Positions 1 to 56,211 of a stretch of DNA of 56,211 bases are shown here, one piece after another; the first letter of the stretch is position 1, and each line of letters starts with the position of its first letter. The stretch spans positions 1-56,211 of the forward strand of contig NZ_JACTVA010000038.1 of assembly GCF_014490485.1 (NCBI RefSeq). The letters are read 5' to 3'. The notes under the pieces were generated by a model that worked only from the letters and a program-made list of their open reading frames with translations, was not told the origin of the DNA and made no database searches. Source of the stretch: Teichococcus aerophilus (GTDB lineage Bacteria; Pseudomonadota; Alphaproteobacteria; Acetobacterales; Acetobacteraceae). A program made the position numbers and the translations under genes.

Positions 1-165
1 CGCGGCAAGGCGGGGCGCGGCTTGGCCGCGCGGCGCCACCACCACCCCGGCCTCGGCCGGCACGGCGACGCTGCGCAGCTGCGCCGCCGCCGGCATGGGC
101 GAAAACACAGGCACGGCCAGAGCAGGCAGGCACAGCAGGGCAGGCAGCAGGCGGGCGCGGATCAT
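1..165 (-). CDS. Secreted protein of unknown function, N-terminal part only
   Basis: The frame opens with ATG at 165 and runs off the left edge of the window. The first ~18 residues (MIRARLLPCLLCLPALA) form a classic signal peptide: two Arg, a Leu/Cys-rich hydrophobic core and small residues before a likely cleavage site. The following ~37 residues are Ala/Pro/Val rich and carry no motif I recognise. The start overlaps the stop of the upstream GST gene as ATGA, so the two are probably co-transcribed and translationally coupled. The 55 visible codons are too few to name a family. Confidence 0.6.
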   Translation of the reverse strand, partial: MIRARLLPALLCLPALAVPVFSPMPAAAQLRSVAVPAEAGVVVAPRGQAAPRLAA

Positions 166-794
166 GCGGGATTCTCGACCAGGGACGGCGGCTGGGTGGC
201 GTGGAAGGCCGGCAGGGTCAGGCAGGCGGCCTCGGCCGCCATCAGGCGCGGGAAGGCCAGCGGAAGGCCGAACTCGCGCGCCATGGCCATCTGCGGCACC
301 AAACAGATATCGGCGAGGCCGGGCGACATGCCGAAGCAGAACGGTCCATCGGCCTCGCGCAGCAGCATTTCGCAGGCTTCCAGCCCCTCGGTCAGCGTCA
401 GGCGCACCCAGGCGCGCACCTGCATGTCGCCCAGGCCGAGGGCACGCAGCCGCGCCAGGGCACGCGGGTTGTGCAGCGGCTGCATGTCGCAGGCGATGGC
501 CAGGGCGAAGGCGCGCACGCGGGCGCGGGCCAGCGGGTCCGCCGGCAGCAACGCCGGGGTGGGCCACATCTCCTCCAGCCATTCCAGGATGGCGAGGGAC
601 TGGGTCAGCGGCGCGCCCTCCCCACTCTCCATCACCGGCACCAGCCCTTGCGGGTTGAGGTGGCGCAGGGCAGGCAGGCGCGCATCGGGGCCAGGTGCCG
701 GGTGCTGCACCGCTTCCGCCCTCAAGCCCTTCAGGGCCAGGGCAATCCGCACCCGCCACGTCGAGGAGGAGTGGGCATAGCCGTGCAGGCGCAT
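162..794 (-). CDS. Zeta-class glutathione S-transferase family protein (maleylacetoacetate isomerase-like)
   Basis: 210 residues, the usual GST length. The N-terminal thioredoxin fold carries SSSTWRVRIAL at residues 9-19, matching the zeta-class signature SSxxxRVRIAL whose Ser residues activate glutathione. NPQGLVPVME (47-56) holds the cis-Pro of the GSH site and QS at 65-66 is the gamma-glutamyl contact. The C-terminal half is the all-helical domain with the N-cap-like GLADICLVPQ. Zeta GSTs isomerise maleylacetoacetate in tyrosine breakdown, but no hmgA or fahA is adjacent, so the substrate is open. AAAGG lies about 8 nt before the ATG. Likely cytoplasmic, and the first gene of an operon with the secreted protein downstream. 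Confidence 0.8.
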   Translation of the reverse strand: MRLHGYAHSSSTWRVRIALALKGLRAEAVQHPAPGPDARLPALRHLNPQGLVPVMESGEGAPLTQSLAILEWLEEMWPTPALLPADPLARARVRAFALAIACDMQPLHNPRALARLRALGLGDMQVRAWVRLTLTEGLEACEMLLREADGPFCFGMSPGLADICLVPQMAMAREFGLPLAFPRLMAAEAACLTLPAFHATQPPSLVENPA

Positions 795-1039
795 CGGAAC
801 CCTTTCTTGCTCTCAAATATGTGATCCACAAGAGGCGGAGCGTCAACCTCTTCCGTGCCATCGCTGATAGCGCGGCGTGCAGGCGGTATTCTGCGCGGGA
901 TCGTGGCAAAAATACTGCCATGCCTGCCCTGAAGCTGCGCCATAACCCAGCGCTCGGTAGACGGTCACGCTCCGCCGAGGATGGTGGCAGCCAGCCTGTC
1001 CTCCACCGCCTGCGTCACGCTTGAAAGGCCCGTCCAGCC

Positions 1040-1492
1040 ATGGACCAGACCGACCACCGCATCCTGCGCGCCCTGGCCCGCAACGGGCGGCTGACCAATG
1101 CGGAGCTGGCTGAGGAAGTCGGCCTCTCCGCCTCCCCCTGCTGGACGCGGGTACGGCGGCTGGAGCAGGCGGGGGTGATCAAGGGCTATGTCGCGCTGCT
1201 GGACCAGGCCGAGCTGGGCCTGCCCGATACCGTCTTCGTCGAAGTCATGATGGACAAGCACGATGAGGAGGCGCTCAGCCGGTTCGAGGCCGTGGTGAAT
1301 GCCATGCCGGAAGTGCTGGAATGCCACCTGACCACCGGCGAATACGACTACCTGATCAAGGCCGCCGTGAACGGCACCGCAGGCTACGAAGCCCTGCTGC
1401 GCGAGAAGCTCTACCGCCTGCCCGGCGTCCGCCACACCCGCAGCGCCTTCGCCCTGCGTTGCCTGAAGCGGAACCTCTCGCCGGTGCCTTGA
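1040..1492 (+). CDS. Lrp/AsnC family transcriptional regulator
   Basis: 150 residues with the two-domain Lrp/AsnC architecture. Residues 1-60 form a winged helix (DQTDHRILRALARNGRLTNA, then the recognition helix around SASPCWTRVRRLEQAGVI). Residues ~65-145 are the RAM/AsnC ligand domain, with the typical GEYDYLIKA segment and the acidic VFVEVMM strand. Family members form octamers and usually sense amino acids. GAAAGG precedes the ATG. The gene diverges from the GST operon across a 245-bp gap, so that operon is a candidate target; this is inference from position only. The 3' end runs directly into a paired-hairpin element. Confidence 0.88.
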   Translation: MDQTDHRILRALARNGRLTNAELAEEVGLSASPCWTRVRRLEQAGVIKGYVALLDQAELGLPDTVFVEVMMDKHDEEALSRFEAVVNAMPEVLECHLTTGEYDYLIKAAVNGTAGYEALLREKLYRLPGVRHTRSAFALRCLKRNLSPVP

Positions 1493-1508
1493 GGCGGCGG
1501 GGGAGGAA

Positions 1509-1746
1509 GGCCGGGGAAAGAATTCCCCGGACCCCATCTTTTTTCTTGTGAGTTTGGCGTCGGGCTTCCGTCCGAGAGCGGACGCTTCTGATGATTTTAA
1601 TAATGGGCCGCGCGGGCTGAACCCTCAGGCGCCGGAGGTCCTAGACCTCCGGCGCACCCAGCCGTCCCCATGACCACACGTTCAGCCATCGCGCGTGAAA
1701 ACTCGAAAAAAGAAAAGAAGGGGTCCGGGGAATTCCTTCCCCGGCC
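1509..1746. repeat. Paired-hairpin 3'-end element, copy A (full length, 238 bp)
   Basis: Fills the convergent gap between the Lrp regulator and the M32 peptidase. Left hairpin 1511-1530 (stem CCGGGGAA/TTCCCCGG, loop AGAA) starts 18 nt after the Lrp stop and is followed by ACCCC and a T-rich run. The right hairpin 1725-1744 is the same unit inverted, ahead of the M32 stop at 1807. The centre 1629-1655 is a perfect 12-bp-arm palindrome with spacer CTA. The interior carries the asymmetric core GGGCCGCGCGGGCTGAACC, defining its + orientation. No coding potential. Confidence 0.9.
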
Positions 1747-1806
1747 TTTCTCTCCCCCAACGGACTCGCCATTCGACCTTCGGTTGCGCCTTCCCTGCCC
1801 GCCCCC

Positions 1807-3291
1807 TCACGCCACCAGGTAGCGGTCCCGCAGATGCGCCGTGAAGTCGGAGGGGTCGAGCGGCTTGCCGGTGGCTGCCCGCAGCAGGTCCTGGAAGCCG
1901 AGGCGGGAGCCCTGGCCGTGGACTTTGGCGCGCAGCCATTCGCGCAGCGGCGTGAAGTCGCCGCCGGACAGCCGGGTGTCCAGTTCCGGCAGGTCGGCGC
2001 GGGCGGCGCGCATCAGCTGGGCGGCCGCCATGGCGCCGAGCGTGTAGGACGGGAAGTAGCCGAAGGCGCCGTCATGCCAGTGGATGTCCTGCAGACAGCC
2101 GCGGGCATCGTCCGGCGGGGTCATGCCCAACAGGCTGGCGAAGCCTTCGTTCCAGGCGGCGGGCAGGCCTTCCACGTCCAGCTCACCGCCGATCAGGGCG
2201 CGTTCCAGGCGGAAGCGCAGGATGACGTGGGCGGGGTAGGTCATCTCGTCGGCATCGACGCGGATGAAGCCGCGTTCCACCCGGCGCCACAGGCCGGCCA
2301 GGTTGTCCGGCGCATAGGGTGCGGCGTCGCCGCCGAAGGCGGCGTGCAGCTGCGGGCCGATGAAGCGCAGGAAGGCGTCCGAGCGGCAGGCCTGCATCTC
2401 GATGATCAGGCTCTGCGATTCATGCGCGGCCATGCCGGCGGCCTCGCCCACTGGCTGGTGGGCGAAGGCACTGGGCAGCCCCCGCTCATAGAGGGCGTGG
2501 CCGGTTTCGTGCAGCACGCCGAGCAGCGCCTGGGCCACCGAGGCATCGTTGTACCGGGTGGTGATGCGGACATCGGTGGGCGTGCCGCCGCAGAACGGAT
2601 GGGTGCTTTCGTCCAGCCGTGCATGGGTGAAGTCCAGACCGACGCGCTCGGCCATGTCGCGGCACAGCGCCTGCTGGGCGGCGATGGGGAATGGGCCCGG
2701 CAGCGGCACCGGGCGGGGGCGCTGCATCTGCAAGGCCTCGGCGCGCGGCAGGGCGTCGGCCAGGAAGGTCTCGTAGGCGGCGAAGATCGGCTCCACATCG
2801 GCGGCGGTGATGCCGCGCTGGTAGCCTTCCATCAACGCGTCATACGGGCTAAGGCCAGTGGCGGCGGACAGGGCCGCGGCCGTTTCCCGCTGCAGGCGGA
2901 CCACTTCCTTCAGCGCGGGCGCGACCATGGCAAAATCGGCATTGGCGCGGGCGGTGCGCCAGCGCTGTTCGCAGGCGGAGTTCGCGCGGGCGGTGGCTTC
3001 CACCAGCGCCGTGGGCAGGGCGACGGCGCGGGCATGGGCGTCCCGCATCAAGGTGAGGTTGGCGTCGTCCCACGCCCCGTGTGCCTCGGCGCTGGCCAGG
3101 TCCTCCGCCACCTGCGGCGCGGTCAGCAATTCATGCGAAAGGCCGGACAGGACGGCCAACTGCTCGCCCCGGGCCTCGGCCCCGCCTGCCGGCATGACCG
3201 CTGCGGCATCCCAATGCAGCATGGATTGTGCCTGGCCCAGCAGGGCGATACGGGCGAAGCGGGCCTTCAGGCGATCGTAAGCTGCAGTCAT
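1807..3291 (-). CDS. Carboxypeptidase Taq, M32 family metallopeptidase
   Basis: 494 residues, the normal M32 length. The zinc site is complete: HETGH at 261-265 gives two His ligands and the catalytic Glu, and HESQS at 290-294 supplies the third ligand, a Glu. The family signature HPFCGGTPTDVRITTRY is at 231-247. M32 enzymes are cytoplasmic Zn/Co carboxypeptidases that remove C-terminal residues from peptides. No signal peptide. AAGGA stands about 8 nt before the ATG at 3291. Monocistronic by context, ending in the convergent element A. Confidence 0.93.
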   Translation of the reverse strand: MTAAYDRLKARFARIALLGQAQSMLHWDAAAVMPAGGAEARGEQLAVLSGLSHELLTAPQVAEDLASAEAHGAWDDANLTLMRDAHARAVALPTALVEATARANSACEQRWRTARANADFAMVAPALKEVVRLQRETAAALSAATGLSPYDALMEGYQRGITAADVEPIFAAYETFLADALPRAEALQMQRPRPVPLPGPFPIAAQQALCRDMAERVGLDFTHARLDESTHPFCGGTPTDVRITTRYNDASVAQALLGVLHETGHALYERGLPSAFAHQPVGEAAGMAAHESQSLIIEMQACRSDAFLRFIGPQLHAAFGGDAAPYAPDNLAGLWRRVERGFIRVDADEMTYPAHVILRFRLERALIGGELDVEGLPAAWNEGFASLLGMTPPDDARGCLQDIHWHDGAFGYFPSYTLGAMAAAQLMRAARADLPELDTRLSGGDFTPLREWLRAKVHGQGSRLGFQDLLRAATGKPLDPSDFTAHLRDRYLVA

Positions 3292-3371
3292 GTGGGGTCC
3301 TTGAGAGCATCATGCTGACGGTGGCACTGGCGGGCCCGGATGGTGCGGCCGCCACAAGCCCGGGCCGGCGC

Positions 3372-3422
3372 CTCGCGTGATTCAGGCGTTTCGGTGTCCC
3401 CACCTCAAGCCATCACGCTCTA
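3372..3422 (+). repeat. Dispersed ~50-bp intergenic repeat, copy 1
   Basis: Contains GTGATTCAGGC at the left and CATCACGCTCTA at the right. It matches copies at 21365-21414 (same strand) and 22275-22324 (opposite strand). The right end runs into the stop codon of the SURF1-like gene (TAG on the minus strand, 3422-3420). Imperfect symmetry (GATTCAGG..CATCACGCTC) suggests a palindromic intergenic repeat; function unknown. Confidence 0.7.
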
Positions 3423-4136
3423 GCGGCGCTGATCCGGCCCCAGCCGAGTCCGGGCCCAGGCGATGAAGACGCCGAGCGCCGCCAGCGCCAGACCGTACCA
3501 GGTGATGACGTAACCCAGATGGCTGTTGGTTGGCTGCGGCATGTGCTGTGCCGGCTGCGGCAAAAGGCCCGATTGTGGCCCCATGGCCACGAGCCCGTAC
3601 GGTGCCGGGGCAGCCAGCGCCACGGCTTCACCGATGGCGGCCGGGTCGAACGTATAGAAGGTACGGCTGGCGGGGCTGCCGGTGGCGCTGGTCCAGCTCG
3701 CGGTTTCGCCCGGACGAATATAGCCCTCGACGCGTACCGGGCCTTCCGGCCGGGCGATGACGCCACCCTCCATCGGCACCCAGCCGCGATCGACCAGGAT
3801 GGGCGCGGCGCCTTCCCGCTGCAGCGGCGTGACGAGATGCGTGCCCAGGGTGTTGCCGCGCACTTCGGCGCCGAAGCGGGCTTCCTTGTCGTGCAGGAAC
3901 TGGCCATCGGCGAAGACCTTGGCATAGGGCGCAGGCGGGTCCGCCAACGGCACGGGCGGGCCGGCCTCCGCCACGGCGAAGGCGGCCAGCAGGTCGGTCT
4001 TCCAGCGCAGGCGCTGCAGTTGCCAGGTGCCCAGGCCGACCAGAATGGCCAGCACGGGCAACAGGCACAGGACGGGCAGGATCAGGCGGCGCCAAGAAGA
4101 GGCCGGGCGGGGAGTCATGGCCGGGGTGTCTATCAT
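3420..4136 (-). CDS. SURF1 family cytochrome c oxidase assembly protein
   Basis: 238 residues if started at ATG 4136; ATG 4118 (MTPRPASS) is equally possible and neither has a strong ribosome site. The fold is as expected for SURF1: an N-terminal membrane helix ending in GTWQLQRLRWK, a periplasmic domain with the conserved PILVDRGWVP segment, and a C-terminal membrane helix (YVITWYGLALAALGVFIAWA). SURF1 proteins help insert or deliver heme a to oxidase subunit I. It is the last gene of the cox operon, separated from ctaE by element B, so it may have its own promoter or depend on read-through. Confidence 0.9.
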   Translation of the reverse strand: MIDTPAMTPRPASSWRRLILPVLCLLPVLAILVGLGTWQLQRLRWKTDLLAAFAVAEAGPPVPLADPPAPYAKVFADGQFLHDKEARFGAEVRGNTLGTHLVTPLQREGAAPILVDRGWVPMEGGVIARPEGPVRVEGYIRPGETASWTSATGSPASRTFYTFDPAAIGEAVALAAPAPYGLVAMGPQSGLLPQPAQHMPQPTNSHLGYVITWYGLALAALGVFIAWARTRLGPDQRR

Positions 4137-4175
4137 GGATGGGGACGGGCCGGCAGGGCCGGAAGGGGGAGTGAA

Positions 4176-4374
4176 GGCCAGGGGAAGGAATTCCCCTGGA
4201 CCCCTTCTTTTTTCTGCAAGTTCGGTATGGGCTAGGCGGACGTGCTTTCGATAATGGCCGCGCTGGCTGAGCGGCGGACCCTGGAGGCCTGGCGCGAACC
4301 AGACTGGTACTTCAGCAGCCACACCCAAAAAGTCGAAAAAAGAAGATGGGGTCCGGGGAATTCCTTCCCCGGCC
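4176..4374. repeat. Paired-hairpin 3'-end element, copy B (short form, 199 bp)
   Basis: Lies between ctaE (3' end) and SURF1 (5' end), both on the minus strand. The hairpin at 4178-4199 has the stem CCAGGGGAA/TTCCCCTGG, an extra A:T pair that is compensated on both sides. The hairpin next to ctaE is 4353-4372 with the standard sequence. The central palindrome is degenerate and about 40 bp are missing compared with full copies. Confidence 0.85.
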
Positions 4375-4447
4375 TTCCCCTGAAACAGAAAAAGGGCCCG
4401 AGGGTGGTGACCCTCGGACCCCTTCGTTCAGGCCAACACCGGAAGCG

Positions 4448-5290
4448 TCAGTGCTGGGCGATCTCGCCCACGCCGAGGATGTAGACCACGACGAACAGGA
4501 ACAGCCACACCACGTCCACGAAGTGCCAGTACCAGGCGGCGGCTTCGAAGCCGAAATGGCGCTGCGGGGTGAACTCGCCGCGATAGGCGCGGACCCAGCA
4601 GACGGCCAGGAAGATGGTGCCGACGATGACGTGGAAGCCGTGGAAGCCGGTCGCCAGGAAGAACACCGAGGGATAGATGCCGCCGGTGAAGGCGAACGGG
4701 GCCTCGGCATACTCGTAGGCCTGGAAGAAGCTGAAGGACATGCCCAGCAGGACCGTCAGGCCCAGGCCCTGGAGCAGGCCCTTGCGGTCATTTTCCAGCA
4801 GCGCGTGGTGCGCCCAGGTGACCGTGCAGCCCGAGAGCAGCAGGATCATGGTGTTGAGCAGCGGCAGGCCCAGCGGGTCGAACGTATGGATGCCGGCGGG
4901 GGGCCAGATGGCCTTGGCGGCACCCGAGACGTGCTCCGGGTACAGGAAGAAGTGGAAATAGGCCCAGAAGAACGCGACGAAGAACATCACCTCGGAGGCG
5001 ATGAACAACACCATGCCGTAGCGCAGGCCGATGCGGACGATGGGGTTGTGGACGCCCGGCTGCTTCGATTCGCGCACGATGTCGCGGAACCAGAAGTACA
5101 TGGAGGCGATGACGCCCAGCAGGCCGACGCCCAGCACCCAGTGGATGTTGTAGTGGGCGAAGACGATGATGCCGAACAGCATCAGCCCGGCCGACAGCGA
5201 CGCGGTCAGCGGCCAGGGGCTGGGGTCCACCAGGTGGTAGGGGTGCTTGTTGTGGGTGGGTGTACCCACCGCGACTTCGCTGCTGGCCAT
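4448..5290 (-). CDS. ctaE: Cytochrome c oxidase subunit III
   Basis: 280 residues from ATG 5290, which is preceded by AGGAAG at a good distance; an in-frame upstream ATG (5320) lacks one. Seven hydrophobic segments are visible, with the subunit III hallmarks NKHPYHLVDPSPWPL near the N-terminus, SEVMFFVAFFWAYFH in helix III and the terminal AAWYWHFVDVVWLFLF. Subunit III stabilises the aa3 core and feeds the proton pathway; it binds no metal. Inner membrane. It follows ctaG by 130 bp and is followed by element B. Confidence 0.96.
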   Translation of the reverse strand: MASSEVAVGTPTHNKHPYHLVDPSPWPLTASLSAGLMLFGIIVFAHYNIHWVLGVGLLGVIASMYFWFRDIVRESKQPGVHNPIVRIGLRYGMVLFIASEVMFFVAFFWAYFHFFLYPEHVSGAAKAIWPPAGIHTFDPLGLPLLNTMILLLSGCTVTWAHHALLENDRKGLLQGLGLTVLLGMSFSFFQAYEYAEAPFAFTGGIYPSVFFLATGFHGFHVIVGTIFLAVCWVRAYRGEFTPQRHFGFEAAAWYWHFVDVVWLFLFVVVYILGVGEIAQH

Positions 5291-5420
5291 CGGGCTTCCT
5301 GGACTCAAGGCGTCACGCAAGGGGTGGAACGGCGGCGGGCAGGCAGGGCCCGGCCTCCGGTCATGCGGAACGATACGACGGAGTGTATCAATCCCGAAAA
5401 GCGGGTTCGGATCAAGTCCG

Positions 5421-6059
5421 TCACGGCGTCGCCGTGTGGCTTGCGCCGGGCCGGATCAGCTCGGTCCGGCGGCCAACATGCTCCCCGGCATTGGCCACGG
5501 CGCCTGCGCGCTCGGCATCCGCCAGGGTGCGGAAGAAGGTGTAGTTGATGGTGATCGTCCGGATGTCCCGCGTATTCGGGTCATCCGCGATCTTGGGGTC
5601 GACCCAGTAGGCGATGGGCATTTCCACCTGCTGGCCGCCAGTCAGCGTCTGCTCGTCGAAGCAGAAGCACGCGACCTTGTGGAAATAGCGGCCGGCCACT
5701 TCCGGCGTCACGTTGTAGGTGGCGATGCCGGTGACCGGCCCCTGGGCGAGGTTCTGCGCGGTGTAGAAGGCCATGCCCTCCTGGCCCAGCGGCAGGTTCT
5801 CGCTGCCCTGCCCGGCGGCGAAGCGCCAGGGCAGGTTGGGATGGGTATTGGCATTGAAGCGGACGGTGATGCTCTTGTCCGTGGCGCCGGGCGCGGTACC
5901 ACCGATCATCGGCGTGCCGTTATAGCCGGTGACGGCGCAGAAGATGGCGTAGAGCGGCACCGAGGCGAAGGCGAGGCCGAGCATGCCGGCCACCACCCCG
6001 CCCGCGATAGTCGCGGTACGGCGGTTGCGGCGGGCGAGTTCCGGGTCCTGAACGGTCAT
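5421..6059 (-). CDS. ctaG: Cytochrome c oxidase assembly protein CtaG (Cox11)
   Basis: 212 residues: short cytoplasmic N-terminus, one membrane helix (~18-41), then an immunoglobulin-like periplasmic domain. The copper-binding KVACFCFDEQTL (Cys131 and Cys133) is intact, as is FYTAQNL upstream. Cox11 delivers Cu(I) to the CuB site of subunit I. It sits 30 bp after the CoxF-like gene and ahead of ctaE, the standard alphaproteobacterial order. Confidence 0.95.
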   Translation of the reverse strand: MTVQDPELARRNRRTATIAGGVVAGMLGLAFASVPLYAIFCAVTGYNGTPMIGGTAPGATDKSITVRFNANTHPNLPWRFAAGQGSENLPLGQEGMAFYTAQNLAQGPVTGIATYNVTPEVAGRYFHKVACFCFDEQTLTGGQQVEMPIAYWVDPKIADDPNTRDIRTITINYTFFRTLADAERAGAVANAGEHVGRRTELIRPGASHTATP

Positions 6060-6089
6060 GGCGTGGCTCCCTTCCCTGCTCTGCCGGTG

Positions 6090-6218
6090 TCAGCTTTGGG
6101 CCATGCGGGCCATGGCGATGAAGTAGAACAGCGCCACCAGGCCCAGAAGCGCGATCAGGATGGCCCAGTTGCGGCTGCGGCGGCGGCGCTCGAACGCCGC
6201 CAGCTCCTCGGGCGTCAT
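6090..6218 (-). CDS. CoxF-like small membrane protein of the cox operon
   Basis: 42 residues, [20 protein letters not shown] and onward: a charged Arg-rich cytoplasmic N-terminus followed by one membrane helix ([18 protein letters not shown]). Its ATG overlaps the ctaB stop as ATGA and ctaG follows 30 bp later, exactly where alphaproteobacterial cox operons carry a 40-60 residue CoxF protein. Sequence conservation in this class is low; the call rests mainly on position, size and topology. Likely an assembly accessory or a small oxidase subunit. Confidence 0.8.
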
Positions 6219-7174
6219 GCGCCGAACACCAGCTTGTCGGCCGCCAGGGCGGTGAACAGGGCGAACAGGTACAGGATGGAGAAGCGGAAGGCGGCGCGGG
6301 CCGGGGCATCGTTGCTGCGGCTGACGCCGGCCTCGTCCTGCTCATCGCGCTTCACGCGCCACATATAGTGCAGGAAGAAACCGCCCAGCACGAGCGCGGC
6401 GCCGCCATAGGCCAGGCCGGACATGCCGATCACGGTAGGGGCCAGGCTGACCGGCACCAGCAGCAGCGAGTACAGCCAGATCTGCCGGCGGGTTTCCTTG
6501 GCGCCGGAGACGACGGGCAGCATCGGCACGCCGGCACGTTGGTAGTCGCCCGAGGCGTAGAGGGACAGCGCCCAGAAATGCGGCGGGGTCCAGACGAAGA
6601 TGATGGCGAACATCACCAGCGCCTCGATCGAGACGTGGCCGGTGACCGCGGCCCAGCCGATCATCGGCGGGAAGGCGCCGGCGGCACCGCCGATGACGAT
6701 GTTCTGCGGCGTCCGGCGCTTCAGCCACATCGTGTAGATGAAGACATAGAAGGCGATGGAGCCGGCCAGCACGGCGGCGGCCACCATGTTGGTGGCCAGG
6801 CCCATCATGACGACCGAGGCCACGGCCAGGAACACGCCGAAGCTCAGCGCCGCCTGCGGGCGGATGCGGCCGGCCGGGATGGGGCGGTTGGCGGTGCGGC
6901 GCATGATCGCGTCGATATCGCGGTCGTACCACATGTTGATGGCGCCCGAGGCACCGGCGGCGACGGCCACGCAGAGGATGGCGGTGACGGCCAGCACCGG
7001 GTGGATGCCACCCGGCGCGACCAGCAACCCGACGAGGCCGGAGAACACGACGAGCGACATGACACGCGGCTTCAGCAGCGCGATCCAGTCGCGCGCCTCG
7101 CTCAGGTCCAGGTCGTCAGACGTGCCGAGGGGGGCAGAAGCCCCCCCCGTCTGACGGAACGTACTGTCGCTCAT
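6215..7174 (-). CDS. ctaB: Protoheme IX farnesyltransferase (heme O synthase)
   Basis: 319 residues from ATG 7174, chosen because GGAGG stands upstream; an in-frame upstream start at 7213 would add 13 residues. UbiA-type prenyltransferase with about nine membrane helices. The Mg-diphosphate motif NMWYDRDID (80-88) is complete. The enzyme adds a farnesyl group to heme B to give heme O, the precursor of the heme A used by CtaD encoded just upstream. Confidence 0.95.
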
Positions 7175-7259
7175 CAGCCGGCCTCCATGCCCGGAGGATG
7201 CGGCGTCCACCAAAATGCGCGCCGCATGCCCCGAGCCTTAGTGTGATCGCGCCCCGCGC

Positions 7260-8861
7260 TTAGCGGATACGGGGCAGTTCGTCGAAGGTGTGGAACGGCG
7301 GCGGGCTCGACACCTGCCATTCCAGTGTGGTGGCACCCTCGCCCCACGGGTTCGCGGGCACGGGCTCCTTGCTCGTGAAGGTGCGGTAGCAGACATAGAA
7401 GAAGAACAGGAACGAAGCCACCGACACATAGGCACCCAGGCTGGCGATCAGGTTCCAGCCAGCGAAGGCCTCCGGGTAGTCCGGGTAGCGGCGCGGCATG
7501 CCCTGGGCGCCCAGGAAGTGCATCGGGAAGAAGGTCAGGTTCACGCCGATGAAGGTCAGCCAGAAATGGATCTGGCCCAGCCGCTCGGGGTACTGCTTCC
7601 CGCTCATCTTGCCGATCCAGTAGTAGAAGCCGGCATAGATGCCGAAGACGGCGCCCAGCGACAGCACGTAGTGGAAGTGCGCGATGACGTAGTACGTGTT
7701 GTGCAGGATGACGTCCACGGAGGCGTTGGAGAGCTTCACGCCCGTCACGCCCCCCATGGTGAACAGGAAGATGAAGCCGATGGCGAACAGCATCGGCGTC
7801 TTGAAGGTGAGCGAGCCGCCCCACATCGTGGCGATCCAGGAGAAGATCTTGATGCCCGTGGGCACCGCGATGATCATCGTGGCGGCCATGAAGTAGGCCC
7901 GCGTGTCCACCGAGATACCGGAGGTGAACATGTGGTGCGCCCACACCACGAAGCCGACGACGCCGATGGCCACCATGGCGTAGGCCATGCCGAGATAGCC
8001 GAAGATCGGCTTGCGGCTGAAGGTGGACAGGATGTGGCTGATGATGCCGAAGGCCGGCAGGATCATGATGTAGACTTCGGGGTGGCCAAAGAACCAGAAC
8101 AGGTGCTGGAACAGCACCGGGTCGCCGCCGCCGGCCGGGTCGAAGAAGGCCGTGCCGAAGTTACGGTCGGTGATCAGCATGGTGATGGCGCCGCCCAGCA
8201 CGGGCACGGACAGCAGCAGCAGGAAGGCCGTCACCAGCATGCCCCACACGAACAGCGGCATCTTGTGCAGCGTCATGCCCGGGGCGCGCATGTTGAAGAT
8301 GGTGGTGATGAAGTTCACCGCACCCAGGATGGAGCTGGCACCCGCGAGGTGGAGCGCGAACAGCACCATGTCCAGGCCCATGCCAGCCTGGTACTGGCTG
8401 TTGGACAGGGGCGGATACAGCGTCCAGCCCGTGCCGGTCCCGCCGACGAACAGGCTGCCGACGCCCAGCACCAGCGCCGGGAACAGCAGCCAGAGGCTGA
8501 TGTTGTTCAGGCGCGGGAAGGCCATGTCCGGCGCGCCGATCATGATCGGCACGAAGTAGTTGCCGAAGCCGCCGATCAGCGCTGGCATGATGACGAAGAA
8601 CACCATGATCACGCCATGCGCGGTCACGGCCACGTTCCAGGCCTGGCCATCGGCGAAGATCTGCATGCCCGGCGTCTGCAGCTCGATCCGCATCAGCAGG
8701 CTGAGGCCGATGCCGACGAAGGCCGCAAGCACAGCGAAGATCAGGTAGAGGATCCCGATGTCCTTGTGGCTGGTGCTGAAGAACCAGCGCTTGAAGAACC
8801 CAGGCGCGTGGTCGTGCCCGTGGTCGTTGTGGTCGTCATGCGTATGTGACGCGGTCGCCAT
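7260..8861 (-). CDS. ctaD: Cytochrome c oxidase subunit I (aa3 type)
   Basis: 533 residues, twelve membrane helices. Ligands are all present: His82 (low-spin heme a), the GHPEVY motif with His260, Glu262 and Tyr264 (CuB ligand, D-channel glutamate, His-Tyr crosslink), His309-His310 (CuB), His395 (heme a3) and His397 (heme a). The glutamate in GHPEVY places it in the A1 subfamily. The cytoplasmic N-terminus is unusually His/Asp rich (residues 6-18). Catalyses O2 reduction to water with proton pumping. Between ctaC and ctaB. Confidence 0.97.
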
Positions 8862-8998
8862 TCTGTGTCCGTCCCGCTCTCGAACCGTCCGTGGTCACCG
8901 CAGCAGGCGGCGCCTCTGTTATTCATCCTGGCCGCCAGGGGCGGCACCGGACCTGTCTCTCTCAACAGAACCGCCCGGGGGCGGCTCCGTTCGCCGTC

Positions 8999-9946
8999 TT
9001 AGCGGCTGAGTTCCGCCACCGTCGTCACGCCGCCGGGCTGCGTCACGCCAGACTGCGCCACCACCGGGGCGGGGGCGCCCTGGTCGGCGGCGAAGCGCTG
9101 GCGCGCCTGCTCCAGCCACGCATCGTACTCGGCCTGCGGCACGGCCTTCACCACGATCGGCATGAACCAGTGGTTCTGGCCGCAGATCTGGTTGCACTGG
9201 CCGTAGAAGGTGCCGGCACGGTCGGCCCGGAACCAGGTTTCCAGCGTGCGGCCCGGGATGGTGTATTTCTGCACGCCCAGGCTCGGCACGAAGAAGCTGT
9301 GGATCACGTCCTGCCCGGTGGTCAGCACGCGGATATTCTTGCCCACCGGGATGACCAGGGGGTTATCGACGTCCAGGTTGCGCAACTGGCCCGGCTGCAG
9401 GTCCGCCGTGGCGACAGGGTAGCTGTCGAAGGCCAGGTTGCCGGCGTCGGGGTAGGCGTAGTGCCAGTACCACTGGCGGCCGGTGACGTTGATCGTCATG
9501 TCCGCGTCCACCGCCCGGTCCTGGTAGTAGATCAGGCGGAAGGAGGGGATGGCGATCACGATGAGGATCAGCACCGGCACCACCGTCCAGGCCACTTCCA
9601 GCAGCGTGTGGTGGCTAGTGCGGGACGGCACGGGGTTCTTCGAGGCCCGGAAGCGCCACATCACGTAGAGCAGCAGCACACCGACGAAGATGGTGATCGC
9701 GGTGATGATCCAGAGCACCAGCTGGTTGAAGTCGTGGATCGCGTCCTTCACCGGACCGGCCGCGGCCTGCAGGCCCATGGCCCAGTCGATGGGGGCGATG
9801 ACCTCCGGCGAGGGCGAGGTGCCGGGCGCAACGGCACCGGAGGCCTGGGCGAAGGCCGAGGCAGAGGTCAGGCCGAGGCCCAGCCCCGTTGCGAGCCCAG
9901 CCAATGCCAGGAAACCCGCGAAGCGCGAAACGTTCGACCGCCGCAT
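8999..9946 (-). CDS. ctaC: Cytochrome c oxidase subunit II
   Basis: 315 residues from ATG 9946, which gives a proper signal peptide ending at SASAFAQA; longer in-frame starts would put ~100 unlikely residues ahead of it. Two membrane helices (~75-97 and ~116-138) precede a cupredoxin domain. CuA ligands: His216, Cys251, Cys255, His259 and Met262. The ligand between the cysteines is Gln253 (CNQIC) where most subunits have Glu. The aromatic electron-entry stretch WYWHYAYP is at 159-166. First gene of the cox operon. Confidence 0.96.
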   Translation of the reverse strand: MRRSNVSRFAGFLALAGLATGLGLGLTSASAFAQASGAVAPGTSPSPEVIAPIDWAMGLQAAAGPVKDAIHDFNQLVLWIITAITIFVGVLLLYVMWRFRASKNPVPSRTSHHTLLEVAWTVVPVLILIVIAIPSFRLIYYQDRAVDADMTINVTGRQWYWHYAYPDAGNLAFDSYPVATADLQPGQLRNLDVDNPLVIPVGKNIRVLTTGQDVIHSFFVPSLGVQKYTIPGRTLETWFRADRAGTFYGQCNQICGQNHWFMPIVVKAVPQAEYDAWLEQARQRFAADQGAPAPVVAQSGVTQPGGVTTVAELSR

Positions 9947-10325
9947 TCCCAATCCCGTCCGCCCGTATCTCAAGCGCAGCGCCTCCATCCCCTCAAAGCC
10001 GAGGCGATGGCCACGTCTGCGCCACTCCCAATCCCTGACCGTCGCCGCACCGTACGACCCGGCCCTCATCCCCCCACCCTGCGATAGGGAGGGATGAGCT
10101 TTTGCCGGACCATAGTCGCCCCCCACCCGCCAGCACAAGTGAGGCTGGGCCATGCAGGCGGAGGAACGAGCCCGGCACACCGATATTTCGTTGCGTACAG
10201 AAGGCCCCGGGCCGGCGCCATACGTATAAGAAGCAGCCCTTGGGGCCCCGCGCATCAAGGCGACGGACTGGTGCCGGGCCCGACAGGCCGCCGGCGGTAC
10301 CCCGCATCGGCGGGGCCGCCCCGTG
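9947..10325 (-). promoter_or_regulatory. ctaC leader/promoter region with hairpins
   Basis: 379 bp without a gene. It must hold the cox operon promoter, though I cannot fix a -10/-35. A hairpin with 8-bp arms CTCATCCC (10065-10072) and GGGATGAG (10091-10098) lies about 120 bp before ctaC; on the plus strand it is followed by CTTTT. CCCCGC/GCGGGG at 10303-10318 forms a second hairpin just after the arsR stop and is a candidate terminator without a T-run. Confidence 0.45.
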
Positions 10326-10691
10326 TCAGGCCGGCGGGGCCGGGGTGGGCTCGATATCCGATTCGCCCTCGGCCACGTGGTCCACCATGTCAGCCAGCAT
10401 GGAGCGGATATGCGGGTCGGTGACGGCGTAGAGCACTTGGCGGCCTCGCCGCTCCGCCTGCAGCAGCCGGGCGGCGCGCAGCAGGCGCAGATGGTGGGAA
10501 GCCAGGCTGGCGGAGATGCCGATTCGCTCGGCCATTTCGCCCACCGGCGCGGGCTCGGCCAGGCAGGCGAGGATGATGCGCAGGCGGGTCGGGTCGCTCA
10601 TCAGCCAGAACATGCCGGCGAGCTCGACGACCTCGTCGTCATTCACCCGGCCGAGGGCGCCGGGGCCGTTGGGAAAGCGGGCGGAAGGCAT
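10326..10691 (-). CDS. ArsR family winged-helix regulator
   Basis: 121 residues, a normal ArsR length. The winged helix covers ~22-100: LMSDPTRLRIILACLAEPAP, then GISASLASHHLRLLRAARLL as the recognition helix and GRQVLYAVTD as the wing. The two Cys metal site of ArsR/SmtB (CxC near the recognition helix) is absent, so it is probably not a classical metal sensor. It begins 16 bp after the pmtA stop, so the two share a transcript and it may control pmtA or the adjacent cox operon; both are inference. Confidence 0.88.
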   Translation of the reverse strand: MPSARFPNGPGALGRVNDDEVVELAGMFWLMSDPTRLRIILACLAEPAPVGEMAERIGISASLASHHLRLLRAARLLQAERRGRQVLYAVTDPHIRSMLADMVDHVAEGESDIEPTPAPPA

Positions 10692-10707
10692 GGCCGCCCG
10701 CCCCGCT

Positions 10708-11454
10708 TCAGGCCGCCGGGGCGGTGTGCTGCACGGCCGCGGCGATCTGCGCGGACGGCGTATCGACGTTACGGACCTGCACCAGGGTGAACAGGCCGGC
10801 CGGCTGGCAGGGCTGCACCGAGTCGAGCTGCACCGCCTTCGGGTCCAGCAGGTCCGTCAGCTCGAAGTCCGGATGCCAGCCGAGGATGCGGGAGAGCGGC
10901 GCCATCGCGCGCTCCACCCACCAGCGGGGCCCGGCCTCGGCGGCGAAGTGGTTGACGAACAGCAGGTGGCCGCCCGGGCGCACCACGCGGCGCATTTCGC
11001 CGAACAGCTTCTTGGCGTCCGGCACCACGCTGGCGGTGAACATCGCCACCGCGATATCGAAGGAATCGTCGCGGAAGGCCATCGACTCCGCGTCCATCTC
11101 CAGAAGCCCGTCCACGTTGGGCAGCTTCTCGTTCCGGACGCGCTCATCCGCCTTCATCAACATTTCGCGCGACAGGTCGATACCGGTCACGCGCTTGTCG
11201 GCGCGGTAACGCGGCAGGGCCAGGCCGGTGCCGACACCGACCTCCAGCACCCGGTTGCCCGGCAGGCTGTTGACGGCCGCGACCGCGCGCCGGCGCCCGA
11301 AGGCGGAGACGCCGCCGAAGACCGCGTCATACATGTTGGCCCAGCGCCGATAGGCGTCGCGGACCGACTCCGCGTCCAGCGCCGCGCGCTTGTGGTCACG
11401 CAGCGTGCCGTCCGCCGTTCCCTGGTTCCGGGGTGCCTGAGTGATGCTGGCCAT
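10708..11454 (-). CDS. pmtA: Phosphatidylethanolamine N-methyltransferase-like SAM methyltransferase
   Basis: 248 residues from ATG 11454, preceded by GAGGACA. Class I methyltransferase: SAM motif I is RVLEVGVGTGLALP (68-81), motif II GIDLSREML and post-motif VRPGGHLLFVNHF. YDAVFGGVSAFGRRRAVAAV before motif I and the overall length match the Rhodobacter-type PmtA that methylates phosphatidylethanolamine three times to phosphatidylcholine. Ubiquinone methyltransferases share the fold, so the substrate is a family-level inference. No membrane helix; expected to bind the inner membrane peripherally. Linked to arsR. Confidence 0.78.
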   Translation of the reverse strand: MASITQAPRNQGTADGTLRDHKRAALDAESVRDAYRRWANMYDAVFGGVSAFGRRRAVAAVNSLPGNRVLEVGVGTGLALPRYRADKRVTGIDLSREMLMKADERVRNEKLPNVDGLLEMDAESMAFRDDSFDIAVAMFTASVVPDAKKLFGEMRRVVRPGGHLLFVNHFAAEAGPRWWVERAMAPLSRILGWHPDFELTDLLDPKAVQLDSVQPCQPAGLFTLVQVRNVDTPSAQIAAAVQHTAPAA

Positions 11455-11558
11455 GTCCTGTCCTCGCGCCGGCCATCCGCTAGCGCCTGCGGCCGATGGG
11501 CGCAAGCATGACTGTTGTTCGGCATCCCTGCCATGGGCGGTGGGGGGAAGGCTTGCGG

Positions 11559-12458
11559 TCATGGCGGGGCACCTTGCGGGCGTCGTTGCGGCAACGCTAC
11601 CAGAACGCCGCCGGAGGCGATAATGGCTGCACCGGCAAGCGTGAATCGATCCGGATCCTGCCCGAACACCAGGGCGGAGACGATGATGGCCCAAAGCAGC
11701 TGGGTGTAGGTGATCGGCGCCAGGACGCTGGCCTGGGCCCGGCTGAACGCCATGACCAGCAACCCGTGCCCGGCCGCCCCCAGGAACCCCAGCGCCACCA
11801 GCCCGGCCCAGACCCAGCCCGCCGAATGCGGCCCCGCCGTGCCAGGCCACTGCCAGATGAAGGGCTGCACCAGCGCCAGCAGCACCGCGCCGGCGACGCC
11901 TGTGTAAAGAATGGTCGTCCGCGGGTCGTCCACCGCCGCCAGCTTGCGCGTCAGGATCTGATAGACGGCATACAGCACCGCATTGGCCAGCGGCAGCAGG
12001 ATGGTCCAGTGCGGCAGCGGCCCACCGGTCAGGAACGGCGGCCGCAACGCCACCAGCACCCCCAGCAACCCGATGCTGACGCCGATCCAACGCCGGGCGC
12101 TGACCTTCTCCTTCAACCAGACCGCCGCCAAGGCCACCGTCATCATCGGCGCGGCGAAGCCCACCGCCGTGGCATCTGCCAGCGGCATGTGGGCCAGAGC
12201 GGCGATGAAGAACAGGCTGGAGATGGCCAGGCAGGCCGAGCGCACCGCCTGCGCGATGGGCGCCCGGGTGCGCCAGGGCACGCTGCCCGTCAGCACCTTC
12301 AGGGCCAGCGCCACGAAGGCAATGTGGAAGATAAACCGCACGAAGACCAACTGCGGCACGGGGTAATCCGCCGCCAGCAGCTTCCCGGTGGTGTCCATCG
12401 CGATAAAAAAGAAGAGGGCGACAAAGTTGAGGACGATGCCGGTGACGGTGGCGGACAT
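11559..12458 (-). CDS. EamA/DMT family transporter
   Basis: 299 residues from ATG 12458; an in-frame GTG at 12476 adds six residues and neither start has a strong ribosome site. Ten hydrophobic segments form two EamA repeats: the first opens with IVLNFVALFFFIAMDTTGKL, and the second begins after the ILTRKLAAVDDPRTT loop. This drug/metabolite transporter family exports amino acids or other metabolites; substrate not predictable. It resembles the two DMT genes at 47.4-49.4 kb. Element C lies upstream. Confidence 0.88.
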   Translation of the reverse strand: MSATVTGIVLNFVALFFFIAMDTTGKLLAADYPVPQLVFVRFIFHIAFVALALKVLTGSVPWRTRAPIAQAVRSACLAISSLFFIAALAHMPLADATAVGFAAPMMTVALAAVWLKEKVSARRWIGVSIGLLGVLVALRPPFLTGGPLPHWTILLPLANAVLYAVYQILTRKLAAVDDPRTTILYTGVAGAVLLALVQPFIWQWPGTAGPHSAGWVWAGLVALGFLGAAGHGLLVMAFSRAQASVLAPITYTQLLWAIIVSALVFGQDPDRFTLAGAAIIASGGVLVALPQRRPQGAPP

Positions 12459-12627
12459 GTTGGCGCCATCTTGCACCCCGCCGCCGACGACGCCAGGGCG
12501 ACCACGCGGAATTCATCCGGGAAGAAGGGATTGTTTCGCGGCGCGACCCGGGCGGGTTGGCGCAGCGTTCGTTCGGCAACGGCACCCTTTGCATTGAGCA
12601 GCTAGGGCTTGGCGCAGGTGGCGTGGA

Positions 12628-12866
12628 GGCCGGGGAAAGAAATCCCCGGACCCCTTCTTTTGTTTGCGAGTCTTGCCGGCGTGGCTGTTGAAGCGGGTGA
12701 GCTTGAGAGACGGCTGGGTGCGCCGGAGGTCCTAGACCTCCGGCGACTGACGGTTCAGCCCTCGTGGCTCATTGCGAACATCAGCAGCAGCGTGCGCTCT
12801 CAGCCATGAAGCGCTTCACCAAACTCGCAGAAAAAAGAAGGGGTCCGGGGAATTCTTTCCCCGGCC
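12628..12866. repeat. Paired-hairpin 3'-end element, copy C (239 bp)
   Basis: Occupies the gap between the SIMPL gene 3' end and the EamA gene 5' end (same strand). Hairpins 12630-12649 (one stem mismatch, AATCCCCGG instead of TTCCCCGG) and 12845-12864. Central palindrome 12721-12745 with arms CGCCGGAGGTC/GACCTCCGGCG. The asymmetric core is in the - orientation. The rest of the 12459-12949 gap shows nothing else. Confidence 0.88.
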
Positions 12867-12949
12867 TTCCCTCCCTCCCCGCCCCGCAAGCCACGAAGCC
12901 AAGGGAGGAAGCGGCAAGGTCCCCCTCCCCCGAAGGCGTCGCACACCCA

Positions 12950-13714
12950 TCAGCGGCGGGCGCGCAGCACCACTTCGCCCATGGCGGTCGAGCTCACGGT
13001 GACGTCTTCCGGTGCGCTGGCCGGGGCTGGGCTGCTCATCGAGGAGGCGGAGGCGCGCATCATGGCCAGGCGGGGCATGGCGACCGGGGGCGCGTCCAGC
13101 TGCAACTTGCGGATGCCGGCGACGTCCATGCCCAGTTGCTCGGCCACGGCGGCGGCGCGGCGGCGGAGGCTGTCGATGGCCAGCCGGCCGGCCTCCTCGC
13201 GCGCCGCCTGCTCGACGGAGCGGGAAAGGCTCCAGTCCAGCCCGTCCAGCGCCAGGCCCTGGGTCTGCAGGGCGCCGGCCAGTTCCAGCAGCCTGGCCGG
13301 CTCGGTGCCGCGCAGCACCAGGCGCTGGCTGGCGTTCCACTGGCGGGACTGCGGGTCGCGGTTGGTCCAGTAGCCACCGGTGGTGACCTGCACGCCCTGG
13401 GCCTCCCGCGCCCGGGTCAGGGCGGCCTGGATGGCGCGGTTGACCTGGGCCTGCACGGCGGCGGCGTCGGTGCCGCGGGCCTCGGATTTCAGGGAGGCCT
13501 GCACCTCGTCCGGCGCGCGGCGCACCTCGGCTGTCTCGGAGAGGGTGAGGACTGTCTCGGTCAGGGCGGCTTCGGCCTGGGCGGTGGGCGGAGCGGCGGG
13601 CGGCGCGCCCTGGGCCTGCGCGGCGGAGGACAGCACGGGAGGCAGGGCGATGACGCCGCAGAGCGCCGCGAGCGGCAACAGGGCGGGACGGGCGAAACGG
13701 CGCGGGGTCATCAT
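12950..13714 (-). CDS. SIMPL domain-containing (DUF541) periplasmic protein
   Basis: 254 residues. Signal peptide at 1-35 (two Arg, LLPLAALCGVIALPPVLSSA, cleavage near AQA). The body fits the SIMPL fold: TVLTLSETAEVRRAPDEVQA at the start of the domain, a helical middle with RAAAVAEQLGMDVAGIRKLQ, and a C-terminal V(T)VSSTAMGEVVLRARR strand. Bacterial members such as E. coli YggE are periplasmic and linked to oxidative-stress tolerance, mechanism unclear. AAGGAAAA precedes the ATG. It diverges from the LysR gene. Confidence 0.85.
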   Translation of the reverse strand: MMTPRRFARPALLPLAALCGVIALPPVLSSAAQAQGAPPAAPPTAQAEAALTETVLTLSETAEVRRAPDEVQASLKSEARGTDAAAVQAQVNRAIQAALTRAREAQGVQVTTGGYWTNRDPQSRQWNASQRLVLRGTEPARLLELAGALQTQGLALDGLDWSLSRSVEQAAREEAGRLAIDSLRRRAAAVAEQLGMDVAGIRKLQLDAPPVAMPRLAMMRASASSMSSPAPASAPEDVTVSSTAMGEVVLRARR

Positions 13715-14032
13715 GGTTTTCCTTACTGGCTCCTCTGGCAGGCCACGCGGGTGCGGCGTGCCGGATTGGTCTGTTCGTCGGGTTCGGGCTTTGGGCTGAT
13801 GCCTGGAAGCCGTCTCTCTCAGGTCCGGTCAGGCTGGGCGGCCGGCGTTCCAGCGCCGGGGTTCCCAACATGTCCGGCCGGGTTGTGGGCCACGTCCCGG
13901 GCTGCTGGGGCCCGAGGCGCCGTGCCGATGTGAGGAGCCGGAGGCCCGGCTTGAAGGGGCCCGGCAGCAGCCAGGGCTTGGCGCGGGGCGCCGGCATCGC
14001 CACAACAAGGGAAATCCCCTGATGAACAAGTC
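13715..14032. promoter_or_regulatory. Divergent promoter region, SIMPL protein / LysR regulator
   Basis: 318 bp between two divergent starts, so it must hold both promoters. LysR proteins commonly control the divergent neighbour, which would make the SIMPL gene a candidate target. No convincing LysR T-N11-A box or sigma-70 hexamers stood out in this GC-rich stretch. Confidence 0.4.
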
Positions 14033-14962
14033 ATGAGCCAGAGCGATCGCCTCCCTGACCTGAACCTGCTGCGCCTGTTCGTTGCGTTGATGGAAGAACG
14101 GCACGTCACCCGCGCGGGTGAGCGGCTGTTCCTCTCCCAGCCGGCGGCCTCCGGCGGGCTGAAGCGGCTGCGCGAGCAGTTCCACGACGTGCTGTTGGTG
14201 CGGGAGGGGCAGGAACTGCGCCCGACGCCGCGGGCGGAGGAACTATATGCCACCCTCGCCCCGCTGCTGGGGCAGATGATGGACGCCATCGCCGTCTCCA
14301 CGCCGTTCGACCCGGCGACGGACCACCGCACCTTCGTGCTGGGGTGCAGCGATGCCATCGCCTTCGCCCTGCTACCGCCGTTGCTGGACCGCTTCCGGCA
14401 GACCGCGCCGGGTTGCTCCCTCTCCGTCCGCATGGGCGACCATCACAGCCTGCCGGCGATGCTGGCAGCCGGCGAGATTGACACCGCCCTCGGCTACATG
14501 GGCAACGAGCTGCCAGCCAATGCGCGGATGAAGGTCCTGCGGCATTCCCGCTGGATGGTGCTGCGGGACGCCGCCACGCCTTCCGTCGCCGAGATGGACG
14601 CGTATTGCGCACGGCCGCACGCACTGATCTCGGTGCGCGGTGATCTGGAGGGCAATGTCGATTCGCTGCTGCGGAGCGAGGGACGCTCCCGCCGCGTGGT
14701 GCTGGGGCTGAGTTCGTTCTTCCTGCTGGCGGCGGCGCTGCCGGGGACGCAGATGATCGCCACCGTGCCGGATTTCGTCGCGCAGCGGCTGGCGATGCGG
14801 GCGGGGCTGCTGCTGGATACCCCACCGGTCACTATCTCCCCCACCCCGAACGCGCTGGCCTGGAACGGCTCCCGCGACCAGGACCCGGCGGAGCGCTGGT
14901 TCCGGCAGGAGGTGACGGCGGCAATGGCGAATGCGCTGACTCCACCAAGGGAACTGGTGTGA
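14033..14962 (+). CDS. LysR family transcriptional regulator
   Basis: 309 residues. N-terminal winged helix at ~8-68: LPDLNLLRLFVALMEERHVT, then AGERLFLSQPAASGGLKRLR as helix-turn-helix, followed by LLVREGQELRPTPRAEEL, all typical. The C-terminal ~210 residues are the periplasmic-binding-like effector domain; the DHRTFVLGCSDAIAFALLPP opening resembles the NodD/SyrM-type subgroup. The inducer is unknown. It ends 60 bp before a decayed hairpin element. Confidence 0.9.
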   Translation: MSQSDRLPDLNLLRLFVALMEERHVTRAGERLFLSQPAASGGLKRLREQFHDVLLVREGQELRPTPRAEELYATLAPLLGQMMDAIAVSTPFDPATDHRTFVLGCSDAIAFALLPPLLDRFRQTAPGCSLSVRMGDHHSLPAMLAAGEIDTALGYMGNELPANARMKVLRHSRWMVLRDAATPSVAEMDAYCARPHALISVRGDLEGNVDSLLRSEGRSRRVVLGLSSFFLLAAALPGTQMIATVPDFVAQRLAMRAGLLLDTPPVTISPTPNALAWNGSRDQDPAERWFRQEVTAAMANALTPPRELV

Positions 14963-15027
14963 GGCCGCATGCATCACGGTGCGGGATGCGCATCCAGGGC
15001 GGTTCGGTCTTGAGGTTGGGGGAAGAA

Positions 15028-15262
15028 GGCTGGGGACGGAATTCCCCGGATCTCTTCTTTCTTTTTGCCAGTTTTTCTGGAGCGGCGGCGGGAGCGTCGG
15101 GCTTCTCGGAGAGAGTCGCGACAAAAGCCCATCTTCGTTGGCGACGGACGGTCCGGTCCGGGTGCCCGTGACAACCTGCATGGCCCCAGTTGTGGTCACA
15201 GGTCCAACGCCAGCCGTCAGAAGCAAGATGGGGTTTCAGGAGAATTCCTTCCTTTGACCTTC
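15028..15262. repeat. Paired-hairpin 3'-end element, copy D (decayed)
   Basis: Follows the LysR stop. The left hairpin 15030-15049 is recognisable (CTGGGGACGGAATTCCCCGG) and is followed by the usual T-rich run. The right end (about 15222-15262) keeps AAGATGGGG and GAATTCCTTCC but has lost the pairing, and no central palindrome remains. The rest of 14963-15400 has no other feature I can support and contains the SCO1 gene promoter. Confidence 0.65.
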
Positions 15263-15400
15263 CCCTCCCGCGCAAGGCCGCACGCCGACCATCCCCAACC
15301 ACGCTGCTGTGGCCCGGCACCCGGCCCGTTAGTGCGATAAGGTCGCAACATTTCGGCCAGGACGGTTTCGCCGGGCTAAACCTTCGGCTAAGCATGACGC

Positions 15401-16081
15401 ATGCAGCGCGCCATTCGAATCCTGGTCCTTGTCCTCATCGTGGGCCTCGGCGCCCTGTGGGGGGTTGCGTGGTTCGGGCGCCAGCCGGGTGAAAGCCCGG
15501 GCGATTCCTTCCTGCGACAGGTCGCGTCGCTGACCGGACGCCAGCAGGCGCCCGCCGGCCCGCAGGTCGGCATGCAGTTGCCTGCCGGCGTCACGCTGGG
15601 TGGCCCCTTCCAGATGCAGAATCAGGATGGCCGTACGGTCACGCAGGCGGATTTCAACGGCCAGCTGGTCGTTGGCTATTTCGGCTTCACCTATTGCCCG
15701 GATGTCTGCCCGACCGAGCTGGGCAGCATCGCATCCGCGCTGGACATGCTGACGCCGGAGCAGGTGGCCCGCGTCACGCCGATGCTGGTGACGGTGGACC
15801 CGGAGCGCGACACCCCGGCCCAGCTGAAGAGCTATGTCAGCAACTTCCACCCACGCATGGTGGGCCTGACCGGCACGCCGGAGCAGGTGGCTGACATGGC
15901 CAAGCGCTTCCGTGTCTACTACGCCAAGGTGACGCGGCCGGAGATGAGCGAATATCTGATGGACCATTCCTCCTTCATCTACATCATTGGTGAAGGCGGG
16001 CGGGTGCGGGCCCTGCTGCGGCCGCAGTCTTCGCCGGAAGACATCGCCGCGGCCATCCGCGCATTGTTGCCGCAGGCCTGA
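15401..16081 (+). CDS. SCO1/SenC family copper chaperone
   Basis: 226 residues. N-terminal membrane anchor (~5-24), then a thioredoxin-like domain facing the periplasm. Copper ligands Cys99 and Cys103 lie in FTYCPDVCPTE and His189 in YLMDHSSFIYII; all three are intact. SCO proteins load the CuA centre of oxidase subunit II, so it should serve the ctaC product encoded 5 kb away. Weak ribosome site. Followed after ~90 bp by a small conserved gene. Confidence 0.94.
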   Translation: MQRAIRILVLVLIVGLGALWGVAWFGRQPGESPGDSFLRQVASLTGRQQAPAGPQVGMQLPAGVTLGGPFQMQNQDGRTVTQADFNGQLVVGYFGFTYCPDVCPTELGSIASALDMLTPEQVARVTPMLVTVDPERDTPAQLKSYVSNFHPRMVGLTGTPEQVADMAKRFRVYYAKVTRPEMSEYLMDHSSFIYIIGEGGRVRALLRPQSSPEDIAAAIRALLPQA

Positions 16082-16172
16082 TTCCAGGGCCTGCTCTTGC
16101 CAACCGCGGCGGACACGCCGCACCGATCGAGACGGCGCCGGTCCGCAGCCGGCACAAGGAGCCACAACGACC

Positions 16173-16463
16173 ATGACCGAGGACGAGTTCGAGGATCTGG
16201 CAGGCCGCCCGACGCCGCGCTCCGCCGCCACAGCCCCGAGCCCCCGGTACACGCGGCGGCTCTCCGACAAGATCCTGATCGCCTTCCACCAGGCCTGCGA
16301 CCAGGGCGACTACGAGATCGCCGAGGAGCTGCTGCGCATCCTGGAGCAGATCCTCACCCGCCGCCCGGTGGCCACCGATACCAACCGGCGCAAGAACCTG
16401 GAAAGCCTGGTGGCGGCGCATGAGCGCCTGTGGCTGCTGCGGCACCCAGAGAACGGGAACTAA
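16173..16463 (+). CDS. Small conserved alphaproteobacterial protein, function unknown
   Basis: 96 residues from ATG 16173, preceded by AAGGAG. An acidic, disordered N-terminus (MTEDEFEDLAGRPTPRSAAT) is followed by a helical core: RRLSDKILIAFHQACDQGDY, EIAEELLRILEQILTRRPV and a C-terminal RKNLESLVAAHERLWLLRHP. I recall the SDKILIAFHQACDQGD segment as conserved in Rhodospirillales hypothetical proteins. The paired helices resemble a TPR-like hairpin, but no function is known. No signal or membrane helix. Confidence 0.75.
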   Translation: MTEDEFEDLAGRPTPRSAATAPSPRYTRRLSDKILIAFHQACDQGDYEIAEELLRILEQILTRRPVATDTNRRKNLESLVAAHERLWLLRHPENGN

Positions 16464-16828
16464 CGAACGGCCGCGCCGGAACGAGGCTTAGAGGACGGCC
16501 AGGGAGGTATTCCCCGGCAAACCTGCGGGCCTGTTCCTTCGCTGGTGGGCGGACTGGCTGCGCGGGCGCCGCTTCATCGCTGCCACAGCGGCGCCCATCG
16601 CGTTTCCGGTCAAGCTGCATCCCGCAGCCAGCCCTCATTGCCCAGCCCGTTGCTCCGGGGCCGCCGTGGCTGCCCAGCGCAACGGGTGCGTTGTTCCCGC
16701 CCCAGCGCGACCCCGACATTTCGCACGAATGTAAATCGTGAATATGCTGTGGCGGCGCTTGCGGTCCAGCTTGACGCACGATCTCGCTCTGTGATTTCCT
16801 CTCTCCCCAAAGATGAAGAGGACGCAGC
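16464..16828 (+). promoter_or_regulatory. Peroxiredoxin promoter region with candidate operator
   Basis: 365 bp without a gene. At 16724-16740 there is a perfect 5-bp inverted repeat CACGA-N7-TCGTG in the only AT-rich patch, ~90 bp before the peroxiredoxin ATG. A possible -35 TTGACG is at about 16772, but no good -10 follows. The palindrome could be a redox-regulator site; that is inference. Confidence 0.4.
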
Positions 16829-17461
16829 ATGACCATCCAGCTCGGCCAGATCGCCCCGGATTTCGAGGCACAGACGTCCCAGGGTTCCATCCGCTTCCAC
16901 GAATGGGCCGGCCAGTCCTGGGTGGTTCTATTCAGCCATCCGAAGGACTTCACCCCCGTCTGCACCACCGAGCTGGGCGAGACCGCGCGGCTGAAGCCGG
17001 AATTCGACAAGCGCGGCGTCAAGGCGATCGGCCTCTCCGTCGATACGCTGGACAACCACACCACCTGGGACGCCGATATCGCGGAGACGCAGGGCACCGC
17101 CCTGAACTTCCCGGTCATCGCGGATGCGGACCGCAAGGTCTCCAGCCTCTACGGCATGGTGCACCCGGAATCGGACCCGAGCGTGACGGTGCGCACGGTC
17201 TACGTGATCGACCCGAACAAGAAGGTGCGGATGACCCTGGCCTACCCGCCCTCGGCCGGCCGCAACTTCGCCGAGATCCTGCGGGTGATCGACAGCCTGC
17301 AACTGACCGACAGGCACAAGGTGGCAACGCCGGTGAACTGGCAGCCGGGCGAGCGCGTCATCATCGTCCCCAGCGTGTCCAACGAGCAGGCGAAGGAGCA
17401 GTTCCCGCAAGGCTGGGAAACGCAGAAGCCCTACCTGCGCTGGGTGGACCTCAAGAACTGA
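16829..17461 (+). CDS. Peroxiredoxin, 1-Cys (Prx6) type
   Basis: 210 residues. The peroxidatic Cys45 sits in DFTPVCTTELGE (40-51), with Pro43 and Thr42 of the PxxxT/SxxC motif. There is no other Cys in the protein, so no resolving Cys; together with the extended C-terminal domain (GERVIIVPSVSNEQAKEQF) this is the Prx6 subtype. It reduces peroxides and needs an external thiol. GAAGAGGA stands before the ATG. Its stop overlaps the next start as TGATG, tying it to cysteine synthase, which fits a thiol-supply role. Confidence 0.93.
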   Translation: MTIQLGQIAPDFEAQTSQGSIRFHEWAGQSWVVLFSHPKDFTPVCTTELGETARLKPEFDKRGVKAIGLSVDTLDNHTTWDADIAETQGTALNFPVIADADRKVSSLYGMVHPESDPSVTVRTVYVIDPNKKVRMTLAYPPSAGRNFAEILRVIDSLQLTDRHKVATPVNWQPGERVIIVPSVSNEQAKEQFPQGWETQKPYLRWVDLKN

Positions 17462-18468
17462 TGACCAACGCCGCAGGCCAGGTGGCCCACGGGTTCTGGG
17501 GGGCGGTGGGCAACACCCCCCTCATCCGGCTGAAGCGCGCCTCGGACGCCACGGGATGCGAGATCCTGGGCAAGGCGGAATTCATGAACCCGGGCGGCTC
17601 GGTCAAGGACCGCGCCGCCCTCGGCATCCTGCAGGACGCGGTGGACCGCGGGCTGCTGGTGCCCGGTCAGCCAGGGCTGGTGGTGGAAGGCACGGCCGGC
17701 AATACTGGCATCGGCCTCGCCCTGGCCGCCAATGCGCATGGCTGGAAAAGCGTCATCGTCGTGCCGGAAACGCAAAGCCGCGAGAAGCTGGACTACCTGC
17801 GGATGATCGGCGCCGATTTGCGGCTGGTGGCGCCGAAGCCCTTCGCCGACCCTGGCAACTACGTCCACGTCTCCCGCCGCCTGGCGGAGGAGCTGGGCGG
17901 CGTCTGGGCCAACCAGTTCGACAACCAGGCAAATGCCACCGCGCATGAGCGTACCACCGGCCCGGAGATCTGGGCGCAGACCGGCGGGCGGATCGATGCC
18001 TTCACCTGCGCCTGCGGCACCGGCGGCACCCTGGCCGGGACGGCGCGGGCGCTGAAGGCGCAGAACAAGGATATCCGCATCGTGCTGGCGGACCCGGAAG
18101 GCAGCGGGCTCGCCGCCTGGGTCAAGACCGGCACGGTGAAGGCCTCCGCCGGCAACTCCATTACCGAGGGCATCGGCCAGGCGGCGCGCGCGCCTGGCAA
18201 CCTGCAAGGCGCGCCGATCGACGACGCGCTGACCATCCCGGATGCCGAAGCGTTGGAACATGTCTATTCGCTGCTGATCGACGAAGGCATCTCGGTCGGC
18301 GGCAGCGCCGGGCTGAATGTCGCGGCGGCGGTGCGGGTGGCGAAGGACCTGGGCCCCGGGCACACCATCGTCACCGTGCTGTGCGACGGTGGAGCGCGCT
18401 ACCAGTCCAAGCTGTTCAATCCGGATTTCCTGCGGGAAAAGGGACTGCCGACGCCCCCCTGGCTTTGA
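17461..18468 (+). CDS. cysK: Cysteine synthase A (O-acetylserine sulfhydrylase)
   Basis: 335 residues. PLP-binding Lys49 lies in MNPGGSVKDRAA; EGTAGNTGIGLA (76-87) is the substrate loop, with TAGNTG where the common form is TSGNTG; ACGTGGTLAGTARAL is the phosphate-binding loop. It makes cysteine from O-acetylserine and sulfide. A cystathionine beta-synthase-like role cannot be excluded from sequence. Translation is coupled to the peroxiredoxin through TGATG. A composite repeat region follows. Confidence 0.88.
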   Translation: MTNAAGQVAHGFWGAVGNTPLIRLKRASDATGCEILGKAEFMNPGGSVKDRAALGILQDAVDRGLLVPGQPGLVVEGTAGNTGIGLALAANAHGWKSVIVVPETQSREKLDYLRMIGADLRLVAPKPFADPGNYVHVSRRLAEELGGVWANQFDNQANATAHERTTGPEIWAQTGGRIDAFTCACGTGGTLAGTARALKAQNKDIRIVLADPEGSGLAAWVKTGTVKASAGNSITEGIGQAARAPGNLQGAPIDDALTIPDAEALEHVYSLLIDEGISVGGSAGLNVAAAVRVAKDLGPGHTIVTVLCDGGARYQSKLFNPDFLREKGLPTPPWL

Positions 18469-18493
18469 GGGCTGAGGTCTCTGGGAGCGGAGG

Positions 18494-19046
18494 GTCGGGG
18501 AAGGAATTTCCCGGACCCCTTCTTCCATTCTGCGAGTTGGCGTCACGCCTCGGAGTGAGAGCGTATTCTGCTTGATGAGAGTGACGTTGGGCCAGACGGA
18601 CTGAATCCTAAGGCACCGAGTTCGCATCCGACTGAGGGTGGGAAGAAAGGTCAGGGGAAAGAGTTCCCCTGAAACCCCATCTTTTTTCTGTCAGTTGGCG
18701 GAGGGGCTTCAGGACTGTGGGTGCGATCGTGAGAAAGATCGGGGCCACCTAGGCTGAACCATCGGTCCCGGCGGCTATGGACCTCCGGCGCAACCCGGAT
18801 CCGGAAAGCCTGGACGCCCTTACAGCGACACCGGAAGACTCTCAAAAGGAAGATGAGGCCCGGGGAATCCCTTCGCCGGCCTTTCTTGCCCAAGCCGGAT
18901 GTCGATCTGTCCCAGGGCCGCCAGCGTCTGATGGCTCCCCGCACGGCCCATTTTAGCTTCATCATGCACCGGCACTGATGTCTGCAGCGCCCAACTCGCA
19001 GAAAGAGAAGGGGACCGGAGAATTCTCTCCCCGGCCTTCCCTCCCC
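18494..19046. repeat. Composite of paired-hairpin elements, copy E (four terminal hairpins)
   Basis: Fills most of the 684-bp gap between cysK and the ThDP enzyme. Four terminal units occur in the order left, left, right, right: ~18495-18514, 18651-18672, ~18859-18878, 19025-19044. The second has the compensated stem TCAGGGGAA/TTCCCCTGA. The 18651-18878 pair forms one complete element with an imperfect central palindrome near 18768-18793. The flanking outer pieces each carry the same half of the asymmetric core (GGGCC..CTGAA left, its inverse GGCCCATTTTA right), so they are inverted halves rather than one element split by insertion. Confidence 0.8.
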
Positions 19047-19152
19047 GCCCGCCACACCCCGGCACACCCTTCCGAATGCAAACCACCCCCCCCTTGGCGC
19101 AGAGGCGCTTTGGCGCCACGCTCCTGCCCGAGATAAGAGGAGGAGCGCCGTC

Positions 19153-20694
19153 ATGAACGGAGCCGAAAGTCTGGTCCATACGTTGTTGGCCAGTGGGGTG
19201 GACACCTGTTTCGCCAATCCTGGCACCAGCGAGATGCACTTCGTCGCCGCGCTGGACCGGATTCCCGGCATGCGCTGCGTGCTGGGGCTGCAGGAGAACG
19301 TCGTCACCGGCATGGCGGATGGCTACTACCGGATGACCGGCAAGCCGGCGGCGACGCTGCTGCATTGCGGCCCTGGCCTGGCGAACGGCCTGGGCAACCT
19401 GCACAACGCGCGGCGCGCGCGCAGCGGCATCGTCAACATTGTGGGTGACCAGGCGACCTATCACCGCCCGTATGACGCGCAGCTGACCGCGGATACTGAG
19501 GGCTGGGCCCGCCCGGTTTCCGCCTGGACGCGCACGGCGACGGATTCGGCGACGGTGGGCCAGGATGCCGCGGTGGCGGTGCAGGCGGCACGCACGGCAC
19601 CAGGGCAGATCGCGACGCTGATCCTGCCGGCCGATACCGCGTGGAACGAGGGCGGCGTGGTGGCGGATGCCCTGCCGGTGCCGGCCCCGGTGGCGCCGGA
19701 CCCGCAGGCAGTGCGCAACGCCGCACGCGTGCTGCGCGAGAAGAAGAACGTGCTGATCCTGCTGGGCGGTGCCGCTCTGCGTGGACGCACGCAGGCGCTG
19801 GCCTGGCGGGCCGCTGCCGGCACCGGCCAGAAGGTGATGGGCGAGATGTCCAACGCCCGCGTCGAGCACGGCCAGGGCCGCCTGCCGCTGGACCGCGTGC
19901 CCTACCCGGTCGATGCCGCCGTGGCGGCGCTGGCGCCGTACGAGCACCTGATCCTGGTGAACGCCAAGGCGCCGGTCGGCTTCTTCGCCTACCCCGGCAA
20001 GCCCAGCAAGCACTACGCCGAGCATGCGGAAGTGCACGTGCTCAGCCGCTACGAGCAGGATGCCGAGCTGGCCCTGCTGGCGCTGGTGGAAGAGCTGGGC
20101 TCGCCCGAGGTGACGCTGCCGGATCTCGGCCCGCGCCCTGGCCTGGGCCGTGGCGCACCGACCTCGGAAGGCGTGGCGCAGACCGTGGCGGCGCTGATGC
20201 CGGAAGGCAGCATCGTGGTGGATGAGAGCGTGTCCTTCGGCCGCAGCTTCTTTTCCGGCACCCACGCGGCGGCACCGCATGACTGGCTGCAGCTGACCGG
20301 CGGCGCCATCGGCGATGGCATCCCGCTGGCCACCGGCTCGGCGATCGGCGCCGGCGGGCAGCGGCGGGTGGTGAACCTGCAGGCCGATGGCTCGGCCATG
20401 TACACCCTGCAGGGGCTGTGGACCCAGGCGCGGGAGAAGCTGCCGGTCACCACCGTCATCCTGGCCAACCGCAAGTATCAGATCCTGATCGGCGAGTACC
20501 AGAATGTCGGCGCCAACCCGGGCCCGACGGCGATGAATATGCTGGACCTGGGCAACCCGGACCTGAACTGGGTGCACCTGGCCAACGGCATGGGCGTGGA
20601 AGCCGCCCGCGCCACCAGCCTGGAGCAGCTGGGCGACCTGATGGCGCAGTCCTTCGCGCAGGACGGCCCGTTCGTGATCGAGCTCGTGATCTGA
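19153..20694 (+). CDS. Thiamine diphosphate-dependent enzyme, acetolactate synthase large-subunit-like
   Basis: 513 residues with the three-domain ThDP decarboxylase layout. The N-terminal PYR domain has CFANPGTSEMHFVAALD and the catalytic Glu48 (LQENVVTGMADGYYRM). The C-terminal PP domain has QADGSAMYTLQGLW ending at NRKYQIL, the diphosphate/Mg motif in the ADGS variant rather than GDGS. It is shorter than true AHAS (about 560-600) and has no small-subunit gene beside it. A benzoylformate decarboxylase-like or related 2-oxoacid activity is as likely as acetolactate synthesis. Strong site AGAGGAGGAG before ATG. Confidence 0.85.
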   Translation: MNGAESLVHTLLASGVDTCFANPGTSEMHFVAALDRIPGMRCVLGLQENVVTGMADGYYRMTGKPAATLLHCGPGLANGLGNLHNARRARSGIVNIVGDQATYHRPYDAQLTADTEGWARPVSAWTRTATDSATVGQDAAVAVQAARTAPGQIATLILPADTAWNEGGVVADALPVPAPVAPDPQAVRNAARVLREKKNVLILLGGAALRGRTQALAWRAAAGTGQKVMGEMSNARVEHGQGRLPLDRVPYPVDAAVAALAPYEHLILVNAKAPVGFFAYPGKPSKHYAEHAEVHVLSRYEQDAELALLALVEELGSPEVTLPDLGPRPGLGRGAPTSEGVAQTVAALMPEGSIVVDESVSFGRSFFSGTHAAAPHDWLQLTGGAIGDGIPLATGSAIGAGGQRRVVNLQADGSAMYTLQGLWTQAREKLPVTTVILANRKYQILIGEYQNVGANPGPTAMNMLDLGNPDLNWVHLANGMGVEAARATSLEQLGDLMAQSFAQDGPFVIELVI

Positions 20695-20708
20695 ATCACG
20701 GCGGGCCG

Positions 20709-20818
20709 GGGTGAACCGGGGCCTGACGGCTGGGGGTATGAGCACCCCCTGCCGGACTGCAACGGTTCACCCTGCTGAGAGACCGTGGCCGCCGGGCGGC
20801 GAGCCTGCCTCCGGCGGC
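20709..20818 (+). ncRNA. Candidate structured RNA downstream of the ThDP gene
   Basis: Begins 15 nt after the stop codon. A perfect 10-bp outer stem pairs GGGTGAACCG (20709-20718) with CGGTTCACCC (20763-20772). Inside it sits a hairpin 20728-20753: GGC, a T-T mismatch, then GGGGGT, loop ATGAGC and ACCCCC. A second hairpin pairs GCCGCCGG (20788-20795) with CCGGCGGC (20811-20818). No T-run follows, so it is not a simple terminator. Strand is inferred from the ThDP gene; no known riboswitch class fits. Confidence 0.4.
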
Positions 20819-20831
20819 AAGGACCGCCGCC

Positions 20832-20852
20832 AATTGCGACCCGCTCGCAATT
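20832..20852. promoter_or_regulatory. Palindromic operator candidate, site 1
   Basis: AATTGCGA and TCGCAATT are perfect 8-bp arms around a 5-nt spacer, in an AT-rich patch. It has the same TTGCGA-N5-TCGCA layout as site 2, 74 bp downstream. It resembles operators of Fur-superfamily regulators in general shape; the actual protein is unknown. Confidence 0.5.
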
Positions 20853-20905
20853 ATTTTCGGCAAGGGCGTCGATTTCGTTTGACGCGGCGGGGGTGTTGGG
20901 TTCTA

Positions 20906-20922
20906 TTGCGAATAACTCGCAG
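20906..20922. promoter_or_regulatory. Palindromic operator candidate, site 2
   Basis: TTGCGA-ATAAC-TCGCAG, same half-sites and spacing as site 1. It lies directly before the possible small transcript at about 20930-21003. No recognisable protein gene starts downstream on the plus strand for over 500 bp. Confidence 0.5.
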
Positions 20923-20929
20923 TTGCAGA

Positions 20930-21003
20930 TGAAGACCGAAGGGGGCGGCCACCGTCCCACCGCAATCCGGGTCCCGCATTCTTCTCCCGGGCCCCTTCGG
21001 TTT
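20930..21003 (+). ncRNA. Candidate small RNA with terminator-like closing stem
   Basis: CCGAAGGGG (20937-20945) pairs perfectly with CCCCTTCGG followed by TTTTCG (about 20991-21003). Between them, CCGGG and CCCGG at about 20963-20987 can form an inner hairpin. With operator site 2 just upstream, this looks like a short regulated transcript of roughly 75-90 nt. An 83-89 residue ORF overlaps it but resembles nothing. Purely structural evidence. Confidence 0.3.
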
Positions 21004-21143
21004 TCGCCTCTGCAAACGAGATACCGGCCTCTGCCTGCAGGGGAGGCATTGGCCGGGAGCGGGCTGGAGGGATCGGGCGTGACTGCGAACCGCTCGATCC
21101 AAGTCTGATGGCGCCTGAAGGGGGATGTCATCGGGCGACTGAT

Positions 21144-21207
21144 TTGCACACGGGCAGGGTGTGCAACTCCAGCCCGCGCCCCCTTCCTGGGGCCTGCTCC
21201 CAGGAAG
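21144..21207. other. Two perfect hairpins in the gene-free stretch
   Basis: TTGCACAC-N7-GTGTGCAA (21144-21166) is a perfect 8-bp inverted repeat and may be an operator. CTTCCTGGG-N7-CCCAGGAAG (21183-21207) is a perfect 9-bp hairpin without a T-run. Together with 20709-21003 they make the 755-bp gap 20695-21449 unusually rich in inverted repeats. I see no protein gene in it. Confidence 0.5.
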
Positions 21208-21364
21208 CCGGCGCCGGAGCCTTCGGCTACCGTCTCTCCCTGTCCACCACCGGCTGACCGCCTTTGCGGCGAAGCAAACTTCCTGCTTTTGCTACGCTCT
21301 CGTCCCAGGCGGCCACGCACCGGGGCATGTTGCGTTCACGCAGCTTGCTTCCCGTCTCTGTTTG

Positions 21365-21414
21365 GTCGCGTGATTCAGGCTTTGGGTGATTCCACCTCCA
21401 GCCATCACGCTCTA
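21365..21414 (+). repeat. Dispersed ~50-bp intergenic repeat, copy 2
   Basis: GTCGCGTGATTCAGGC at the left and CATCACGCTCTAA at the right, matching copies 1 and 3. It lies about 35 bp before the YciI-like gene start, hence in its 5' region, whereas copy 1 abuts a gene 3' end. Confidence 0.7.
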
Positions 21415-21449
21415 ACCTCCGCGCGTCACACCGCGGAAGGAAGCACCAC

Positions 21450-21755
21450 ATGCCGTTCTTGATCGAAGCCTGGGACAATCCGGACAGCCAGCCTGTGCGT
21501 GCCGGCACGCTCAAGCCGCACCTGGAATTCCTGGCCCAGAACGCCGCCAAGCTGCTGGCCGCCGGTGCCAAGCTGGAGGATGACGGCAAGACCATGCTGG
21601 GCAGCTTTTACATCGTCGATGTTGAGACGCGCGCGGAGGCCGAGGCCTTCCTGGCCGCAGACCCCTTCGCCCAGGCTGGCGTATTCGGCCGCAGCGTCAT
21701 CACTCGCTGGCGCAAGGCGTATCTGGACGGCCAGTGCTACTTGCCGAAAAGCTGA
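21450..21755 (+). CDS. YciI family protein
   Basis: 101 residues, the normal size of the YciI alpha/beta-barrel (ferredoxin-like) family. MPFLIEAWDNPD opens the first strand, HLEFLAQNAAKLLAAGAKLE is the helix containing the conserved active-site-like His, GSFYIVDVETRAEAEAFLAADPF is the second repeat with the family's DPF/DPY turn, and the C-terminus is VITRWRKAYL. Biochemical role unknown; some relatives are dehalogenase-like. GGAAGGAAG gives a strong ribosome site. The gene ends only 7 bp from the convergent GNAT stop, the one convergent junction without a hairpin element. Confidence 0.85.
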   Translation: MPFLIEAWDNPDSQPVRAGTLKPHLEFLAQNAAKLLAAGAKLEDDGKTMLGSFYIVDVETRAEAEAFLAADPFAQAGVFGRSVITRWRKAYLDGQCYLPKS

Positions 21756-21762
21756 GGCGCGG

Positions 21763-22251
21763 TCAGCGCCAATCCCCGGCCACGCCGTCCGCCCGGGCAT
21801 CGTGGCCGGCGGGTGGCAGGTGGATCTCGTGCGTCGCCGTCGCATCCGCCACGGCGTGGAAGCCCAGGCGCAGGTAGAAGGCGGCGGCCGCTGCCGTATC
21901 GGTACGCAGGCGCAGCCGGTGGAAGGCGGTGCCGCGCAGCAGGTGCCGCACCAGCGCGGCGCCGACGCCACGCCCACGCGCCCCGGGCGCGACATAGAGA
22001 TGCCGCAGCCTTCCCACCCCGGCCTGGCGCAAATAGGGGTCCCGGTTCAGGCCGGCGACGCCCAGCAGCCGCGCACCCTCGAAGGCGCCGACCAATTGCT
22101 CGCCGGGCTGGGCAAAGCGATTGGCGCCGCTGTCCCAGTCCCGCATCAGCCGCTCCACGAAGCCGAAGCCTTCCACCAGTGCCGCGTCGCGCAGCGCCGC
22201 CAGCCCCGGCTGGGGCAGCATCAACGGCAGCAGGCGGGGCGGCGGGGTCAT
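21763..22251 (-). CDS. GNAT family N-acetyltransferase
   Basis: 162 residues from ATG 22251; upstream in-frame codons run into the repeat region and look non-coding. Acetyl-CoA motif A is RHLYVAPGARGRGVGAALVR with the R-x-x-G-x-G/A loop (RGRGVG), followed by LRTDTAAAAAFYLRLGFHAV as motif B. GNAT enzymes acetylate amines of small molecules or proteins; the acceptor is unknown. Cytoplasmic. Confidence 0.87.
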   Translation of the reverse strand: MTPPPRLLPLMLPQPGLAALRDAALVEGFGFVERLMRDWDSGANRFAQPGEQLVGAFEGARLLGVAGLNRDPYLRQAGVGRLRHLYVAPGARGRGVGAALVRHLLRGTAFHRLRLRTDTAAAAAFYLRLGFHAVADATATHEIHLPPAGHDARADGVAGDWR

Positions 22252-22274
22252 GGCCGGCAGTATCGCACACGCTT

Positions 22275-22324
22275 GAGCGTGATGAATCGAGAAGGAATCA
22301 CCGAAAGCCTGAATCGCGCGACCC
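22275..22324 (-). repeat. Dispersed ~50-bp intergenic repeat, copy 3 (inverted)
   Basis: Read on the minus strand it carries GTCGCGCGATTCAGGC and CATCACGCTC like copies 1 and 2, with TTCTCGATT in place of the variable right-centre. It lies in the divergent gap between the GNAT and MarR genes. Confidence 0.7.
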
Positions 22325-22334
22325 AACAAAGGTG

Positions 22335-22376
22335 TAGAGCGTGGTGCTTGAACGAATGGGAACGCATCGTGCTCTA
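22335..22376. repeat. Interrupted palindromic repeat (TAGAGC..GCTCTA)
   Basis: TAGAGC (22335-22340) and GCTCTA (22371-22376) bracket 30 nt; the pairing continues imperfectly inward. It shares the GCTCTA end with the dispersed repeat beside it, so it may be a relative. It resembles GAGC-type palindromic repeats common in alphaproteobacteria. Confidence 0.5.
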
Positions 22377-22401
22377 ACAATCCTGGCTTGCCTGTCCTTG
22401 A

Positions 22402-22426
22402 TTAGATGACATATCAACTAATGATA
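22402..22426. promoter_or_regulatory. MarR operator candidate
   Basis: Two overlapping palindromes in an AT-rich island 20-45 bp before the marR ATG. TTAGATGACA/TATCAACTAA (22402-22421) matches its own complement at 8 of 10 arm positions, and TATCA-N5-TGATA (22412-22426) is perfect. Position and shape fit an autorepressor site of the MarR protein encoded immediately downstream. Confidence 0.65.
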
Positions 22427-22445
22427 CGTCACCTTCAGGACCGCC

Positions 22446-22901
22446 ATGCCCCCTGCCCCCGATGCCATGCGGAACGGCTTCGCCATCCTGCTCAGCCAGA
22501 CGGCCCGGCAATGGCGGCGGGCGGTGGATAGGCGGCTGCAACCCTATGGCCTCTCGGAAGCCACCTGGCGGCCGTTGCTGCACCTCGCCCGCGCCGGCGC
22601 GCCGATGCGGCAAAAGGAACTGGCGGCGTCCCTCGGGCTCGACAACTCCTCCGTCGTCCGCACGCTGGATGCCCTGCAGGCCGCCGGGCTGACCGAGCGG
22701 CGGGAAGACCAGGACGACCGCCGGGCCCGCGCCATCGTGCTGACCGAAAGCGGCCACGCCATCGTCGAGCAGGTGGAACAGGTGGCCCGTCAGGTCCGCG
22801 CCGAAACCCTGGCAGGCCTGACCGACCCCGAGCTGGAGACCGCCTACCGCGTGCTGGACCACATCTGCCAGACCCTGGCCGCGGCGGAGCAGCCCGCATG
22901 A
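22446..22901 (+). CDS. MarR family transcriptional regulator
   Basis: 151 residues. Winged helix at ~45-115: GLSEATWRPLLHLARAGAPM, MRQKELAASLGLDNSSVVRT as recognition helix, then the wing ERREDQDDRRARAIVLTESG, whose D-x-R-R is the family signature. The flanking helices make the dimer. It overlaps the MFS gene by ATGA, so regulator and pump are one operon, the usual MarR-type drug-responsive pair. Likely autorepressed through the palindromes just upstream. Confidence 0.92.
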   Translation: MPPAPDAMRNGFAILLSQTARQWRRAVDRRLQPYGLSEATWRPLLHLARAGAPMRQKELAASLGLDNSSVVRTLDALQAAGLTERREDQDDRRARAIVLTESGHAIVEQVEQVARQVRAETLAGLTDPELETAYRVLDHICQTLAAAEQPA

Positions 22902-24094
22902 GCACCACCGCCCCCGCCACCTACCCCCGCGTACCGCTCTGGCTGTTGGCGCTGATCACCTTCAGCGGCACGCTGGCCATGCATATCTTCGTGCCGGCGC
23001 TGCCGCAGGCGGGGGCGGATCTCGGCGCCAGCACGGCGGCGATGCAATCCACCGTCAGCCTGTACATCCTCGGCCTCGCCGTCGGCCAGCTGGCCTATGG
23101 TCCGCTGTCGGACCGCTTCGGGCGGCGGCCGGTGCTGATGGGCGGGCTGGTGCTCTACACCGTCTCCGGCCTCGCCGCCGCCATGGCGCCGGATGCGCAG
23201 GCGCTGATCGCAGCACGGCTGTTTCAGGCACTCGGCGGCTGCGCCGGGCTGGTGCTGGGGCGCGCCATCGTGCGCGATACCGCCGCGCCGCAGGAAGCCG
23301 CCCGCCGGCTGGCGCTGATGAACCTGATGGTCACCGTCGGGCCCGGCCTGGCGCCGCTGGTGGGCGGGGCGCTGGCGGCCTCCGTCGGGTGGCGCTCCAT
23401 CTTCTACGTCCTGTGCGGGCTGGGCGTCGTGAATTTCCTGTTCGCCTGGAAAATGCTGCCGGAAACGGGCCATCCAGGCCCGGCACGTCCAGGCTCCGCC
23501 ACCCTGGCGCAGAACTACCTCAAGCTCATCCGTTCCCGCGCCTTCCTCGGCTATTCCATCGGCGGCGGCTGCGCCACGACCTCGATGTACGCCTTCATCG
23601 CTTCCGCCCCCTTCATCTTCACGCAGGAACTGCACCGGCCGGCGCATGAGGTGGGCATCTACCTCGCCCTGCTGATCTCCGGCGTCTGGCTGGGCAGCAT
23701 GCTGGCCAGCCGGCTCATTTCCCGCATGCCGATCGAGACGGTGCTGGTGCGCGCCAACTGGATCAGCGTCCTCGCCGCCTTCGTGCTGCTGGCCGGTACC
23801 CTGGCCGGGCAACTCAGCGTACCGCTGGCCGTGGGCTGCATGTTCCTGTTCACGCTGGGCGTCGGCACCGCCGCCCCGGCAGCCCTGACCCAGGCCATCA
23901 GCGTGAACCCGCAGGTCATCGGCTCCGCCTCCGGCCTCTACGGCTTCACCCAGATGGCCACAGGCGCCCTCTGCACCGCCCTGGCCGGCGTGGGCCGGGA
24001 CCCGGCCCTCGCCGCCGCCATCATCCTGGCCGTCTCCGGCGTCATCGCCCAGGCCTCGTTCTGGCTGGCGTCGCGTCATCGTGCAGCGGCTTGA
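22898..24094 (+). CDS. Bcr/CflA family multidrug efflux MFS transporter
   Basis: 398 residues with twelve membrane helices. MFS motif A is present in the loop after helix 2 (GPLSDRFGRRPVLMGG), and LGGCAGLVLGRAIVRDTA is the Bcr/CflA-type helix 4 motif. The N-terminal LALITFSGTLAMHIFVPALP is typical of the family. These are proton-driven exporters of drugs such as bicyclomycin or chloramphenicol; actual substrate unknown. Co-transcribed with marR. The 3' end is followed after 16 bp by a paired-hairpin element. Confidence 0.92.
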   Translation: MSTTAPATYPRVPLWLLALITFSGTLAMHIFVPALPQAGADLGASTAAMQSTVSLYILGLAVGQLAYGPLSDRFGRRPVLMGGLVLYTVSGLAAAMAPDAQALIAARLFQALGGCAGLVLGRAIVRDTAAPQEAARRLALMNLMVTVGPGLAPLVGGALAASVGWRSIFYVLCGLGVVNFLFAWKMLPETGHPGPARPGSATLAQNYLKLIRSRAFLGYSIGGGCATTSMYAFIASAPFIFTQELHRPAHEVGIYLALLISGVWLGSMLASRLISRMPIETVLVRANWISVLAAFVLLAGTLAGQLSVPLAVGCMFLFTLGVGTAAPAALTQAISVNPQVIGSASGLYGFTQMATGALCTALAGVGRDPALAAAIILAVSGVIAQASFWLASRHRAAA

Positions 24095-24108
24095 AGGGGG
24101 GGTGTGAA

Positions 24109-24346
24109 GGCTGGGGAAAGAATTCCCCAGACCCCTTCTTTTGCTTTTTCGAGTTTCTGGGCCTGGCTGCTGCTAGCGCAGTCCTGAGATACGGCTGGGT
24201 GCGCCGGAGGCTTATGACCTCCGGCGACTGACGGTTCAGCCCGCGTGGCCCATTGGTAAACATCAAGCAGCGCCCGCTCTCAGTCCTGAAGCGCGCCGCT
24301 AAACTTGCAGAAAAAAGAAGGGGTCCGGGGAATTCCTTCCCCGGCC
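24109..24346. repeat. Paired-hairpin 3'-end element, copy F (238 bp)
   Basis: Between the convergent MFS and histidine kinase genes, 16 nt from the first stop and 15 nt from the second. Left hairpin 24111-24130 has the compensated stem CTGGGGAA/TTCCCCAG; right hairpin is 24325-24344. Central palindrome 24201-24225 is shortened to GCCGGAGG/CCTCCGGC arms. Core in the - orientation. Confidence 0.9.
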
Positions 24347-24359
24347 TTCCTCAAACTCC

Positions 24360-26534
24360 TCAGGCCAACGCCGCCGCGATCGCCGCCTTGAGATCGGCGA
24401 TCCGGAAGGGTTTGCGCAGAACGATGGCGTTGGTGCCGGCCACGTTCTCGATGCTGGCGGTATCGGCGTAGCCACTGGCGAAGAGGATGGGCAGGTCCGG
24501 CTGTTGTTGCCAGGCCAGCTTCGCCACTTCCGCGCCCGTCAGGCCCGGCATGGCGTAGTCGAGGATCATCAGGTCCGGCTGCTGCGTCCCGAGCGAAGCG
24601 AGGCCGGCGGCACCGTCCGCCGCCTCCGCCACCGCATAGCCCAGGGAGGCCAGAACTTCCGCCAGCATGGCGCGGACATCGGCGTCGTCGTCCACGACCA
24701 GGATCTTCGCGCCGGTGGGCAGCACATCGTCCTGCGGTGGCACCTGCGTCGCGTGCGGCCCGGCCGGCGTCACCGGCAGGTAGATGCGGATGGCGGTGCC
24801 AAGGCCCGGCTGGCTGTCGATCCGCACGGTGCCCCCGCCCTGGTGGGCGATGCCGTAGACCTGGCTGAGCCCGAGGCCGGTGCCCTTGCCGACGCCCTTT
24901 GTGGTGAAGAACGGGTCGAAGGCGCGCTCCAACACCTCGGGCGGCATGCCTTCGCCGGTATCCGCCACGGTGAGCACGGCGTAGCGTCCGGCGGCCAGGA
25001 CGCCGTCGTCCGGCATCTCCGCCACGCTGGTGGAGATGGCGAGGTCGCCGCCCGCCGGCATGGCTTCCCGCGCATTGATGGCGAGGTTCAGCACCGCCAT
25101 CTCCAGCTGCGTCGCGTCCGTCAGCACGCCGGTGGCGGGCTCCCGCAGGTCCAGCCGCAGCCGGATCATCGGCCCCAGGGTCCGCTGCAGCAGGTCCGTC
25201 ATGCCTTCCACCAGCGGGGCGAGCAGCAGCGGCTTCAGCTCGATCTTCTGGGCGCGGGAGAAGGCGAGGAGCTGGGCGGTCAGCTTGGTGCCGCGCTCGG
25301 CGGCGGCCAGGCCGGTCTCGGCGAAGCGGCGCACCCGCTCCACCTGGCTGGCACCGCGCAGGATCAGGTCCAGGCAGCCCACCACGGCGGCCAGCACGTT
25401 GTTGAAGTCGTGGGCGATGCCGCCGGTCAGTTGGCCGATCGCCTCCATCTTCTGGCTCTGGCGCAGGGCGGCCTCGGTATCCTCCAGCTGCCTCGTGCGC
25501 TCGGCCACCCGTGCTTCCAGCGTGGCGTTGAATTCCTCCAGCGCCTTGGCGGCCAGCCGCAGCTCGGCATCGGCGCGCACGCGCTCGACATAAGCCCAGG
25601 AGCGCTCGGTCACGTCGCGCAGCAGGTTCAGCTCATGCTCGGACCAACGGCGCGGCGAGCGGTCGTGGACCGCCATTAGCGCGGTCAGCCGGCCGTCGCG
25701 CAGCAACGGCATGCAGATGGTCGCGGCCACGCCGAGCCGCTGAAAGGCCGTGGCTTCATGGGCCGCCAACTCGGCCGCGTTGTCGTTCACAACCAGCGGC
25801 CGGCCGGCGGAGAGATTGCGCACGGCCAGCGCGCCGAAATCCGCCAGGCTGTAGCGGCCGACGATGCTGGGCGAGCCCTCGGCTACCCAGTTGCCGCGGA
25901 TGGTGAAGCCGTCCTCGTCCGCGTCCATGTCGGCATAGGCGCAGTTGGAGACGCCCAGATGCCCGGCCAGCAGCCGGGTCGTGGTGGCCATCACGCCGTC
26001 CGCATCCCGCTCCCCGGCAATGCTGCGGCCGAGCAGGTCGAGGAAGGCCAGCCGCTGGTTGGCCAGCACGGTGGCCGTGGTCTCGGTCACGGTATCCAGC
26101 ATGCCGAGCACGCGGCCGCGGCCGTCGCGGATGGGGCTGTAGCAGAAGGTGAAATAGGCGTGCTCCGGCTTGTCGCCGCGCTCGATGGTGAGGGGGAAGT
26201 TCTCGATATAGGTGGCGCGGCCGGCGAAGGCGGCATCGGCGATCGGGCTGATACTCTCCCACACCTCGCTCCAGATCTCGCTGAAGGGGCGGCCCAGCGG
26301 GGCCGGCTTGTCGCCCAGGATGGGGATGAAGGCGTCGTTATAAAGCGTGATGAGGTCGGGGCCCCAGGTCAGCGCCATGGGGAAGCGGGATTCCAGCATG
26401 AGCGCGACGGTGGTCCGCAGCAGGTCGGGCCAGGCGGTCAATGGCCCCAGCGGCGTGCGTGCCCAGTCGTGGCGGGCGATGGCGGCCGCCATCGTGCCCT
26501 CCCGGGGCAGGAAACTGAGATCGTCCGCGCTCAT
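24360..26534 (-). CDS. Hybrid sensor histidine kinase with PAS, GAF and receiver domains
   Basis: 724 residues from ATG 26534, with no strong ribosome site. Order: PAS-like sensor (~20-155, [20 protein letters not shown]), GAF (~165-315), coiled coil (~325-362), dimerisation/phosphoacceptor domain with His375 in [11 protein letters not shown], ATPase domain (N box [10 protein letters not shown] at 483-492, G1 DTGEGM at 525-530, G2 GTGLGLS) and a C-terminal receiver with Asp659 ([10 protein letters not shown]) and Lys708. No membrane helix, so it senses a cytoplasmic signal. There is no partner output regulator beside it; the attached receiver may act in a phosphorelay or as a phosphate sink. 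Confidence 0.93.
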
Positions 26535-26945
26535 CGGCTTATGTTTGATGCAAGCCAGGGCTGGCGGCAAGGGAAGCGGGGCGTGCGTCGGCACGAGCGG
26601 TGCTGCCGGCCATCCACCCTGTGCCAGCCTGCGTGCGGCGCCATGCGGCGGACACGGCACCGGCCAGCCTCACCGTGGCCGGACACACCCATCGTGGCGG
26701 CGCGCGGGGTCATCCCCGACGCACCGGCCGATACCGACGCCCGGCGCGGCACTGACGCGCACATGGCCGAGGATCGCCGCGGCGGACATGCGCCGGGCCA
26801 CGTCAGTCACGTCTCCGCTTGATGCAGGCTGCAAGGATCGCGTCCTGAGCGCGATCCTCGCGTTCAAGAAGCCTGTGCCGGAACCGTGGCACCGATGGTG
26901 GCGTCGCCTGGAGCCGATCGATATTCAACCTGAGGCGTGGAAGAC
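26535..26945. other. Gene-free stretch upstream of the kinase, with a hairpin
   Basis: No ORF here resembles a protein. The kinase promoter must lie in it. The only structure is a perfect 9-bp hairpin, AGGATCGCG-N7-CGCGATCCT at 26834-26858, about 300 bp before the kinase start, without a T-run. Confidence 0.45.
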
Positions 26946-27163
26946 GGTCAGGGGAAGGAATTCCCCTGAAACCCCGTCATTTTTCTGTCAGTTGCGTGAG
27001 ACTTCGGGACCGGCGGATGCAGCCATGAGAAAAATCCACCGAGGCTGAACCCTCAGCCTTTGGCGTGATCCCGCCCTTGGCCTGGAAAGGCCCAACGCCG
27101 CCACAGCCAAACCCGAAAGACTCGCAGAAGAAAGATGGGGCCCGGGGAATTCCTTCCCCGGCC
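26946..27163. repeat. Paired-hairpin 3'-end element, copy G (218 bp)
   Basis: Downstream of prpC on the same strand. The distal hairpin 26948-26969 has the compensated 9-bp stem TCAGGGGAA/TTCCCCTGA with loop GGAA; the hairpin near the prpC stop is 27142-27161. It shares its interior with the inner element of copy E (GAGAAA..ATC..GGCTGAACC), which suggests a subfamily; the central palindrome is lost. Confidence 0.85.
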
Positions 27164-27193
27164 TTCCTGCCCAAGCCCGACTGCCGATCCGGC

Positions 27194-28351
27194 CTAGCCG
27201 CGCTGGTCCAGCGGCACGAACTCCCGGTTCTCCGGCCCGGTATAGTTGGCGGTGGGGCGGATGATCTTGCCGTCGATCCGCTGCTCGATCACATGCGCGC
27301 TCCACCCGGCCGTGCGGGCAATGACGAAGAGCGGGGTGAACATCGCCGTCGGCACGCCCATCAGGTGGTAGGAGACGGCGCTGAACCAGTCGAGATTGGC
27401 GAACATCTTCTTGGTGTCGGCCATCACCGCCTCGATCCGGTCGGCGATGTCGAACATCTTGCGGCTGCCGACCTCGTCGGAGAGCTCGCGCGCCACGTCC
27501 TTGATGATGACGTTGCGCGGGTCGCTGATCGTGTAGACCGGGTGGCCGAAGCCGATGACGACTTCCTTGTTGGCGACGCGGGCGCGGATATCCGCCTCGG
27601 CCTCGTCGGCATCCGCGTAGCGCTTCTGGATCTCGAAGGCGACTTCGTTGGCGCCGCCATGCTTCGGCCCGCGCAGCGCGCCGATGCCGCCGGTGATGGC
27701 CGAATGCAGGTCCGCCCCCGTGCCGGCGATGACGCGGCAGGTGAAGGTGGAGGCGTTGAACTCATGCTCGGCATAGAGGTTCAGCGAGGTGTGCATGGCG
27801 CGCACCCAGCTCTCCCGCGGCGACTTGCCGTGCAGCAGGTGCAGGAAGTGGCCGCCGATGCTGTCGTCATCGGTCTCCACCTCGATCCGCCGGCCATTTA
27901 GCGCGAAATGGTGCCAGTAGAGCAGCATGGAGCCGAGCGAGGCCATCAGCCGGTCCGCGATGTCGCGCGCGCCCGCGTGGCTGTGGTCCTCCTTCTCCGG
28001 CAGCACGGTGCCGAGGACGGAGACGCCGGTACGCATCACGTCCATCGGGTGCGCGGCGGCGGGGATGGCTTCCAGCGCTTGGCGCACCGCCGCCGGCAGC
28101 CCGCGCAGGCTGCGCAGCTTGGCCTTGTAGCCACGCAGCTCCGCCTCCGTCGGCAGGGCGCCGTGGACGAGCAGGTAGGCGATCTCCTCGAACTCGCAGC
28201 GCGCCGCGATGTCGAGGATGTCGTAGCCGCGATAATGCAGGTCGTTGCCGCTGCGGCCCACGGTACAGAGCGCGGTATTGCCCGCCGTGATGCCGGAGAG
28301 CGCGACCGACTTCTTGGGCCTGGGCGCGGATACGGGCTGCGTCTCGCTCAT
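27194..28351 (-). CDS. prpC: 2-methylcitrate synthase / citrate synthase family protein
   Basis: 385 residues from ATG 28351, preceded by AAGGAAGGA. Catalytic residues are all present: His231 (GPKHGGAN), His270 (GFGHPVY) and Asp321 (ANLDWFSA). The short length, [12 protein letters not shown] near the start and the C-terminal [20 protein letters not shown] resemble PrpC rather than the larger hexameric citrate synthase. PrpC condenses propionyl-CoA with oxaloacetate. No prpB or prpD lies nearby, so a citrate synthase role remains possible. It diverges from the threonate dehydrogenase-like gene. Confidence 0.85.
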
Positions 28352-28508
28352 GGAACATCCTTCCTTGTGCGGGCGGTCGGAGCATCTCCGCCGCCTTCTC
28401 TCAGTACCGGTGAGGATCGCCAATCCCGGCGCCGATGGAAAGGCCGCGCGAGGACGCTTCCCTCCATCGTCATCTGGCGCCACCCTGGCCGAAAGGGAGA
28501 GCCAGCAG

Positions 28509-29402
28509 ATGAAGATCGGCGTGATCGGACTGGGCAGCATGGGCATGGGGGCGGCGCAATCGGCGCTGCGGGCCGGGCTGGACGTGACGGGCGTGGATAC
28601 GCGGGATGTGGCCCGCGATGCCTTCGTGGCGGCCGGTGGCCAGGCAGTGGCCAGCGCCGCGCAGTTGCCGCAGGGCATCAACGCCCTGGTGGTGCTGGTG
28701 GTGAACGCCGCGCAGACCGAGGCGGCGCTGTTCGGGCCGGAGGGTGCCCTGCCACGGCTGGCACCGGGGGCCGTGGTCATCTCCTCCGCCACCATGGGGC
28801 CGGAGGATGCCAGGCGCATCGCCGCCCGGCTGGAGGAAGCGGGGATGCTGGCGCTGGACGCCCCGGTTTCCGGCGGCGCGGCCAAGGCAGCGACGGGGGA
28901 GATGACCGTCATGGCCTCCGGCACCGCCGCAGCCTTCGATGCGGCGGCGCCGGTGCTGGGAGCGATCGCCACCAAGGTCTGGCGCCTGGGCGATGCGCCA
29001 GGCATCGGCGCCACGGTGAAGGTGGTGCACCAGCTGCTGGCCGGCGTGCATATCGCCGTGGCGGCGGAAGCCATGGCGCTGGGCATCCGCGCCGGCGCGG
29101 ACCCGCAGCAGCTTTACGACGTCGTCACCAGCGCCGCCGGCAATTCCTGGATGTTCGAGAACCGGATGGCCCGCGTGCTGGCGGCCGACGACGCACCGCG
29201 CAGCGCCGTGGACATCTTCGTGAAGGATCTGGGCCTGGTGGCGGAGATGGCGAAGGGGCTGGATTTCCCGGTACCGCTGGCCGCCCAGGCGCAGCAACTC
29301 TTCACCGCCGCGCATGCGATGGGGCAAGGGCAGAAGGACGACGGCTTCGTCATCCGCGTCTGGCAGGCGATGACGGGGATCAAGCTGCCGGGCGAGAGCT
29401 GA
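28509..29402 (+). CDS. ltnD: 3-hydroxyisobutyrate dehydrogenase family protein, L-threonate dehydrogenase-like
   Basis: 297 residues from ATG 28509 with GGGAGAG upstream; in-frame upstream codons overlap prpC and were not used. NAD-binding GLGSMG at 7-12, substrate loop DAPVSGG (117-123) and catalytic Lys171 in [13 protein letters not shown]. The segment [23 protein letters not shown] matches L-threonate dehydrogenases better than HIBADH. LtnD oxidises L-threonate to 2-oxo-tetronate, but no LtnI, OtnK or OtnC partner is adjacent, so specificity is tentative. Confidence 0.75.
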
Positions 29403-29410
29403 GGGAGGAA

Positions 29411-29434
29411 GGCCGGGGAAGGAATTCCCCAGGC
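29411..29434 (+). repeat. Single terminal hairpin of the 3'-end element, copy H
   Basis: Only the left unit is present, ~9 nt after the ltnD stop: CCGGGGAAGGAATTCCCCAG at 29413-29432 followed by a T-rich stretch. No inverted partner or palindrome follows before the next gene. It is the minimal version and, on this tandem junction, sits where an intrinsic terminator would be. Confidence 0.75.
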
Positions 29435-29596
29435 CTCATCTTCTTTGTTCGAGTTTGGGGTGCGCCGGGGGAGCGGGATCGCATGAGCTGCACCGGCTGT
29501 CTTGGCCCGTCCGTCTGTGGTTCAACGCATGGGTTGTTTGAAGTGCCGCCATCGGCCTGATCGGCCCCATCATCCCGACAAGCCGAGGAACCCCAT

Positions 29597-30538
29597 TTGG
29601 GCGGACTGAGAGACGCGCTGGAACACCGGCAGATCTGGATCTACCTGGTGGCGGTACTCGGCGCGGCGGTCGCCGCCGTCCTGCTGCCGGGCACGACGAT
29701 GCTGGAAAGCGGCATCAACCCCGCGCTCGCCCTCATGCTGTTCGTCACCTTCCTGCAGGTGCCGCTGGCGGCGCTGGGGCGGGCCTTTACCCGGCTGCGC
29801 TTCCTGGCGGCGCTGGCGGTGGCCAACTTCATCGCGGTCCCGCTGCTGGTCGCGGCGCTGCTGCCGTTGCTGCCCGACCATCCCCTGGTCCGGCTGGGGG
29901 TGCTGCTGGTGCTGCTGGCCCCCTGCATCGACTACGTCGTCACCTTCTCCCATCTCGGCCAGGCGGATGCGCGCCTGCTGCTAGCCGCCACCCCTGCCCT
30001 GCTGCTGCTGCAGATGCTGCTGCTGCCCCTCTACCTGCACCTGATGCTGGGCGACGCCGCCGCCGGGCTGATCCAGCCCGGGCCGTTCCTGCACGCCTTC
30101 CTCTGGCTGATCGTCCTACCCCTGGCTCTGGCGGCCCTGCTGCAATACGCCGCTGCCCACACCCCGGCAGGGCAACGCGCCATCACCCTGCTGGGCCTGT
30201 TGCCCGTGCCGGCCACCGCCCTCGTCCTGCTGCTGGTCGTCGCCGCCGTGCTGCCCCGCATGGGAACGGACGTGCTGCAGGCCGTGCCCGTCTTCTTGGC
30301 CTTCGCCCTCCTGGCGCCGCTCCTGGGCTGGGGCATCGGACGGCTGTTCCGGCTGGAACCTGCGGCCGGCCGCGCCGTCGCCTTCAGCGCCGCTACGCGC
30401 AACTCCCTGGTGGTGCTGCCCCTGGCCTTCACCGTGCCCGGCGCCATGCCACTGCTACCGGCCATCATCGTGACGCAGACACTGGTCGAGCTGCTCAGCC
30501 AACTCTTCTACATCCGCGCGCTGCCGAAGCTGCGCTGA
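29597..30538 (+). CDS. BASS/ACR3-like membrane transporter
   Basis: 313 residues with about ten membrane helices; TTG start with GAGGA upstream. The repeat pattern matches the bile acid:Na+ symporter/arsenical resistance (BASS) superfamily: LLAPCIDYVVTFSHLGQADA in the first half and AFSAATRNSLVVLPLAFTVP, the discontinuous-helix region, in the second. Database names for such proteins are often 'arsenic resistance protein', but no arsR or arsC is adjacent and the ACR3 cysteine is not evident. Substrate unknown; probably an organic acid or anion. Confidence 0.78.
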   Translation: MGGLRDALEHRQIWIYLVAVLGAAVAAVLLPGTTMLESGINPALALMLFVTFLQVPLAALGRAFTRLRFLAALAVANFIAVPLLVAALLPLLPDHPLVRLGVLLVLLAPCIDYVVTFSHLGQADARLLLAATPALLLLQMLLLPLYLHLMLGDAAAGLIQPGPFLHAFLWLIVLPLALAALLQYAAAHTPAGQRAITLLGLLPVPATALVLLLVVAAVLPRMGTDVLQAVPVFLAFALLAPLLGWGIGRLFRLEPAAGRAVAFSAATRNSLVVLPLAFTVPGAMPLLPAIIVTQTLVELLSQLFYIRALPKLR

Positions 30539-30591
30539 CGGCGGTTGGGGAACTGGCGTCTTCTGGTGGTGTGGAAGGCCAAGAAAAGGAA

Positions 30592-30829
30592 GGCCGGGGA
30601 AGGAATTCCCCGGACCCCTTCTTTTCTGTTTTCGAGTTATTCGGGCGAGGCTGTTGAGAGGGCGGGCCTGAGGGGCTGGGTGCGCCGGAGATCCTAGACC
30701 TCCGGCGACTGACGGTTCAGCCCGCATGGCCCATTTATAAAATCATCAAGAAGCGCCTGCTCTCAGTCCTGCAGCACTACGCCAAACTTGCAGAAAAAAG
30801 ATGGGGTCCGGGGAATTCCTTCCCCGGCC
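30592..30829. repeat. Paired-hairpin 3'-end element, copy I (238 bp)
   Basis: Between the convergent BASS transporter and rsmA. Hairpins 30594-30613 and 30808-30827 are the standard sequence; central palindrome 30683-30707 has one arm mismatch (GAGATC against GACCTC). Core in the - orientation. It starts 53 nt after the transporter stop; the 323-bp gap contains nothing else. Confidence 0.9.
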
Positions 30830-30861
30830 TTCCCTTCACCGTCCCGTAAACCCCGCTGCCC

Positions 30862-31704
30862 CTAGCCCCGTGCCGCCAGCAGCCGCGCCAGCCGGTCGAA
30901 CTCCGCGACCGAGAGGGTTTCCGCGCGTCGGGTCGGCTCGATCTCGCCCTGCTCCAGCAGCACATTCGAGTCGCCGAGGGACTTCATGCTGCTGCGGAGC
31001 ATCTTGCGGCGCTGGCCGAAGGCGGCGGCGGTCAGCTTTTCCATCGCGGCCAACAGCTCGGGCGCTGGGTCTTCGGCGTGCGGGGTCAGGTGCACCACGG
31101 CGGACCACACCTTGGGGGGCGGGGTGAAGGCGCCGGGCGGCAGGCGCATGGCCATGCGGCAATGGCAACGCCACTGGGCCAGGACGGAGAGGCGGCCATA
31201 GGCGTCGGTGTCCGGCGCGGCGCAGATGCGTTCGGCTACCTCCTGCTGGAACATCAGCGTCAGGCTCTCGAACAGCGCGGCCTGCTTCAGCCAGCCGATC
31301 AGCAGCGGGGTGCCGACATTGTAGGGCAGGTTGGCGACGACGCGGCGCGGGCCGTCCGGCATCAGCTCGGTGGTGCGCACCTTCATGGCGTCGCCCTCGA
31401 TCACCGTCAGCCGGCCAGGGAAGGCGTCGGAAAGTTCGGCGAGGGCGGCGATGGCGCGGCGGTCCAGCTCCACGGCCACGACATGCGCGGCCGGGCTGGC
31501 CAGCAGGGCGCGGGTCAGGCCACCGGGGCCGGGGCCGACCTCCAGCACCTGGCGGCCATCCAGCGGGCCGGCGATGGTGGCAATGCGGGCGCAGACGGCC
31601 GGGTCCAACAGGAAATGCTGGCCGAGCGACTTGCGCGCGGCGAGCCCGTGCCGCGCGATGACGTCGCGCAGCTCCGGCAGCCCCGTCTCTGGCGGCAGGC
31701 TCAT
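30862..31704 (-). CDS. rsmA: 16S rRNA (adenine1518/1519-N6)-dimethyltransferase
   Basis: 280 residues. SAM motif I is [17 protein letters not shown] (52-68) and the catalytic motif NLPY (125-128) is intact; [10 protein letters not shown] near the N-terminus is the KsgA signature. It dimethylates two adjacent adenines in helix 45 of 16S rRNA late in 30S assembly. The start is 10 bp after the surA stop with AGGCC between, so it is the last gene of the lptD-surA-rsmA run. The pdxA gene that normally precedes it is missing. Confidence 0.95.
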
Positions 31705-31714
31705 GGCGGGCCTG

Positions 31715-33022
31715 TCAGCCCCGCGCTTCGATGGTGGCGCGGCGGCGCAGGTCCCGCTGCATCTGGCGGGAGATCAGCTCCGCCCGCTCGCGCATGATCT
31801 GCGCCTTCGCCTGGTCCGGCGTCAGCTCGGCCAGGTTGCGCGTCTCCTTGGAGCAGACGGCGATGACCATGACGCCGTCCGGCGTGATGATCGGCTGGCT
31901 GCCACGGCCCACCGGCAGGCCAGCGATCAGCTGGCGCAGCGGCGGCGGCTGCATGGTGTCCAGCCGCACGGTGCCAGGGTCGCTCGGGCGGTTGTTGGGG
32001 CCGCCACGGCCGGCGGCGTCGATGGCCTCGCAGCTCTTGCCTTCCAGGGTGCGGGCGCGCTCGACGGCGTCGCGCTGCTGCTGGGTGGGGGCCTGCGGGT
32101 CCAGCGGCGCGCTGAACGGGTAGAAGGACTGGCGCAGCGTGACGAGGGTTGCGAGCTCGCGCCCCGTCTCCCGCTTCTGGCGCAGCGCGATGATCTGGAA
32201 GCCGCCCGGCACGCGGGTCGGGTTGGCGATGGCGCCCGGCGGCATCTGGGAGACGATGCGGCCCACGGCGGGGTCGAACTCATCGGGGCGCACCCAGCCC
32301 ATGTCGCCGCCCTGCAGCGCGGTCTGGCTCTGGCTGAACTGGGTGGCGGCGGCGGGGAACGGCACGCCGCGGCGCAGCTGGGCCACCACGTCATCGACGA
32401 AGCGGCGCACATCGGCCTCGGCGCTGGCTTCGTCCACCGGGATGAAGATCTCGGAGACGAGGTATTCCGGCTCGCCGGTGCGGGCCTTGTGGGCGGCGAT
32501 GAAGTCGTCCACCTCGCGCTGCGCGACCTCGCCCTGGTTGCCCAGCATGCCGCGCACCAGCCGGGCCCAGCCGATCTGGTTGCGGATCTGGTCGTACAGC
32601 GCGCGCGGCTCGATGCCCGAGTTGCGCAGCTGGGCGGCCAGGCCGCCAGCCGGCAGGCCGTTGCGCTGCTCGATATCGCCCACCGCTTCCGCCACGTCGG
32701 CGTCGGAGACCAGCACGCGGCGGCGCTGCACTTCCTGCGTCCGCAGCCGCTCATCCACCAGCAGGCGCGTCACCTGCGGGCGCAGGCGGGTCAGCACCTC
32801 GGCGCTGGCGCCCATGCCGCTGTTGAGGGCGAAGAGGCGCGACCGGTTGGTGACCTCGTTGGCGGTGATGACATCGCCATTGACCACCGAGACGATGCGG
32901 TTGGTCTGCGCCATGGCCGGGGCCGCCAGCCATGGCATCAGCGCGCCTCCGGCCGGGATGGCCAGGGGGAGAGCCAGTGCGGTGGCGAGGATCAGGGCAC
33001 GGAAGGAGGTCATGGCACGCAT
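31715..33022 (-). CDS. surA: Periplasmic chaperone/peptidyl-prolyl isomerase SurA
   Basis: 435 residues. Signal peptide through PAMAQ (~38). The N-domain ([35 protein letters not shown]) is the substrate-binding SurA_N fold. A parvulin domain at ~185-285 has [17 protein letters not shown] and [15 protein letters not shown]. The C-terminal part carries a second, weaker region. SurA escorts outer-membrane proteins, LptD above all, whose gene is next upstream. AGGA before ATG 33022; a second ATG at 33013 is possible. Confidence 0.92.
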
Positions 33023-33200
33023 AGTCAGTTCCTAGATCAGATCGCGCGGTGGCGACAGCGTCTTGCGGCACCGCACGTCCCCGGACGGGAAAGCCGCGCC
33101 TCCTGAAGCCGGGTCCGCGCACCGCGGTGCGCGGACCCTGCCCTTCTCTCTATCCGGGCCGCACGATCATGCCCTGCGGCGATCATGCGCCCGGCCCGCG
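33023..33200 (-). terminator. lptD-surA spacer with a 28-bp perfect palindrome
   Basis: At 33111-33138 the arms GGGTCCGCGCACCG and CGGTGCGCGGACCC are perfect complements with no spacer. In RNA this gives a very stable hairpin (about 12 bp around a 4-nt loop) ~60 nt after the lptD stop and ~90 nt before surA. There is no T-run, so it may act as an RNA processing/stability or attenuation element rather than a plain terminator. Confidence 0.6.
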
Positions 33201-35693
33201 TCAGATGGCGCGGAAGCCGAAATCCCCGATGGTCTTGAAGCCGATGCTGAACAGCAGCGTCTCGCCCGAGGGATAGTAGCTCTGGCTGGTCGTGTTCTCC
33301 GCCCAACTGCGGTTGTAGGAGGTGGAGAACACTAGGCACTCGTCCTCATAGACCAGATTGACGCCGGCGGAGACAGGCTTGCTGTTCTGCACGTCGTACC
33401 GGCCGGCGGCGCCGACGCGCCAGTACTGGCCGACGCGGGCGGAGACGCCGCCCGAGACCTCGCGGCGGGAGGCGTTGGGCGTGTTCACCAAAGCCGGGTT
33501 CGGCGTGGTGAACAGGTAGCCGGCGGAGAGGCTGACCGGGCCGAGGCCGAGGCGCGCCGACGTCTCCGTCATGCGGTTGGCCGCCGTCTCGCCATCAAAG
33601 CGGCCACGGGCGATCAGGTCGAGCCAGGAGACCGGGGAGACGCGGACGCGGCCGACATAGTCGGAGGCCTGATCCTCGAGGCCCGAGCCAGTGTAGAACA
33701 CGTTCTCCTCGCTGGCGCGGAAGGAGCGGCCGCCGAGGGCCTCCACCTGCCCGCCATTCGGGAACAGCCAGGCGCCGCGCAGCGCCGCATCCACGCGGGT
33801 GCCGCCTTCCTGGCGGTCCCGCCCGGTGAAGCGGTTCAGCGCGAACAGGTTGGCGTCGGTGAACTCGAAGTCGAGGCTGTCCTCGTTCGGGATGTTGTAC
33901 TGCCGCCCGGTGGAAGGGCCGGTGACGAACTGCACGCGCGGCTCGATGATCTGGCTGCCATACTCGCCGGCGCTGCGGGCGAAGGGCATGCGCCAGTCCA
34001 GCGCCACGCGGGCATTGACGTTGGCCTCGGTCAGGCTGCTATCGGTGGTCGAGTAGACAGGGCCGAGCTGCAGGTTGTCGGCCGAGCGGCCCACCAGGTC
34101 GGCCTGGCCGCGCACCGTCCAGATGCTGCCCATGCGGTCCTGCGTCGGCAGGTCGTAATGGATGCGGGAGGCGATGCGGCGGGTATCCGTGCCCTCGCTG
34201 CGCAACAGGACGTAGTTGCTGGTATCGACCGTCAGGTAGCCGCCCAGGGAATCGCGCGGGAAAGCGTAGTCGGCCTGGATGTTCGGCAGCACCAGCGGGA
34301 TGAGCGAGGTGTTGTCGGTCTCGTTCAGGCTCTGATAGATGCGGCCGTCGATGCGGGCATAGCCCTCCGCGCCCCAGAAGCCTTCCAGGTAGGCGTCGGA
34401 CGTCAGCTGACGCGGGGACGGGTAGCGGAAGGCGCGCAGATAGGTCTGGCTGGTGGCACGGTTGACGCTGAGGCCGGCGCGCCAGTTCTCGTCCAGCGAG
34501 AAGCGCGCGCTGCTGTAGATGTGGCCGCCCCAGCCGCGCTCATCCTGCGCGATGGTGCCGCCGCTCAGATTGCCGACCGAGCCGGTGAGGTTGATGCTGC
34601 CGGTGTTGAAGCGGCGGCGGTAGGCGATGCCTGCCGCCGGGTCCTGGTTGGCCGAGAAGGTCGGGCTGATCGTCAGGTCCTGCTGGCCGTCGATCGCCCA
34701 GTAATACGGCGTCGTGGCGAAGGGCCCGAGGAAGCGGGAGCTGCCGAAGACCGGCGTCAGGAAGCCCGAGGCGCGCGGGATCGACGGGTCGGGGTGCGAC
34801 AAATACGGCGTGTAGAGCACCGGCCAGCCGCCCATCTGCAGGGTGGCGTCGCGGTAGCGGATGCGCTGCTCGTTGCGGTCATGCGTCGCCAGGCGGGCGC
34901 GCAGCTGCCACAGCGGCGGTGCCTCCGGGTCATCGGCGCACAGGTCGCAGGAGGAATAGATGACGCGCGCCATGTCGGTGATGGTGCCGTCGGTGCGGCG
35001 GCCGCCGAAGGCGACCATGCGGCCGTTCTGGGCCAGCCGGGCCTTCATGCCCTCCACCACGCCGTTCCGCATGTCGCCGGTCAGCTCGGCCCGGTCGGCG
35101 TAGGTCACCTGCCCGTCCGGCTCCAGCAACTGCACGTTGCCTTCGGCGGTGGCGATGCCGGTCTCACGGTTATAGGTGAAGGTATCGGTGCGCAGGATGC
35201 GCTCGTTCTGCCAGGCCTCGACCGAGCCGCGGGCGATGACGAGGTTGCGCTCCTGGTCGAACTCCACCTCGTCCGCCGTGAAGGTCACGGGGGCGTCGCG
35301 GTTGGGCTGGCCACGCCGGGCAGCCGCCGGGGCGGTGGAGGCCGGGGCAACAGGATTCGGCCCCGAAGCCGTCGTCGCCGAGGACGTGGCCGACGCCGCA
35401 TCCGGGGCGGAGCTCATCGGGCCGCCGACATCGCCGCCAAGGCCGAGGCCGGAGCTCGGGCCGGCGGCGGTGGGGTCGGCGCCGCCGCCGAACAGCGACT
35501 GCGCCGAGCCGCCCATCGGCACCATGGCCATGGGCAACAGGGCGGCGCCGCCCAGCAGCAGCGCGCGCCAGGATGGCGGGCGCCCGAAGGCGGAAGCGCC
35601 ATGGGCATGGTGAGCAACCGGGCCATGGCGGGTCCGGCGCTGCGTGGTGGTCCCGGCCGGAGCATCCCCGGCGCCGTGCGTGGCTCGGTGCAT
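33201..35693 (-). CDS. lptD: LPS-assembly protein LptD
   Basis: 830 residues from ATG 35693; a further in-frame ATG at 35741 is possible. After a signal peptide (~GAALLPMAMVPMGGSAQ) and an Ala/Pro/Ser linker comes the OstA jellyroll (PVTFTADEVEFDQERNLVIA, then GNVQLLEPDGQVTYADRAEL), followed by the LptD barrel, including SCDLCADDPEAPPLWQLRA, a motif typical of alphaproteobacterial LptD. With LptE it inserts LPS in the outer leaflet. The C-terminus FKTIGDFGFRAI is barrel-like. Upstream lies an inserted two-component system rather than lptG. Confidence 0.95.
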   Translation of the reverse strand: MHRATHGAGDAPAGTTTQRRTRHGPVAHHAHGASAFGRPPSWRALLLGGAALLPMAMVPMGGSAQSLFGGGADPTAAGPSSGLGLGGDVGGPMSSAPDAASATSSATTASGPNPVAPASTAPAAARRGQPNRDAPVTFTADEVEFDQERNLVIARGSVEAWQNERILRTDTFTYNRETGIATAEGNVQLLEPDGQVTYADRAELTGDMRNGVVEGMKARLAQNGRMVAFGGRRTDGTITDMARVIYSSCDLCADDPEAPPLWQLRARLATHDRNEQRIRYRDATLQMGGWPVLYTPYLSHPDPSIPRASGFLTPVFGSSRFLGPFATTPYYWAIDGQQDLTISPTFSANQDPAAGIAYRRRFNTGSINLTGSVGNLSGGTIAQDERGWGGHIYSSARFSLDENWRAGLSVNRATSQTYLRAFRYPSPRQLTSDAYLEGFWGAEGYARIDGRIYQSLNETDNTSLIPLVLPNIQADYAFPRDSLGGYLTVDTSNYVLLRSEGTDTRRIASRIHYDLPTQDRMGSIWTVRGQADLVGRSADNLQLGPVYSTTDSSLTEANVNARVALDWRMPFARSAGEYGSQIIEPRVQFVTGPSTGRQYNIPNEDSLDFEFTDANLFALNRFTGRDRQEGGTRVDAALRGAWLFPNGGQVEALGGRSFRASEENVFYTGSGLEDQASDYVGRVRVSPVSWLDLIARGRFDGETAANRMTETSARLGLGPVSLSAGYLFTTPNPALVNTPNASRREVSGGVSARVGQYWRVGAAGRYDVQNSKPVSAGVNLVYEDECLVFSTSYNRSWAENTTSQSYYPSGETLLFSIGFKTIGDFGFRAI

Positions 35694-35752
35694 GGACCCT
35701 GCATAGCCTTTCCTGGCGACGGCGACGAGAGGGCGACGCATCCCCTTATGTT

Positions 35753-37141
35753 TCAGTCGCCAACCGTTGCATCGGTGCCCGGTGCCGCCGGCAAGCGCAG
35801 GCTGAACAATGCGCCACCCCCCGGCGCCTCCTCCACCGCCACGCTGCCGCCGTGGATAACGGCCGCGCGCTGCACGATGGCCAGGCCCAGGCCCACCCCC
35901 CGTCGGCGGCTGTCCTGCCGGCGCCTCGCGCGCCAGAAACGGCGGAAGATCAATTTCCGTTCATGCTCGGGAATGCCCGGCCCGGCATCGCTGACATCCA
36001 GCACGTGCAGCCCGGCGTCGGACCGCAGCGCCAGGGTCACGGCACTGCCTTCCGGCGCGTGGCCGATGGCGTTTTCCAGCAGGTTGGCGATGGCCTGGGC
36101 CAGCGCCTCCTCCTGCCCCGGCAGCGTCACCCTGGTGGCGGGCAGCCTGGTCTCGATGGTCACGTCGCGCGCCTCGGCCAACGGCCGCAGCAGGGCGGCG
36201 ACGTCGTGCGCCAGTTGCCGCAGATCCACCGGCCCGGCCGGGGCCAACGCCACGTCGTCCAGTTCCGCGATCGCCAGCAGCTGGCCGACCATGCGCTCCA
36301 GCACCCAGAGGTCCTGGCCCAGCGCCGCCGCGGCCTCCCGGTCCCGCAACAGGTCCATATGCGCCTGCAGCACGGCCAGCGGCGTCCGCAGCTCATGCGC
36401 CGCATCGGCGACGAAGCCGCGCTGCTCGGCCTGCGCCGCCTCCACCCGGTCCAGCAACCCGTTCAGGCGGCGGACCAGCGGCAGCAGCTCCACCGGCACG
36501 TCCTCTTCCGGCAGCCGTTCACCCGGACGGGCGGGTGAGAGGTTCTCGGCCCGCGCGGCCAGCATCCGCAGCGGCTTGCGCACCCGCCGCAACGCCAGCA
36601 TCAGGATGGCGGAGAGCGCCAGGAACACCGGTAACACCAGCCAGGCGATATCACGCGTCAGCCCGTCCGCCGCATCGTCCAGCAGCACGTCCGGGTGGCG
36701 CAGATCCTCCGCCACCTGGATGGAGAGCTGCTTACCGTCCACCGTCGCCGGCAGCGCCACACCCTGCAATTCCCGCCCGTTCCGCTCCAGCGTGAAGCCC
36801 TGCAGGGTGGGCGCGGGAATGGCCAGCGGCGCGGCGGCGCCGGCGCCCATCAGGAAATCGCCCTCCGCCGTGACGATGGCGTAGCTGGCGCGGCCATAGA
36901 CGATGGAGAAGGCGGCCGCGACTTCCTGCGGCAGCTCCAGCCGCCAGTTACCGCTCTCATCCTGCTGCAGATGTTGGGCGATCATCTCCGCCCGCGCGAC
37001 CAGGGACCGCGTCTCCAGCCGCTGGATGACGGCGTTGTTGCGCATCGGCAGCAGCGCCAGCAGCAGCGCCGCCGCCACGGCCAGCGAGGCCAGGAAGGCC
37101 AGCGTGGCGCCGGCGGTGATGGAGACCGGGCGGCGGGTCAC
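35753..37141 (-). CDS. Membrane sensor histidine kinase (two-component system)
   Basis: 462 residues; GTG start overlapping the response-regulator stop as GTGA. Two membrane helices (~10-32, ~166-186) enclose a ~130-residue periplasmic sensor, then HAMP, His249 in AAHELRTPLAVLQAH, the N box NLLENAIGHAP and G boxes DAGPGIP and GVGLGLAI. QseC/PhoQ-like layout. It ends 60 bp before the lptD start and is probably transcribed with it. Signal unknown; an envelope signal would suit the location. Confidence 0.93.
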   Translation of the reverse strand: MTRRPVSITAGATLAFLASLAVAAALLLALLPMRNNAVIQRLETRSLVARAEMIAQHLQQDESGNWRLELPQEVAAAFSIVYGRASYAIVTAEGDFLMGAGAAAPLAIPAPTLQGFTLERNGRELQGVALPATVDGKQLSIQVAEDLRHPDVLLDDAADGLTRDIAWLVLPVFLALSAILMLALRRVRKPLRMLAARAENLSPARPGERLPEEDVPVELLPLVRRLNGLLDRVEAAQAEQRGFVADAAHELRTPLAVLQAHMDLLRDREAAAALGQDLWVLERMVGQLLAIAELDDVALAPAGPVDLRQLAHDVAALLRPLAEARDVTIETRLPATRVTLPGQEEALAQAIANLLENAIGHAPEGSAVTLALRSDAGLHVLDVSDAGPGIPEHERKLIFRRFWRARRRQDSRRRGVGLGLAIVQRAAVIHGGSVAVEEAPGGGALFSLRLPAAPGTDATVGD

Positions 37142-37812
37142 GCGGCCTCTTCCTCCACCAGGCGGTAGCCGAGGCCGCGCTCGGTGCGGATGGCGGTGCC
37201 GCTGCCCGCCAGCCGGCGCCGCAGGCGGGAGACATAGACCTCCACCACGTTGCGGCCGACCTCGTTGTCGAAGCTGCCCAGCGCCTCTTCCAGCGCATCC
37301 TTGGCGACGAAGCGGTGGCGGGCGCGCAGCAGCATCTCCAACACCATCATCTCCCGCCGCGGCAGTGGCTGCACCGCCCCGGCCACCGAGAAGGTGCGGG
37401 CCGCCGGCTCCAGCTCCACCTGCCCGTGCCGCAGCGTTGCCAGCGCCGGGGCGCCGGAGCGGCGGAGCGCGGCGGCCAGCCGGGCCACCAGTTCCTCCAT
37501 CGCGAAGGGCTTGATCAGGTAATCGTCGGCGCCGGTGTTCAGCCCGCGCACACGGTCCGACAGGCGGCCGCGCGCCGTCAGGATCAGCACCGGCAGGAAC
37601 GGGTCGGTCTGGCGCAGCTGTTGCAGCACCTCCATCCCGTCGCCATCCGGCAGGCCGAGATCGAGCACCAGGGCCTGGTACTGCACGGCATGCAGGGCGG
37701 CCAGCGCGTCCTCCACCCCCTCCACCACATCGACCGCCCAGCCGGCGCGGGTCAGGCCCTGGGCCAGCAGGGTGGCGAGGCGCGGGTCATCCTCGGTCAG
37801 CAGCAGCCGCAT
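37138..37812 (-). CDS. OmpR family response regulator
   Basis: 224 residues from ATG 37812, which lacks a clear ribosome site. Receiver domain 1-115 with acidic pair Glu7-Asp8/Asp9, phosphoacceptor Asp51 (LVLDLGLPDGDG) and the KPF lysine. C-terminal winged helix (~125-220): REMMVLEMLLRARHRFVAKD, then VEVYVSRLRRRLAGSGTAIR and GLGYRLVEE. Partner of the kinase it overlaps. It diverges from the porin gene 570 bp away, making that porin its most obvious candidate target (inference). Confidence 0.93.
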   Translation of the reverse strand: MRLLLTEDDPRLATLLAQGLTRAGWAVDVVEGVEDALAALHAVQYQALVLDLGLPDGDGMEVLQQLRQTDPFLPVLILTARGRLSDRVRGLNTGADDYLIKPFAMEELVARLAAALRRSGAPALATLRHGQVELEPAARTFSVAGAVQPLPRREMMVLEMLLRARHRFVAKDALEEALGSFDNEVGRNVVEVYVSRLRRRLAGSGTAIRTERGLGYRLVEEEAA

Positions 37813-38132
37813 CAGTCGCAGCCGCCGGCAGATGAATCGGCATGAACCGACAGCTTGACGAAAGGTTCCGCCGCGAAGCTCCGGCCTCGAACACGACCCC
37901 GTGTTCCGATCTCGCCAGAGAGGACCAGTCCGGTGCGCGACCTCGCTTCGCATCCCGCAAGCCGGATTGCCCGGCCTGCACCGCCCCCCGGATCGCAGGC
38001 CATGCCTCAGTCCCCTCTGTCGCCGGTCGTCGGCCAGTCCTGCCGCGTCACCCGCTCAGTCGGGGGACGGCCTCTTGAACCCCATCCCCCGGCCCCGCGC
38101 CAGGGGTGGATGGCGCGGCAGCCTGACCGTTC

Positions 38133-38370
38133 CGCGGGCGAATCCGCCCGCAGCCTGCGCGGGCATTCGCCCGGACCCACCGCGCGCATCTGCCCGGACC
38201 TTCCGCCGGCAGGTGCCGAAGCCATCCGCGGGCACCTGCCCGTGCCCTTCCGCGGGCATCCGCCCGTGCCTTTCCGCGGGCATCCGCCCGTGCCTTTCCG
38301 CGGGCATCCGCCCGTGCCTTTCCGCGGGCATCCGCCCGACACCGACCGCGGGCACCCGCCCGACCGACTG
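38133..38370 (+). repeat. Array of ten ~24-bp hairpin repeats in the porin leader
   Basis: Units begin with CGCGGG (or a variant) at 38133, 38158, 38181, 38204, 38227, 38251, 38275, 38299, 38323 and 38347. The last six are spaced exactly 24 bp; the earlier ones are diverged and spaced 23-25 bp. Units at 38251-38322 are identical. Most contain CGGGC-N4-GCCCG, a 5-bp stem whose loop varies (ATCC, ACCT, ATTC, ACCC) while the stem is kept; unit 38204 has the shorter matched stem CGGC/GCCG. The array ends at the ribosome site of the porin. The rest of 37813-38132 shows nothing I can name. Confidence 0.9.
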
Positions 38371-38381
38371 GAGACAGCCTC

Positions 38382-39833
38382 TTGATCAACTCCCTTCCCT
38401 TCCGGCGCGGCGCCCTGATGTGCGGGACGGCCCTGGCCGGTGCCCTGGCCCTGGCCCTGGCCGTGCCGATGGCACCCGCCCAGGCCCAGAGCACCCAGAC
38501 CCTGCGGCTGGAGATCAACAACCTGCAGCAGCGCCTGCAGACGCTGGAAGCCCAGCAGGCCGAGACCCAGCGGGCGCAGCAGGCCGCCACCGTCCAGGCC
38601 GCGGACGCGCAGCGCACCGCCCAGGCCGCCGATTTGAAGGGCAGCTTCCCCGGCTCCATCCGCATCCCGGGCACCAACACCTCGGTCCGCCTCTACGGCT
38701 TCGTGCGACTGACCGGCACCTATGATTTCGAGGGTCGCAACCGCGCGCCCTTCCAGAACTCCAACGCCGTGCCGCTGACGCGCGGCCCCGCCGCCCGCCA
38801 GGGCGGCGACTTCGCCCTCTCCGCCCGCTATTCCCGCCTTGGCTTCGAAACGCGGACGGACAGCGCCTGGGGTCCGGTCCGCTCCGTCGTCGAGATGGAT
38901 TTCGGCGGCGCGCAGAGCACCGCCAGCACCACCAGCCAGAACAGCTGGATCCCCCGCCTGCGCCACGCCTATGTCGAGGCCGGTGGCTTCCTGGCCGGCC
39001 AGACCACCACGCTGTTCGGCGACACCCTCGCCCTCGACATGATCGATTTCGGCACCTTCGTCGGCCTCGGCGGGCCGCGCCAGGCGCAGGTGCGCTACAC
39101 CGCCCCGCTGGGCGACGACGTAACCTGGGCCTTCTCGCTGGAGAACCCGTACAGCGACTACACCTATAATGGCGGCGGCGTGCTGCCGGATTCCGAGACG
39201 ACGCCCGCCGTGGCCGTCAACCGCTTCCCCGACCTGGTGACCAGCTTCCGCGTGCCGGGCAGCTGGGGCAACGTCGCCGTGCAGGGCGTGCTGCGCCGCA
39301 TCGACTTCAACAATGAAGCCCCCGCCGTCGCCTCCCAGCGCTTCAGCGACGAGACGTGGGGCTACGGCCTGGCGCTGAACGGCGTGCTGAACACCTTCGG
39401 GAAGGACCGCCTGCTGGCCCGCGTGGCCTATGGCGAGGGCGTCGGCCGCTACATCGACAACATGGGCACCGGTGCCGCCAGCAATGTCGGCCTGGCCGGC
39501 GTGACCGACCCGTCGCTGGAGACCAACAAGGTCACCACCGCCATGATCGGCTACCAGCACTTCTGGGCGGATAACCTGCGCAGCACGGTGGCGGGCGGCT
39601 TCGCACGCATCACCTACCCCAGCTTCGCCCGGCAGTTCGCCGCCGGCACCCAGAACAACCAGAACCGGGACATGACCCAGGGCATCGCCAACATCATCTG
39701 GACGCCGTTCCAGAACCTGGACCTGGGCCTGGAATACAATGTCGGCACCCGCCAACTGCTCGAGCCCTCCACCGAAGGCGCGACCCGCGGCTTCGGCCAG
39801 CGCGTGACCGCCCTGGTGAAGTACAACTTCTAA
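38382..39833 (+). CDS. Outer-membrane porin, DcaP-like trimeric family
   Basis: 483 residues; TTG start with GGAGA 7 nt upstream (an ATG at 38418 has none). Signal peptide to AQA (~35), then a coiled coil at ~38-85 (LRLEINNLQQRLQTLEAQQA) and a beta-barrel beginning SVRLYGFVRLTGTYDF and ending in VKYNF with terminal Phe. The coiled coil plus barrel is the DcaP architecture, a trimeric channel for negatively charged organic compounds. Stands alone on the plus strand between lptG and the two-component system. Expression may depend on the hairpin array before it. Confidence 0.9.
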   Translation: MINSLPFRRGALMCGTALAGALALALAVPMAPAQAQSTQTLRLEINNLQQRLQTLEAQQAETQRAQQAATVQAADAQRTAQAADLKGSFPGSIRIPGTNTSVRLYGFVRLTGTYDFEGRNRAPFQNSNAVPLTRGPAARQGGDFALSARYSRLGFETRTDSAWGPVRSVVEMDFGGAQSTASTTSQNSWIPRLRHAYVEAGGFLAGQTTTLFGDTLALDMIDFGTFVGLGGPRQAQVRYTAPLGDDVTWAFSLENPYSDYTYNGGGVLPDSETTPAVAVNRFPDLVTSFRVPGSWGNVAVQGVLRRIDFNNEAPAVASQRFSDETWGYGLALNGVLNTFGKDRLLARVAYGEGVGRYIDNMGTGAASNVGLAGVTDPSLETNKVTTAMIGYQHFWADNLRSTVAGGFARITYPSFARQFAAGTQNNQNRDMTQGIANIIWTPFQNLDLGLEYNVGTRQLLEPSTEGATRGFGQRVTALVKYNF

Positions 39834-39916
39834 ACACTGGGACGAGGGGGACGGCGGTTTTCCGCTCCCCCCGTTTTCCGCCAAAGCATCTGATTTTTTT
39901 ATGCCGGAGGCAGAAA

Positions 39917-40155
39917 GGCCGGGGGAAGGAATTCCCCGGGGCCCTTCTTTTTTCTGCGAGTTTGGCGGAGCGCTGCAGGACTAAGAGCGGACGCTTTTGA
40001 TGATATTTAAAATGGGCCGCGCGGGCTGAACCCTCAGTCGCCGGAGGTCTAGGACCTCCGGCGCGCACAGCCGTCGCTCAAGCGCACTGCTTCAGCAGTC
40101 CCGACCGAAAAACTTGAAAAAGGAAGAAGGGGTCCGGGGAATTCTTTCCCCGGCC
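39917..40155. repeat. Paired-hairpin 3'-end element, copy J (239 bp)
   Basis: Between the convergent porin and lptG genes. Left hairpin begins at 39919 with one extra G in the stem (CCGGGGGAA); right hairpin is ~40134-40153. Central palindrome 40039-40063, spacer TAG. The interior closely matches copy A (GGACGCTT..TTGATGAT..GGGCCGCGCGGGCTGAACC), same + orientation. Nothing else in the 344-bp gap apart from about 80 bp between the porin stop and the element. Confidence 0.9.
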
Positions 40156-40177
40156 TTCCCTCCCCGCCCCACCCCGG

Positions 40178-41287
40178 TCAGCCGTCTTCCAGATGCAGCA
40201 GCAATGCCAGCGCCAGCATCAGCCCCGCCAGGGAGGGGGCCCAGGCGGCCAGTTCCACCGGCAGGGTGCCGGCCTGGCCGAATTCCTCGGCCACCTTGTC
40301 CAGCAGGAACAACGCGAAGCCGGCGGCGACGCCGAGGCCGAGGGTACGGGCCACGCCGCCGCGCCGCGGCTGCCCCATGGAGAAGCCGGCCGCCAGCAGC
40401 GCCATAGCCACGCAGAGCAAAGGCAGGGAGAGCAGGGAATGCAGGTGCAGGCGGTGCTTCATGGCCGAGAAGCCGGAGGATTCCAGCACCTGAATGAATT
40501 CCGGCAGCGACCAGAAGGAGAGCGTGTCCGGGCTGGCGAAGCTGTCCTCGATATTGTCCGGGGTCAGCTGGGTCGGCAGCGTCATCGCGCGCGGCAGTTG
40601 CGGCTGGCGGTTGGTGCCGAACACCACGGCGCTCTCCAGCCGCCACTCGCCGGCGACCAGGCGGGCCTGCGGCGATTCCACCCGCTCCAGTGGCCGGTCG
40701 GTGGGCGAGAGGCGCCAGAGCGAGACGTCCTTCAGCCCAAAGCCGCCCTGCCCCACTTCCGGCCGGCCGGCCAGGATGATGACGCCGCCGGGTTCCAGCG
40801 CATTGTCCGCCTGCCGCAGCCACAGCCGCCCGCCGGCCAGGGTGGCGGGGCCGGCGGCGTTGCGCAGGTAGGTGGCGTCCAGCCGCTCGGCGCGGGAGAG
40901 CATGCCGGCGGAGAGCGGGGAGAGCACGGTGACGCCCAGCGCCCCCAGGCACACCGCCACCAGCATCGGCCCGGCCAGGAAGCCCCAGGCGGAGACACCG
41001 GCAGCCCGCGCCACCACCAGTTCGGAGGCGCGGGAGAGACGCCAGAAGGCGATGATACCGCCCAGCAACACGGCGAAGGGCAGGATCTGCAGCGCTACAT
41101 AGGGCAGCCGCAGCGCCGCGATCTGCAACACCAGGGCGAAGCCGGCATCGGCGCGGGTGGCGGCGCGGCGCAGCAGCTCGATGAAGTCGAACAGTGCCAC
41201 CAGCAGCGTCAGCGCCAGCAGCATAATGAGGACCATGGCCGCGAAGCGCCGCGCCACATAGGCCGAGAGGGTCAGGGCTAGGGGCAT
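40178..41287 (-). CDS. lptG: LPS export ABC transporter permease LptG
   Basis: 369 residues. Membrane helices cluster at both ends (first three within ~12-115, last three within ~285-360) and enclose a periplasmic beta-jellyroll, the YjgP/YjgQ fold. LSAYVARRFAAMVLIMLLAL is the N-terminal signature, and FGTNRQPQLPRAMTLPTQLT is in the jellyroll. With LptF and the LptB ATPase it extracts LPS from the inner membrane. It begins 7 bp after lptF ends. Confidence 0.93.
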   Translation of the reverse strand: MPLALTLSAYVARRFAAMVLIMLLALTLLVALFDFIELLRRAATRADAGFALVLQIAALRLPYVALQILPFAVLLGGIIAFWRLSRASELVVARAAGVSAWGFLAGPMLVAVCLGALGVTVLSPLSAGMLSRAERLDATYLRNAAGPATLAGGRLWLRQADNALEPGGVIILAGRPEVGQGGFGLKDVSLWRLSPTDRPLERVESPQARLVAGEWRLESAVVFGTNRQPQLPRAMTLPTQLTPDNIEDSFASPDTLSFWSLPEFIQVLESSGFSAMKHRLHLHSLLSLPLLCVAMALLAAGFSMGQPRRGGVARTLGLGVAAGFALFLLDKVAEEFGQAGTLPVELAAWAPSLAGLMLALALLLHLEDG

Positions 41288-41294
41288 GCGGTGC

Positions 41295-42461
41295 TCAGGC
41301 CTCGGGCGCGGCGGTCAGGTCGGATGGCAGGCGCGGCTTGCGCTTCGGCGCCCCCGGCATGCCCATCAGCACCCAGAGCGAGAGGATGGACGGCACCACC
41401 ACCTGGGCCCAGATCAGCGGGATATAGGCATTGTTGCGCGCCGCCGCGTTGCCGGCGGCCAGCCCCACCGCCAGCAGGCCGACCACCAGCACGACGCCGA
41501 TGATCGCCGGACGGGAATCGCCATGACGGCGGAAGCCGCTGCTCAACGCGGTGGCCAGCGCGACCAGCGCGAAGGCCAGGGTGGTCAGCGGCGAGGCCAG
41601 ACGCTGGTGCGCCTCCGCCCGGAACTTGCGGATGTCACGCTCCGGCAGGTTCTCCGCCGGGTCGGGGTTCAGCAGCTCGCCGATGAAGCGCTCCCGCGAA
41701 TCGCGGTTGCGGGCATTCTCCTGCTGGCTGCGGGAGGAGGTGGCGAGGTCCAGGCTGTTCTCGGCGAAGCTCAGCACCGACAGGCGCGGGCCGGGATTGG
41801 GGGAGCCCGGCGGCGCCTGCTCCATGGTCTGGCGGACGCCGTTCAGCAGCGTCACACGCGGGCCGCGCGGCGTGCTGACCAGCCGGCCACGCTCCGCCAG
41901 GATGGTGACGGGGATCTTCGGGTCCCGCGAATCGTGCACCATGATGCCGTAGAGGTCGCCATTGGCATCGCGCCGGCGGGCATAGACCGTCATGTCCTCC
42001 CCCAGCGCGCTGAAGACGCCTTCCTGCAGCAGGATGGCCGCCATCTCGTTACGGATCTCGAACTGCCACTCGCGGAAGGCGGCGTGGCTGACGGGCACCA
42101 GCCAGGTCTGCAGGAACAGGCAGATGCCGGTGGCCAGGGTGGCCAGCAGCAGCGGGGCGCGGGACAGGCGCCAGTCGGACAGGCCGGTGGAGCGCATCAC
42201 CACCAGCTCCCGGTCCGAAGCCAGGCGGACATAGGTGAACAGCAGCACCACGAAGGTGGTGATGGGCAGGATGACGGCCAGGAAGCTGGGCAGCAGCAAC
42301 CCTGTCAGCTCGACGAACACCGCCGGGGAAAGGCCGCGGTCCAGCACCAGCTCGATAAAGCGCAGGCTCTGCGTCAGCCAGACCAGCGCGGCCAGGCCCA
42401 GCGTCACAGCCACCAGCGTCACCGCCAGCTGGCGGAACAGATAACGGTCGAGGCGTTTCAT
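41295..42461 (-). CDS. lptF: LPS export ABC transporter permease LptF
   Basis: 388 residues from ATG 42461. Same fold as LptG: MKRLDRYLFRQLAVTLVAVT opens the first helix, RLASDRELVVMRSTGLS is the conserved coupling-helix region, followed by a periplasmic jellyroll and three C-terminal helices. First gene of the lptFG pair. Upstream is the second-type hairpin element, which would close the preceding ABC-importer operon. No clear ribosome site. Confidence 0.93.
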   Translation of the reverse strand: MKRLDRYLFRQLAVTLVAVTLGLAALVWLTQSLRFIELVLDRGLSPAVFVELTGLLLPSFLAVILPITTFVVLLFTYVRLASDRELVVMRSTGLSDWRLSRAPLLLATLATGICLFLQTWLVPVSHAAFREWQFEIRNEMAAILLQEGVFSALGEDMTVYARRRDANGDLYGIMVHDSRDPKIPVTILAERGRLVSTPRGPRVTLLNGVRQTMEQAPPGSPNPGPRLSVLSFAENSLDLATSSRSQQENARNRDSRERFIGELLNPDPAENLPERDIRKFRAEAHQRLASPLTTLAFALVALATALSSGFRRHGDSRPAIIGVVLVVGLLAVGLAAGNAAARNNAYIPLIWAQVVVPSILSLWVLMGMPGAPKRKPRLPSDLTAAPEA

Positions 42462-42573
42462 ACGGCGGGAGATTACCTTCCGGGGGGCGGCAAGGGAAAT
42501 GGCTGGCCTGACGCCGTCTGTGAAGGGCCATGGCGTGTTTCTGATGGCAATGGGGCGATCGGGCCGGGGCCAA

Positions 42574-42878
42574 AAGGGGCTCCGCCCCTTCTGGACTTCC
42601 CCGCCGGGGTGGAAAATCCACCCCGGACCCCGCTGCCAGTTTATTGAGGCTGGGTGCCGGAGCGGTGCGCGGATTGATGCGATCCGGCGCTTTGGCATCG
42701 CGGCGCTCCGCAGGGGGGAAGCGCTTTCAAAGTATTCTAATGAAAGCCGCGCAAGCTGCGGCGTTGGTCACCAAGCCCACGGACCCGAGGCACAGCCAGG
42801 GCTTGGAGCTGCGAAAACAGATGGCGGGGTCTGGGGTGGCACTGCCACCCCAGCGGGGTCCAGGGGCCGCGCCCCTGG
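42574..42878. repeat. Related paired-hairpin element, type 2 (copy L, ~305 bp)
   Basis: Between the AfuC-like gene 3' end and lptF. Each end has two hairpins. Left: AAGGGGC/GCCCCTT (42574-42590) and CCGGGGTGGA/TCCACCCCGG (42604-42626). Right, inverted: CTGGGGTGGC/GCCACCCCAG (42831-42853) and CCAGGGGC/GCCCCTGG (42860-42878). ACCCC follows the inner hairpin as in type 1. Stems differ between ends but remain paired. The right end is 12 nt from the AfuC stop. Confidence 0.82.
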
Positions 42879-42890
42879 CCTCACTCCGCA

Positions 42891-43955
42891 TCAGGCCGGC
42901 AGCACCGCAATGCCACGCTGGCCAAGGCCCAGCCCGACCACCTCGCCCACGCCGCGCTGGCGCTGGGTGTGGGAGTCGATGACGAACACGTCCCCGGCCT
43001 CGGTGGTCAGGGTGTATTCCATCAGCCCGCCCAGATAGGCGGCCTTGGCCACGGTGCCGCGCAGGGTGGTGGCGGGGTCGGCCACGTCCAGCAGCTCCAC
43101 CGCTTCCGGCCGCACCGCCAGTTGCACCGCGCCTTCCGCCGCGCCGCGATGCGGCAGGGACAGGGTGGCAGAACCGATGGTCACCTGCGCCATGTCACCC
43201 TGGCGGTGGGAGAGCGTGGCCGGCAGCCGGTTCGCCTCACCGACGAAGCCGGCGACGAAGGCGTTGGCGGGCGCCTCGTACAGGTCCCGCGGCGTGCCTT
43301 CCTGGGCGATGACGGCCTGGTTCATGACGATGATCTTGTCGGAGATCGCCAGCGCCTCGGCCTGGTCGTGGGTGACGTAGGCGACGGTGACGCCAAGGCG
43401 CTGCTGCAGGTCGCGGATCTCCTCCCGCATCCGGCGGCGCAGCCGGGCGTCGAGGTTGGAGAGCGGCTCGTCGAACAGCAGCACCGAGGGCTCCAGCACC
43501 AGGGCGCGGGCGACGGCCACGCGCTGCTGCTGGCCGCCGGAGAGTTCGGACGGCAGGCGCTCCTCGAAGCCGGACAGGCCGACGGAGTCGAGCGCGGCGC
43601 GCGCCGCCTCCCGCACCTTCGCCTTGGGCTGGCGGGAGACGGTGAGGCCGTAGCCCACATTCTCCAGCACGTTCATGTGCGGGAACAGCGCGTAGGACTG
43701 GAACACCATGGAGACGTCGCGCTCGGCCGGCGGCAGGGCGGAGACGTCCTTGCCGCCGATCAGCACGCGGCCCTCGGTCGGGTACTCCAGCCCGGCGATC
43801 ATCCGCAGCGTCGTCGTCTTGCCGCAGCCGGAGGGGCCGAGCAGCGTGCACAACGTGCCGGCCGGGATGGTGAAGGATACGTCGTTCACCGCTTTGGCGG
43901 TGCCGCCATAGCGCTTGGTAACGTTCTCGAAGCGGACTTCGGCGGCGCGGGTCAT
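42891..43955 (-). CDS. ABC transporter ATP-binding protein, AfuC/FbpC-like
   Basis: 354 residues from ATG 43955, overlapping the permease stop as ATGA. Walker A GPSGCGKTT (40-48), Q-loop Gln86, signature LSGGQQQ (138-144), Walker B LLFDEP (159-164) and H-loop THDQAEA. The ~110-residue C-terminal TOBE/regulatory domain is typical of CUT1/ferric-type ATPases. Powers the permease encoded upstream. Last gene of the importer operon. Confidence 0.92.
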   Translation of the reverse strand: MTRAAEVRFENVTKRYGGTAKAVNDVSFTIPAGTLCTLLGPSGCGKTTTLRMIAGLEYPTEGRVLIGGKDVSALPPAERDVSMVFQSYALFPHMNVLENVGYGLTVSRQPKAKVREAARAALDSVGLSGFEERLPSELSGGQQQRVAVARALVLEPSVLLFDEPLSNLDARLRRRMREEIRDLQQRLGVTVAYVTHDQAEALAISDKIIVMNQAVIAQEGTPRDLYEAPANAFVAGFVGEANRLPATLSHRQGDMAQVTIGSATLSLPHRGAAEGAVQLAVRPEAVELLDVADPATTLRGTVAKAAYLGGLMEYTLTTEAGDVFVIDSHTQRQRGVGEVVGLGLGQRGIAVLPA

Positions 43956-46159
43956 GCGACGGCTCCGGGCAGAGGGGCGGGCGAGGCGGCGGTGACGGCA
44001 ACGGCCCGGCGGCCGATGCGGCGGCTGCCGACCAGCAGGTTCATGACGCCCAGCACCACCAGCATCAGCACGATCAGCACCAGGGAGGTGGAGATCGCCA
44101 GGCCGTAATCGCCATTGATGATGCGGTTGACGATGAAGACGGTGGCCAGCTCCGTCTCGGCCGTGACCAGGAAGATGACGGCGGAGACGGTGGTCATGGC
44201 CCGGACGAAGGAATAGGTGAGGCCAGCGACGATGGCCGGCCGCAGCAGCGGCAGCACCACGCGGCGGAACGCATCCATGCCGCCGCCGCCGAGGGTGTGG
44301 GAGGCCTCGTCCAGCGAGCCGTCGATCTGCGCCATCGCCGCCATGCCGGAGCGCAGCCCGACCGGCAGGTTCCGGAACACGAAGCAGGCGACGATGATGG
44401 CCCCCGTCCCCGCCAGTTCCAGCGGCGGCAGGTTGAAGGCGGCCAGGTAGGCGACGCCGATGACGGTGCCCGGTACAGCGAAGGAGAGCAGCGTGGCGAA
44501 TTCCAGCGCCCCCTTCCCCGCGAAGCGCGTGCGGCTGAACAGCCACGCCGCCAGGATGCCGAGCGCCGCGGTGATGGGGGCGGAGATGGCGGCCAGTTCC
44601 AGCGTGGTCAGCACGCTATTCCAGGCGAGGCCGGTGAACTGCCCGCCCTCGATGCTGAAGGCCTTCACGAAGTGGCGCAGCGTCGGCGTGTAGTCGCGGC
44701 CCCAGACCTCGACGAAGCCCCCCAGGAAGGCCAGCGCGTAGAGGCCGATGGTCAGCGCCGCCCAGGTGCCGGCGACGGCCAGGCAGAGCCGGCGGACGCC
44801 CTTGGGCAGCGGCGGCGGCAGGCCGGCATCGCCCTTGCCGGAGATGGAGACGTAGGACTTCTTCCCGGTGGCCCGCTGCTGGAGGAAGAAGACGACCAGC
44901 GTCAACACCAGCAGGATGAGGGAGAGCGAGGCCGCGCGGCCGGCATCCGCCTGGGCGCCGACGACGGCGAAGAAGATCTCGGTGGCCAGCACGTTGAAGC
45001 TGCCGCCCAGCACCACCGCATTGCCGAAATCGGCGATGCTCTCGACGAAGCCGAGCAGGAAGGCGTTGGCCAGCCCCGGTAGCAGCAGGGGCAGCGTGAC
45101 GGTGCGGAAGGTGATCTTCTCATCCGCCCGCAGGGTCTGCGAAGCCTCCTCCAGCGTCGGGGAGAGGCCCTCGACAACGCCGATCAGCACCAGGAACGCA
45201 ATGGGCGTGAAGGCGAACAACTGGGCCAGAAGCAGGCCGGGAAGGCCATAGATCCAGCGCCCGAGTTCGATGCCAAACCAGGCGGAGGCCGCCTGGGAGA
45301 GCAGGCCGGAGCGGCCGAAGATCAGGATCAGGCCGAGGCCAAGGATGAAGGGCGGCGTGACGATCGGCAGCACCGTCAGCCAGCGCAGCGGCCTGGCCAG
45401 CCGCAGCCGGCCGCGCGTGACCAGCAGCGCGAAGGCGAGGCCGAGGGCGGTGGTGCCGGTGGCCGTCAGCAGCGCCAGCAGCAGGGTGTTCCACACCACG
45501 CCGCAGCGCGGGGCGCCGGCCAGGCAGCCGAGGCTCCACAGCCGGTCATCCACCAGGCGGGTGACGGCGGAGGTGGGGGCGAAGGCGCCACCGGCATCGC
45601 GGAAGGCGCCAGCCATCATCTGGAGGATCGGCAGCGCGGTGAAGACGCCGATGGCAATGGTCAGCACCACCGCCACGGTGGCGGTGAAGGCATCGCCGCG
45701 GAAGGCGCCCCGCCCGGCGAAGCCGGCGGCGAACAGCACGCACAGCGCGGCGGAGACGACGGTGCCGCCCCAGCCGATGCCGTACTGCCGGGCCTCGGTC
45801 TCGCCGAACTGGCCTTGCAGCCAGAGGATCATCCAGCCGCGCGGGCCGATGCTCCAGCCCTGTGCCGCCAGCAGCGCCAGGCCGACGCCGCCGGCCAGCA
45901 GGAACAGCCAGGACCGCGTCGGGCGCGGCAGCGGCACCAGCGCCGCCACCAGCCCCAGCACCGGCGCCAGCACCGCCGGCCACAGCCACCAGCGGCCATC
46001 CGTCAGGATCAGGCCCAGCGCGGGCGCTCCGTCCGGGTCGGTCAGCCAGCCGCCATTGGAGAAGGACAGGACCAAGATGCCGTCCTGGACCATGTACCAG
46101 GGCAGCAGCAGGGCGGCGGCCAGCGCGAGGGCGCTGGACCAGAGACCGGCGGAGCGCAT
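43952..46159 (-). CDS. Fused double-domain ABC permease, AfuB/FbpB-like
   Basis: 735 residues with about 14 membrane helices. Two BPD_transp_1 domains are joined in one chain; each has an EAA coupling loop: VEGLSPTLEEASQTLRADEK in the first half and MAQIDGSLDEASHTLGGGGM in the second. The extra N-terminal ~200 residues hold additional helices, as in AfuB and SfuB. One polypeptide therefore supplies both permease halves. It starts 25 bp after the binding-protein gene ends. Confidence 0.92.
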   Translation of the reverse strand: MRSAGLWSSALALAAALLLPWYMVQDGILVLSFSNGGWLTDPDGAPALGLILTDGRWWLWPAVLAPVLGLVAALVPLPRPTRSWLFLLAGGVGLALLAAQGWSIGPRGWMILWLQGQFGETEARQYGIGWGGTVVSAALCVLFAAGFAGRGAFRGDAFTATVAVVLTIAIGVFTALPILQMMAGAFRDAGGAFAPTSAVTRLVDDRLWSLGCLAGAPRCGVVWNTLLLALLTATGTTALGLAFALLVTRGRLRLARPLRWLTVLPIVTPPFILGLGLILIFGRSGLLSQAASAWFGIELGRWIYGLPGLLLAQLFAFTPIAFLVLIGVVEGLSPTLEEASQTLRADEKITFRTVTLPLLLPGLANAFLLGFVESIADFGNAVVLGGSFNVLATEIFFAVVGAQADAGRAASLSLILLVLTLVVFFLQQRATGKKSYVSISGKGDAGLPPPLPKGVRRLCLAVAGTWAALTIGLYALAFLGGFVEVWGRDYTPTLRHFVKAFSIEGGQFTGLAWNSVLTTLELAAISAPITAALGILAAWLFSRTRFAGKGALEFATLLSFAVPGTVIGVAYLAAFNLPPLELAGTGAIIVACFVFRNLPVGLRSGMAAMAQIDGSLDEASHTLGGGGMDAFRRVVLPLLRPAIVAGLTYSFVRAMTTVSAVIFLVTAETELATVFIVNRIINGDYGLAISTSLVLIVLMLVVLGVMNLLVGSRRIGRRAVAVTAASPAPLPGAVA

Positions 46160-46184
46160 GCGTTGCGTGCCTTACTGAACGGGC

Positions 46185-47219
46185 TTAGCGGGGCAGGCTG
46201 TTGACCTCGCGGTCCCAGCGTTCGATCAGCCGGCGGCGCTCGGCGGAGGAGCCGTAGCGGGCGAAGTCGTAGTCGATGAGGCGGATCTGCGACATCTGCG
46301 GCGCCTCGGCCGGCACCGGCGTGCTGCGGTTGGATGGCGTCTGGAACTGCTTGGTCTCGGCGCCCAGCTGCTGCGCGGCGGGGGTCAGCGCCCAGTCGTA
46401 GAAGCGCCGCGCGTTCCGCTCGTTGCGGCTGCCGGCGATGATGGACATGGAGCCGATCTCGTAGCCCGTGCCCTCACAGGGGACGACGTACTGCACGGGG
46501 AAGCCGCCCAGCCGCTCCGTCACCGCATCATGCACGAAGGAGATGGAGACACCCGTCTCGCCGCGCGCCACCGCCTTGATCGGGCCGGTGCCGGAACGCG
46601 GATAGGCATTCACGTTGCGATGCATGCCGCGCAGGAACTCGAAGGCCGGCTCCTCGCCCATCAGCTGCACGATGGTGGCGATCATCACGTAAGCCGTGCC
46701 GCTGGATTGCGGGTTGGCCATCTGGATCTCGTTACGGAAACGGGCGTCCAGCAGGTCCTTCCAGCAGGCCGGCGGCGCGATGTTGCGGCGGGCCAGCAGC
46801 TCCGGATTATAGCCGAAGCCCATGGCGCCGGCGTAGATGCCGACGGTGCGGAACTGGCTCTGCTCCGCCTGGCGGCGGGCCCAGTCATGCAGCTGGTCCA
46901 GCATGGGGGAGCGGTATTCGGCGGTCAGCTTGTCCTCGGCCGCCTGCAGGTGCGGGTCGCCGGTGCCGCCGAACCACAGATCGCCGCGCGGGTTCTGCGC
47001 CTCGGCGCGGATCTGCGCCAGCACCTCGCCGCTGCCCTTCTGGGACATGTTGACGCGGATGCCGGTTTCCTTCTGGAACGCGTTGGCAGCCGCCTGGCAC
47101 CACTCGACCTGGGCCGAGCAATAGACGTTCAACGAACCCTGCGCGGCGGCCGGCAGGGCGCCCAGCGTGAAGGTGGCCGCCACGGTGGCGGCGAAGGCGA
47201 AGAGATGGCGGCGTGACAT
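46185..47219 (-). CDS. ABC transporter periplasmic substrate-binding protein, AfuA-like
   Basis: 344 residues with a signal peptide (cleavage near AAAQG, 27-28). Type II binding-protein fold: SLNVYCSAQVEWCQAAANAF at the start, GSGEVLAQIRAEAQNPRGDL, then GFGYNPELLARR at the hinge. The tyrosine pair that chelates Fe3+ in FbpA/FutA is not evident, and AfuA homologues are known to bind sugar phosphates, so a ferric substrate should not be assumed. First gene of the afuABC-like operon. Confidence 0.88.
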   Translation of the reverse strand: MSRRHLFAFAATVAATFTLGALPAAAQGSLNVYCSAQVEWCQAAANAFQKETGIRVNMSQKGSGEVLAQIRAEAQNPRGDLWFGGTGDPHLQAAEDKLTAEYRSPMLDQLHDWARRQAEQSQFRTVGIYAGAMGFGYNPELLARRNIAPPACWKDLLDARFRNEIQMANPQSSGTAYVMIATIVQLMGEEPAFEFLRGMHRNVNAYPRSGTGPIKAVARGETGVSISFVHDAVTERLGGFPVQYVVPCEGTGYEIGSMSIIAGSRNERNARRFYDWALTPAAQQLGAETKQFQTPSNRSTPVPAEAPQMSQIRLIDYDFARYGSSAERRRLIERWDREVNSLPR

Positions 47220-47362
47220 CGGGCGGCTCCTCCGGCGCGCCCCTTGAGCGGGGGCGGCGTTGTTTCGCCTCCATGCAACAAAACTGTCACATTAGCAACG
47301 GCGCTGCCCAGCCCTGGCGGGTCCGCGAGGCCACACTCCAGGCCCAGGCGGCCGCGGCCGGC

Positions 47363-48313
47363 TCAGGCCCGCCGCGTCCGCCGCCGCATCTCGCGGTGCA
47401 GGATGTAGAGCCCGGCCGCCACGATCATCGCCGCCCCCAGCAGCATGGTGACGCCCGGCACATCGCCCCAGATCAGCCAGCCGAACAGCGCCGCCCAGAG
47501 CAGCGCCGTATAGGTGTAGGGGCCGAGGGAGGAGACCTGGGCGCTGGAATAGGCCTCGGTGGAGAAAAGCTGGGAAATGCCGCCGACGGCGCCGATGCCG
47601 ACCAGTACCAGCCACTCGCTGGCCGAGGGCGTCACCCAGACGAAGGGCAGCACCAGGCCGCTGAGCAGCGTCATCAGAATGGACTGCCACAGCACGATGG
47701 CGGTGCTGCTCTCGGTGGCCGAAAGCTGGCGCACCAGCAAGGTGGTGGAGGCCGCGCAGAAGCCATGGCAGACGGCGGCGGCATAGCCCGCCATCAGCAC
47801 CCACTCGGCGATGCCGGGCGGCGGTACCCGCACCTGCCCTGTCAGCCCCGGCCCCAGCGCGATGACCAGGATGCCGGCGAACCCAACCAGCACCGCGCCC
47901 CAGCGGTGCGGCCCCGGCCGTTCCCCCAGGAAAGGGATGGCCAACAGGGTGACGAAGATGGGCGTGCCGTAGGTCAGCGCCTGCTGCTCCCCCAACGGCA
48001 GCACGGTGGCGGAGAAGAACATGCAGGTGGTCGCCGCCAGCCCGGTGCAGGCGCGGGCGACGTGGCCGGGAAAGCGGCGGGTGCGCAGCGAGACGCGGCC
48101 GCGCAGGCTGAGGAACACGACGATCGGCAGCGCGAAGAAGCTGCGGAAGAACACCATCTCCATGAACGGGATGCTGCTGCCCAGCAGCTTGGCCAGCACC
48201 GTCATCATCGAGAAGCCGAAGGTCGACATCAGGATCAGCGTGGCGCCGCGGCGGATATCGTGCCGCATGGCGTGCGGCGCGGCGGCGGCGGCCGTGGTGG
48301 CGGTGGCCTTCAT
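47363..48313 (-). CDS. EamA/DMT family transporter (second of a pair)
   Basis: 316 residues, ten membrane helices in two EamA repeats (GATLILMSTFGFSMMTVLAK opens the first; WVLMAGYAAAVCHGFCAAST the second). Ala/Thr-rich cytoplasmic N-terminus of ~20 residues. The start overlaps the stop of the neighbouring DMT gene as ATGA. The two are alike in sequence and order of motifs and may work as a hetero-pair or be a tandem duplication. Substrate unknown. Confidence 0.9.
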   Translation of the reverse strand: MKATATTAAAAAPHAMRHDIRRGATLILMSTFGFSMMTVLAKLLGSSIPFMEMVFFRSFFALPIVVFLSLRGRVSLRTRRFPGHVARACTGLAATTCMFFSATVLPLGEQQALTYGTPIFVTLLAIPFLGERPGPHRWGAVLVGFAGILVIALGPGLTGQVRVPPPGIAEWVLMAGYAAAVCHGFCAASTTLLVRQLSATESSTAIVLWQSILMTLLSGLVLPFVWVTPSASEWLVLVGIGAVGGISQLFSTEAYSSAQVSSLGPYTYTALLWAALFGWLIWGDVPGVTMLLGAAMIVAAGLYILHREMRRRTRRA

Positions 48314-49392
48314 GCCGCCTTGCCGCCCAGCCGGGCCTGACGTGCGCGCATCTGCTCCCGGTGCAGGTTGTACAGGCCGGCGGCGATGATGATGCCGGCG
48401 CCTGCGAAGGTGGCCGGGGCCGGCCAGTCACCCCAGATGACCAGGCCGATCGGCAGGCCCCAGATCAGCGGGCTGTACTCGAACGGCGCCAGGACGGAGA
48501 CGGGGGCGGAGGCGAAGGCGCGGGCGAAGAAGAAATGCGCCAGCGCGTTGCCGCAGCCGATCCACATCAGCGCCGCCGCGACGCCGAGGGAGGGGATGAA
48601 GGCGCCCGGCGGCGGGAAAGCCGGCATCAGCAGCAGCCCGGTGGGGATATGCGCCACCATCAGCCAGAAGGTGATGACGACCGGCGCATCCGTCCGCGCC
48701 AGTACGCGCGTCCACAGCCGCGTCAGCGCCATCAGCGCCACGGCGGCCAGCAGCGCCGCCGCCTGCCAGTTCCAGAGCGAGCCACCCGGCTGCAGCATTA
48801 CCATGACGCCGGAGAAGCCCACCAGGGTGCTGACCCAGCGCCGCCAGCCCACCACTTCCCCCAGCAAGGGAATGGCCAGCAGCGTCATGATGAGCGGGGA
48901 GACGGAGGAGAGCGCATAGGTCTCCGCCAGCGGCAAGCCATGCGCCCAGGCGACGTAGAAGGCCACCGTCACCACGCAATGCAGCAGGCTGCGGGTGGTG
49001 ATCAGCCGCACATTCACCGGGCGGAGGGAGACGCCGCGATAGGTGGAGCGCGCCAGCACCGCCATGGTGATGGCACCGAAGATGCCGCGCCACATCATGG
49101 CGGCCCCGGTTCCCACCTGCGGCACCACCCACTTCACCGCGGCGTCCGAGAAGGCGATCAGCAGGTAGCCGACCAGGATCAGCAGGATGCCGCGCAACGT
49201 TCCGTCCACGCGGCCGGCGGGCGGAGGCGGCGCCGGCTGCGGGGACGGTACGGTCGCGGAAGCGGTGGCAGTCGTAGAAGCTGTGGCGGCGGTAGCGGCT
49301 TGGGCGGAAGGAGCAGCAGGGCCAGGCGGAAAAGGCCCGGCGGCAGGATCGGCAGGATCAGGCACGCAACGTGCCCCCGCGGGGGGATGCAT
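48310..49392 (-). CDS. EamA/DMT family transporter (first of a pair), with low-complexity N-terminus
   Basis: 360 residues from ATG 49392. Ten membrane helices begin only at ~72 (GILLILVGYLLIAFSDAAVK). The preceding ~65 residues are almost entirely Ala, Thr, Ser and Pro. No ribosome site precedes ATG 49392, and an in-frame GTG lies just before the first helix (VDGTLRGIL), so the true start may be much later. It lies 14 bp after the GT-C gene stop, so it may be the tail of that operon. Confidence 0.85.
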   Translation of the reverse strand: MHPPAGARCVPDPADPAAGPFPPGPAAPSAQAATAATASTTATASATVPSPQPAPPPPAGRVDGTLRGILLILVGYLLIAFSDAAVKWVVPQVGTGAAMMWRGIFGAITMAVLARSTYRGVSLRPVNVRLITTRSLLHCVVTVAFYVAWAHGLPLAETYALSSVSPLIMTLLAIPLLGEVVGWRRWVSTLVGFSGVMVMLQPGGSLWNWQAAALLAAVALMALTRLWTRVLARTDAPVVITFWLMVAHIPTGLLLMPAFPPPGAFIPSLGVAAALMWIGCGNALAHFFFARAFASAPVSVLAPFEYSPLIWGLPIGLVIWGDWPAPATFAGAGIIIAAGLYNLHREQMRARQARLGGKAA

Positions 49393-49406
49393 GGGGTGGC
49401 ACGGGC

Positions 49407-51041
49407 TCAGTCCTTCCGTTCAAACAACATGTAGCCGTCGGTCTCGCCCGCCTGACGATAATGCTGCCACGTCGCCGCGAACAGGGGATGGCGGGTGAAG
49501 TAGGCGATCATGTCGAAGGGCTGGCCGGCGCACCAGCTGATGTGTGCGTCCCGCGCCACCATGACGGCTTCCGGCGGGCGGGCGGCGAAGTCCCGCGCCA
49601 CGGAATCGAACAGGTAGCGCTCGGCCTCGCTCATCTGCGCGGGGGCGCGGAAGCGGGCGCCGTCCTCCGGGCAGGTCTGGTACACCGCCTGCAGCAGCCA
49701 GGTGCTCATGAAGCGCAGCACCGGCTGGTTCTCCACGTAGTTGAGCGCCGGGTAGGCCGGGTAGATGTCGGGGGAGAGCACGAGCAGGCGGCCTTCCGGC
49801 GCCTCCTTTTCCAGCCACGCCGCCAGGCGGCCGACGGGGCCATTGTGGTAGTTGAACTCGCGCCACGGCGCCTCCCCCCCTCGCATCACCAGCAGGGTCA
49901 GCGCCACGGCGGAACCCGCCGCCAGCACCGGCGCAAGCCGGACCGAGGTCCCGCGCGGCAGCAGCGCGTCAACGGCGCGGGAGAGCGCGACGCCGCAGAG
50001 CAGGCCGCCGAACATCCACACGGGCACAACGTGGTAGCTCCACCCCTTGTGCTGCACCAGCGCGGCGACCAGCCCGCCCAGCATGGCGGCGGCCAGCAGG
50101 CGCGGCAGCCAGCCAAGGGTGAGCGTGCCGATGCGCGTGGTGAACAGGCACAGGCAGAAGGTCATCAACCCGGCGGTGAACAGCTGCTCGGTCAGCACGA
50201 CCTGCCACCAGGAGGCGTTGCCGAGGCCGACGTAATAGCTCCACACCAGCGGCACCACCTGGCCGAAATAGGCCGGGAAGCCAAAGACGATCAGCGCCAG
50301 ATACGCTGCCCACAGCCCGGCCAGCCCCCAGGGCACCGGGTCCAGCAACGCGGCGCCCAGCCGCCGGCGGCGCAGCGCGGCCAGCAGCACCACCGCCTCA
50401 ACGCAAGCCGGCACGGCCAGGAAATGCGGCTTCAGCGCGAAGCCGGTGGCGGCGATCAGCGTGACCAACGCCATCATGCGGGCGCTGGTGCGCATCCCCT
50501 CCACCCGCCGTTCCGCCAGGAACAGGTAGGGAAGCGCGGCGGCGGCCATGATCTGCTCCCGCTGGCCGAAATCGTAGCCGGCCAGCAGCAGCACCAGCGG
50601 CAGCAACGCCAGCATCATGGCCCGCTCGGCCGGGCCGCGCGGCGGATGCAGCCGCAGGCACAGCCAGCTGACCGCGCCGCAGAAGACCAGCAGCAACAGC
50701 AGCAGCGCCTGCACCGCATCCAGCGGCGTCCACGCCGCCAACGCCGCCGCCGGCAGGTTCAACAGGAAGATCAGCGGTGGATTGACGTCGATGAGCTGGG
50801 TGTACAGCCCCTCCCCCGCCACCATCCGCTCGGCGAAGCTCAGCACCGCCGCGACGTCCTGGTTCAGCGGCGGGGAGACCACCAGCAGCAGGAACAGCAG
50901 CGCCGGCAGCATGGCCGGCAGCAGCGCCCACAGGCTCAACCGAGGGCCATCCCCGGGATGACCGGTGGAAGGCGCGGCGTGGCGTGGCTGCAGGCGCAGG
51001 TCACGCAAGGCGGCACGGGTCGAGGGCAGTGTGTCGGACAT
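49407..51041 (-). CDS. Membrane glycosyltransferase, GT-C fold (ArnT/PMT-like)
   Basis: 544 residues, about eleven membrane helices between ~38 and ~415, then a soluble C-terminal periplasmic domain. The first loop has the acidic GT-C residue Asp62 (PPLNQDVAAV) and DVNPPL at 85-90, equivalent to the PP motif of PMT/ArnT enzymes. Such enzymes use polyprenyl-phosphate sugars on the periplasmic side. The genes across the divergent start encode a likely donor synthase and flippase. Its ATG overlaps the methyltransferase ATG on the other strand. Confidence 0.78.
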   Translation of the reverse strand: MSDTLPSTRAALRDLRLQPRHAAPSTGHPGDGPRLSLWALLPAMLPALLFLLLVVSPPLNQDVAAVLSFAERMVAGEGLYTQLIDVNPPLIFLLNLPAAALAAWTPLDAVQALLLLLLVFCGAVSWLCLRLHPPRGPAERAMMLALLPLVLLLAGYDFGQREQIMAAAALPYLFLAERRVEGMRTSARMMALVTLIAATGFALKPHFLAVPACVEAVVLLAALRRRRLGAALLDPVPWGLAGLWAAYLALIVFGFPAYFGQVVPLVWSYYVGLGNASWWQVVLTEQLFTAGLMTFCLCLFTTRIGTLTLGWLPRLLAAAMLGGLVAALVQHKGWSYHVVPVWMFGGLLCGVALSRAVDALLPRGTSVRLAPVLAAGSAVALTLLVMRGGEAPWREFNYHNGPVGRLAAWLEKEAPEGRLLVLSPDIYPAYPALNYVENQPVLRFMSTWLLQAVYQTCPEDGARFRAPAQMSEAERYLFDSVARDFAARPPEAVMVARDAHISWCAGQPFDMIAYFTRHPLFAATWQHYRQAGETDGYMLFERKD

Positions 51042-51894
51042 GCAGGCAACTCATCCCGGCCCGGAGGGAAAGAAGGGCCTTGGGCACTATCGATCGGCAT
51101 TGCGGCGGAGTTCGGGCGCTGCCACAAGCGAAGCCGTGGATCTTGCAGAATACGCCCTGATGGATGCGGTCGAGGACGGGATGTGGTGGTACCGCGCCGT
51201 CCATGCCCGCATCGCCGCCGCGCTGGATGCCCGCCCGGGCGTGGACGGCCTGCCGCTGCTGGATGCCGGCTGCGGCACCGGCGGCCTGCTGCGCAGCCTG
51301 GCCCGGACCGGCCGCAATGGAAGCAGCCTGGCGGGGCTGGAATACAACCCGGACGCCGCCGCCCGTGCCGCCGCCAAGTCCGGCGCCGCGGTCTCGGCCG
51401 GGGATGTCAACGCCCTGCCCTTCGCCCCCGCCAGCTTCGGCGCGCTGGCGAGCGTGGACGTGCTGTGCCACCGCGGCGTCGACGAAGCCCGCGCCCTGGC
51501 GGAATTCCACCGCGTGCTGGCCCCTGGCGGTACGCTGGTGCTGAACCTGCCGGCCTTTGAATGGCTGCGCAGCGCGCACGATACCCGCGTGCACAATGCC
51601 CGCCGCTACACCGCCCGGGGCGCCACCGCTCTGCTGGCGGCGGCGGGCTTCGAACGCATCCAGGCCCGCTACTGGAACAGCCTGCTGCTGCCGCTGATGG
51701 TGGCCCAGCGCAAGCTGCGCTCCAACACACCGGACGCCGCCAGCGATGTCGCCCCCTTCCCGCCATGGTTGGACGCCACATTGCACACCGCCACCCGGGC
51801 GGAGGCGGCGCTGGCCGGCATCGGCCTACGCTTTCCGGCCGGTGGCTCGGTGCTGGTCGTCGCCAGCCGCGCCGATGCCGGCCCCGCCCCCTGA
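51040..51894 (+). CDS. Class I SAM-dependent methyltransferase
   Basis: 284 residues from ATG 51040; a GTG at 51031 with GAGGG upstream and an ATG at 51160 are alternatives, so the N-terminus is uncertain. SAM motif I is LLDAGCGTGGLL; GLEYNPDAA is the acidic loop, AGDVNALPFAPASF motif II and LAPGGTLVLNLPAF the post-motif. DGMWWYRAVHARI before motif I is common in methyltransferases of sugar and lipid clusters. It may methylate the sugar or lipid made by the cassette; inference. The glycosyltransferase follows 23 bp downstream. Confidence 0.85.
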   Translation: MQATHPGPEGKKGLGHYRSALRRSSGAATSEAVDLAEYALMDAVEDGMWWYRAVHARIAAALDARPGVDGLPLLDAGCGTGGLLRSLARTGRNGSSLAGLEYNPDAAARAAAKSGAAVSAGDVNALPFAPASFGALASVDVLCHRGVDEARALAEFHRVLAPGGTLVLNLPAFEWLRSAHDTRVHNARRYTARGATALLAAAGFERIQARYWNSLLLPLMVAQRKLRSNTPDAASDVAPFPPWLDATLHTATRAEAALAGIGLRFPAGGSVLVVASRADAGPAP

Positions 51895-51917
51895 CCGTTT
51901 CCCCCGGAACCCCGCCC

Positions 51918-52895
51918 ATGCCTGACCTGCCGCAGCCGACCATCGGCCTTTCCATCGTCGTGCCGGTCTATCGCGGCGCCGCCACCGTGGGGCAACTCGT
52001 CGAGGCACTCTCCGCCCTGCGGCCCGAAGGCGGGCTGGAAATCGTGCTGGTCAACGACGGCAGCCCGGACAACAGCGCCGAGGTGTGCCGCGCGCTGGCG
52101 CAAACCGCCACCGTGCCGCTGACCTATGTGGAGCACGCCCGCAATTTCGGCGAGCACAACGCGGTCATGTCCGGCCTGCGCCGCGCCCGCGGCCACTACG
52201 TCATCACCATGGACGACGACCTGCAGAACCCGCCCGAGGAAGTGCTGCACCTGTACGACCATGCCCGCAACGGGCAGTGGGACGTCGTCTACACCCGCTA
52301 TGCGGAGAAGAAGCACGAGGGCTGGCGCAACCTCGGCAGCCGCTTCGCCAACTGGGTGGCGGACCAGCTGATGGACAAGCCAAAGGGGCTCTACCTCTCC
52401 TCCTTCCGCTGCATGTCCGCGCTCGTGGTGCGGGAAGTCGCCCGCTACGCCGGCCCCTACCCCTATGTGGACGGGCTGATCATGCAGGTGACACAGCGCA
52501 TCGACAGCATCGAGGTGATGCACCTGGCCCGCGCCGAGGGCCGCAGCAACTACACGATGCGCCGGCTGATCCGGCTGTGGCTGAACCTCGCCACCAACTT
52601 CTCCCTGCTGCCGCTGCGGCTGGCCATGCTGGCGGGCCTCGCCATGGGCAGCCTCGGCGTCATCGGCGCCATCTTCACGATCATCGAGGCACTGACGAAG
52701 GAAACTCCCTCCGGCTGGGCCTCGGTCATGACGGTCACGCTGCTGATCGCCGGCGTGCAGTTCCTCATCCTCGGCGTCATGGGCGAGTATCTCGGCCGCG
52801 CCTTCCTCTCCGCCAACGGCAAGCCGCAAGGCGTGGTGCGAGATGTGGTGCGCTCCACCACCGCGCCGAGCAACCCGGAAGGCCCGCGCGCATGA
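51918..52895 (+). CDS. Polyprenyl-phosphate glycosyltransferase, GT2 family (ArnC/DPM-like)
   Basis: 325 residues. GT-A fold with VNDGS (45-49) and the metal-binding MDDDLQNPPEEV (98-109), the dolichol-phosphate-sugar synthase signature. ARNFGEHNAVMSGL before it is ArnC/GtrB-like. Two C-terminal membrane helices (~228-250, ~265-288) anchor it. It would transfer a sugar from a nucleotide donor to undecaprenyl phosphate on the cytoplasmic face. It overlaps the SMR gene by ATGA. Confidence 0.9.
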   Translation: MPDLPQPTIGLSIVVPVYRGAATVGQLVEALSALRPEGGLEIVLVNDGSPDNSAEVCRALAQTATVPLTYVEHARNFGEHNAVMSGLRRARGHYVITMDDDLQNPPEEVLHLYDHARNGQWDVVYTRYAEKKHEGWRNLGSRFANWVADQLMDKPKGLYLSSFRCMSALVVREVARYAGPYPYVDGLIMQVTQRIDSIEVMHLARAEGRSNYTMRRLIRLWLNLATNFSLLPLRLAMLAGLAMGSLGVIGAIFTIIEALTKETPSGWASVMTVTLLIAGVQFLILGVMGEYLGRAFLSANGKPQGVVRDVVRSTTAPSNPEGPRA

Positions 52896-53227
52896 TGGGC
52901 TCCTGGCTGGTGCTGGCGGCCGCCATCTGCACCTCCATGACCGGGCAGGTTCTTCTGAAGGCCGGCACGCTGGGCGAAGGCAACTTCCTAGTGCAGCTGT
53001 TCCGCTGGCAAACCATCCTGGGCCTCGGCTGCTACGGTGGCGCCGCCCTGCTCTACATCATCGCGCTGCGCAAGATCCCGATGAGCGTGGCCCTGCCCTG
53101 CACCGCCGCGTCCTACGTCGTCATCGCCCTCGTCGGCTACTTCATGTTCGGCGAATCCCTCGGCTCCCAAAAAATCGCCGCGATCGCGCTGATCTCGGTG
53201 GGGGTGGCCCTGCTGGCGACGGCCTAA
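52892..53227 (+). CDS. Small multidrug-resistance-type membrane protein (ArnE/EmrE-like)
   Basis: 111 residues with four membrane helices (SWLVLAAAICTSMTGQVLLK, ILGLGCYGGAALLYIIALRK, MSVALPCTAASYVVIALVGY, IAAIALISVGVALLATA). Size and YIIALRKIPMSVALPC resemble the SMR/ArnE class, which includes flippases of undecaprenyl-phosphate sugars. The EmrE catalytic Glu14 position is not conserved, arguing against drug export. Directly coupled to the GT2 gene, so a flippase role is likely. An element follows 23 bp after the stop. Confidence 0.85.
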   Translation: MMGSWLVLAAAICTSMTGQVLLKAGTLGEGNFLVQLFRWQTILGLGCYGGAALLYIIALRKIPMSVALPCTAASYVVIALVGYFMFGESLGSQKIAAIALISVGVALLATA

Positions 53228-53248
53228 CGCAGAGGTAAAGCAAGGCAA

Positions 53249-53491
53249 GGCCGGGGAAGGAATTCCCCGGACCCCATCTTTTCTTTTTTCGAGTTTTTGG
53301 GCGAGAGCTGTCGAATGGTTGGCTCTGAGACCCGGCTGGGTGCGCCGGAGGTCTAGGACCTCCGGCGACTGCCGGTTCAGCCCGCGTGGCCGATTATTAA
53401 AATCATCAAGCGGCGCCCGCTTTCAGTCCTGAAGCGCTCCGCCAAATTCACAGAAAAGAAAGAAGGGGCCCGGGGAATTCTTTCCCCGGCC
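53249..53491. repeat. Paired-hairpin 3'-end element, copy K (243 bp)
   Basis: Between the convergent SMR and chemoreceptor genes. Hairpins 53251-53270 (loop GGAA) and 53470-53489; central palindrome 53343-53367 with spacer TAG. Core in the - orientation (GGTTCAGCCCGCGTGGCC). Nothing else in this 309-bp gap. Confidence 0.9.
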
Positions 53492-53536
53492 TTCTCCTTC
53501 TCCTATTCCCCTTCCGCTTCCCGACTGGATCGCCCC

Positions 53537-55204
53537 TCAGATCCGGTAGCGGTCCGCGATATCCACCAGTTTGGAGGAGAGCTGCGTCAGGTTGGCGGCG
53601 GCCGTATCCAGCTGGCGGGTGCCGGCGGCGGTCTGCTGGCTGGCCTGGCGGATGTTCTGCAGGGCGCCCATCACCTGTTCGATGCCCAGCTGCTGCTGGT
53701 TGGTGCTGGCGACGATCTGCTGGAAGGTGTGCACGCCTTCCTGGGCCCGGCCGGTGATCTCGGTGATGGCGGCGTGGGTCGTTTCGGTGCGCTCGCGCCC
53801 GGCGGCCACGCGCTTGACCGCTTCTTCCGTCAGCATGACGGAAGAATTGATGCCGCGCTGGATGTCGCCGAGGATCGAGCGCACCTGGCTGGTGGCGTCC
53901 TTCGCCTGGTCCGCCAGCGTCTTCATCTCGGCGGCGACGACGGCGAAGCTGCGGCCCTGCTCGCCGGCGGCGGCGGCCTCGATGGCGGCGTTCAATGCCA
54001 GCAGGTGGCTGCGTTCGGAGATGTCGTTGACGCTGGTGATAATCTCGCCGATCGCCTGCGTCTTCTCGCTGAGCGCGACGATGTTGCCGGCCACCGCTTC
54101 CGCCTGCTCGCGGATGGCGTCCATGGCCTTCACCGTCTCATCCACCGCGCGCAGCCCGGCATTGCTGGTCTGGGCGGTGGCCTGGGCGGTGGCGATCACC
54201 TCCTGCGCCCGCTTGCCGATCTGCACGCCGGAATGGGTGATCTCGTCCACCGTGGCCGCGGTTTCCTGTACGGCGGCCAGCTGTTCCTCGACGCTCGCCG
54301 CTTGTTCCTGGGTGCTGGCGCGGATCTCGGCGGCGGCGGCGTTCAGGTCGTTGGTGGCCTCGCGGCTTTGGGCGGCCAGCTGGCGCAGCCCTTCCACCAT
54401 CGTGTTCAGCGTGGTGCCCAGCCGGCCCAGCTCGTCGTTGCCGGACTTGGCGGGCTCGCCGCTGAGGTCGCCATGGCCGACGCGGCCGACAAATTCCATG
54501 AAGGCGTTGAGCGGATTGACGATGGAGCGGCGGATCAGCAGCGCGATGATCAGCCCGATGAGGACGGCCCCGCCCAGCACCAGGATGACCGAGAGGCGGC
54601 TTTCCAGGTAGGTGGCGCGGCTGCTCTGCTGCCCGGCGGCCATCACGTTGTTCAGCGTCTGCGTCGCCTGCTCGATCAGCTGGGTGAAGTCACCCCGGCT
54701 GGCCAGGATGGCGCCGCCGGCGGCCAGCACGGCGTCGAGGTCATTGGCGCGGATGGCCTGGATCTGTGCCTGGCCTTGCTCCCGCAACTGCCGCAAGGGG
54801 CCGGAGGACTGGCTGACCATCTGCGCGATCTGCTGCCAGCCGGCGGCGCGGTCGCCGCTGGCGGCGGTCGCGGCGTGGCGGTTAGCCAGGGTGACGAGTT
54901 CGGCCAGCAGCAGGTCGGTGCGGTTGGCGGCGCGCTGCCAGGCCTGGAGCGGGTCCGCATCTGCCGCCGGGCGGCCGAGGCCGCGCAGCAGGAAGCGGTT
55001 CACCGACAGGCTGCGCACGTCGTACATGTCGCTCTCCGCATCCCGCAGGCCGGAGATCTGGCGCAGCATGTTGAGGTCCCGCGCCACTATGGTGTCGGTG
55101 GTGGCGGTGACGACGCTGATCTGGTTCAGGCTGTAGACGCCGAGCAGCACCAGCATGGCCACGATGGCGGCGAAGCCGAGAAGAATGCGGTTGGCGATGC
55201 TCAA
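53537..55204 (-). CDS. Methyl-accepting chemotaxis protein
   Basis: 555 residues; TTG start overlapping the CheW stop as TTGA. Membrane helix 1 (~8-26), a ~180-residue periplasmic helical sensor, membrane helix 2 (~206-226), HAMP (RSIVNPLNAFMEFVGRVGHG) and a long signalling coiled coil. The hairpin tip SHLLALNAAIEAAAAGEQGR then SFAVVAAEMKTLADQA is the conserved kinase/CheW contact. The sensor resembles a four-helix bundle with no identifiable ligand pocket. No CheR/CheB-tethering pentapeptide is seen at the C-terminus. Confidence 0.93.
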   Translation of the reverse strand: MSIANRILLGFAAIVAMLVLLGVYSLNQISVVTATTDTIVARDLNMLRQISGLRDAESDMYDVRSLSVNRFLLRGLGRPAADADPLQAWQRAANRTDLLLAELVTLANRHAATAASGDRAAGWQQIAQMVSQSSGPLRQLREQGQAQIQAIRANDLDAVLAAGGAILASRGDFTQLIEQATQTLNNVMAAGQQSSRATYLESRLSVILVLGGAVLIGLIIALLIRRSIVNPLNAFMEFVGRVGHGDLSGEPAKSGNDELGRLGTTLNTMVEGLRQLAAQSREATNDLNAAAAEIRASTQEQAASVEEQLAAVQETAATVDEITHSGVQIGKRAQEVIATAQATAQTSNAGLRAVDETVKAMDAIREQAEAVAGNIVALSEKTQAIGEIITSVNDISERSHLLALNAAIEAAAAGEQGRSFAVVAAEMKTLADQAKDATSQVRSILGDIQRGINSSVMLTEEAVKRVAAGRERTETTHAAITEITGRAQEGVHTFQQIVASTNQQQLGIEQVMGALQNIRQASQQTAAGTRQLDTAAANLTQLSSKLVDIADRYRI

Positions 55205-55779
55205 GGCGTCACGCTCCCGTTGGTGGAGGAAAGAGAAGGGGCCACGGTCGCGGTTGGGGCCAGATAGGGCCGCAGCAGGCGTTCCAGGTCGATGAGGCCG
55301 AGCAGCGCGCCGCTCGGGGCCAGCGCATGGCCGGTGACGGCGCGGTGCGGCGCGGCCTCGGCCGGGGCTTCGGCGGGCAGCGCGTCGATGGCGCCGGTGG
55401 CGCGGTCCACCCGCAGGGCGAAGCGGCGCGGGCCGTGGCGCAGCAGCAGCAGGTGGCCGGTGTGCTGGGATGCCTGCGCGGCGGCACCCAGCGCCAGTGC
55501 CAGGTCCAGCACGATGAACACCTGCCCGTTGCGGCCCAGCAGCCCCAGCATGGCCGGCGGCGCCCCCGGGGTGGGCGTCAGCGGCGTGGCGGGCACCACC
55601 TGGGCAATCGCGGCCAGGGGCAGGCCGTAGGTCTCGTTGCCCAGAACGCAGGCCAGGACGGGGATCGGTGCCGGGCCGGTGGCGGCATCGCTGGCCTGCC
55701 GCATGGCGAGCTGGCGCGTGCGGGCATCCAGGATCCGATCCAGCCGGTGCGGGTCGTGGGCAGGCAGGCTGCGGGGCAT
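55201..55779 (-). CDS. CheW-like chemotaxis coupling protein
   Basis: 192 residues. A ~40-residue N-terminal helix (HDPHRLDRILDARTRQLAMR) precedes a CheW domain: VLACVLGNETYGLPLAAIAQ, then MLGLLGRNGQVFIVLDLALA and GLIDLERLLRP. The N-terminal extension DRILDARTRQLA is typical of CheW variants found beside CheR-TPR genes. It couples the receptor to CheA; no cheA is in the window. The stop overlaps the receptor start. Confidence 0.86.
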   Translation of the reverse strand: MPRSLPAHDPHRLDRILDARTRQLAMRQASDAATGPAPIPVLACVLGNETYGLPLAAIAQVVPATPLTPTPGAPPAMLGLLGRNGQVFIVLDLALALGAAAQASQHTGHLLLLRHGPRRFALRVDRATGAIDALPAEAPAEAAPHRAVTGHALAPSGALLGLIDLERLLRPYLAPTATVAPSLSSTNGSVTP

Positions 55780-55783
55780 GGGG

Positions 55784-56211
55784 TCAGCGCAGCTCCAGTT
55801 GCAGGCGGGCGGCCTCGCGCAGTTCGCCGGCGGTCATGCCGTCTCCTTCCTCCAGCGCCGCGTGGTCCGGCAGCGCGTGGACGATGCGCGCCGCCGCAGC
55901 GATGGCCTTGCGGCCGGGCATACGGCGCCCTTCCCGCAACAGCAGCAGGCCGAGCTGGTAGTGTGCCATGGCGAAGTCATCCCGCAAGGCGATGGTGCGG
56001 CGGAAAGCGCGCTCCGCCTCCGCCGCCTGCCCCTGCGCGTGGGCAAGCACGGCGTCGTAGAAGTTCAACAGCGCATTGGCCGGCTCCCGCGCCAGGGCCT
56101 CCCGGCAGGCCAGGCGGGCGCCCACGAGGTCGCCCAGGTCGGCCCGGCGGCGCACCGCTTCCAGCAGGCTGCCGTCGGCGGGCAGCGGGGCCTGTGGCGG
56201 CGGCGCGGCCG
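55784..56211 (-). CDS. TPR-containing chemotaxis protein, C-terminal part (CheR-TPR-like)
   Basis: Open to the right edge; only the last ~142 codons are visible. A Pro/Ala linker (AAPPPQAPLPADGS) is followed by two or three TPR units (DLGDLVGARLACREALAREP, LNFYDAVLAHAQGQAAEAER, AMAHYQLGLLLLREGR). CheR methyltransferases with such tails lie next to CheW and MCP genes, as here, so that is the likely identity, but the catalytic domain is outside the window. The stop is 4 bp from the CheW start. Confidence 0.65.
   Translation of the reverse strand, partial: AAPPPQAPLPADGSLLEAVRRRADLGDLVGARLACREALAREPANALLNFYDAVLAHAQGQAAEAERAFRRTIALRDDFAMAHYQLGLLLLREGRRMPGRKAIAAAARIVHALPDHAALEEGDGMTAGELREAARLQLELR

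Follow-up and report, generated by a model that had tools for sequence, protein, structure and literature searches.

The window (the whole stretch of 56,211 nucleotides of Teichococcus aerophilus DNA analysed here) carries copies of an element that we read, with somewhat better than even confidence, as a mosaic, MITE- or BIME-like non-coding repeat that is kept after stop codons, and whose arms probably end transcripts. That the element is copied shows in the mean column identity of 81% among 35 full copies, whose consensus starts with AAGG and finishes with CCTT. Measured from AAGG to CCTT, the window copies are:

Copy A, 1507-1748, full pair of arms in the convergent gap 1492/1807.
Copy B, 4174-4376, pair with a shorter interior in a tandem gap.
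Copy C, 12626-12868, full pair in a tandem gap.
Copy D, 15026-15260, pair with a diverged interior in a tandem gap.
Copy E, 18491-19038, four arms, an inner pair (18648-18883) lying within a rearranged outer pair.
Copy F, 24107-24348, full pair in the convergent gap 24094/24360.
Copy G, 26945-27165, pair of a sub-family with an extra outer motif, in a tandem gap.
Copy H, 29409-29456, plus strand, lone arm 7 nt 3′ of a stop codon.
Copy I, 30590-30831, full pair in the convergent gap 30538/30862.
Copy J, 39915-40157, full pair in the convergent gap 39833/40178.
Copy K, 53247-53493, full pair in the convergent gap 53227/53537.

The original prediction gave copies A, C, F, I and J a common length of 238-239 bp; the common length holds, at 242-243 bp from AAGG to CCTT. 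Copy E, predicted as one copy, proved instead to be the nested arrangement listed above (arms at 18485+, 18642+, 18842- and 18997- by the covariance model described below). We rejected it as a clean empty site, as the outer copy is rearranged and the insertion point is not readable.

The ends of the element are two inward-facing arms, each made of a GC-rich hairpin, ACCCC, a T-rich run and a CTGCGAGTTTGG-like tail. Between them lie variable modules, the commonest being an AT-rich strip plus a palindrome. The arm is 48 nt long and the whole copied element reaches ~250 bp; stem sequences vary strongly, and the best stem was free of mismatches in 186 of 211 arms. The predicted repetition of this arm is real, as GGCCGGGGAAGGAATTCCCCGGACCCC matched the window 15 times with at most three mismatches and matched none of 100 shuffles. 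Across the genome the arm (hairpin, ACCCC and T-run) occurs 644 times, against none in controls. With 58 arms as its input, a covariance model gave 26 matches in the window, 23 of them convincing; the three weakest are other-strand readings of the same hairpins. Two samples covering 1.63 of the 5.66 Mb of the genome, the second of them held out, contained 184 arm pairs, 114 of which were 225-250 bp long, and by extrapolation we estimate ~800 elements per genome. Rfam gave no match in the window at the gathering score, no phage record matched the element, and the two matches among plasmid records, both from Pseudoroseomonas cervicalis, covered only 16-18% of the query. In searches of one open library, titles and abstract openings showed no earlier description of the repeat.

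We analysed the position of the element relative to genes with junctions taken from a home-made gene caller alone, independent of annotation. These calls reproduce the predicted counts for the window: five of six convergent junctions carry a copy, and none of six divergent junctions does. The sole convergent junction without a copy is a gap of 7 nt (21755/21763). The original prediction had named equal numbers in divergent gaps or within genes as an outcome that would refute it. This did not arise: among 234 sampled elements, 113 were in convergent gaps, 104 in tandem gaps and 13 in divergent gaps, with one weak match within a gene and three at sample edges. Random placement would put ~22 and ~17 elements in the convergent gaps, and ~37 and ~29 in the divergent gaps, of the first and second samples, respectively. 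The 3′-end bias is thus real and was repeated in the held-out sample. Genome-wide it is strong rather than absolute, since divergent gaps hold 13 of the 230 gap-located elements. Among 184 convergent gaps of 40 bp or more in the samples, 101 contained arms. The remainder of a convergent gap with one pair was 65 nt (81 gaps), versus 117 nt in gaps without an element (109 gaps).

At 243 of 1346 complete gene ends a sense arm lay within 100 nt of the stop codon (median 23 nt), and the left arm of copy F starts within or directly after the stop codon. Such proximity favours a dedicated bidirectional terminator or 3′-end processing element, selected because genes need it, an explanation that we nevertheless consider rather unlikely on the evidence that follows. 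In 128 of these 243 cases the sense arm was no further than 25 nt from the stop, which leaves little space for an intervening second terminator. This spacing also argues against a purely selfish, MITE-like repeat that is neutral for transcription and is found at 3′ ends because insertions elsewhere were lost, which we regard as improbable.

The hairpins fold locally, with compensatory changes in their stems, and the T-rich run is kept across genera, lone arms included; both observations support a dedicated terminator and count against a neutral repeat. In relatives where the interior differs, hairpin, ACCCC and T-rich run are all kept. It is possible, however, that the hairpin serves transposition and not termination. 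A long arm-to-arm pairing, favoured by the minimum-energy fold of a single copy and by the fold of the alignment, was rejected as the functional fold, as covariation backs the local hairpins and gives the long pairing no support.

As expected of an intrinsic terminator, a stable GC-rich hairpin follows the stop codon. The T-run, however, does not begin 0-2 nt past the stem, and a strict terminator scan did not call typical sense arms, because ACCCC separates stem and T-run. This spacer argues against a dedicated terminator. The arms that the scan did call were mostly read in the opposite direction, the sense exceptions being copy D (15030, plus strand) and the right outer arm of copy E (19036, minus strand). 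Pairing of an A-tract with the U-tract could bridge the gap between stem and T-run in some arms, but the A-tract position was A alike with a partner T (69) and with a partner A (39).

We found no better upkeep of stop-facing arms in 45 pairs (p 0.24) or in 39 pairs of the held-out sample (p 0.87), and a 29-pair subset had stem scores that favoured the arm not facing the stop (p 0.03). This lack of a selection signal counts against a dedicated terminator and for a selfish repeat. Lone arms in tandem gaps showed no clear orientation bias, with 22 of 43 oriented with the gene in a set whose arms from relatives were picked for high score. Furthermore, families without a T-run have the same positional bias as T-run families, as expected if tolerance sets position, which again weighs for the selfish repeat and against the dedicated terminator. 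The available text of PMC3049150 reasons in the same way about pneumococcal repeats and IS elements. Of the predicted bidirectional terminator or 3′-end element, then, the 3′-end bias and the locally covarying hairpins stand; a dedicated bidirectional terminator is not established, given the spacer, the bias of T-run-less families, the upkeep of stop-facing arms and the orientation of lone arms. The alternative offered with it, that of a MITE tolerated at 3′ ends, accounts for these results no less well, and the two readings do not exclude each other.

We compared the window sites with those of relatives. In the sister species G010 the arm is absent at eight of ten sites (A, B, C, D, F, G, I and J) and present at E and H; absence here means no arm, not a base-exact empty site, and site I was viewed from one side only. 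Such turnover between species is consistent with a selfish repeat, and the dispensability of eight of ten sites is a point against a dedicated terminator. Plain hairpins are found in G010 at sites A, B, F/G and J. In the window, copy B is separated from the stop codon upstream of it by a plain, native-looking hairpin with a T-run (stem 4390-4425 on the minus strand), and another perhaps persists beside copy J, so replacement is not general. The more distant relative G006 has elements at B and C, where G010 has none, which suggests that the same gene ends were filled repeatedly, or that losses occurred. The presence of G006 elements at these two gene ends agrees with a dedicated terminator, as do compact single arms in G001, seen in 7 of 12 small convergent gaps sampled there.

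The predicted absence of a target-site duplication was borne out: in 93 pairs, word lengths of 2-6, 8 and 9 at offsets of 0-6 gave nothing above z 3.5. Flanks as remnants of a split native hairpin were also considered and rejected, the inverted signal being weak (z 1.9 to 2.7); the best pairs in that comparison share an outer motif. In the sampled 1.63 Mb, facing arms 0.6-5 kb apart had no called gene in between, the one pair in this range, 761 bp apart, being geneless. Pairs 892 and 666 bp apart in G004 and G014 enclose open reading frames of 238 and 123 amino acids, respectively, neither with a Pfam match. With no target-site duplication, inter-arm gene or transposase found, mobility rests on copying and on presence or absence only.

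MITEs are short, non-coding elements with terminal inverted repeats, present in many copies and variably present among relatives. The element is similar by description, being short, non-coding, bounded by inverted repeats, numerous in similar copies and absent at sites of a relative. Unlike MITEs, it has terminal repeats that are themselves hairpins, and no target-site duplication or autonomous partner was found. The pneumococcal SPRITE is the closest precedent described, likened by description and not by sequence: it is an interspersed repeat that combines a hairpin with a U-rich tract and is strongly enriched between convergent genes, near 3′ ends. In the available text its authors weigh a tolerated parasite against a co-opted terminator, and their table lists 15 copies that lie upstream of a gene and another 15 between convergent ones. 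SPRITE, however, consists of a single hairpin whose stem and tract are long, in contrast to the two facing arms, copied mosaic interiors, ACCCC spacer and large extrapolated copy number seen here.

REP and BIME sequences, as presented in the accessible parts of PMC3733652 and PMC12306157, are extragenic palindromes that occur singly and as inverted pairs, are mosaic, and often lie near stops. These features, together with high copy number, would fit a REP/REPIN system mobilised by a RAYT (Y1 tyrosine) transposase, which is nonetheless highly improbable. The consensus ends, judged by eye, lack a GTAG or CGTC tag, the palindrome is followed by a T-rich run, and a RAYT-driven REPIN was rejected on a Y1_Tnp search that gave no match in the own genome and one marginal match among 17 genus genomes. 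Scarcely credible, too, are DNA uptake sequences of natural transformation located in terminators. Hundreds of conserved copies forming terminator-like hairpins at gene ends do recall the genome-wide repeats of Neisseria and Pasteurellaceae, for which the available text of PMC1852404 provides the precedent, but those signals are 9-11 nt long, against a repeat of 48 to ~250 bp with copied interiors and varied stems.

The mosaic repeat kept after stop codons could have arisen as follows. The element would spread by some machinery or by recombination between copies, and insertions separating promoter and gene would be lost. Each arm would confront incoming transcription with a strong hairpin and then a T-run, and because of this a copy right after a stop codon may end transcripts from either side and may substitute for a native terminator. 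Termination would make the element harmless or mildly useful at 3′ ends, rather than being a proven purpose. Some observations sit uneasily with this model: random tolerated insertion does not predict B and C filled in G006 and empty in G010, and the case for termination by the arm is indirect, with the spacer speaking against it.

Tentatively, a mobile repeat might have assumed the role of ending transcripts in this lineage, displacing ordinary terminators through a geometry of hairpin, ACCCC and T-run that current rules miss, with relatives using either one compact arm or two facing arms. If the arms terminate, a spreading repeat has rewired the ends of hundreds of genes in one species, and the sister species, where several of these junctions keep plain hairpins, offers a natural experiment in terminator replacement. 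Terminator predictors would then overlook a class in GC-rich genomes. If the arms do not terminate, the element is a clean case of selection setting where a repeat survives.

The repeat is built of arms (a GC-rich hairpin, ACCCC and a T-rich run), which occur as two facing arms (a pair) or as one lone arm. Allowing up to 3 mismatches, we found 15 arm matches in the window and 0 in 100 shuffles. A covariance model for the arm, built from 58 arms, gave 26 matches in the window, 23 of which were convincing, while the 3 weakest were the same hairpins on the other strand. When the eleven copies (A to K) were re-measured with this model, E, previously listed as one copy, turned out to be four arms, and H was a lone arm. 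As in the original prediction, 5 of 6 convergent and 0 of 6 divergent junctions in the window carried a copy; these counts rest on junctions called by a home-made gene caller.

The arm pattern matched 644 times in the 5.66-Mb genome of T. aerophilus, and not once when read backwards. We analysed a first sample of 831 kb, which includes the window, and a held-out sample of 799 kb, with the profile and gene model trained on the first sample only; the reversed control at 8 bits gave 0 matches in both. The first sample contained 118 elements (93 pairs and 25 lone arms), of which 117 lay in gaps (57 convergent, 55 tandem and 5 divergent) and one at a stretch edge. The held-out sample contained 116 (91 pairs and 25 lone arms), with 113 in gaps (56 convergent, 49 tandem and 8 divergent), two at stretch edges, and one 22-nt match within a gene. 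Random placement by free gap length gave 22 convergent elements (maximum in 10,000: 37) versus 57 observed, and 37 divergent (minimum in 10,000: 18) versus 5; in the held-out sample the figures were 17 (maximum 32) versus 56, and 29 (minimum 13) versus 8. The convergent-over-divergent bias of the first sample is repeated in the held-out sample, with few divergent copies in both. Elements occupied 50/97 and 51/87 convergent gaps of at least 40 bp (first and held-out sample, respectively), 52/233 and 47/259 tandem gaps, and 5/113 and 7/92 divergent gaps; those in tandem gaps were closer to the upstream stop in 43/55 and 40/49 cases. Extrapolation from the 234 elements of both samples gives ~800 in the whole genome, at a density very uneven among contigs, from 7 in 240 kb (C1) and 1 in 80 kb (C35) up to 13 in 40 kb (C66). 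Nine sampled proteins of the two poor contigs comprised members of ordinary metabolic, transport and chemotaxis families and one cGAS-like enzyme, and no replicon type was recognised from them.

Thirty-five full copies (mean column identity 81%) start with AAGG and the hairpin, followed by ACCCC, the T-rich run, CTGCGAGTTTGGCG and the interior, and close with the first part inverted. In both samples together, 114 of 184 pairs were 225-250 bp long, 90 of them also having a palindromic core. The best stem was identical at both ends in only 20/93 pairs of the first sample, where many stems differed through compensated changes. In 58 arms picked for stem diversity, the covariation score was 0.247 versus 0.117 in shuffles (0/500 as high), and 47 cells were altered on both sides versus 17.2 (0/500); the number of further pair types was not above shuffles. 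In full copies, local hairpins had 8 two-sided changes versus 1.3 in shuffles (0/500) and arm-to-arm pairing had none. The single-copy fold, in contrast to the local hairpins indicated by covariation, favours long arm-to-arm pairing (z -9.94).

Two further paired-hairpin families lack the T-run. In type 2, an outer GC hairpin is followed by CCGGGGTGGAAAATCCACCCCGG, ACCCC and GCTGCCAGTTT. We found 12 such elements in the first sample and 10 in the held-out one (22 in 1.63 Mb; 7 convergent, 15 tandem, 0 divergent), including one in the window that was missing from the original list:

Window ~42569-42881: type-2 paired-hairpin element, without T-run

Separately, a tandem array of 24-nt period lies inside a divergent gap of the window (38201-38362). 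Type 3 (CAGGGGATACGATCCCCTG ... AAAGGCCTCAGGCCTTTGGCGGGGAGAG), which likewise lies mostly at 3' ends, is exemplified by:

Own genome, contig C60 ~42072: type-3 element
Own genome, contig C51 ~31966: type-3 element

It numbered 17 elements in the first sample and 5 in the held-out one (reversed control: 2 and 0 matches), with 10 convergent, 11 tandem, 0 divergent and 1 in a gene or at an edge. Scored separately, its opposite end gave 22 elements in the first sample and 8 in the held-out one, of which 15 were convergent, 11 tandem and 3 divergent, with 1 in a gene or at an edge; this set is less clean, since the reversed control had 14 and 3 matches. A sub-family of the T-run element carries an outer motif like GATCGACATTCGG ~12 nt ahead of the arm:

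Window 26914-26928: outer motif
Window 27177-27191: outer motif
Window 18895-18909: outer motif

In 1.63 Mb, 38 of 95 motif matches were upstream of an arm; as the reversed control gave 45 matches, most of those away from arms are due to chance. Some arms are chimeric: after the stem, a different hairpin (ATCAAACC..GGTTTGAT) takes the place of ACCCC and the T-run (locus L059:15150-15197; own contig C24 ~24771).

The arms are candidate terminators at gene 3' ends. Consistent with this, an arm read in the gene's direction lay within 100 nt of the gene end in 243 of 1346 cases (median distance 23 nt, 128 of them at 25 nt or less), a single pair in a convergent gap leaves 65 nt beside it versus 117 nt in element-free gaps, and the hairpin, ACCCC and T-rich run are retained in relatives where the interior is not. 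However, the ACCCC spacer between stem and T-run keeps the typical sense arms from being called by a strict terminator scan, and types 2 and 3, without a T-run, also occupy mostly convergent and tandem gaps. Nor was the stop-facing arm better kept in 45 pairs, whether judged by bits (p 0.24), by T count (p 0.15) or by stem (p 0.32), or in 39 held-out pairs (p 0.87); in 29 pairs near a stop, the stem score was higher in the arm not facing it (p 0.03). Lone arms in tandem gaps ran along the gene direction in only 22/43 cases, one being a G010 pair interrupted by Ns (6/10 in the first sample, 3/10 in the held-out one, 9/15 and 4/8 in relatives).

The exact-stem pattern occurred in 16/17 genus genomes (T. 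aerophilus included), mostly with few matches each, and in 7/200 family genomes. The structure model matched 17/17 genus genomes (at most 150 loci scored per genome; only 2 in G011) and 48/249 family genomes from 24/102 genera, many by one weak match; among the matches listed, all named loci (at least 80) were Roseomonas or Pseudoroseomonas. Pair length by model was 250-293 bp in G010, 138-191 in G006 and 122-252 in G014, while in G001 all 12 sampled arms were single, 7 of them in small convergent gaps. Only 2/54 relatives' elements in gaps were divergent, although these regions, picked around high-scoring matches, inform on form rather than frequency.

We compared sites A to J with G010, the relative of highest identity among those compared, and with G006. 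In G010, an element stood at E and another downstream of the H gene; A, B, C, D, F, G, I (viewed from one side) and J lacked one, and plain hairpins were present at A, B, F/G and J. G006, compared at A to E, G, I and J, had elements of the T. aerophilus type at B and C, elements with different arms at A, E and G (the interior at E and G being similar, by eye, to the T. aerophilus core), and none at D, J or the visible side of I. Element copies thus turn over between relatives, yet a nearer relative can lack what a more distant one has at the same gene end.

As originally claimed, we found no target-site duplication, and no Y1_Tnp was detected in the T. aerophilus genome. Facing arms 0.6-5 kb apart in both samples (one such pair spans 761 bp) enclosed no called gene. 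In G004 and G014, two longer pairs, with arms that face each other at a distance of 892 and 666 bp (L097:8063-8954 and L093:12717-13382), surround ORFs of 238 and 123 aa, neither of which matches Pfam; these may be passengers or represent a larger relative of the repeat. The element may be copied through recombination between its copies or through gene conversion.

The closest description found is the pneumococcal SPRITE, a terminator-like repeat similarly enriched between convergent genes and read as tolerated, perhaps co-opted (PMC3049150). REP elements near stop codons are alike in placement (PMC3733652 and PMC12306157), and uptake-sequence terminators are a further parallel (PMC1852404). 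The T. aerophilus repeat is closest in anatomy to MITE/BIME-like mosaic repeats and in position to SPRITE, while being a proven member of neither.
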